From: a virus
Strand: one strand, 5' to 3'
Length of the DNA stretch: 23,094 nt
IMG/VR virus record: IMGVR_UViG_3300020451_001122
Location: 1-23,094 of that record
Below, one piece after another: positions 1 through 23,094 of this stretch; positions within the stretch are counted from its first letter, which is position 1, and each line of letters begins with the position of its first letter. Both the position numbers and the translations under genes were made by a program. The notes beneath the pieces were generated by a model. The model worked only from the letters and a program-made list of their open reading frames with translations. It searched no databases and was not told where the DNA came from.

Positions 1-680
1 TGAATCCAGGCAAGTTGACTCGCCTTCATTCCACCTGCGCCAAGTAGGAACCAAGGTTGATTCCATTCTCGCAGCTCTTTTGAAACATCTGTGATAACTT
101 CCCAAAGTTTCTCTCTTTGTACTAGTGTCTTCTTTGGCTTCTTACGCTCTCGACCCATCTCATCCATTTGAGTATAGGTACTTTGAGCAAGGTTTGAGCC
201 AAATGCGAATAGTCGGTCATCCATATTGTACATCTCTCGGTGTTCGATAACTTCCTCACGATCACGCCCATGGAATATGGGGATAGTTCCTGGTAAGGAC
301 TTCTCCATCTCTTCCCACCATAGGGCTGTCATGAATTGCCTCTTTACTACTTCATTCTTGTCGAATGGTAAGCATCGAGGTATTGGAAAATCCAAAGTCA
401 TACGCATATCGTTGTCTTTGACACCGAATTCAACGTGTCTTTGGATTAGGCTTTCAACATCAAGTTCTTCTGCGAGCGTTGGATCTTTCAGTAGTGCAAA
501 TCCTCCACTATCTTTAGCAATCTGTTGATTGCTGTCGAAGTTCTCGTCATGAAATCCTTTCAATCGTTTCATTGGAATAACCGTAGTTAGTAAGGTGTCG
601 GTCATATCCGTTACCTTCCATTTACGGCCTCCAGCTTCGCCACTTATCCAAGTGGCTTTGTCGCTAGTATAATTCTCCAT
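1..680 (-). CDS. TGT/DpdA-like base transglycosylase, C-terminus beyond left edge
   Basis: 226 codons are visible; the frame stays open to the window edge. The sequence follows the tRNA-guanine transglycosylase (TGT) barrel in order: DSGGF at residues 57-61 matches the TGT general acid/base loop (DSGGFQ); LDFPIP around 96-101 matches the DExxP substrate-binding loop; IPIFHGRDREEV near 133-143 matches the 'GIVQGG...R' strand; LFAFGSN at 157-163 matches the AIGGL strand; FLLGAGG at 211-217 matches the LMGVG strand. The nucleophilic Asp of TGT lies some 20 residues after that last strand, so it would be just outside the window. Viral members of this superfamily (DpdA) exchange guanine in DNA for 7-deazaguanines; a tRNA substrate is also possible. 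The basic insert GRERKKPKK at 176-184 is unusual. Start set by CCGCTC directly before ATG. The assignment rests on motif order, not on an alignment. Confidence 0.68.
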   Translation of the reverse strand, partial: MENYTSDKATWISGEAGGRKWKVTDMTDTLLTTVIPMKRLKGFHDENFDSNQQIAKDSGGFALLKDPTLAEELDVESLIQRHVEFGVKDNDMRMTLDFPIPRCLPFDKNEVVKRQFMTALWWEEMEKSLPGTIPIFHGRDREEVIEHREMYNMDDRLFAFGSNLAQSTYTQMDEMGRERKKPKKTLVQREKLWEVITDVSKELREWNQPWFLLGAGGMKASQLAWI

Positions 681-688
681 GAGCGGTA

Positions 689-955
689 TTACCAATCATA
701 TACGGCAAATAATTCTTCATCAGCTGCAATAGCATTATCAAAGAGAATTAGTGTACAATTGTTTTCGTATGCGTATTTCATAATTGGTTTGAACCAGTCT
801 TCGGCCTCATCCCAATATTCACTTACCCAAACAACATAACCGTATTCAAATGCGATTTGTCTGTAATCACCTTTTGGGTGAAAACAAAGGTACATCGGAT
901 TTCCTGTCGGCAAGTGCCCTGTTGAAAGGGCCAAGATTTTTTCAAATTCTTCCAT
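689..955 (-). CDS. DUF5983-like small protein
   Basis: 88 residues. It opens with a LSTGHL segment (residues 9-14), has YGYVVWVSE in the middle and ends with the pattern 'CTLILFDNAIAADEELFAVYDW' (about 67-88). The layout of STxH, a tyrosine-rich strand, then a Cys followed by an FD strand and a terminal YDW, recalls DUF5983 proteins of phages and plasmids, whose function is unknown. ATG chosen because CCGCTC abuts it; an in-frame ATG further upstream would run through the preceding gene's end. Only 8 nt separate it from the transglycosylase-like gene downstream, so the two are probably on one transcript. Confidence 0.8.
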   Translation of the reverse strand: MEEFEKILALSTGHLPTGNPMYLCFHPKGDYRQIAFEYGYVVWVSEYWDEAEDWFKPIMKYAYENNCTLILFDNAIAADEELFAVYDW

Positions 956-962
956 GAGCGGG

Positions 963-1298
963 TCAGTCTTCAGGTACATGAGTTCGATATGCGAAACCCC
1001 ATGTCAGTTTCTTTGAGACTTCCATTCCCCTGAAATCGGGTTCTGTTTCCAACTGGTTTCTTCCGAATAAATCCATGTAGGTCTTTGCATATTCCATAGC
1101 CTTTGGTCGTGTTTCAAACCAAACAACCTCTCCGTTTTCGGTCATGCATTGACTTCCCACGATTTTGTCTCCAGGAAATCTGTTTTCTCGGAACCAGATT
1201 GAGATAAACCAGGGTTTATCTGCTCGCCATTTGGCGATATCCCTCCACCAGTCGTCCTTGCCTTTTTCGGGGTCGTTTTGAAAAATTTGTTTCTCCAT
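963..1298 (-). CDS. Hypothetical protein, Trp-rich
   Basis: 111 residues, no family recognised. The N-terminal half is rich in aromatic and charged residues (DDWWRDIAKWRADKPWF at about 15-31); the middle has an alternating hydrophobic strand (GEVVWFETR) followed by a helix (KAMEYAKTYMDLFG), suggesting a small alpha/beta fold. One Cys only. ATG preceded by ATCGCTC, the T variant of the boundary motif. Seven nt separate its stop from the next start. Confidence 0.85.
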   Translation of the reverse strand: MEKQIFQNDPEKGKDDWWRDIAKWRADKPWFISIWFRENRFPGDKIVGSQCMTENGEVVWFETRPKAMEYAKTYMDLFGRNQLETEPDFRGMEVSKKLTWGFAYRTHVPED

Positions 1299-1307
1299 GA
1301 GCGATAT

Positions 1308-2318
1308 TCATGTTGGTCCTGTATCTTCCGTATTTTTGTAATACTTTTCGTAATACCAATCTCTGTCGTATTCTGGAACAATCATTGTACTTTTGAAAGC
1401 GACTCCATCAAATGAGAAGTCTCGTTCCTTTAGCGTCATTCTTGTTCTGCGAATCTTGCTTGTCTTGATTAGTTCTTTGATTGACTTATCCCGTTTGATA
1501 GTCGTTCCAAATTCTTCTTCAAGCCGCATAATTTCTTCGACCATTTCTGGTGCGAAACCATGCGCTCTCTTCCATTGGTCTGCGTTACCAAAAATGCAAG
1601 TCATACATGATAATCTTCCCCAGCCCAGTCTATATGCTGGATGGGTTTTGACACCGTGGCGTTTGATAATATCCCAAACTTCTTCTCTTGTCCAATTATG
1701 AATCGGCCTCCAATGATGGACTGTTCGCTTTGAGCTGTTGCATCGATGGTCTGTAAAGACCTCGTACTTTGCTCTTGAACTACTTTCTTCAGCTCTTTCG
1801 CCAGTAATTACTAGCGTCTTTGAGCCTTTGAATCGTTCTTGGTTGTTGATAGCGATGCTCATTACATCAATTTTGAGAACACTACTGCACCATCTAACCC
1901 GCAGGTCTGGTGAGACTTGCGGGAATTTCCGTCTTGTTGCGATCTTCCCTCTTTTACCACCAGCAGTACCGATGGTGCCATCAGGATTCTCCCAACTTAC
2001 AGGTGCAACTTTGTTATTCTCTTTCAACAACTCTCGCTTAAATCCTCCATGTCGCCAACTGAAATAGATTGGAATGTCAAAAGCTTCTGCTAAATTTCTG
2101 CAGTAATCTTCTGTCATAGGCCAATCCATGAAAGGCTCGCTACCTGGTTCACCATCAATTAAATGATGCCACAGTTCGATTCTTTCCTTTGGCACTCCGA
2201 GTTCGAGTAAATGTAGGAGACAGGCTATTGAGTCCTTGCCTCCACTAAACGCTACGATGTATTTGTCGTAGTTTTGCCTCTCTATTTCTTTCAAGGCAAG
2301 TAATCCTTTCAGATTCAT
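1308..2318 (-). CDS. PP-loop ATPase, PAPS reductase/DndC-like
   Basis: 336 residues. The PP-loop SGGKDS is at residues 25-30 and binds the ATP or PAPS pyrophosphate. Further family signatures follow in order: RWCSSVLK (142-149, Cys144), GERAEESSSR (173-182), WRPIHNWTREEVW (203-215) and a CMTC pair (238-241). That combination fits the phage branch of phosphoadenosine-phosphosulfate reductase-like enzymes, which also includes DndC of DNA phosphorothioation. No dndA/B/D/E neighbour is seen, so a phosphorothioation role is not supported. Related viral genes commonly sit beside DNA methyltransferases, as here. The stop of the gene before it (TAA) directly touches the TCGCTC motif. It begins MNLKGLL, resembling the starts of three other proteins in the window. 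Confidence 0.88.
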   Translation of the reverse strand: MNLKGLLALKEIERQNYDKYIVAFSGGKDSIACLLHLLELGVPKERIELWHHLIDGEPGSEPFMDWPMTEDYCRNLAEAFDIPIYFSWRHGGFKRELLKENNKVAPVSWENPDGTIGTAGGKRGKIATRRKFPQVSPDLRVRWCSSVLKIDVMSIAINNQERFKGSKTLVITGERAEESSSRAKYEVFTDHRCNSSKRTVHHWRPIHNWTREEVWDIIKRHGVKTHPAYRLGWGRLSCMTCIFGNADQWKRAHGFAPEMVEEIMRLEEEFGTTIKRDKSIKELIKTSKIRRTRMTLKERDFSFDGVAFKSTMIVPEYDRDWYYEKYYKNTEDTGPT

Positions 2319-2324
2319 GAGCGA

Positions 2325-2474
2325 TTACTCCCAAGGCGCATTCCCTACGAGTCGCATAATTTCTTCCTTCGCCCATTGGCGATCTTCTTCACGTGTTGTA
2401 CTCTCAACAATTGTAAGCAACATTCGTGTGTACCCCTTCCTCGTAGGGGTTAAATCTAGTGTCTTTTCTGACAT
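2325..2474 (-). CDS. Hypothetical 49-residue protein
   Basis: 49 residues beginning at the ATG that follows CCGCTC. It carries LTPTRKGYTRMLLTIVES near the N-terminus and a DRQWAKEEIMRL helix near the end. Short phage proteins with an LTPTxxGY opening and an EWA-type helix are familiar to me, but I know no function. Predicted to be almost wholly helical. An upstream in-frame ATG exists but would place the boundary motif inside the protein. Confidence 0.75.
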   Translation of the reverse strand: MSEKTLDLTPTRKGYTRMLLTIVESTTREEDRQWAKEEIMRLVGNAPWE

Positions 2475-2481
2475 GAGCGGA

Positions 2482-2649
2482 TTATTCTTTTTTACCTTCA
2501 AAAACTTCGTCGATGTAACCTTCATCAAGACCGTTATCTTCTGCTAATTGGCTTATTTGTTTAGCCAGTTCAAAGAAATATCCTGTTTCATTGTCAATTC
2601 CATCTTCTATCTTTCCCTTCAAGATACAAACAATTTCTATTGCTTCCAT
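2482..2649 (-). CDS. Hypothetical acidic 55-residue protein
   Basis: 55 residues, acidic, with a C-terminal helical stretch (ELAKQISQLAEDNGLDEGYIDEVF) that looks like one amphipathic helix pair. No recognised domain. Start fixed by CCGCTC-ATG and by a 7-nt gap from the methyltransferase gene upstream in the transcript. A longer reading from an upstream ATG would overlap that methyltransferase and is rejected. Confidence 0.75.
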   Translation of the reverse strand: MEAIEIVCILKGKIEDGIDNETGYFFELAKQISQLAEDNGLDEGYIDEVFEGKKE

Positions 2650-2656
2650 GAGCGGA

Positions 2657-3364
2657 TTATTCATCCTCATCGTATTCTGGCCGACCTGCAGCATCCCATT
2701 CGAAAAAGCATTCTGCAATGTGTTGCGTGTACAATGGTGGAACTGCTTCTTTCAAGTTGCTCCAACCCATCCAATCAATACCCATAGCTTCTCTTGCTTC
2801 TTCAATGGTTTCTGCGGTCTTACCACCTTTACGATATGTTCCTCGCACTTTATCCCAGCCTTGAATCTGGTCTCCCATCGAACCATAGACACCAACAGGT
2901 CTGCCCTGTTCTTTGTGTCTGCATTCTAATTGCTTGATAGGAAAAGTTGATTCAAAGACTCTATGCCTTCGGACTTTCAATCCAAATGAGCTACCGCAAA
3001 GAACTGTACCAGTTAGCGGTGAACCCATGACATTCTCAATGACATAAGGAACTCCTACCTTTCTCAAGAAGGTTTGAATCATTTCAATGTGATCAACCTT
3101 CGATGCTTGTCGTCCTTGTGCTACTGCTAAGTGTTTAGTTCGTGAGAACTTTTGGCATGGAGGCGATGCGTGTATCAAATCGAATTGTCTAAACCATTCG
3201 ATAGGTGTTTCTTTGATGAATGTTGGTATATCGGTTTTGATTTGTTCAAACGGGAAGTTTCTTTTCTTCACGTGATCCACACCAATAACTTCATCGAAAC
3301 CACCCCAATGATACCCCATAGCTGCGCCTCCAGCACAGCAGTATAAATCTAGTAGTCGTTTCAT
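2657..3364 (-). CDS. DNA C5-cytosine methyltransferase, short phage type
   Basis: 235 residues. Motif I is LDLYCCAGGAAMGY (5-18), the AdoMet-binding loop; motif IV is ASPPCQ with catalytic Cys70; motif VI is ENV (110-112); motif VIII is RRHRVFES (132-139). The canonical C-terminal GNAV/P motif X is replaced by PPLYTQHIAECFFE near residues 209-222. Both the length and this ending are typical of compact phage enzymes rather than of Dcm. It should transfer methyl to C5 of cytosine in DNA, probably protecting virus DNA from restriction; the target site cannot be read from the sequence. Start by CCGCTC-ATG with no spacer from the preceding TAG. Confidence 0.92.
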   Translation of the reverse strand: MKRLLDLYCCAGGAAMGYHWGGFDEVIGVDHVKKRNFPFEQIKTDIPTFIKETPIEWFRQFDLIHASPPCQKFSRTKHLAVAQGRQASKVDHIEMIQTFLRKVGVPYVIENVMGSPLTGTVLCGSSFGLKVRRHRVFESTFPIKQLECRHKEQGRPVGVYGSMGDQIQGWDKVRGTYRKGGKTAETIEEAREAMGIDWMGWSNLKEAVPPLYTQHIAECFFEWDAAGRPEYDEDE

Positions 3365-3370
3365 GAGCGG

Positions 3371-3472
3371 CTAGATTATCTTACCACATCTGACACAAGA
3401 GGTTGGATGACAACCTGAATGTCGTGGGCATGGCACCTCGCAGGTGCAATCTTCTGAATCTTGTTCAGCCAT
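3371..3472 (-). CDS. Cys-rich mini-protein, 33 residues
   Basis: A 33-codon frame with CCGCTC-ATG at its start and a TAG touching the motif of the methyltransferase downstream. It contains six Cys and two His in CTCEVPCPRHSGCHPTSCVR plus CGK, enough for one or two zinc sites. Its exact fit between two boundary motifs is the argument for it being real despite its size. Function unknown. Confidence 0.72.
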   Translation of the reverse strand: MAEQDSEDCTCEVPCPRHSGCHPTSCVRCGKII

Positions 3473-3503
3473 GAGCGGAAATTAAGGTAACAGTATTTCA
3501 ATA
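3473..3503 (-). other. 31-nt gap, one of the three longest in the window
   Basis: Read on the minus strand, it is AT-rich for 25 nt and ends in CCGCTC before the ATG of the Cys-rich mini-gene. I see no hairpin, SD sequence or further start codon in it. It may be a decayed end of the gene that precedes it. Confidence 0.5.
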
Positions 3504-3770
3504 CTACTGTAAATCTTCATCTTCATCGACATAGCGACCCCTTCTTAGGGGCATTCTTCGCCATAGAGCGTCTAACAATTCGGTTAGCTCGTCTTTTACA
3601 TGGATAGACCAGCTAATTGTGTTGTTCTGCCAAGAACTAAACATTTCCATCAAGTAGTCTGTTTCCAATTTGTGTCCTCGGACTTCTTCGTATGCTTCTT
3701 TGAACATCTCGAAGTCTATGTCGTGTCGCATCTTTGCCATCAAATGCAAAGCTTTTGCTATTTCTTCCAT
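3504..3770 (-). CDS. Hypothetical helical protein
   Basis: 88 residues, no family recognised. Mostly helical, with an N-terminal amphipathic segment (MEEIAKALHLMAKM), a middle ELTELLDALWRRM helix, a basic patch PLRRGR and an acidic tail DEDEDLQ. Start by CCGCTC-ATG, 8 nt after the TAA of the PP-loop gene that precedes it in the transcript. Confidence 0.82.
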   Translation of the reverse strand: MEEIAKALHLMAKMRHDIDFEMFKEAYEEVRGHKLETDYLMEMFSSWQNNTISWSIHVKDELTELLDALWRRMPLRRGRYVDEDEDLQ

Positions 3771-3778
3771 GAGCGGTG

Positions 3779-4885
3779 TTATTGTCCACCTTCCTTAAAC
3801 AATCCTAACAATTTAGCACGCTTGTAGCGTGTTACGTGTTGTTTGATTGTTTTTCGGATCGTGCCTTTCGCATGAGGCTGACTGCCATCATTCGGGTAGC
3901 GAATTTGAACAAGCGTTGCTTGTCCATGCTTGTTGTGCGTTGCACATTCGGGGTGTTCACAATATCCAGTAGCATACGGTTGCCTGTGATGCCCTCGATT
4001 ACACTTACCACCTTTGTTTAGAGGCTTTCCAGCCTCATGCCAAGCAGCGTGCTTATCTTGCGAATAGAAGCGTTCTTCGATAGCCAGGGCTTCTTGTAGC
4101 CCAACTCCATCAGCTTCAACCAAACGATCAATTTCCCATTCTTTCGAGAAAGGACACCACATACAGGAACTCTTCTGGACTGGTGAGCCATCGCCTCGGT
4201 AATCCCAACCTAGATGGTCGAGCATATCGAGACATTCCTCTCTATCCATGTTAAGCGCCATAAGTGGATATTCGTAGGTATGACCTAGAATCTTCTTCCC
4301 CTTTGAATCGGATTTCTTGCGGTTTGCTGTGAAGCGGTCAGAACGACCTGCTTCTGATGCTTCTATTCCTAGCATCCAATGTTTCTCGCATACTGTATGG
4401 TCTCCGAATTCCTTCTCGGACCATTTCTGCTGTACTTCACCCTTGAATCTCATGCTGCACACGTGCGAGCTACCAGGCATTAGCGGGAATGCCCCGCTAT
4501 CCATCAGCCATTCATAGATTGTGTAAGGAACATTGCGCTTCTCATAGTTGGCTTTCTCGTCTTCCGACAATTTTCTCCAATCCATCGTTCGCATTCGTTC
4601 TCCTGTATCTATGTGGAAATAGAAGTTGGCATGGTGTCTTACGACTTCCAACCTTACTTCAGCTTCCTCGCATCGCTTCTTCGCATATTCTATGTTCTCG
4701 TATGTTTCAGGCCATTCCGAGCCAGGGTCAGAAAACACAGCAGTATCAAAAGGAGGAAACTTTGTGTCAAGTTCCTCTCTGCTTATTCCTAAATGCTTTG
4801 AAGCACGATCTCTGTCTAAGTGCATTGCTAGTAACGCTGAAGAATCAACGCCACCACCAAAGCTTAGTATGTATTTCTTGTACAT
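3779..4885 (-). CDS. PP-loop ATPase, second PAPS reductase-like enzyme
   Basis: 368 residues. The PP-loop variant SFGGGVDS is at residues 8-15. A SDPGSEWPET segment (52-61) is typical of the strand after the first helix. Later signatures are CSMRFKGE (143-150), GIEASEAGRSDR (173-184, the counterpart of the GxRxxES motif) and CMWCPF (241-246). The C-terminal quarter adds a Cys/His-rich region (about 295-325, with C..H..H, then C..H..C..H) that the other PP-loop enzyme here lacks and that could bind zinc. It is clearly a different subfamily from the 336-residue enzyme at 1308-2318. Predicted role: adenylation or sulfur chemistry on a nucleobase or sulfate compound; the true substrate is unknown. 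Confidence 0.87.
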   Translation of the reverse strand: MYKKYILSFGGGVDSSALLAMHLDRDRASKHLGISREELDTKFPPFDTAVFSDPGSEWPETYENIEYAKKRCEEAEVRLEVVRHHANFYFHIDTGERMRTMDWRKLSEDEKANYEKRNVPYTIYEWLMDSGAFPLMPGSSHVCSMRFKGEVQQKWSEKEFGDHTVCEKHWMLGIEASEAGRSDRFTANRKKSDSKGKKILGHTYEYPLMALNMDREECLDMLDHLGWDYRGDGSPVQKSSCMWCPFSKEWEIDRLVEADGVGLQEALAIEERFYSQDKHAAWHEAGKPLNKGGKCNRGHHRQPYATGYCEHPECATHNKHGQATLVQIRYPNDGSQPHAKGTIRKTIKQHVTRYKRAKLLGLFKEGGQ

Positions 4886-4893
4886 GAGCGGGT

Positions 4894-5211
4894 TCAGTAA
4901 GGGATATCCTTATCCCAAGCTTCTATCTCGTAACCTAATTCAGTAGCAATACCAATCAGAATATAGCGTTCTGCTTTGCTAGTGTACCATTCGTGTATGT
5001 GCGCCCTTTTGGCTTCGATATCGAATAAGGCTAAAATTCCAGTTTGCCAAGGGTAAGGCTGTTGGTTCGGAAAAAATACCTCCGACTTATGCCCTACCAT
5101 TACTTGATAGTCGTCTTCTTCATACCCTACGGTTAATTCCCACGATTGACCGCAACTTCCTAGTGCAGCCAATGTCCTTCTTTGGTTATTGTTGTGTTTT
5201 CTATCCAACAT
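4894..5211 (-). CDS. Hypothetical protein
   Basis: 105 residues. Polar N-terminus (RKHNNNQRR) followed by predicted beta strands (WELTVGYEEDDYQVMVG) and a helical C-terminal half (YTSKAERYILIGIATELGYEIEAW). No family recognised. T-variant motif before the ATG, directly touching the TGA of the zinc-module gene that precedes it. Confidence 0.82.
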   Translation of the reverse strand: MLDRKHNNNQRRTLAALGSCGQSWELTVGYEEDDYQVMVGHKSEVFFPNQQPYPWQTGILALFDIEAKRAHIHEWYTSKAERYILIGIATELGYEIEAWDKDIPY

Positions 5212-5217
5212 GAGCGA

Positions 5218-5622
5218 TCACTCCTTCTTCGCAGATTTTCTGCGTGAGTTTTCTATCTTTTGACAAACTTTACACCTGGCGTTCAAACCATATTTGCCTC
5301 TTGCCTTGTTGCCGAAGAACTTGTCGTTCGCTGGCAATTCTGGCCCTTCTTCATGATGGCATTCACCATTTATCCCTGAACAAGTCTTTGTTGTTCCTTC
5401 AGGTAGTGTTCTCCAGCTACCTCTGGATTTCTCGGCTCTTGCCTTTTGGTATTCGGGGTTGTATGTGCTTGTCTGTTTAATTACGTGTAGGTGACATTTT
5501 TTGCATCTTGCTTGATATTGGCCTTTGCGTTTGCCTCCTAACGAATAAAATTCCGTTAAGGGCAAATTTGGTCCATCTTTGTGCAAGCATACTCCGTGTC
5601 CTATTCCTGTACATACCTTCAT
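5218..5622 (-). CDS. Tandem zinc-module protein
   Basis: 134 residues made of two copies of one Cys/His module. Copy 1 (about 4-43) runs CTGIGHGVCLHKDGPNLPLT to ARCKKC; copy 2 (about 81-120) runs CSGINGECHHEEGPELPAND to ARCKVC. Each has Cys-x(5-6)-Cys-x-His, a loop with GPxLP and a closing CKxC pair, a pattern for one zinc ion per copy. Basic linker and tail (RRKSAKKE) suggest nucleic-acid binding. It resembles the zinc part of phage endonuclease VII-like and HNH proteins, but no HNH catalytic triad is visible. Besides CCGCTC, the leader holds GGAGG 9 nt from the ATG. Confidence 0.85.
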   Translation of the reverse strand: MKVCTGIGHGVCLHKDGPNLPLTEFYSLGGKRKGQYQARCKKCHLHVIKQTSTYNPEYQKARAEKSRGSWRTLPEGTTKTCSGINGECHHEEGPELPANDKFFGNKARGKYGLNARCKVCQKIENSRRKSAKKE

Positions 5623-5664
5623 GAGCGGTTTCCTCCGAGCGTTACCAATCTATGCCAACAGTTC
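5623..5664 (-). promoter_or_regulatory. 42-nt leader with GGAGG and a second CGCTC
   Basis: The longest gap in the window. Minus strand, 5' to 3': CGCTC (5641-5637, preceded by A), then GGAGG (5636-5632), then a 9-nt spacer ending in CCGCTC (5628-5623) and the ATG. It therefore holds a degenerate extra copy of the boundary motif plus a good SD. It may simply be a junction where a motif was duplicated. Confidence 0.6.
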
Positions 5665-6210
5665 TTAATCTGTTGCATACCAATCGATAGGTTCGAAAAT
5701 TCGTATTTTGAAATGTGCCCAATGTGAGTCTTTTCCAGTTTCATCATTGCCGTTACATTCAGGACAAGTGTAAATACTCATCCTACCTGCAGCAATAGTA
5801 ACGATTTCTTGTTCTAATACTTCACCACAAATCATACAATTTCCTGTACGATCTGCCGTGGACTCAATGTAATCAGATGAGCTACTAGGGTCTTCACACG
5901 GACTAAATTCAATTTCAACTGAATATCCGCACCCTCCATCGTCTTGATGACATTCAAAATTTACCCCTGTTTGTATCTCATCAGAGTAAGGGTCAAATTC
6001 TGTCCAATCGGACCATTGCCTCATTCGTTTCAAACACTTGGGGCATTTTCTTCCCGCACATAACGGGTGTCTCGTTCGGGTTCTTTCCTTCAATAGTTCT
6101 GTCAAATCTCCATCATCTGTGTAGGAGGCTGTATCTCCTAGCTCTTTGTGGAGTTCTTTTCTTCCGAGCATTACCATGCCCGAATCAATAACAATGAAGT
6201 CATTATCCAT
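5665..6210 (-). CDS. Two-zinc-ribbon protein
   Basis: 181 residues. The first zinc ribbon is CPKC at about 56-59 paired with CHQDDGGC at about 92-99; the second is CMICG at about 127-131 paired with CPEC at about 154-157. Between them is a Ser/Asp-rich linker (CEDPSSSSDY). It probably binds nucleic acid or is a structural zinc protein; no enzyme motif seen. The ATG is preceded by CCGCTC plus one A, and the start overlaps the last 8 nt of the gene before it, so the two are likely translationally coupled. Confidence 0.85.
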   Translation of the reverse strand: MDNDFIVIDSGMVMLGRKELHKELGDTASYTDDGDLTELLKERTRTRHPLCAGRKCPKCLKRMRQWSDWTEFDPYSDEIQTGVNFECHQDDGGCGYSVEIEFSPCEDPSSSSDYIESTADRTGNCMICGEVLEQEIVTIAAGRMSIYTCPECNGNDETGKDSHWAHFKIRIFEPIDWYATD

Positions 6211-6457
6211 TGAGCGGTTCGGGTTCTGTTACAAGATCCCACACGCATACTTCATAGTGTCCTGAGAGGACTCCCTTTCTCATAGCGAATCCTACCTTCT
6301 TGAAACGCTTGTCTTTTGACAAGCAATTACCAAGTTGTTGACTAGTTGTTCCATGCCTAAAGCAATCATTAATGTGTTCTTGGATAGCAAAAGTGGTTTG
6401 CGGTCCATTCTCTTTCAGATACTCGGCAATCTTAATTCTAATTCTCTTGGTCCTCAT
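6203..6457 (-). CDS. Winged-helix-like protein, ATGA-coupled start
   Basis: 84 residues from the ATG chosen here. The opening KRIRIKIAEYLKENGPQTT, then IQEHINDCFRHGTTSQQLGNCL and a strand pair KKVGFAMRKGV...YEVCVWDLV, fits a small winged-helix fold: the ENG turn, a recognition-like TTSQQL helix and a wing. The N-terminal region of the methyltransferase at 20938-21804 has a similar layout. This start has no boundary motif; instead its ATG overlaps the TGA of a 17-codon frame that does carry the motif. A longer reading from an upstream ATG at 6613 would overlap the preceding gene by nearly 100 nt and is less likely. Confidence 0.72.
   Translation of the reverse strand: MRTKRIRIKIAEYLKENGPQTTFAIQEHINDCFRHGTTSQQLGNCLSKDKRFKKVGFAMRKGVLSGHYEVCVWDLVTEPEPLNG
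6211..6217 (-). promoter_or_regulatory. Boundary motif with one inserted A (CCGCTCA-ATG)
   Basis: CCGCTC followed by an extra A before the ATG of the two-zinc-ribbon gene. The motif lies inside the coding end of the previous gene (residues Pro-Leu-Asn of its tail), so selection acts on both. The same arrangement is found at 6508-6514. Confidence 0.8.
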
Positions 6458-6507
6458 GGAATTACCCCTACATGGGTTCCATACATGAAGTCTTTGTCTC
6501 TCATCAT
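6454..6507 (-). CDS. 17-codon mini-frame with boundary motif
   Basis: The frame starts ATG ATG after CCGCTCA and ends in a TGA that overlaps the ATG of the winged-helix gene. The predicted peptide MMRDKDFMYGTHVGVIP has no recognised domain. Either it is a translated leader that feeds ribosomes to the next gene, or it is a remnant of a frameshifted N-terminus. The motif and the exact ATGA overlap argue for translation; its length argues against an independent protein function. Confidence 0.45.
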   Translation of the reverse strand: MMRDKDFMYGTHVGVIP

Positions 6508-6514
6508 TGAGCGG
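6508..6514 (-). promoter_or_regulatory. Second boundary motif with inserted A
   Basis: CCGCTC, one A, then ATG ATG of the 17-codon frame. The preceding stop TGA lies 2 nt upstream of the hexamer. The two adjacent ATGs sit 1 and 4 nt from the motif. Confidence 0.8.
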
Positions 6515-6515
6515 T

Positions 6516-6758
6516 TCAGTCGAAGCGGCATAAACTGTAAATGTGTTCAAACAGTTCACGGCCTTCTTCTGTAAACCCAGTAGGGTCTTCGTCATCACAA
6601 ATGATATTTCCATCTTTGTCTAAACGATACACTTGTGCCTCCATGTCGAATAATTCAATCATACGATTGATTATATCGTCTGCAGTATCACAGGCAAACT
6701 GTATCTTTGTACTGTGATCCCAAAACCCGTTTGCATCTTCTATTCTGGTTTCAACCAT
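6516..6758 (-). CDS. Hypothetical acidic protein
   Basis: 80 residues, acidic (many Asp and Glu). A predicted strand-helix-strand core: STKIQFACDTADDIINRMIELF, then VYRLDKDGNIICDDED, then a helix EEGRELFEHIYSLC. No family recognised. T-variant motif directly follows the TAA of the zinc-ribbon gene upstream in the transcript. Confidence 0.82.
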   Translation of the reverse strand: MVETRIEDANGFWDHSTKIQFACDTADDIINRMIELFDMEAQVYRLDKDGNIICDDEDPTGFTEEGRELFEHIYSLCRFD

Positions 6759-6764
6759 GAGCGA

Positions 6765-6950
6765 TTATCCTAGCGTTATTTTGTGTCTGCACTTTGGACA
6801 CCTGTATTCTTTTTCTCCTTCTTTATTGTAATACTGTGCTTTTTTACAATTAGGACAATGAAAAGGCATACCGTTTGGCGTATCAACGACTAACGTAGGC
6901 TTTCTTCGTTTAGATCCATCGGACCATTTGTTTCTCTTGCGTCGTGCCAT
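6765..6950 (-). CDS. Small zinc-ribbon protein
   Basis: 61 residues. A basic N-terminus (MARRKRNKWSDGSKRRK) is followed by a rubredoxin-like zinc ribbon: CPNC at about 34-37 and CPKC at about 52-55. This is the classic treble-strand ribbon of small DNA- or RNA-binding proteins; its partner is unknown. Start fixed by the T-variant motif; the frame stays open a few codons upstream but without a motif. Confidence 0.85.
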   Translation of the reverse strand: MARRKRNKWSDGSKRRKPTLVVDTPNGMPFHCPNCKKAQYYNKEGEKEYRCPKCRHKITLG

Positions 6951-6957
6951 GAGCGAT

Positions 6958-7701
6958 TCACACAATTAGTTGGTAATCTCCGTTTTCAATGTAATCAATA
7001 AAACTGTCTTCGAAAAAATCTTCCCAATATTCAGGTTGCCACAATTTGTTCTCCATTTTCTTGAACAACAATTCTGTCAAAGGACCTGGTTCTGCTTTTT
7101 CAATGTGAGCCATGGCCTCTTGATATTCTTCTTGATACCATTCATAGTCGCCAATACAAGCACACATACCAGGTGCCCAACCTCGTTCATCCCTAAACTC
7201 TTCGTAACTTAGGTTGGTTGGCCCGATGTAGTATTCGGTTCCTACTATTCCAAGCCATTTTGAATCAGCATGAAGCAGATTCATTTTGACTTTGGGGTTT
7301 TTCAGTATATTGTTAATTCTGTTGAATTTTTCGTAAGATGTTGGAATGTTTTCTTCCTCAACTTCGATATCTTCGGCACAAGTGCCTTCGCCATCAACGA
7401 AAATTAGTGGATAATCATGTGCTGGTGAATTGAAGTAACCTTCATACCAATAATCTCCACTTATCACCACGATATCTGCTTGAGGGAATTCTCCAAAGAA
7501 TTTCTCAAAAGCTTCGGTTTTGTCAACCCTTTCAGGATGATGCCCTAAGCGAATAATACCGTAATTAATTGTGATCTCATTGTGCTTCTTACATACTGGC
7601 CCTATGCCATCTTCAATAGATGCAGGGTCAGTTAATCTCCTTCCACATCTGGAACACTCTCTATCTGAGAGTCTTTCCATCAATAATTCTGTAAGATTCA
7701 T
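6958..7701 (-). CDS. DUF6011 zinc-motif protein (paralog A)
   Basis: 247 residues. The N-terminal 40 residues are the DUF6011 signature: CSRCGRRLTDPASIEDGIGPVC (about 17-38), four Cys that likely bind one zinc ion. The rest is acidic and rich in aromatic residues, with no recognised fold; it includes SGDYWYEGYF near 80 and a C-terminal segment with YWEDFFEDSFIDYI. The protein at 17075-17866 has the same N-terminal module and a similar size but a diverged body, so they are paralogs. Begins MNLTELL. Function of DUF6011 is not known to me beyond its frequency in phages. CCGCTC-ATG start. Confidence 0.82.
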   Translation of the reverse strand: MNLTELLMERLSDRECSRCGRRLTDPASIEDGIGPVCKKHNEITINYGIIRLGHHPERVDKTEAFEKFFGEFPQADIVVISGDYWYEGYFNSPAHDYPLIFVDGEGTCAEDIEVEEENIPTSYEKFNRINNILKNPKVKMNLLHADSKWLGIVGTEYYIGPTNLSYEEFRDERGWAPGMCACIGDYEWYQEEYQEAMAHIEKAEPGPLTELLFKKMENKLWQPEYWEDFFEDSFIDYIENGDYQLIV

Positions 7702-7708
7702 GAGCGGC

Positions 7709-7933
7709 TCAAGCGGGGGAAGGCCATAGTGGATGGTGTTCTCTTAGAATATCCATCAAAATTTCAACTGCATCTGCAGCTACTTCTCGGCTAACCCCTC
7801 GTTCAGTCCATTGGTCGTAATTTCCTTCGAGAGATTCGTACTCAAGAAGTTTCAAGCATTCGTATGCTGCAATTTCAACGCCATGTTTCAATTCTGCACG
7901 CTTCAAGTATGCGTGTTTTGGTTTATCTGCCAT
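7709..7933 (-). CDS. Hypothetical helical protein
   Basis: 74 residues, basic N-terminus (MADKPKHAYLKRAELKHG) then three predicted helices (EIAAYECLKLLEYESLEG, REVAADAVEILMDILREH). No family recognised. CCGCTC-ATG start, with 9 nt to the preceding stop. Confidence 0.82.
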   Translation of the reverse strand: MADKPKHAYLKRAELKHGVEIAAYECLKLLEYESLEGNYDQWTERGVSREVAADAVEILMDILREHHPLWPSPA

Positions 7934-7942
7934 GAGCGGTGT

Positions 7943-8311
7943 TTAATCAAGTAAAGCATTCAGCTTTTCTAAGCGTCTAGCACTCTTGAGTTTCTTTTCC
8001 CCTTCTTGGGTTTGTATTCTCTCAAGCAGACGCTCACGTTCACGCTCCTTCTTCGCCCGATCATCTCCATGTGTAATTGGAGGTAGGTCAGGTTTCTTCA
8101 CTTCAACTGCTAGACTTTCAAGTGATTGGGTCATAACTTGCTGAAGCTCCGATTGAAGCGTTTGTGCTTTTACCAAATCGTCAACTATTCCGTTTTCTCT
8201 CCAAGTGTCGAACATTTTGTTCATCTCTTTACGGATTTTGTTTACTTTGATTGAAGCTTTCTTGACTTCTCTATCTTTCTTTGCTTTCTGTACTAAATTT
8301 GTAAGTACCAT
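7943..8311 (-). CDS. Coiled-coil protein, hypothetical
   Basis: 122 residues, almost wholly helical and highly charged. Two long helices can be read: about 7-65 (VQKAKKDREVKKASIKVNKI onward) and about 85-120 (a Lys/Arg/Glu-rich segment with RERERLLERIQ). A PPITHGDD turn separates them. Probably an antiparallel coiled coil; no enzyme motif. T-variant motif at the start. Confidence 0.82.
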   Translation of the reverse strand: MVLTNLVQKAKKDREVKKASIKVNKIRKEMNKMFDTWRENGIVDDLVKAQTLQSELQQVMTQSLESLAVEVKKPDLPPITHGDDRAKKERERERLLERIQTQEGEKKLKSARRLEKLNALLD

Positions 8312-8321
8312 GAGCGATTAT

Positions 8322-8615
8322 TCACATTTGAGGTATCAAATCCGTAAAACCATCGTTGGGGTTTCCATCGACTGTTCTAACGGCACTAATGAATTTCAAA
8401 CCGCATGAATGTTCGTACCAAATCTTCAATGTTTCAAGGGCTTCTTTTACCCCTATTGTCTCAATCCGAATTAGTGGGTCATATCCATAACCCTTCATTT
8501 TTTCATGTTGTTCCTCGTCTTCATTAACATAGATCTTGTGGCAAGTATCAAATGCAATCGATACTGACCTCTCAAGTGTTTTTTCAATCTTATTCCAAGT
8601 AGTTTTACTAGGCAT
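8322..8615 (-). CDS. Hypothetical protein
   Basis: 97 residues, mixed helix and strand: helix TTWNKIEKTLERSVSIAFD, then DPLIRIETIGVKEALETLKIWYEHSC and a strand GLKFISAVRTV. No recognised domain. The ATG after CCGCTC is preferred over an ATG 9 codons upstream, which would overlap the previous gene. Confidence 0.8.
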   Translation of the reverse strand: MPSKTTWNKIEKTLERSVSIAFDTCHKIYVNEDEEQHEKMKGYGYDPLIRIETIGVKEALETLKIWYEHSCGLKFISAVRTVDGNPNDGFTDLIPQM

Positions 8616-8622
8616 GAGCGGC

Positions 8623-9177
8623 TTATTCTGGTGTTCCAGCAAGGAACAACTTTGCCTGTGAGAACTCTGCCGAACTCACATAATCGTAGTCTGTTGATTT
8701 TACAACGGCTGAGATACCTGCTATTCGCATATTCTCAAGTTTACAAAAAGTATCATACGCTTCTAGAGCGGTAGTAAGTGATTCACACACTACCCATTCA
8801 TCACGAAATCTTTGCTCTCTGTTTCCGTTCACTTTTACATCAACTGGATCAGCTTTTGTCAGGGTTTTATCCCATCGACCTAAATGATAGCTCCAAAACT
8901 CTTCGATTTGGGCAAATACTATCCATCTTGGACCCTTATCAAATAAGTCATCCACAGTTTCTTCCAGCAGCCCTGGGTTTTCTTCCAGGACTATCTCTGA
9001 AATCTTTTGCTGTGCAGCAAACTCTTCATCAATATCAAGATTATTTACTCCGTAAGAATCCGCAGATTCTTTGTTTGCTTCTTTCTCGACTATTTCTGGT
9101 AGTCGTTCTGCAAAACTTCTCTTGTCCATGTCGATGTAATCAACTCCTTCTTCTAATTCTGAAAATTTCTTTTCCAT
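8623..9177 (-). CDS. Hypothetical protein
   Basis: 184 residues. The N-terminal 80 residues are acidic and probably helical (EEGVDYIDMDKRSFAERLPEIV; ISEIVLEENPGLLEETVDDL). The C-terminal half looks alpha/beta (RWIVFAQIEEFWSYHLGRW, then DEWVVCESLTTALEAYDTFC). It contains the only gene-internal copy of the hexamer CCGCTC in coding orientation that I noticed (8766-8771), not followed by ATG. Function unknown. Confidence 0.82.
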   Translation of the reverse strand: MEKKFSELEEGVDYIDMDKRSFAERLPEIVEKEANKESADSYGVNNLDIDEEFAAQQKISEIVLEENPGLLEETVDDLFDKGPRWIVFAQIEEFWSYHLGRWDKTLTKADPVDVKVNGNREQRFRDEWVVCESLTTALEAYDTFCKLENMRIAGISAVVKSTDYDYVSSAEFSQAKLFLAGTPE

Positions 9178-9185
9178 GAGCGGAT

Positions 9186-10151
9186 TTAGCCTCGCTTTGT
9201 GCCACATTGGTTGGGGCATATTGGGCAAGGCGTATGACAAGCGATAACATCTGCATCGTTTGTCTGGTATAAATCTCCTTCAAAGTAAATCGGGTCGCAG
9301 GTCGATTTTCGGCTTATCTTCGTGTAATCCACGTAGCTTCTAGCCTTTTGATAATCTTCCATTTCAACATACGGCCAGCGTGGATCGTTGGCTTCCATCT
9401 TCCAAGGGGTTTCTAGAATAGCCCAGCCTTCAGCTTTACAGGCTTTTCTAAACCAATCTTGGAGTTCCTTTAGGCCTCCACCACCATTCTCCTTTGTTTT
9501 GAATGAAAAGGTACACAATCGCATGAATACATTCTCATCTTTATTGTAGGCATGGTAACTTCTTAGCCAATCCATGATTTTTGCAACTCGCTTATCGTAT
9601 GTAGGGTATTCATCATAGCCAGGTATAACCGACCAATGGATGATAGCTCCTGTCAAAGATAAACGAATCATCTGCTCAATTGAGGGCATGGCCCAAAACT
9701 TCGTGATGATAACGGGTTTGAAACCCATTTCGCTAATCAATTCTGCTGTTTGTACTGTTACTTCGACTCCATCCTTTCTTCCGAAGGGATCTCCCATAAC
9801 TCCTATTCGCACCCAATCAATGTGAGGGTACTTGAACCTCAAGTCAACAAGGTCTGCTCGCAGTTTCTCTGGTACAAGTACCAAAGATACTGGATTATCA
9901 AAGTCCATTTTTCCACCAAAGACATAGTGACTTACAGATGCGTAGCATCCGTGGCACTTGCCAGGACAGCCCATAACCGTGTCAAGTGTATTTGGCTCGG
10001 TCTTGCTGTTGCCCCTTATGTGGACTGCTTTGACAGGGAAACGATTTAGTGGTTTCCCGTTGCTTGTTTGGGTTCTTTTCTTTCTTGGTTCGATTTTTCC
10101 ACATTCCATGTACTCCTGTCGAACATTTCTAGTAGCCATTTTTAGCTTCAT
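9186..10151 (-). CDS. Radical SAM protein with extra C-terminal Cys cluster
   Basis: 321 residues. CPGKCHGC gives the radical SAM CxxxCxxC site (Cys62, 66, 69) that binds the [4Fe-4S]-AdoMet cluster. RIGVMGDPF near 115-123 and a KPVIITKFWA strand fit the following barrel strands. A second cluster, CX3CX2CX3C (Cys305, 309, 312, 316), ends the protein and may hold an auxiliary Fe-S centre. The layout does not match QueE (no GCNLxCxWC) or spore photoproduct lyase beyond the core motif. The substrate is unknown; nucleic-acid or small-molecule modification is the likely role given the neighbours. The start lies inside the end of the preceding gene (23-nt overlap); a second ATG four codons in is possible. 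Confidence 0.86.
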   Translation of the reverse strand: MKLKMATRNVRQEYMECGKIEPRKKRTQTSNGKPLNRFPVKAVHIRGNSKTEPNTLDTVMGCPGKCHGCYASVSHYVFGGKMDFDNPVSLVLVPEKLRADLVDLRFKYPHIDWVRIGVMGDPFGRKDGVEVTVQTAELISEMGFKPVIITKFWAMPSIEQMIRLSLTGAIIHWSVIPGYDEYPTYDKRVAKIMDWLRSYHAYNKDENVFMRLCTFSFKTKENGGGGLKELQDWFRKACKAEGWAILETPWKMEANDPRWPYVEMEDYQKARSYVDYTKISRKSTCDPIYFEGDLYQTNDADVIACHTPCPICPNQCGTKRG

Positions 10152-10449
10152 GAGCGGTGTCGTTTTCATAAAATCCTTCTAATTGATTTTCTAGGCTGAT
10201 CATGTACCATTGCATCAACTCCATCAACCATCCGTATGCTGCTTCCCGAGTCCAATGTGTAACTCCATTTGCATTTAGACAGTCCAACACAATATCTGCA
10301 GCATAACTTGGTTCGATTGTGTCAATACTATTATTGTAGTCAAACCATTCCATAGCTTCTAGCAAGGCTTCGTCTTGTGCCTCATACATTTCTTCTTCAG
10401 TTATTTGCAGTTCTTTCTCTGCTTTCTCAATCAATATCTCTGATTGCAT
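10129..10449 (-). CDS. Hypothetical acidic helical protein
   Basis: 106 residues, acidic. N-terminal amphipathic helix (ILIEKAEKELQITEEEMYEAQDEALLEAM), then NGVTHWTREAAYGWLMELMQWYMISLENQ. No family recognised. Its last 8 residues overlap the start of the radical SAM gene, so CCGCTCATG is read here as part of Thr-Ala-His-Glu in a different frame. T-variant motif at its own start. Confidence 0.82.
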   Translation of the reverse strand: MQSEILIEKAEKELQITEEEMYEAQDEALLEAMEWFDYNNSIDTIEPSYAADIVLDCLNANGVTHWTREAAYGWLMELMQWYMISLENQLEGFYENDTAHEAKNGY

Positions 10450-10457
10450 GAGCGATA

Positions 10458-10691
10458 TTAGGCGAGTAATGTTTGTTGAGGGTATTCATCAATCAAATCC
10501 TGTACACAATGTAAGTGTGCTTTGATTTGTACCAATGAAGTAACGCTTCCATCATGACGGGAAGGTACACTATGCCTCGACATAACAAAAGTCAAGTCGC
10601 CTTTTTTGATTCTAGCTCCGCAAACAACGCATGGGTGTTCATTTGAACCCTGCCCTCTTTTTGCGGCTTCAATTCTGATAGAATTCTGCAT
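10458..10691 (-). CDS. PARP-like single zinc-finger protein
   Basis: 77 residues. CVVCGARIKKGD (21-32) and HLHC (59-62) form a CxxC...HxxC site as in PARP-type zinc fingers, with a basic/Ser-rich loop between (SRHSVPSRHDGS). The N-terminus MQNSIRIEAAKR and the finger resemble the first 50 residues of the methyltransferase at 16091-17062 (MQNNAIQVAY..., CVCCGKNMRKGE). So this may be a free-standing version of that DNA-binding domain. T-variant motif at the start. Confidence 0.82.
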   Translation of the reverse strand: MQNSIRIEAAKRGQGSNEHPCVVCGARIKKGDLTFVMSRHSVPSRHDGSVTSLVQIKAHLHCVQDLIDEYPQQTLLA

Positions 10692-10698
10692 GAGCGAT

Positions 10699-11262
10699 CT
10701 AAAGCTTCGTTTCAGCTACACAAATAGTATCATAGTGGTGTCCACCATGAGGAACCATCATAACTCGGTGAATAGAGAATCCTCTATTCTTGCCGATTCC
10801 CATACTATTCCATCCAAATGATAGAACGGTTCCACCTGGTTTCACTATTCTCATTATTTCATTCTTGATATCTGCATAGAATGATTGTGATTCTTTTTGT
10901 GTCATAGCGTGTCCAATATCATCGTAACATTCTTTGAGTTGTCTAAGTGAATAAGGCGGGTCAAATATTATGCCGTCTGCCTCATTATCATCAAACAATT
11001 TCAAGAATGCTAACGCATCCATATTGTAGTCTGTATCGAACTTTGTATTCAAGTCATTAGTAATGTGTCCGTATCTCGCCTCTCTTGCGAAAGGGTCGAG
11101 GACACGATTCAAACCTTCTAGTTCTTCTTCAACGAATCTTTTGATTGGCTTGATTGAAAAGGTGTTTTTATTGGGCATAGCAAATTTCGCCCTTTCAACA
11201 CGCATTCCAATCTCTTGTCTTACTACCAGTTTAATTTCTGGTGGTGCCAATGTTGATTGCAT
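10699..11262 (-). CDS. DNA amino-methyltransferase, DPPY type, compact
   Basis: 187 residues. The order is LDPFAR (55-60, motif I region), a TNDLN strand (68-72), DPPY (101-104, catalytic motif IV) and RIVKPGGTVLSFGW (138-151). The FD pair before DPPY and the KPGG strand are standard. Motif I before IV and the lack of a clear target-recognition domain suggest a compact orphan enzyme that methylates adenine N6 or cytosine N4. It differs in motif order from the beta-class enzyme at 20938-21804. The first 40 residues show no motif. CCGCTC-ATG start; begins MQS. Confidence 0.85.
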   Translation of the reverse strand: MQSTLAPPEIKLVVRQEIGMRVERAKFAMPNKNTFSIKPIKRFVEEELEGLNRVLDPFAREARYGHITNDLNTKFDTDYNMDALAFLKLFDDNEADGIIFDPPYSLRQLKECYDDIGHAMTQKESQSFYADIKNEIMRIVKPGGTVLSFGWNSMGIGKNRGFSIHRVMMVPHGGHHYDTICVAETKL

Positions 11263-11269
11263 GAGCGGC

Positions 11270-11551
11270 TCAATTTGGAGATTCTAACACCTTCTCAATG
11301 ATGGCGTATGCTGTCTTCAAATTGTTCTTGTGCCTCAATAGTGCTGATTGTACTGCATCGTGGAATTCAATTCCAAGAAGTTCCTCGACATTTTGCATAA
11401 GTGTCAATTCGGGATCATAGAAAGGACCTGCTTGTTTTCGTAAGTCCATTTGTAATCCTACTAAATCGACACCCATATAGTGTCTAGTATCTCCTTTGGG
11501 AATGAAGTCATCCAGCTCCAATTCAATATTCATCAAACTACTCGTTTGCAT
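11270..11551 (-). CDS. Hypothetical protein
   Basis: 93 residues. The N-terminal half is acidic (NIELELDDFIPKGD); the C-terminal half is helical (LTLMQNVEELLGIEFHDAVQ, then a NNLKTAYAIIEKVLE helix). No family recognised. T-variant motif; the preceding stop TAA touches it. Confidence 0.8.
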   Translation of the reverse strand: MQTSSLMNIELELDDFIPKGDTRHYMGVDLVGLQMDLRKQAGPFYDPELTLMQNVEELLGIEFHDAVQSALLRHKNNLKTAYAIIEKVLESPN

Positions 11552-11557
11552 GAGCGA

Positions 11558-11776
11558 TTAACCGAGGAATCCTCTATACGGATCCTCGAAATCTGGCTTT
11601 GGTGTTAAACAAGAACAAACGAATTTGCAGATTTGCTTCCCATCCTTAGCAAATCTGTCAGTTCCAATTAAACGACCCCATAGGCCACAAACGCACCTGC
11701 ATTCAAGTCGATGCTTGATAGTCAGTTGCGGCATACGCCTTCCGATGGTGGTCGAATAATTGGAACTTTCGTTCAA
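11558..11776 (-). CDS. Cys-rich protein with TTG start
   Basis: 72 residues if TTG is used. A Cys-rich core, CRCVCG at about 27-32 and CKFVCSC at about 50-56, suggests a zinc ribbon. There is no boundary motif. Instead GAGGTGA lies 4 nt upstream and the TTG overlaps the previous gene's TGA (TTGA), a coupled start. An alternative is the internal ATG at residue 15 (MPQLTI), which has only GGAAGG 3 nt upstream, closer than usual. Confidence 0.68.
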   Translation of the reverse strand: MNESSNYSTTIGRRMPQLTIKHRLECRCVCGLWGRLIGTDRFAKDGKQICKFVCSCLTPKPDFEDPYRGFLG

Positions 11777-12033
11777 TCTTTCACCTCAATATCGATTAGT
11801 TCAAAGTTATGTGCGTGCGTGGCGGGCTTACCGTTTATGACATACTCATAATGCGGAGCCAGCATACATTCCATATTACCTGGGCAGATTGTAGTCAATC
11901 CATTCATCAAATCTTGTAATTTCGATTCTTTTGCCCAGCCTTCTGCTTCGGGGTATGCGTGTTCTGCACCACACCACTTACACTCAAATATCGCACGAAC
12001 CAATCGGTCTGCTTCTGTATCTGTTTCAGACAT
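11773..12033 (-). CDS. Zinc-binding-like hypothetical protein
   Basis: 86 residues. CKWC at about 18-21 followed by CPGNMEC at about 50-56 gives four Cys for one zinc ion; the rest includes HYEYVINGKPATHAHNFELI. No family recognised. CCGCTC-ATG start. Its stop overlaps the start of the next gene, so the two are probably translated in tandem. Confidence 0.8.
   Translation of the reverse strand: MSETDTEADRLVRAIFECKWCGAEHAYPEAEGWAKESKLQDLMNGLTTICPGNMECMLAPHYEYVINGKPATHAHNFELIDIEVKD
11777..11787 (-). promoter_or_regulatory. SD-type site for the TTG start
   Basis: GAGGTGA (11787-11781) is complementary to the 16S rRNA 3' end and precedes the TTG by 4 nt. It lies within the last codons of the gene before it. 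This is one of the few clear SD sites in the window, found at a start without the boundary motif. Confidence 0.6.
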
Positions 12034-12042
12034 GAGCGGTAC

Positions 12043-13008
12043 TTAGGTTCTCTTTGCTTTTCGAAACCGTTGTTTCAATTTGCTAACTCCAACATAGGAG
12101 TCTTCAGGTTTGAGTTGTTCAATGGAAAACATGAATCTCGGAGTATTCAATAATCCTTCATTCTTTGTCCTTCCTTTGGTATCAATCCCAGCAATAAGCA
12201 ATGCCTTGTTTGATTCAATACTGATATCTGAACAGGGTTTGCCTTTCCAAGCAGCACCCTTTGTGCAATCAATCTTCATCATTAAGCCATTCAAATGCTT
12301 CCAATGCGTGCTACAATCTGCCGTTTCAATGACCTGGGTCATAGTATCAGGCAGATATGAAATGTATTCCATGTTTCTTTTACAATTGTCATTCTTGGCG
12401 TGAAACATCAAAGTTGTCTCGCCTTTTTCACAATACAAATCAATTATGTTTTGATTCTGAAGTTTCGTTGCCTTCATTGCTTTTTTCAGTTTCCAGTTTT
12501 CAATTTTCAACCATGATTTGTCGCTTAGGCCAAACGGTGTAATTCGTTCAGCAGTAGTAACTTCCCACAACCTAGTCTTGTATTCCCAAATCCCCTTTTT
12601 TATTGCAGAATGATCTGCAATTACGGTGAGGGTGCTGCCCTCAACCATAATCGCCAAGGGTTTTTCGACTTCTGTTGCTTTGTACTTACGTTTGAAAGCT
12701 TTCATCATATCGCTGAATGCTTTGCTTTTAATCGATCCAAGCGGCTCTAATCCTTCTAATTCCGAGAAGCTAAACTCTGTTACGCCATCATTTGTTTCAT
12801 CTGGAATGAAAACCATCCCTGATGTAACCTGACTTTGGCATTTGGCAGCTAACACCAACCCTTTGTCTTTTATGATATACAAAGCGGGGTATTCAGTTAA
12901 GCTGCTGATAAGTTCAAAACCTCGGTTTAGGTTGTTTCTGCTTACAGCAGTTCCTAAGTTTCCTTCTTTCTCGATAGTTCGAGCTTGTAATAGTCCTGTA
13001 AGACTCAT
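12043..13008 (-). CDS. Hypothetical 321-residue protein
   Basis: No family recognised with confidence. The N-terminal 120 residues alternate a helix (RGFELISSLTEY), strands (LYIIKDKGLVLAAK; SGMVFIPD), FSFSELEGL, then LAIMVEGSTLTVIADHS. This order loosely recalls one repeat of a sliding-clamp fold, and the length would fit a clamp, but there are no diagnostic residues. The C-terminal third has an IEQLKPEDSYVGVSKLKQRF segment and a basic tail. Begins MSLTGLL, like three other proteins here. CCGCTC-ATG start. Confidence 0.82.
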   Translation of the reverse strand: MSLTGLLQARTIEKEGNLGTAVSRNNLNRGFELISSLTEYPALYIIKDKGLVLAAKCQSQVTSGMVFIPDETNDGVTEFSFSELEGLEPLGSIKSKAFSDMMKAFKRKYKATEVEKPLAIMVEGSTLTVIADHSAIKKGIWEYKTRLWEVTTAERITPFGLSDKSWLKIENWKLKKAMKATKLQNQNIIDLYCEKGETTLMFHAKNDNCKRNMEYISYLPDTMTQVIETADCSTHWKHLNGLMMKIDCTKGAAWKGKPCSDISIESNKALLIAGIDTKGRTKNEGLLNTPRFMFSIEQLKPEDSYVGVSKLKQRFRKAKRT

Positions 13009-13016
13009 GAGCGGGG

Positions 13017-13211
13017 TTAGTCCATTTCATCCATTGCTTCTTGGATTCTTTGTCTAACATCATCTTGATCTCCGATTTTGTCGTAAATCAAGTCTTCAAC
13101 GCTGCATACTTCGATAGATACTTCTTTGTCGAGTTCAGCACAATAAAATGTGACCCAAACTTCTTCAATTCCTTCCATCAATGCAACTGGTTTCCATTCA
13201 TACCTGGACAT
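13017..13211 (-). CDS. Hypothetical acidic protein
   Basis: 64 residues. A strand segment (EEVWVTFYCAELDKEVSIEVC) is followed by an acidic helical tail (DVRQRIQEAMDEMD). No family recognised. CCGCTC-ATG start. An internal ATG at residue 12 has no motif. Confidence 0.8.
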   Translation of the reverse strand: MSRYEWKPVALMEGIEEVWVTFYCAELDKEVSIEVCSVEDLIYDKIGDQDDVRQRIQEAMDEMD

Positions 13212-13220
13212 GAGCGGTAA

Positions 13221-13532
13221 TTAGTTTACCTCATGGTTGTCAACGATAGCAACATCTCCCAATAAAACTGTAAAGTTTCTATGGACTGGGTTATTTTCCC
13301 ACAACACATCTGTTGCTGCGTTGTTTGTTGGCTTGTTTCTCATCATTCCTTCTTCATCAACTACCATTAGCTTTTCAACCCCATCGATTTCTAGACGAAC
13401 AAGTTCAATCATGTTACATCTAGTGATCTTGTACAGCTCATCCAACGTGTATGTATCGCCTTCGGGGCTGATATCTTCCATTACCTGTTGTCCTGTCTCG
13501 GGGTTTATTTCGGTTCGTATTACGATTCCCAT
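13221..13532 (-). CDS. DUF3846-like protein
   Basis: 103 residues. The pattern TLDELYKITRCNMIELVRLE, then LMVVDEEGMMRNKPTNNAAT and a closing strand NFTVLLGDVAIVD matches DUF3846: a helix, a DEEG strand turn, a P-x-N-x-x-A-T loop and a final G-x-A-x-I strand. DUF3846 is frequent in phages and plasmids, with no established role. Start by CCGCTC-ATG; the ATG four codons earlier would put Pro-Leu from the motif inside the protein. Confidence 0.82.
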   Translation of the reverse strand: MGIVIRTEINPETGQQVMEDISPEGDTYTLDELYKITRCNMIELVRLEIDGVEKLMVVDEEGMMRNKPTNNAATDVLWENNPVHRNFTVLLGDVAIVDNHEVN

Positions 13533-13540
13533 GAGCGGTG

Positions 13541-13756
13541 TCATTCCTCTGGAATGATGGCGTAACCCATTCTATCTCTGCATTCGTGGGCTAATTCCCA
13601 CCATTCCTTATTATCAATGTCATTTGGCAATATATCTTCAAGAATACTTTCAAGATAATCTTGAGAAAGTTCATACGCCCAACTTAGTATTTGTTCGGCT
13701 CCTTTCTTGATTAACTCATTGTGTTCTTTCCATTGCTCTTCTTTATCTTTCGACAT
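13541..13756 (-). CDS. Hypothetical helical protein
   Basis: 71 residues, helical and acidic: KEEQWKEHNELIKKGAEQIL, then a SWAYELSQDYLESILEDILP helix and a KEWWELAHECRDRMG helix. No family recognised. CCGCTC-ATG start. Confidence 0.82.
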   Translation of the reverse strand: MSKDKEEQWKEHNELIKKGAEQILSWAYELSQDYLESILEDILPNDIDNKEWWELAHECRDRMGYAIIPEE

Positions 13757-13766
13757 GAGCGGCTAA

Positions 13767-14771
13767 TCACAGTTCAGTTATTACGGCTTCAGCTATTGCC
13801 TTTGCCACATTTACTGTTACTGCGTTTCCTATGCCTCGATACGATTGTTTGCTGTTTACGATGTTGAAGTCCGAAGGGAAACCTTGCAGGTTTGCATATT
13901 CTCGGACAGAGTATGGCGTTACTAAGCCATCATCTCTTTGCACCATTTGGGTGCTTTGATCGCTAGCGTAATGTGCTATACACGTATTCCCAATTTCACT
14001 TTCGCAGTTCTGCTTGATAGCTACTTTCTGCCTATACACCTTGCCAGTTCTAGGCGATGGTGTTTGGTTTAGTCTGCGTAGCATATAATCGGGCATTGGA
14101 CCGTTATACGGTGGCACATCGGGGTTCTTTTCCAATATCTTGCCAACTGTATGTGTCAGGTCCAATGATTTGTGTTCAAGGATAGGTTGTTCAATGTTTT
14201 TATTGAATCCCATCACAATTAGTCTCTTACGCTTTTGCGCTACTCCAAAGTCACTAGAAACTACATTTCCATAAACGAAAGTATAGTATCGGCCTAGTCT
14301 TTCACCAGTAATAGAACAAGGGGTGTTCTTCAAGGTCTCCATAACGATTCTTGCACCTAGAACATCTGTTACATTCTCAATAACAAATGCCTTTGGTTGC
14401 ATATCGCCTATCATCCTTCTCATGTGGAGAAATAGTTCTCCACCTTCCCTTGCATACTTTTGGTAATTCTGCTTTGGTTTCTTATCGCAATGCTTCTTGT
14501 TGTGAATGTTAGCGGCATTGGAATATGTAACACAGGGGAATCCCCCTATCAGTACATCTGGTATTCCATGTTCCTCCATCAACATATTACTCGACAACAA
14601 ATGTATCGATTCTTCGTAAAGTTTCGTGTCGGTAAAGTTCTCTTTGAAGATTGATGCCTGGTGGCTATCAACTTCGTTCGCCCAAAGATTCTGGAACCCT
14701 GCTTGTTCAAAGCCAAGATCCAAACCTCCGATTCCTGAAAAGAACGAACCAACTGTCGGTTTACTATTCAT
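13767..14771 (-). CDS. Dcm-type DNA C5-cytosine methyltransferase
   Basis: 334 residues with a full motif set: I, FFSGIGGLDLGFEQAGF (10-26); IV, GGFPC with catalytic Cys80; VI, ENV (132-134); VIII, QKRKR (179-183); X, GIGNAVTVNVA (313-323). The region between VIII and IX (about 190-285) is the expected target-recognition domain. An insert with KKHCDKKPK follows the catalytic loop. This is a standard-length Dcm-like enzyme, distinct from the compact one at 2657-3364 and the zinc-finger one at 16091-17062. No restriction endonuclease gene is adjacent, so it is likely an orphan, protective methylase. The ATG after CCGCTC is used; a reading from 10 codons upstream crosses the motif and overlaps the gene before. 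Confidence 0.94.
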   Translation of the reverse strand: MNSKPTVGSFFSGIGGLDLGFEQAGFQNLWANEVDSHQASIFKENFTDTKLYEESIHLLSSNMLMEEHGIPDVLIGGFPCVTYSNAANIHNKKHCDKKPKQNYQKYAREGGELFLHMRRMIGDMQPKAFVIENVTDVLGARIVMETLKNTPCSITGERLGRYYTFVYGNVVSSDFGVAQKRKRLIVMGFNKNIEQPILEHKSLDLTHTVGKILEKNPDVPPYNGPMPDYMLRRLNQTPSPRTGKVYRQKVAIKQNCESEIGNTCIAHYASDQSTQMVQRDDGLVTPYSVREYANLQGFPSDFNIVNSKQSYRGIGNAVTVNVAKAIAEAVITEL

Positions 14772-14778
14772 GAGCGGC

Positions 14779-15066
14779 TCAAGGCGTGAGAAGCTTCTCA
14801 CACTTGACCTTAGTTTTCTTAGCTCTAATGTAGTCCACCGTATGTGGTGGAATTACAGTTTCGCCTTTTTCAAAGGAAACACGATAGAAGTTATCGATTC
14901 CGTCATGTCCGATGACTAATCTTCCTTCTTCGTTCTTGTGTCGTTCGAATAGTTGCTTACATTGCTTTTCTAATTCCTTGACTTCTTCCTTGAGGGCATC
15001 CCTCGCTTCCTTCTTTCTTTGCAATTGTACGAACTTCTCTCGTACTCTTTTTGGTGCTTTAACCAT
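14779..15066 (-). CDS. Coiled-coil, basic hypothetical protein
   Basis: 95 residues. The first 45 form one basic coiled-coil helix (REKFVQLQRKKEARDALKEE, then VKELEKQCKQLF), followed by a strand-rich segment (GRLVIGHDGIDNFYRVSFEKG) and a basic end (RAKKTKVKCEKLL). No family recognised. CCGCTC-ATG start. Confidence 0.82.
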   Translation of the reverse strand: MVKAPKRVREKFVQLQRKKEARDALKEEVKELEKQCKQLFERHKNEEGRLVIGHDGIDNFYRVSFEKGETVIPPHTVDYIRAKKTKVKCEKLLTP

Positions 15067-15074
15067 GAGCGGGT

Positions 15075-15353
15075 TTATTCGAATTTCCTGTTCAATTCTC
15101 TCTCAAAGACTTCATCTAGAACAGGCAAAAACTCTTCTTCGTAAAAGTAGTATGCGTGCGTATATGTTACATCAGCGAAGTATCTCAATGCCATAGAGGG
15201 TGAAGTCCATGATTTCCTTCGAACTACTTTCGCATCTTTCAGATGTAATACGGACCATTCTTCAATCCCATCAATCGTGGCTCTCATGAACACAAATGTT
15301 GTGTCTTCATAATTATTGCCAGGTGCCTGAAAAATTACTTGTGCGTTTTCCAT
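15075..15353 (-). CDS. Hypothetical protein
   Basis: 92 residues, strand-rich N-terminus (AQVIFQAPG; TTFVFMRATIDGIEEWSVLHL), then a Tyr-rich segment (RYFADVTYTHAYYFYEEE) and a helix. No family recognised. CCGCTC-ATG start. Confidence 0.82.
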   Translation of the reverse strand: MENAQVIFQAPGNNYEDTTFVFMRATIDGIEEWSVLHLKDAKVVRRKSWTSPSMALRYFADVTYTHAYYFYEEEFLPVLDEVFERELNRKFE

Positions 15354-15362
15354 GAGCGGTAT

Positions 15363-15830
15363 TCAAGAATGAATCTCGATGATTTTATCACCGTACTTTT
15401 CTCGGACCCAAGCGGCTGCCTTTTCAGGTTGCCCTTGATTGCCAACTGTTCTGTAAGATCCTTCTTCATCTCCTTCAATACGGAAGATTACTTGTTTCTT
15501 AGTTTGACGCTTGATCCATTTGGCGGTTTCTGCTTCTTCTCGAAGTTCTTCCACTATCCAATCAAGCTTTTCAGTTGTTACTTCCTTTTCCTCGCCATCA
15601 AAACCTGTGTAGGTAATGTGTTGCGAATCAACCCATTCTTCAAATTCTTTAATTGGTTTATCCATGTCGAAATCATAGAAGTTGCAACCTCCACGACCTT
15701 CATTTCTAGCTACACCAATTTTCTTACCTTTCCAGTAAATGCTTGCTGAGAAGCATACTGTCTCTTGACTCATATCATTGTGAACTTTCAAGTTCTTCAA
15801 TTCAAGTCCTTCGTCTTTGTATTTAGACAT
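15363..15830 (-). CDS. Conserved-looking phage hypothetical protein
   Basis: 155 residues. Segments SQETVCFSASIYWKGKKIGV (about 20-39) and NEGRGGCNFYDF (41-52) recall a common small phage protein type with 'S-x-E-T-x-x-F-x-A-x-(I/L)-Y' and '(N/G)-(D/E)-G-x-G-G' motifs; I know no function for it. The middle is acidic and helical, and the end carries a strand-helix pair (KKQVIFRIEG; PEKAAAWVREKYG). CCGCTC-ATG start. Confidence 0.8.
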   Translation of the reverse strand: MSKYKDEGLELKNLKVHNDMSQETVCFSASIYWKGKKIGVARNEGRGGCNFYDFDMDKPIKEFEEWVDSQHITYTGFDGEEKEVTTEKLDWIVEELREEAETAKWIKRQTKKQVIFRIEGDEEGSYRTVGNQGQPEKAAAWVREKYGDKIIEIHS

Positions 15831-15837
15831 GAGCGGA

Positions 15838-16080
15838 TCAAACTTCATTCCATTCAACGCTTATTCTGCCCCAGGTATCCAGCAGGTCTGCTAGATACTC
15901 AATGGTTTCATTTGCCGTCATTTCCTTCAGTTTAATTTTCAAATAACCGTCAGGGTATTTTTTCATTTCAACGATGTTTTCGTCTAAAATTTTATCCGTA
16001 TAGGCATCTTTCTCTGCGATTTGGTATAACGGGTCATCGTCAACCAGATACACATTGCTTCGTACATAAATTTGGTACAT
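15838..16080 (-). CDS. Hypothetical protein
   Basis: 80 residues: a strand-rich opening (YQIYVRSNVYLVDDDPLYQI), a basic middle (MKKYPDGYLKIKLKEM), then a helix ANETIEYLADLLDTW and a last strand. No family recognised. The ATG after CCGCTC is chosen; a start 6 codons upstream would overlap the methyltransferase gene. Confidence 0.8.
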   Translation of the reverse strand: MYQIYVRSNVYLVDDDPLYQIAEKDAYTDKILDENIVEMKKYPDGYLKIKLKEMTANETIEYLADLLDTWGRISVEWNEV

Positions 16081-16090
16081 GAGCGGTTCT

Positions 16091-17062
16091 TCACGCAAGC
16101 ATTAGCTTTGGCTCGTTCATTGGTGTGAACAAACGCATGATCGTTTCTAGTGGTCCAAAGCGGAGTTGTCCGTCTTTCTCGACTACTGTTTCATAATGAC
16201 CGTTGCCATGTTCGTTCTCACAATTGATACAAAGCGTAAATGATAATCCCCAAGGAATCACCGCTCGTTCTGCAGGGTCTTTGATTCCCTGCGTTCCTCG
16301 CTGTGTTCCTCTAGGTGCTAGTTCCCATCTTCGAGGCTCAGGCCATAACATACCAGTTGGGAATGTGCCCCACAGGTCTGTCGGCTTCTGCGGCCTTCGT
16401 TGGTGCAAATCTCCACCAGACCATGCTGCAAAGTAGGTGGTAAGTGTAGGCCACTTCCATACCTTTCTCAACATACCCCGAGGGTTTTCCATAGCCCAAT
16501 AAGTAGGCTTGATTTGTTCGATTAACTCGAAAACGTGTTGCACCAACCTTAGCGAACGGTCAGCAAACTCCGTCTTTGGAGAATAGCTGCCCTTAGCCCA
16601 ATGTTTCATACAACTAGCAATACTGAAACCTTGACAGGGGGGGGATGCCAATATGATATCCCAATCTGTTCCTAGGTCTTCAATAGTAAGATCCATAACA
16701 TCAGCGCAGATATCTGGTTCAAACTTTGGTTCAATATCAACGGTCATTACATAATGACCTCTTTCAGCAAATGCTTTACTCCAACCTTTCATACCGCAGC
16801 ACAAATCTAGAACTCTGAGCTTCTTCTCATGTTCTTTGAAAATTGGTTCGAGTTGTTTTCCATCAGGATCAACCAGCGAACGAATGTCTGCAGCAAATTT
16901 CCAGCGGCATTTTGATTTGAGCCACAAATCCTTCGTGACTCCATCTCCTGTTTTCAGGACAATGCCTCTTTCTCCTTTTCGCATATTCTTCCCGCAACAA
17001 ACGCAAGTTTGTTTGTTATCGTTACAGGTGTCGTATGCGACTTGTATTGCATTATTTTGCAT
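16091..17062 (-). CDS. C5-cytosine methyltransferase with N-terminal zinc finger
   Basis: 323 residues. The N-terminal 60 residues carry a Cys motif (Cys13, Cys20, Cys22, Cys23, Cys52) that resembles the single-finger protein at 10458-10691. The methylase follows: motif I, VLDLCCGMKGWSKAF (84-98); an acidic VDIEPKF strand; motif IV, ASPPCQGFS with catalytic Cys143; motif VI, ENPRG (192-196). Motifs VIII and X are not obvious, so it is a divergent enzyme. The catalytic codons contain a run of eight C on the coding strand (plus-strand G tract 16637-16644). It probably modifies DNA cytosine at C5, with the finger aiding binding. T-variant motif; 12-nt gap to the previous gene. Confidence 0.88.
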   Translation of the reverse strand: MQNNAIQVAYDTCNDNKQTCVCCGKNMRKGERGIVLKTGDGVTKDLWLKSKCRWKFAADIRSLVDPDGKQLEPIFKEHEKKLRVLDLCCGMKGWSKAFAERGHYVMTVDIEPKFEPDICADVMDLTIEDLGTDWDIILASPPCQGFSIASCMKHWAKGSYSPKTEFADRSLRLVQHVFELIEQIKPTYWAMENPRGMLRKVWKWPTLTTYFAAWSGGDLHQRRPQKPTDLWGTFPTGMLWPEPRRWELAPRGTQRGTQGIKDPAERAVIPWGLSFTLCINCENEHGNGHYETVVEKDGQLRFGPLETIMRLFTPMNEPKLMLA

Positions 17063-17074
17063 GAGCGATAACTT

Positions 17075-17866
17075 TCATTGTGATAGCTTCGGTATTGATG
17101 CGTGGAAATCCTCACCCCAACCGATAGCAACTTCCATTGCTTCGTCAGGATAGTTGGCCCACGTATTTATGCAAGTTTTGTTATTCCTATCCACAAGATA
17201 ATCGAGGAAGTAATCAAGAAGTTCAGCTTCTTTTCCTTTTCCTCTTCTATCCTGAATCATATCGATTAACATTTCATACCAATCAAAGCCTTCGCACCAA
17301 TCCATAAGGCATTGGTCGAGTATCTCCCAAAAGTGGTAGGGGTAATGTTGACCCCATGTTTCACCGTCTTTAGGTGCATCATCATGTTTCTTGATATCTT
17401 GGCATGGACCCCAATATGTGTCCATCAAACCAAGTAGTTCATCATCCATGTGAATGCATTTGTGCAAAGTATCTGTTTTGAAAGTCATTTTTACTGCATC
17501 AACCCAAGGCATAGCATCTTCATTAAGTTCGCCTGTATCGCCCTTCCAATCAATCCATGTTACTGCAATAGCATCTCCATGTTCATTTCTTGTTGCCAAT
17601 AGTGATTCGGTAAATGGCGTATTGCCAACAATCACATAATCAGCTTCGGGCAGTTTAGTCAACCCAATGTCGGCAATTTCCAAATAATCGTCTTCATCGG
17701 GTTTGTAAGCTATGCTTGCTTGTAGTCGTGCATACTTCATTACTAACTTATGGCGGCATACTGGCCCAAATCCATCTTTAATCGAATCTGGATCAGTTAG
17801 TCTCCTACCACAGTTAATACAAGCTCTATCTTTGAGCCTGTCTGCTAGTAAGTCTTGTAAATTCAT
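17075..17866 (-). CDS. DUF6011 zinc-motif protein (paralog B)
   Basis: 263 residues. The N-terminal signature CINCGRRLTDPDSIKDGFGPVC (about 16-37) closely follows that of paralog A at 6958-7701. After it comes a basic helix (RHKLVMKYARLQA), then an acidic, Trp- and Asp-rich body with no recognised fold. Begins MNLQDLL, again like paralog A. The last 60 residues differ. Function unknown; a single zinc site is expected. The ATG after CCGCTC is used; an earlier ATG 19 codons upstream would cross the motif. Confidence 0.82.
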   Translation of the reverse strand: MNLQDLLADRLKDRACINCGRRLTDPDSIKDGFGPVCRHKLVMKYARLQASIAYKPDEDDYLEIADIGLTKLPEADYVIVGNTPFTESLLATRNEHGDAIAVTWIDWKGDTGELNEDAMPWVDAVKMTFKTDTLHKCIHMDDELLGLMDTYWGPCQDIKKHDDAPKDGETWGQHYPYHFWEILDQCLMDWCEGFDWYEMLIDMIQDRRGKGKEAELLDYFLDYLVDRNNKTCINTWANYPDEAMEVAIGWGEDFHASIPKLSQ

Positions 17867-17874
17867 GAGCGGAT

Positions 17875-18282
17875 TCAAAGCAAATAGAGAATCTTTGACA
17901 ATTTCATACAGCGAAAATTCCATTCGCCAGGTTCTCGGGCTTCCCAGCCCCCATCTTCATACCATTCAATGAAATCCTCCCTTTCTTCATCGGAAATACT
18001 ACCAAAATATTCCAATGGGTCGTCTGGCTCTGTACTCAAATGAATTACACAACCTGCTTCTGACCCATCATAGCCAAATGTCACCCAAGCATTCGCTAAG
18101 GTGTTTATCTTCTCCATGACTTTTTGAGCATATACAGCTCCATCCATCAGTTCTTCTTGCAAGTGATTCAACCATTCAAGGTTGCTCAAGTCAGTTCTTT
18201 CCATGTTTGTGCCATATTTGGCTTTTCCAACATCAGAGCGTGCTTGTATCTTCTCGCATACTTCGTCTTCAATTCTAGACAT
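17875..18282 (-). CDS. MazG-like N-terminal domain protein
   Basis: 135 residues. GKAKYGTNMERTD (19-31), W37 and HLQEELMDGAVYAQK (40-54) match the helical NTP-pyrophosphohydrolase (MazG/dUTPase-like all-alpha) pattern common in phages: a KYG turn and an EExxD metal-binding helix (Glu43, Glu44, Asp47). Only this one helix pair is seen, so activity is uncertain. The C-terminal 75 residues look unrelated, with a strand-rich then acidic segment (EEREDFIEWYEDGGWEARE). CCGCTC-ATG start. Confidence 0.8.
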   Translation of the reverse strand: MSRIEDEVCEKIQARSDVGKAKYGTNMERTDLSNLEWLNHLQEELMDGAVYAQKVMEKINTLANAWVTFGYDGSEAGCVIHLSTEPDDPLEYFGSISDEEREDFIEWYEDGGWEAREPGEWNFRCMKLSKILYLL

Positions 18283-18291
18283 GAGCGGTGT

Positions 18292-18792
18292 TTAATCGTA
18301 GTAAAGTTGCGTGTTAGCGTGTCTCATCAGCATAACAACTTCTTTCCACGAAAAACTAACCCCATTGATTACGTGTTCCCATTCAGTATCATTAAGATCT
18401 GTTGGTAAACTTTCAGCATATATTCCGTCAATGTCCTTTGTCGCTGGTCTTTCGACTCGGAGCTGTTGTTTGTTATTGTCTTCATCAACAAAGTAAACAA
18501 AGCCTCCAAACTTAGGAATCAAGTGAGTTCTAGCAAATTCAGTTGCAAGGCAAGCATTAATTGTGCTTAGGCCTCTTGCATACCTACCAATCATTTCACT
18601 TACTTCATCACTTAGTTCTGGATCGCATTTCTTAATCTTACGATTGATTGCGACATAGTTCTTGGCGAACTCTGTGTACAATGTGTCGTCATAATCTTCA
18701 GGCAATCCATCTTCAACCGTGTCAATAGTCCTAACTTGTAGTTTGGCAATATCTGGATTGCCATGCTGATATTTCATTTTACGTGTCTTCAT
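18292..18792 (-). CDS. Hypothetical protein
   Basis: 166 residues, no family recognised. N-terminus basic (MKTRKMKYQHGN); a long helical middle (YTEFAKNYVAINRKIKKCD, then a DEVSEMIGRYARGLSTINAC helix); strand pair FGGFVYFVDEDNN; C-terminal helix SWKEVVMLMRHANTQL. CCGCTC-ATG start. Confidence 0.82.
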   Translation of the reverse strand: MKTRKMKYQHGNPDIAKLQVRTIDTVEDGLPEDYDDTLYTEFAKNYVAINRKIKKCDPELSDEVSEMIGRYARGLSTINACLATEFARTHLIPKFGGFVYFVDEDNNKQQLRVERPATKDIDGIYAESLPTDLNDTEWEHVINGVSFSWKEVVMLMRHANTQLYYD

Positions 18793-18801
18793 GAGCGGTT
18801 A

Positions 18802-19221
18802 TCAGTTAAACGCAGATGGTTTGAATTGCGGGTCTATACCGTTTGATTTCTCAAGTATCTTCCTGGTAGGAGATTTCTTCGGTCCAGACCTAGCGTTAGC
18901 AGCCATCCATGATTCTGTTTCGAGTCTTGTCAAATTCTTGACCCAATCTTCGGGTCTTGGTATTCTTCCAAAGTCCTCTATCATGTGCTGTTCACAGATC
19001 CATTGCGTAGGTATCTTGACTCCATCACTATTCAATATTGATGGGCCAAACACCGATATAGCAACTGATATTCCTTGCGTATGGTGCCTAAACATTCTGC
19101 TGCGAAAATCAGGTATATGCTCTTTGGGAGCATCAAACCATTCGTGTATTTTCACATAATCTTCAGGTATTCCTCCATATTCTTTTGCCGATGATACGGC
19201 ATGGTGCCATGCGTGTGACAT
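18802..19221 (-). CDS. DUF6915 family protein
   Basis: 139 residues. The opening MSHAWHHAVSSAKEYGG, then DYVKIHEWFDAPKEHIPDFR, RMFRHHTQGI, ILNSDGVKIPTQWICEQHMI and EDFGRIPRPEDWV form the complete pattern I associate with DUF6915, found in bacteria and phages. Many His (WHH, RHH, EQH) suggest a metal site, but no activity is established. The C-terminus is basic. CCGCTC-ATG start; the position agrees with the conserved MSHxWHH opening, independent support for placing starts at the motif. Confidence 0.88.
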   Translation of the reverse strand: MSHAWHHAVSSAKEYGGIPEDYVKIHEWFDAPKEHIPDFRSRMFRHHTQGISVAISVFGPSILNSDGVKIPTQWICEQHMIEDFGRIPRPEDWVKNLTRLETESWMAANARSGPKKSPTRKILEKSNGIDPQFKPSAFN

Positions 19222-19230
19222 GAGCGGTAT

Positions 19231-20037
19231 TCAGTAACTAACTGAGAAACCTTCCCAGCATGATTCACTACCATGTAGTTTCATGGTGTCTTTCTCAACA
19301 TCGTAGGTTAATTTCCCTTGAACTTCGTAGTCTCCAGCGAAACTTCCATACTTGGACCAAATTGGCTTGCTAAATCCGCTTAGGAATTCCCTAGCGTCTT
19401 TGAACCAATCTTGGTAATCAGGGTTAGGAATTTCTTTACGAATCGGATAACCCTTTTCGTTTAACTCTTCAGTTTGTACCCATTTCTTAGGCTGGGCGTA
19501 GCGATTTACAGCCCCTTTGCCAAAAAACAAGTCTTCTGTACTGCTAAAGCTTTTATCTGCTCTCCATTCATGATTGTTGTCTGTGAAATCGAACCATACT
19601 TCGGCTCCGTCTTCACCTCCGCTATCATGACCTCCTGAAAAATTAATTTGTAATTTCTTGATACCCATATCCTTCAAGAAGCTCATAATTGCTTCTTTGT
19701 CGGATTGGACTACATCATATACAACTAGGTTTTCAGGAACAAGCAAAAACTGGTTTCTAGTTTCACCTTCACCCCAAAAGAAGCCCGTAAACGGGTGTTT
19801 GCCTGCTGGCAATTCCTCTGGCACAAAGTTGTCTCTTCGTGAAGTCCATTCTTCGTCTGTTTCACCAGCCTCACGATACCCTACTTTTGTTAAAAGTTCC
19901 TCGGGGCGTGCGGCTCTCTGCTTTGGTACTAGTTTGGTGAGATCAAGTTCACCGTTTGTTACCATTTTTGTTACCTTCTTCTGCAGCTTCTCTGTCGCTG
20001 CCTCAATCTTTTTACATGGTTTTTCTAATTTACCCAT
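19231..20037 (-). CDS. DUF6878-like hypothetical protein
   Basis: 268 residues. A coiled-coil N-terminus (EKPCKKIEAATEKLQKKVTK) is followed by a Pro/Gly-rich region with GKHPFTGFFWGEGETRN. In the middle, IKKLQINFSGGHDSGGEDG and a late YEVQGKLTYDVEKDTMKLHG recall DUF6878 (GxGDSG motif followed later by a G-x-(L/F)-x-(Y/F)-DV strand). I give this moderate weight only. Function unknown. CCGCTC-ATG start. Confidence 0.78.
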   Translation of the reverse strand: MGKLEKPCKKIEAATEKLQKKVTKMVTNGELDLTKLVPKQRAARPEELLTKVGYREAGETDEEWTSRRDNFVPEELPAGKHPFTGFFWGEGETRNQFLLVPENLVVYDVVQSDKEAIMSFLKDMGIKKLQINFSGGHDSGGEDGAEVWFDFTDNNHEWRADKSFSSTEDLFFGKGAVNRYAQPKKWVQTEELNEKGYPIRKEIPNPDYQDWFKDAREFLSGFSKPIWSKYGSFAGDYEVQGKLTYDVEKDTMKLHGSESCWEGFSVSY

Positions 20038-20046
20038 GAGCGGTGT

Positions 20047-20526
20047 TTAGGGTGATCTGTCATCACCTTTGTATTCCCATTCAATCCTTTGTGGATTGTC
20101 GTCTGCTATTTCGTCTTCAACTACGAATGTATGGCAAGTCAATGCATTTCTGAAATCATGCGAAGCTACCGCTAATGCATGATAGACTTCATCAAATGTG
20201 TCATCGCCTTCTTCTATACCCATTCTTGGGGCTGTGTATGCTCGACTTAGCGCACGATATAACAGGATTTCCAGTTCGTTAGGCTCCCAGCGTAAAACAC
20301 GCTGAATCTCGCCTACCTGCTGTTGTCTCCTTGTCCATTCACTAGGAACTGCATTCAGTTCTTCCTCTTCATCATTGCTGTATGAGTATGTTTCGCATGG
20401 CGGTGAACCCAATATTGGGTGATTCTCCAATGCCAAACTCATTCTAGCAATTGCTTCAGTAAGCTTTGGAATTGTATGATTCGCAAATCTCATTCCAGCT
20501 TTTGTGTTTAACCAATTATCGGTCAT
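20047..20526 (-). CDS. Hypothetical phage-type protein
   Basis: 159 residues. MTDNWLNTKAGMRFANHTIPKLTEAI at the start resembles small phage proteins that open with a W-L-N-T-x-A-G segment; I know no function for them. A HPILGSPPCETYSYSND insert lies near 40-56. The rest is helical and ends acidic. CCGCTC-ATG start; the ATG five codons earlier is not used. Confidence 0.78.
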   Translation of the reverse strand: MTDNWLNTKAGMRFANHTIPKLTEAIARMSLALENHPILGSPPCETYSYSNDEEEELNAVPSEWTRRQQQVGEIQRVLRWEPNELEILLYRALSRAYTAPRMGIEEGDDTFDEVYHALAVASHDFRNALTCHTFVVEDEIADDNPQRIEWEYKGDDRSP

Positions 20527-20534
20527 GAGCGGTA

Positions 20535-20930
20535 TCACCAATCATTCTCTGTGATTCCGAGAGATCTTATTATCCCGAGTTCATCTAGTTCAGGCCAAGA
20601 GTCTCCCCAACTCATGTCTGCTGTCATAATTCCTTTGATTCCTCTTATGTTGAATGAAGTAATGTTTCTAAGCCATTCACCTCTAGTCCAACAGTCGTAA
20701 GCTAATTTTAAGCCTACTTTGATTTTCTCTTTCATTAGAGCAAAGGCTTTTTCATCACCATCTCGGTCATTCCATTCATCCATCCCTTCAATGATATCGT
20801 CTTCGTGCCATTCCCAAAAGTCTGAATGTTCTTCTTTCACTTTTTGTAAAGTAAGTTCCTTCAGCCTTTCATTTGCTACTTCTTCAGTGACTTCCATTAT
20901 CACCATTACATATATTAGGTCTGCACCCAT
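20535..20930 (-). CDS. Hypothetical acidic protein
   Basis: 131 residues, acidic. A long helix (EEVANERLKELTLQKVKEEH) leads to a Trp/Asp-rich segment (FWEWHEDDIIEGMDEWNDRD), then a helical part and LDELGIIRSLGITEN at the end. No family recognised. CCGCTC-ATG start. Confidence 0.82.
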   Translation of the reverse strand: MGADLIYVMVIMEVTEEVANERLKELTLQKVKEEHSDFWEWHEDDIIEGMDEWNDRDGDEKAFALMKEKIKVGLKLAYDCWTRGEWLRNITSFNIRGIKGIMTADMSWGDSWPELDELGIIRSLGITENDW

Positions 20931-20937
20931 GAGCGGT

Positions 20938-21804
20938 TTAACATTGTTCCTTCATTCTATTCCATGAAGCGTTAATGTAATCCTTGCTTAGTTCGATGCC
21001 GATTGCATGACGGCCTAATTTTCGACAAGCCGACCCAAGACTAAACGACCCTGCAAAGGGGTCAAGAATAATGTCTCCTGGATCGGTTGTGAACTTTACT
21101 AGCTCCGCAATCAAATCAACTGGCTTTTCAGTTTGATGTATTTTCTTCTTTAGGCTCATTAAACGCCTATATGCCAAAACATCAGGAATACTCCTGTCGC
21201 TTGTCATCCTACGCTTACCCTTAGAGAAGAACATAATCAGTTCGTGCCGAGGCCTTCCATTGTAACCAAGCGATATCACGCCTTTATCCCACACCCATTG
21301 GCTGTTAAACGTGAATCCAGCCTTTTCAGCTAACTTCACTTGCTCATAGATGTAGTCAATCGTGTCGTGCTTGCACGCTGGCATAAAGCAGAAGAAGTGT
21401 CCTCCTGGCTTCAATACTCTCAACATTTTACTGAATAATTCTTCATCAATGTCTTTTGTTTCAAAATCCCACCCTTTCTTCAAGTTTCTAGGGCGAGTTG
21501 AACCAGTCTGCATTTGATAATTCAGAACCGAATAAGGCGGATCTGTAATGATAGCATCAAAACTATCATCTTCAAAATCATCAATGGCATCCCAAGCATT
21601 TCCTTCTATGAGAAGTGTTTGACTATCGCCACTAATTGCGATATACACTCCACGTGAAATCCTTTTGAAACATTTGTTAATGTTCTCATTTAATCTTCCA
21701 CGGATTGTTGTTTCCTTCTCATTCGGATTTGCTTCATATAATTCCTTGAGATGGCTTGCGCCATTTTCTTCAAGGAAATCAATCAAAGTTTCTTTCAAAC
21801 TCAT
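20938..21804 (-). CDS. Beta-class DNA amino-methyltransferase with N-terminal wHTH
   Basis: 288 residues. Catalytic motif IV is DPPY (88-91), preceded by LLIEGNAWDAIDDFEDDSFD (64-83); a LKPGGHFFCF strand is at 131-140. Near the end, HQTEKPV (223-229) is followed by motif I, DPFAGS (248-253), and IGIELSKDYI (269-278). This IV-before-I order defines the beta class, which methylates adenine N6 or cytosine N4. The first 58 residues (LIDFLEENGASHLKELYEAN, then TTIRGRLNENINKCFKRISR) look like a winged helix, perhaps DNA-binding; a similar layout occurs in the protein at 6203-6457. CCGCTC-ATG start. Confidence 0.92.
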   Translation of the reverse strand: MSLKETLIDFLEENGASHLKELYEANPNEKETTIRGRLNENINKCFKRISRGVYIAISGDSQTLLIEGNAWDAIDDFEDDSFDAIITDPPYSVLNYQMQTGSTRPRNLKKGWDFETKDIDEELFSKMLRVLKPGGHFFCFMPACKHDTIDYIYEQVKLAEKAGFTFNSQWVWDKGVISLGYNGRPRHELIMFFSKGKRRMTSDRSIPDVLAYRRLMSLKKKIHQTEKPVDLIAELVKFTTDPGDIILDPFAGSFSLGSACRKLGRHAIGIELSKDYINASWNRMKEQC

Positions 21805-21811
21805 GAGCGGC

Positions 21812-22702
21812 TTATTCAAGCTTTTCTCGAATAGCTGAAGTCTGTGTAATTACTGACTTCTTGTATTCGGCAACAAGCTCTATTGCCTCGTCGAGAACTT
21901 GCTCGACTTCCTTTACTGCATTCGCAAGAACTTGCTCCTTGATAGCAATTGCCTCCATCATAGAGGCGATGCTTCCAGGTCGTGCAACGCTTGGTGGTGT
22001 AATAGGCTCTTGGAATTGATTATCGATTGTCTTAGCCTCTTGCGGCTCACTTTCAACAATATCTTCCACAGCCTCAGCGAACTCTTCGGGGCTAACCATA
22101 GGGATTTCAACATCATCGTCTTCTTCCTCTTCGTCTTCCTCATCAAGTTCATCATCTTCATGCGTACAATTTTCATCATGCACATGATCCACTTCAGGTT
22201 CAGGTTCTTCCACTTCGGGTTCAGGCTGAGTAAGTTCGATTCCCATTGCATTTAGAACATCAGTAAAGTGTTCTCTCCATTCAATGTCATCTTCTTTCTC
22301 GGCTTGTATCAAAGTGTCAATAACTGCGTCTTCAGCGACTTCATCAACCAATTCGGGATATTCTTCGGAAACCATTTCCAAGAACTTCTCCAATTCGGCT
22401 TCAGCGTCTTCTTCGGACTCTTCCTGTTCAAGCTCCGCTTCGACCTTCTCAACAACAGCCTTTGTTGGCTTACCATCGTTAGCAAGGTATTTTGCGAGCA
22501 ATTCGTCTGGAAGTGTAATGTGTTGTGACAAGAACTTCATAGAACTTCCAATAAAATCTTTATCAGATTTATGATTGTCTTCCCAAGTCAATAACGCTTC
22601 AATGACTTCAACGCCATCATCTGTCTTTTGCTTGAGATCTTCAGTCCTTATGTCGTGGTCCTGTAAAATCTCCATTACTTCCATCAATTTCGAATTAACC
22701 AT
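21812..22702 (-). CDS. Very acidic, Glu/Asp-rich protein with SD-led start
   Basis: 296 residues. A helical N-terminal part (1-75), a charged coiled-coil-like region (VVEKVEAELEQEESEEDAEA, about 83-102), a QPEPEVEEPEPEV repeat (159-171), a metal-like HVHDENCTH (173-181), an almost purely acidic block 182-199, and a C-terminal helix (about 249-296). No recognised domain; could be a scaffold-like, DNA-mimic or metal-binding protein, all unproven. Its start has a GGAG site at proper spacing, and CCGCTC is set 16 nt back from the ATG. It is the only gene in the window with that arrangement and may need stronger or separate expression. Confidence 0.85.
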   Translation of the reverse strand: MVNSKLMEVMEILQDHDIRTEDLKQKTDDGVEVIEALLTWEDNHKSDKDFIGSSMKFLSQHITLPDELLAKYLANDGKPTKAVVEKVEAELEQEESEEDAEAELEKFLEMVSEEYPELVDEVAEDAVIDTLIQAEKEDDIEWREHFTDVLNAMGIELTQPEPEVEEPEPEVDHVHDENCTHEDDELDEEDEEEEDDDVEIPMVSPEEFAEAVEDIVESEPQEAKTIDNQFQEPITPPSVARPGSIASMMEAIAIKEQVLANAVKEVEQVLDEAIELVAEYKKSVITQTSAIREKLE

Positions 22703-22724
22703 TTTTAGTCTCTCCTTTGAGCGG
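22703..22724 (-). promoter_or_regulatory. Displaced boundary motif plus SD site
   Basis: Minus strand order: CCGCTC (22724-22719), then AAAGGAGA (22718-22711) and CTAAAAAT with the ATG at 22702. GGAG is 9 nt from the ATG. The hexamer is kept although it no longer touches the start, which separates its role from start-codon placement. Confidence 0.8.
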
Positions 22725-22733
22725 TTCAGTCAA

Positions 22734-23006
22734 TTATTCATTACCTCTATACCAATGGCTTGCGTAGCGGTGTCCTTGTTCATACAACTCTTCTGCACAA
22801 GGATTTGGGCTGTTAAATCCCAAATTTTTGTGCCACGACATCCCTAGCATTGGCCTTGGAACGCAAGTGCCACACGGACAACCTGTGTTCAAGTATATCC
22901 CTGCGGCTTCATGTTGCTCAAAAAGGAACTTCATCAGATCTTTCGCATCTGTTAGTTCTCCATTTTGAAACAATTCATATTGTTCTTTTGCTTCTTTCCA
23001 TTCCAT
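22734..23006 (-). CDS. Hypothetical protein with Cys cluster
   Basis: 90 residues. A helical first half (EWKEAKEQYELFQNGELTDA and KDLMKFLFEQHEAAG) is followed by a CPCGTC cluster at about 43-48 and a later Cys, possibly one metal site. The C-terminal part is aromatic-rich. No family recognised. CCGCTC-ATG start. Confidence 0.82.
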   Translation of the reverse strand: MEWKEAKEQYELFQNGELTDAKDLMKFLFEQHEAAGIYLNTGCPCGTCVPRPMLGMSWHKNLGFNSPNPCAEELYEQGHRYASHWYRGNE

Positions 23007-23014
23007 GAGCGGAT

Positions 23015-23094
23015 TTAGCTATTTTTTGCTTCATATTCAGCATCTTCACAATCTCCACAGATTGATTCATCGCCATTCCAGTTTACAGTTGTGA
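23015..23094 (-). CDS. Partial gene, C-terminal 26 residues
   Basis: The frame enters from the right edge and ends in TAA, 8 nt before the next start. It reads TTVNWNGDESICGDCEDAEY and ends AKNS. A CxxC pair suggests a zinc ribbon tail. Its start is outside the window. Confidence 0.6.
   Translation of the reverse strand, partial: TTVNWNGDESICGDCEDAEYEAKNS

Follow-up and report, generated by a model that had tools for sequence, protein, structure and literature searches.

How are genes expressed when they lie so close together that the gaps between them seem too short for a promoter, and when the same six bases touch almost every start codon? A viral DNA record of 23,094 nt, the whole of which we analyzed (the window), raises this question.

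One hexamer abuts the start codons of the window

We report that YCGCTC directly abuts ATG at 44 sites in the window, all of them on the minus strand, which is the coding one; dinucleotide shuffles yield a mean of 0.36 and a maximum of 2 (Table 1). CGCTC and ATG occur without exception at these sites, and position -6 is C in 34 of them and T in 10. Since just four further copies of the hexamer lie on the minus strand of the window and one on the opposite strand, it is uncommon within genes, and the prospect of an equal frequency there, which an earlier sequence-only reading had raised against itself, did not materialize. That reading had also described 44 starts on the coding strand and three variant sites, all of which we recover (the latter at 6212-6217, 6509-6514 and 22719-22724), as well as gaps of 6-12 nt; we find mostly 6-10 nt between the upstream stop and the ATG of motif genes, while some motifs fall within the preceding gene (gaps of -4, -17 and -23). 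Its claim that most starts lack a Shine-Dalgarno (SD) sequence is borne out by SD-like 4-mers upstream of these genes, which are at background (9/44 versus 0.15 expected), and a composite signal of SD plus motif was rejected on the same count.

Table 1. The hexamer and the genes behind it in the window; a hyphen before ATG denotes direct contact.
Position	Strand	Site	Gene	Remarks
1..23012	-	motif block		co-directional genes behind YCGCTC; extends past the low end of the record
678..686	-	CCGCTC-ATG	680..1	226 aa, incomplete
953..961	-	CCGCTC-ATG	955..689	
1296..1304	-	TCGCTC-ATG	1298..963	
2316..2324	-	TCGCTC-ATG	2318..1308	PAPS-reductase-like
2472..2480	-	CCGCTC-ATG	2474..2325	
2647..2655	-	CCGCTC-ATG	2649..2482	
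3362..3370	-	CCGCTC-ATG	3364..2657	C5 DNA methyltransferase
3470..3478	-	CCGCTC-ATG	3472..3371	33 aa
3768..3776	-	CCGCTC-ATG	3770..3504	
4883..4891	-	CCGCTC-ATG	4885..3779	PAPS-reductase-like; 7/7 viruses
5209..5217	-	TCGCTC-ATG	5211..4894	
5620..5628	-	CCGCTC-ATG	5622..5218	endonuclease VII-like
6212..6217	-	CCGCTC, then A, then ATG	6210..5665	1-nt leader
6509..6514	-	CCGCTC, ATG 51 nt on		84-aa frame; leader with SD-like AGGGG
6756..6764	-	TCGCTC-ATG	6758..6516	
6948..6956	-	TCGCTC-ATG	6950..6765	
7699..7707	-	CCGCTC-ATG	7701..6958	DUF6011-type N-terminus
7931..7939	-	CCGCTC-ATG	7933..7709	
8309..8317	-	TCGCTC-ATG	8311..7943	
8613..8621	-	CCGCTC-ATG	8615..8322	
9175..9183	-	CCGCTC-ATG	9177..8623	
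10149..10157	-	CCGCTC-ATG	10151..9186	cysteine-rich family; 7/7 viruses
10447..10455	-	TCGCTC-ATG	10449..10129	
10689..10697	-	TCGCTC-ATG	10691..10458	
11260..11268	-	CCGCTC-ATG	11262..10699	DNA methyltransferase
11549..11557	-	TCGCTC-ATG	11551..11270	
12031..12039	-	CCGCTC-ATG	12033..11773	
13006..13014	-	CCGCTC-ATG	13008..12043	
13209..13217	-	CCGCTC-ATG	13211..13017	
13530..13538	-	CCGCTC-ATG	13532..13221	
13754..13762	-	CCGCTC-ATG	13756..13541	
14769..14777	-	CCGCTC-ATG	14771..13767	DNA methyltransferase
15064..15072	-	CCGCTC-ATG	15066..14779	
15351..15359	-	CCGCTC-ATG	15353..15075	
15828..15836	-	CCGCTC-ATG	15830..15363	
16078..16086	-	CCGCTC-ATG	16080..15838	
17060..17068	-	TCGCTC-ATG	17062..16091	C5 DNA methyltransferase
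17864..17872	-	CCGCTC-ATG	17866..17075	DUF6011
18280..18288	-	CCGCTC-ATG	18282..17875	
18790..18798	-	CCGCTC-ATG	18792..18292	
19219..19227	-	CCGCTC-ATG	19221..18802	
20035..20043	-	CCGCTC-ATG	20037..19231	
20524..20532	-	CCGCTC-ATG	20526..20047	
20928..20936	-	CCGCTC-ATG	20930..20535	
21802..21810	-	CCGCTC-ATG	21804..20938	N6/N4 DNA methylase; 7/7 viruses
22719..22724	-	CCGCTC 16 nt before ATG	22702..21812	leader AAAGGAGAGACTAAAA with SD (SD-like AAAGGAG)
23004..23012	-	CCGCTC-ATG	23006..22734	

Each related virus carries a word of its own

Six relatives share the architecture of the window, each with one uniform word: CCGCTC in two, CTGAAC in two and CTGACC in two. The sequence-only reading, which had allowed that the motif might be absent from relatives, survives this comparison; it had not foreseen that the words would differ, as they do in four of the six. 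Across the seven viruses, 468 sites, at 44-96 copies per virus, follow the pattern A-C-Y-G-M-N-C directly before ATG. The start codon behind the word is almost exclusively ATG and the spacing is strictly zero, with 447 open reading frames (ORFs) of at least 40 aa at distance 0 versus 1-4 at distances 1, 2, 4 and 5. No virus mixes types: ACTGAAC stands before ATG 43 times in G002 and ACTGACC 0 times, while G005 has 59 ACTGACC and 0 ACTGAAC, and orthologues always bear the word of their own virus. Motif genes are confined to one strand of one block, and the word never precedes an inverted gene. SD sequences are near background at the motif genes of the other viruses and common in the late genes of the same viruses. 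Between viruses all copies of the word differ together, which points to a putative reader molecule.

The hosts are probably marine Poseidoniales archaea, since a 128-kb relative sits in such a genome bin; a second bin (G321), masked by N, was left out. A chaperonin scan of prokaryote genomes returned no relative and a phage collection held no close ones. A pattern search for contigs with two CCGCTCATG gave mostly chance matches or repeat proteins, only G001 being real. We also rejected a tie between the motif and the methyltransferase family at 2657-3364, whose relatives L009-L017 lack the motif.

The word also precedes structured non-coding RNAs

The non-coding region next to the block is also enriched in the word, or in a variant of it with T at -4, and the -2 base matches the virus (8 copies versus 0.35 expected in G004, 0.59 in G003 and 0.78 in G002). 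Mismatched variants are missing from this region: ACTTACC from G003 and ACTTAAC from G004. Of the 69 non-coding sites, 66 have a purine at +1. This would suit cleavage, but C followed by a purine is also typical of transcription start sites. Helices of at least 8 bp end exactly at +1 in 14% of non-coding sites versus about 1% of coding sites, although the ten helices involved are not independent, five or six of them coming from one array in G003; at other offsets the value is 0-3%, except at +8 (7%). In folded examples from several independent RNA families, the structure starts exactly at +1. Only in the G003 array does the motif clearly abut the 3' end of the RNA before it; overall the evidence for this is weak (9% versus about 4% background). 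Rfam recognized only tRNA in this region; for tRNAs, RNase P-type processing without a motif would suffice.

Where the ATG lies further from the word, the gene has a leader with an SD of its own (22718 and 6508 in the window, 27345 in G003). Because the word precedes structured RNAs that begin at +1, and because distant ATGs have such leaders, it most likely sets the 5' end of the RNA, and the compared sequences suggest that before genes it most likely yields leaderless mRNAs. Of the three roles that the sequence-only reading had named with no preference among them (non-SD initiation through 16S rRNA or a virus factor, a site producing leaderless mRNAs, and module shuffling), the second fits best, given the motif in front of structured RNAs that start at the very next base.

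Proposed pairing with 16S rRNA and a possible signal for translation

The first role, as far as 16S rRNA is concerned, was not supported. GAGCGGT and GTTCAGT, the complements of ACCGCTC and ACTGAAC, occur in none of 46 16S genes from Poseidoniales, the inferred host group. All 46 do contain GGTCAGT, but their 3' ends lie about 340 nt away from it, and the 16S tails are ordinary (CCTCC). Pairing with host 16S rRNA was therefore rejected for lack of a consistent complement in these genes, as was genome-wide use of the word by the host, the word not being enriched before ATG in one Poseidoniales genome.

These two results also weigh on the broader proposal that the word is a translation signal on a polycistronic mRNA, at which a virus-encoded factor or an altered ribosome would place the AUG without an SD. 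Contact with ATG at 468 sites, the near-exclusive use of ATG and the missing SD would all fit, but the virus-matched word also stands before non-coding RNAs, where it sets the point at which structure begins, and displaced ATGs have their own SD; we regard this explanation as improbable.

Marked genes are scrambled in order

Between viruses, only 1 of 25 neighbors is kept among marked genes versus 41 of 47 elsewhere (p = 1.6e-12): marked genes are scrambled at constant orientation, and unmarked genes are collinear. Conservation between orthologues begins at the motif and finishes at the stop, and the similarity between gene 7701..6958 and its paralogue at 17864 stops exactly at the 5' edge of the motif. 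Genes of one orientation thus change order as units, as do integron-type cassettes, and five of the viruses encode a serine recombinase. The word could accordingly be imagined as the site at which gene cassettes cross over, with that recombinase or short homology doing the shuffling. We find this very improbable, as it leaves the zero spacing, the missing SD and the RNA structure at +1 without explanation. Serine and integron recombination sites do not resemble an asymmetric stretch of 7 bp that lacks flanking arms, and where a motif overlaps the preceding gene, as some do, exchange would damage that gene. The shuffling foreseen by the sequence-only reading therefore stands as a phenomenon, while leaving the exact contact with ATG unexplained.

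Proposed cleavage of one transcript or a possible start site per gene

Sequence comparison shows the pattern itself, its uniformity within each virus, the strict spacing, the use before non-coding units, the agreement of structure with +1 and the scrambling; from these we infer leaderless mRNAs. In the mechanism we propose, (A)CYGMNC would be a virus-specific signal that places the RNA 5' end at the base after its last C. Before a gene this base would be the A of ATG and the mRNA would be leaderless, so that no SD would be needed; before a non-coding unit it would be the first base of the RNA structure; and where the ATG is displaced, the short leader would supply an SD. A single long co-directional transcript would be cut at every copy of the word, as punctuation. 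The nuclease, encoded or directed by the virus, would drift in specificity among viruses, and all 40-100 copies would therefore change together. Word and ORF would form a complete unit, leaving the order in the block free to scramble while orientation is fixed. We hold this cleavage mechanism with slightly less than even confidence.

Alternatively, the word may be a short initiator-type promoter comparable to TAAATG at vaccinia late genes, with each gene or non-coding RNA starting at the next base, the mRNAs leaderless and the TFB-like protein or Rpo1C-like subunit as its reader. Both proteins are encoded by the viruses, the former beside the block, and C at -1 with a purine at the 66 non-coding sites noted above would suit a start site. 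Other genes of these viruses have a separate upstream motif, TTCAAACGG..TGAACC, at a fixed distance from ATG, which suggests that leaderless transcription is already in their repertoire. Against a promoter, conservation is lacking between -70 and -12, where none of the columns exceeds 0.03 bits at 468 sites; this also led us to reject a TATA-type promoter per gene (AT-rich, about 26 nt upstream). Seven bases within the melted region are little for an archaeal-type polymerase to read. The word never serves an inverted gene despite the scrambled order, and a regular-expression search found no viral protein with the DFDGD-type catalytic motif of a complete RNA polymerase, although divergent enzymes may escape it. 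We consider a start site per gene possible, though less likely than cleavage.

We favor cleavage of one long transcript given the lack of an upstream element, the confinement to one strand of one block, gaps too short for a promoter or terminator and the lack of a detectable complete viral polymerase; the cleavage step is conjectural, and so is the reader's identity. We could not match the word to any nuclease or guide RNA. In the neighboring non-coding region, G001 lacks a complement of its hexamer, and five-base matches only were seen in G174, G005, G003 and G004, with three in G002. The seemingly universal family at 20047-20526 was rejected as a reader candidate, being a single-linkage mixture.

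Implications

Taken further, and more tentatively, these observations may reflect an expression code in which a 7-nt word splits one giant transcript into up to about 100 leaderless mRNAs and structured non-coding RNAs through a virus-encoded nuclease or RNA guide. Its specificity would have shifted two or more times, each time taking every site along; gene order would thereby be free and the gene pool of each virus isolated from those of its relatives. If true, one seven-base tag, exchanged wholesale between relatives, replaces promoters, SD sequences and leaders for most genes, which would be a new way to organize gene expression and would account for scrambling of order without loss of expression. 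The words would then provide a natural specificity series for identifying the putative reader, perhaps a means to cut polycistronic RNA at will, a test case for the co-evolution of a trans-acting factor with dozens of sites, and a marker for viruses of uncultured marine archaea.

Comparison with known systems

Searches of the open-access literature returned no report of such a motif and no published equivalent. The Start-Associated Sequences (SAS) of cluster K mycobacteriophages are likewise a repeated asymmetric word at the starts of non-structural genes, in one orientation and with a preference for ATG (PMC3203893). The SAS is a 13 bp word, GGGATAGGAGCCC, that contains AGGAG (the SD core) and occurs in 11-19 copies, 3-7 bp from the start and mostly in gaps above 50 bp; inverted repeats of its extended form differ between subclusters (PMC3203893). 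The present word, in contrast, has 7 nt, reads CYGMNC without AGGAG, occurs in 44-96 copies at zero spacing in gaps of 6-10 nt, also precedes non-coding RNAs and differs between viruses.

At vaccinia late genes, TAAATG is a separate promoter for each gene, used by a complete viral RNA polymerase. Here, all sites lie in one co-directional block, the word varies among viruses, and no complete viral polymerase was detectable. The likeness to the vaccinia late promoters (Rosel et al. 1986, as cited in PMC8398953) is that of a short word joined to ATG that marks the start of both RNA and translation in a large DNA virus.

In mammalian mitochondria, cuts are set by tRNA structure, whereas the viral ones are proposed to be set by a 7-nt word. 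In this tRNA punctuation, mRNAs are released from long precursors whose genes are almost contiguous. The usual origin of leaderless mRNAs in archaea is a transcription start below a TATA-type promoter, which is absent here. Mammalian mitochondrial mRNAs share with our proposal a 5' AUG without a leader (PMC9881170), and those of archaea share translation from a 5' AUG as a normal route (reviewed in PMC7531240). In E. coli, MazF resembles the proposed mechanism in that leaderless mRNAs are made by a sequence-specific nuclease (cited in PMC7531240). MazF is a host stress toxin that cuts at chance sites, whereas the viral genome described here appears to be built around its site.

The architecture recurs in seven viruses, with one uniform word in each

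The sequence-only reading proposed that YCGCTC touches nearly every start codon of the window on the coding strand, with short gaps and without a Shine-Dalgarno (SD) sequence. YCGCTCATG indeed occurs 44 times, against 0.36 expected in shuffles, and all 44 copies lie on the minus strand. CGCTC and ATG are invariant, position -6 (-1 being the last base of the word) is C in 34 and T in 10, and upstream of it there is only a weak preference for A, for which stop codons account in part. SD sequences at these starts are at background level. The three further hexamers near starts are also present (table), and those separated from their ATG by more than one base are followed by an SD-like sequence. 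The two DUF6011-type paralogs of the window, 75% identical over their 5' 116 nt, align from precisely the first base of the motif onward (7707 and 17872).

Scanning the collection for two spaced CCGCTCATG yielded one true relative, G001 (127,570 b), in which all but two of 94 minus-strand CGCTCATG fall inside one 42-kb block. A scan with a PAPS-reductase-like protein common to G001 and the window added G002-G005, and a seventh virus, G174 contig 65 (128,049 b), has CCGCTC at 96 ATGs. G001 and G005 end in direct repeats (77 and 123 bp, respectively), and both genomes are probably complete. What recurs in relatives is the architecture, but CCGCTC itself is not used by G002-G005: the word is CTGAAC in G002 and G003, and CTGACC in G004 and G005. 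Over 468 sites in the seven viruses the consensus is A (93%), C, C/T, G, A/C, A/C/T, C, ATG, and no conserved positions were found from -70 to -12. Spacing is strict, with 447 ORFs (at least 40 aa) beginning directly after the hexamer and one to four at each of distances 1, 2, 4 and 5. Stop-to-ATG distances are mostly 6-10 nt; in G003 they are exactly 2 in 50/70, because the TGA within CTGAAC serves as the upstream stop.

Each virus keeps to one word: the G002 block contains no ACTGACC-ATG and the G005 block no ACTGAAC-ATG, yet these viruses share 18 motif genes (median identity 60%). G002 late genes are nearest to those of G005 (65%), but its word is that of G003 (43%), so that among the seven known viruses, five of them with late regions, words change faster than lineages, all sites following.

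Scrambled order and gene content of the marked block

When G001 is compared with G174, 41/47 neighbors are retained among unmarked genes (median identity 54%) and 1/25 among marked genes (56%; Fisher p = 1.6e-12). Other virus pairs show this contrast too, orientation within the block is constant, and in orthologs at least 65% identical the conserved stretch starts at the motif and stops at the stop codon. A recombination site would explain less than the reading given below. A conserved serine recombinase (table) is a candidate agent of shuffling.

With mechanical gene calls and a block delimited by the motif itself, 80 families present in at least two viruses always carry the motif, 62 never do and 14 are mixed. 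Motif genes with known domains serve DNA modification and similar functions (Mom, Dam, N6/N4 methylases, PAPS-reductase-like), while genes without it include glycosyltransferases, a chaperonin, Rpo1C and structural-like proteins. In G001, G003 and G005 a strong SD precedes about half of the longer non-motif genes versus 3-8% of motif genes. Several non-motif (late or middle) genes have TTCAAACGG..TGAACC about 26 nt upstream of the ATG, probably a viral promoter yielding leaderless mRNAs. In G005 a 35-nt stretch (GACGGGTCGAGTTTATCCTCTATACCCCTATGCG) recurs almost unchanged upstream of two genes and may represent another class of promoter.

The word also precedes non-coding RNAs

The motif block is separated from the TFB-like (transcription-factor-B-like) gene by a non-coding region of 1-3 kb, which contains tRNAs, tandem repeats of ~120-150 bp and long, structured, conserved RNAs of no recognized family; Rfam recognized tRNAs and nothing else there. 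To the eye, parts may look like RNase P consensus words arranged in a permuted order. At a separate locus, L183, the anticodon region of a tRNA gene contains an insertion of ~60 nt that is probably an intron.

In G002, G003 and G004 the non-coding region beside the block is enriched for copies of the word that have T at -4 together with the -2 base particular to that virus (8 copies each versus 0.35-0.78 expected). Five tandem RNAs in G003 follow the pattern ACTGAAC/GGAAGAGGG...CCCTCTTCC-ACTTAACA-ACTGAAC/GGAGAATGCC...GGCATTCTCC (slash, end of word), and their closing stem begins at the base right after the word (+1). So do a 14-bp hairpin at G003 45357, differing hairpins at the block's far end in G001 (11378) and G174 (23865), and the structures of three neighboring RNAs in G004 (291-621). 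At 69 non-coding sites the +1 base is A in 54, G in 12, T in 2 and C in 1; a helix of 8 bp or more terminates precisely at this base in 14% of them versus ~1% of 464 coding sites (p = 1.3e-6, uncorrected for repeats within the G003 array). G174 also has a family of intergenic units after ACCGCTC/AC with a common stem GGTGTCCAATCCTTGGACGACACC, probably small RNAs.

Coordinates of features in the window, its relatives and other loci
Feature	Source	Position (strand)	Detail
Displaced hexamer	window	22719-22724	AAAGGAGAGACTAAAA between hexamer and ATG
Displaced hexamer	window	6509-6514	51 nt to ATG, AGGGG close to ATG
Displaced hexamer	window	6212-6217	single A, then ATG
DUF6011-type 5' ends	window	7592-7707; 17757-17872	
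Serine recombinase	G001	72020-72817	
Serine recombinase	G002	45941-46900	
Serine recombinase	G003	9999-10823	
Serine recombinase	G005	2417-3370	
Serine recombinase	G174	86653-87474	
TTCAAACGG..TGAACC	G001	7742, 60358, 65322, 65994, 67517 (+), 88522 (-)	
TTCAAACGG..TGAACC	G002	about 39650 and 40300 (+)	
TTCAAACGG..TGAACC	G005	about 124200 and 124920 (+)	
35-nt upstream sequence	G005	48444, 60293 (-)	
Conserved non-coding region	G001	58125-56740 (-)	
Conserved non-coding region	G174	71590-69890 (-)	
Conserved non-coding region	G002	31910-29210 (-)	
Conserved non-coding region	G005	116140-113900 (-)	
Conserved non-coding region	G003	24600-26800 (+)	
Conserved non-coding region	G004	1-1750 (+)	
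Intergenic unit family	G174	58460, 55422, 40471, 31093 (-)	
tRNA gene with insertion	L183	10127-10257 (-)	
Virus with Rpo1C-like, TFB-like and chaperonin genes	L065; L067; L069	8480-11011 (+); 18114-19205 (+); 7010-8551 (-)	

Host and virus type

G001 encodes an archaeal-type Rpo1C homolog and a group II chaperonin, together with two zinc-ribbon proteins, one with a TFIIS zinc ribbon and the other TFB-like, which also has cyclin-like repeats. The motif block adjoins a TFB-like gene in five viruses, the TFIIB matches lying slightly below the Pfam cut-off. One virus (table) combines a group II chaperonin and a TFB-like factor with an Rpo1C-like protein, the only RNA polymerase subunit detected in it. 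G174 sits in a Poseidoniales genome bin, and among 319 Poseidoniales genomes scanned it and the masked G321 were the only relatives; no close relatives were found in the phage collection. A Poseidoniales host is probable rather than proven, since binning can err.

The word may fix RNA 5' ends

On the simplest reading of these sequences, the word defines where the 5' end of an RNA lies. The deciding observation is its occurrence without a gene; a purely translational signal explains less. Messenger RNAs would then begin with AUG, and as archaea translate such mRNAs (PMC7531240), an SD would be unnecessary. How the ends arise is a more tentative matter. We lean toward cleavage at the word, a real possibility given that word sites lack an upstream element, that the block is single and co-directional, that promoters or terminators have no room between genes, that tRNAs and other RNAs lie within the same array, and that an RNA 3' end adjoins a related word in G003, although the signal for 3' ends abutting the word is weak overall. 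That the word instead marks transcription starts is somewhat less likely; a C at -1 followed by a purine, as well as the virus-encoded TFB-like protein, would fit it.

We found no published report of such a motif in open-access text. The nearest precedent is the Start-Associated Sequences of cluster K mycobacteriophages, a precedent as partial as first suggested: they differ from the present word in sequence, spacing, SD content and gap size.
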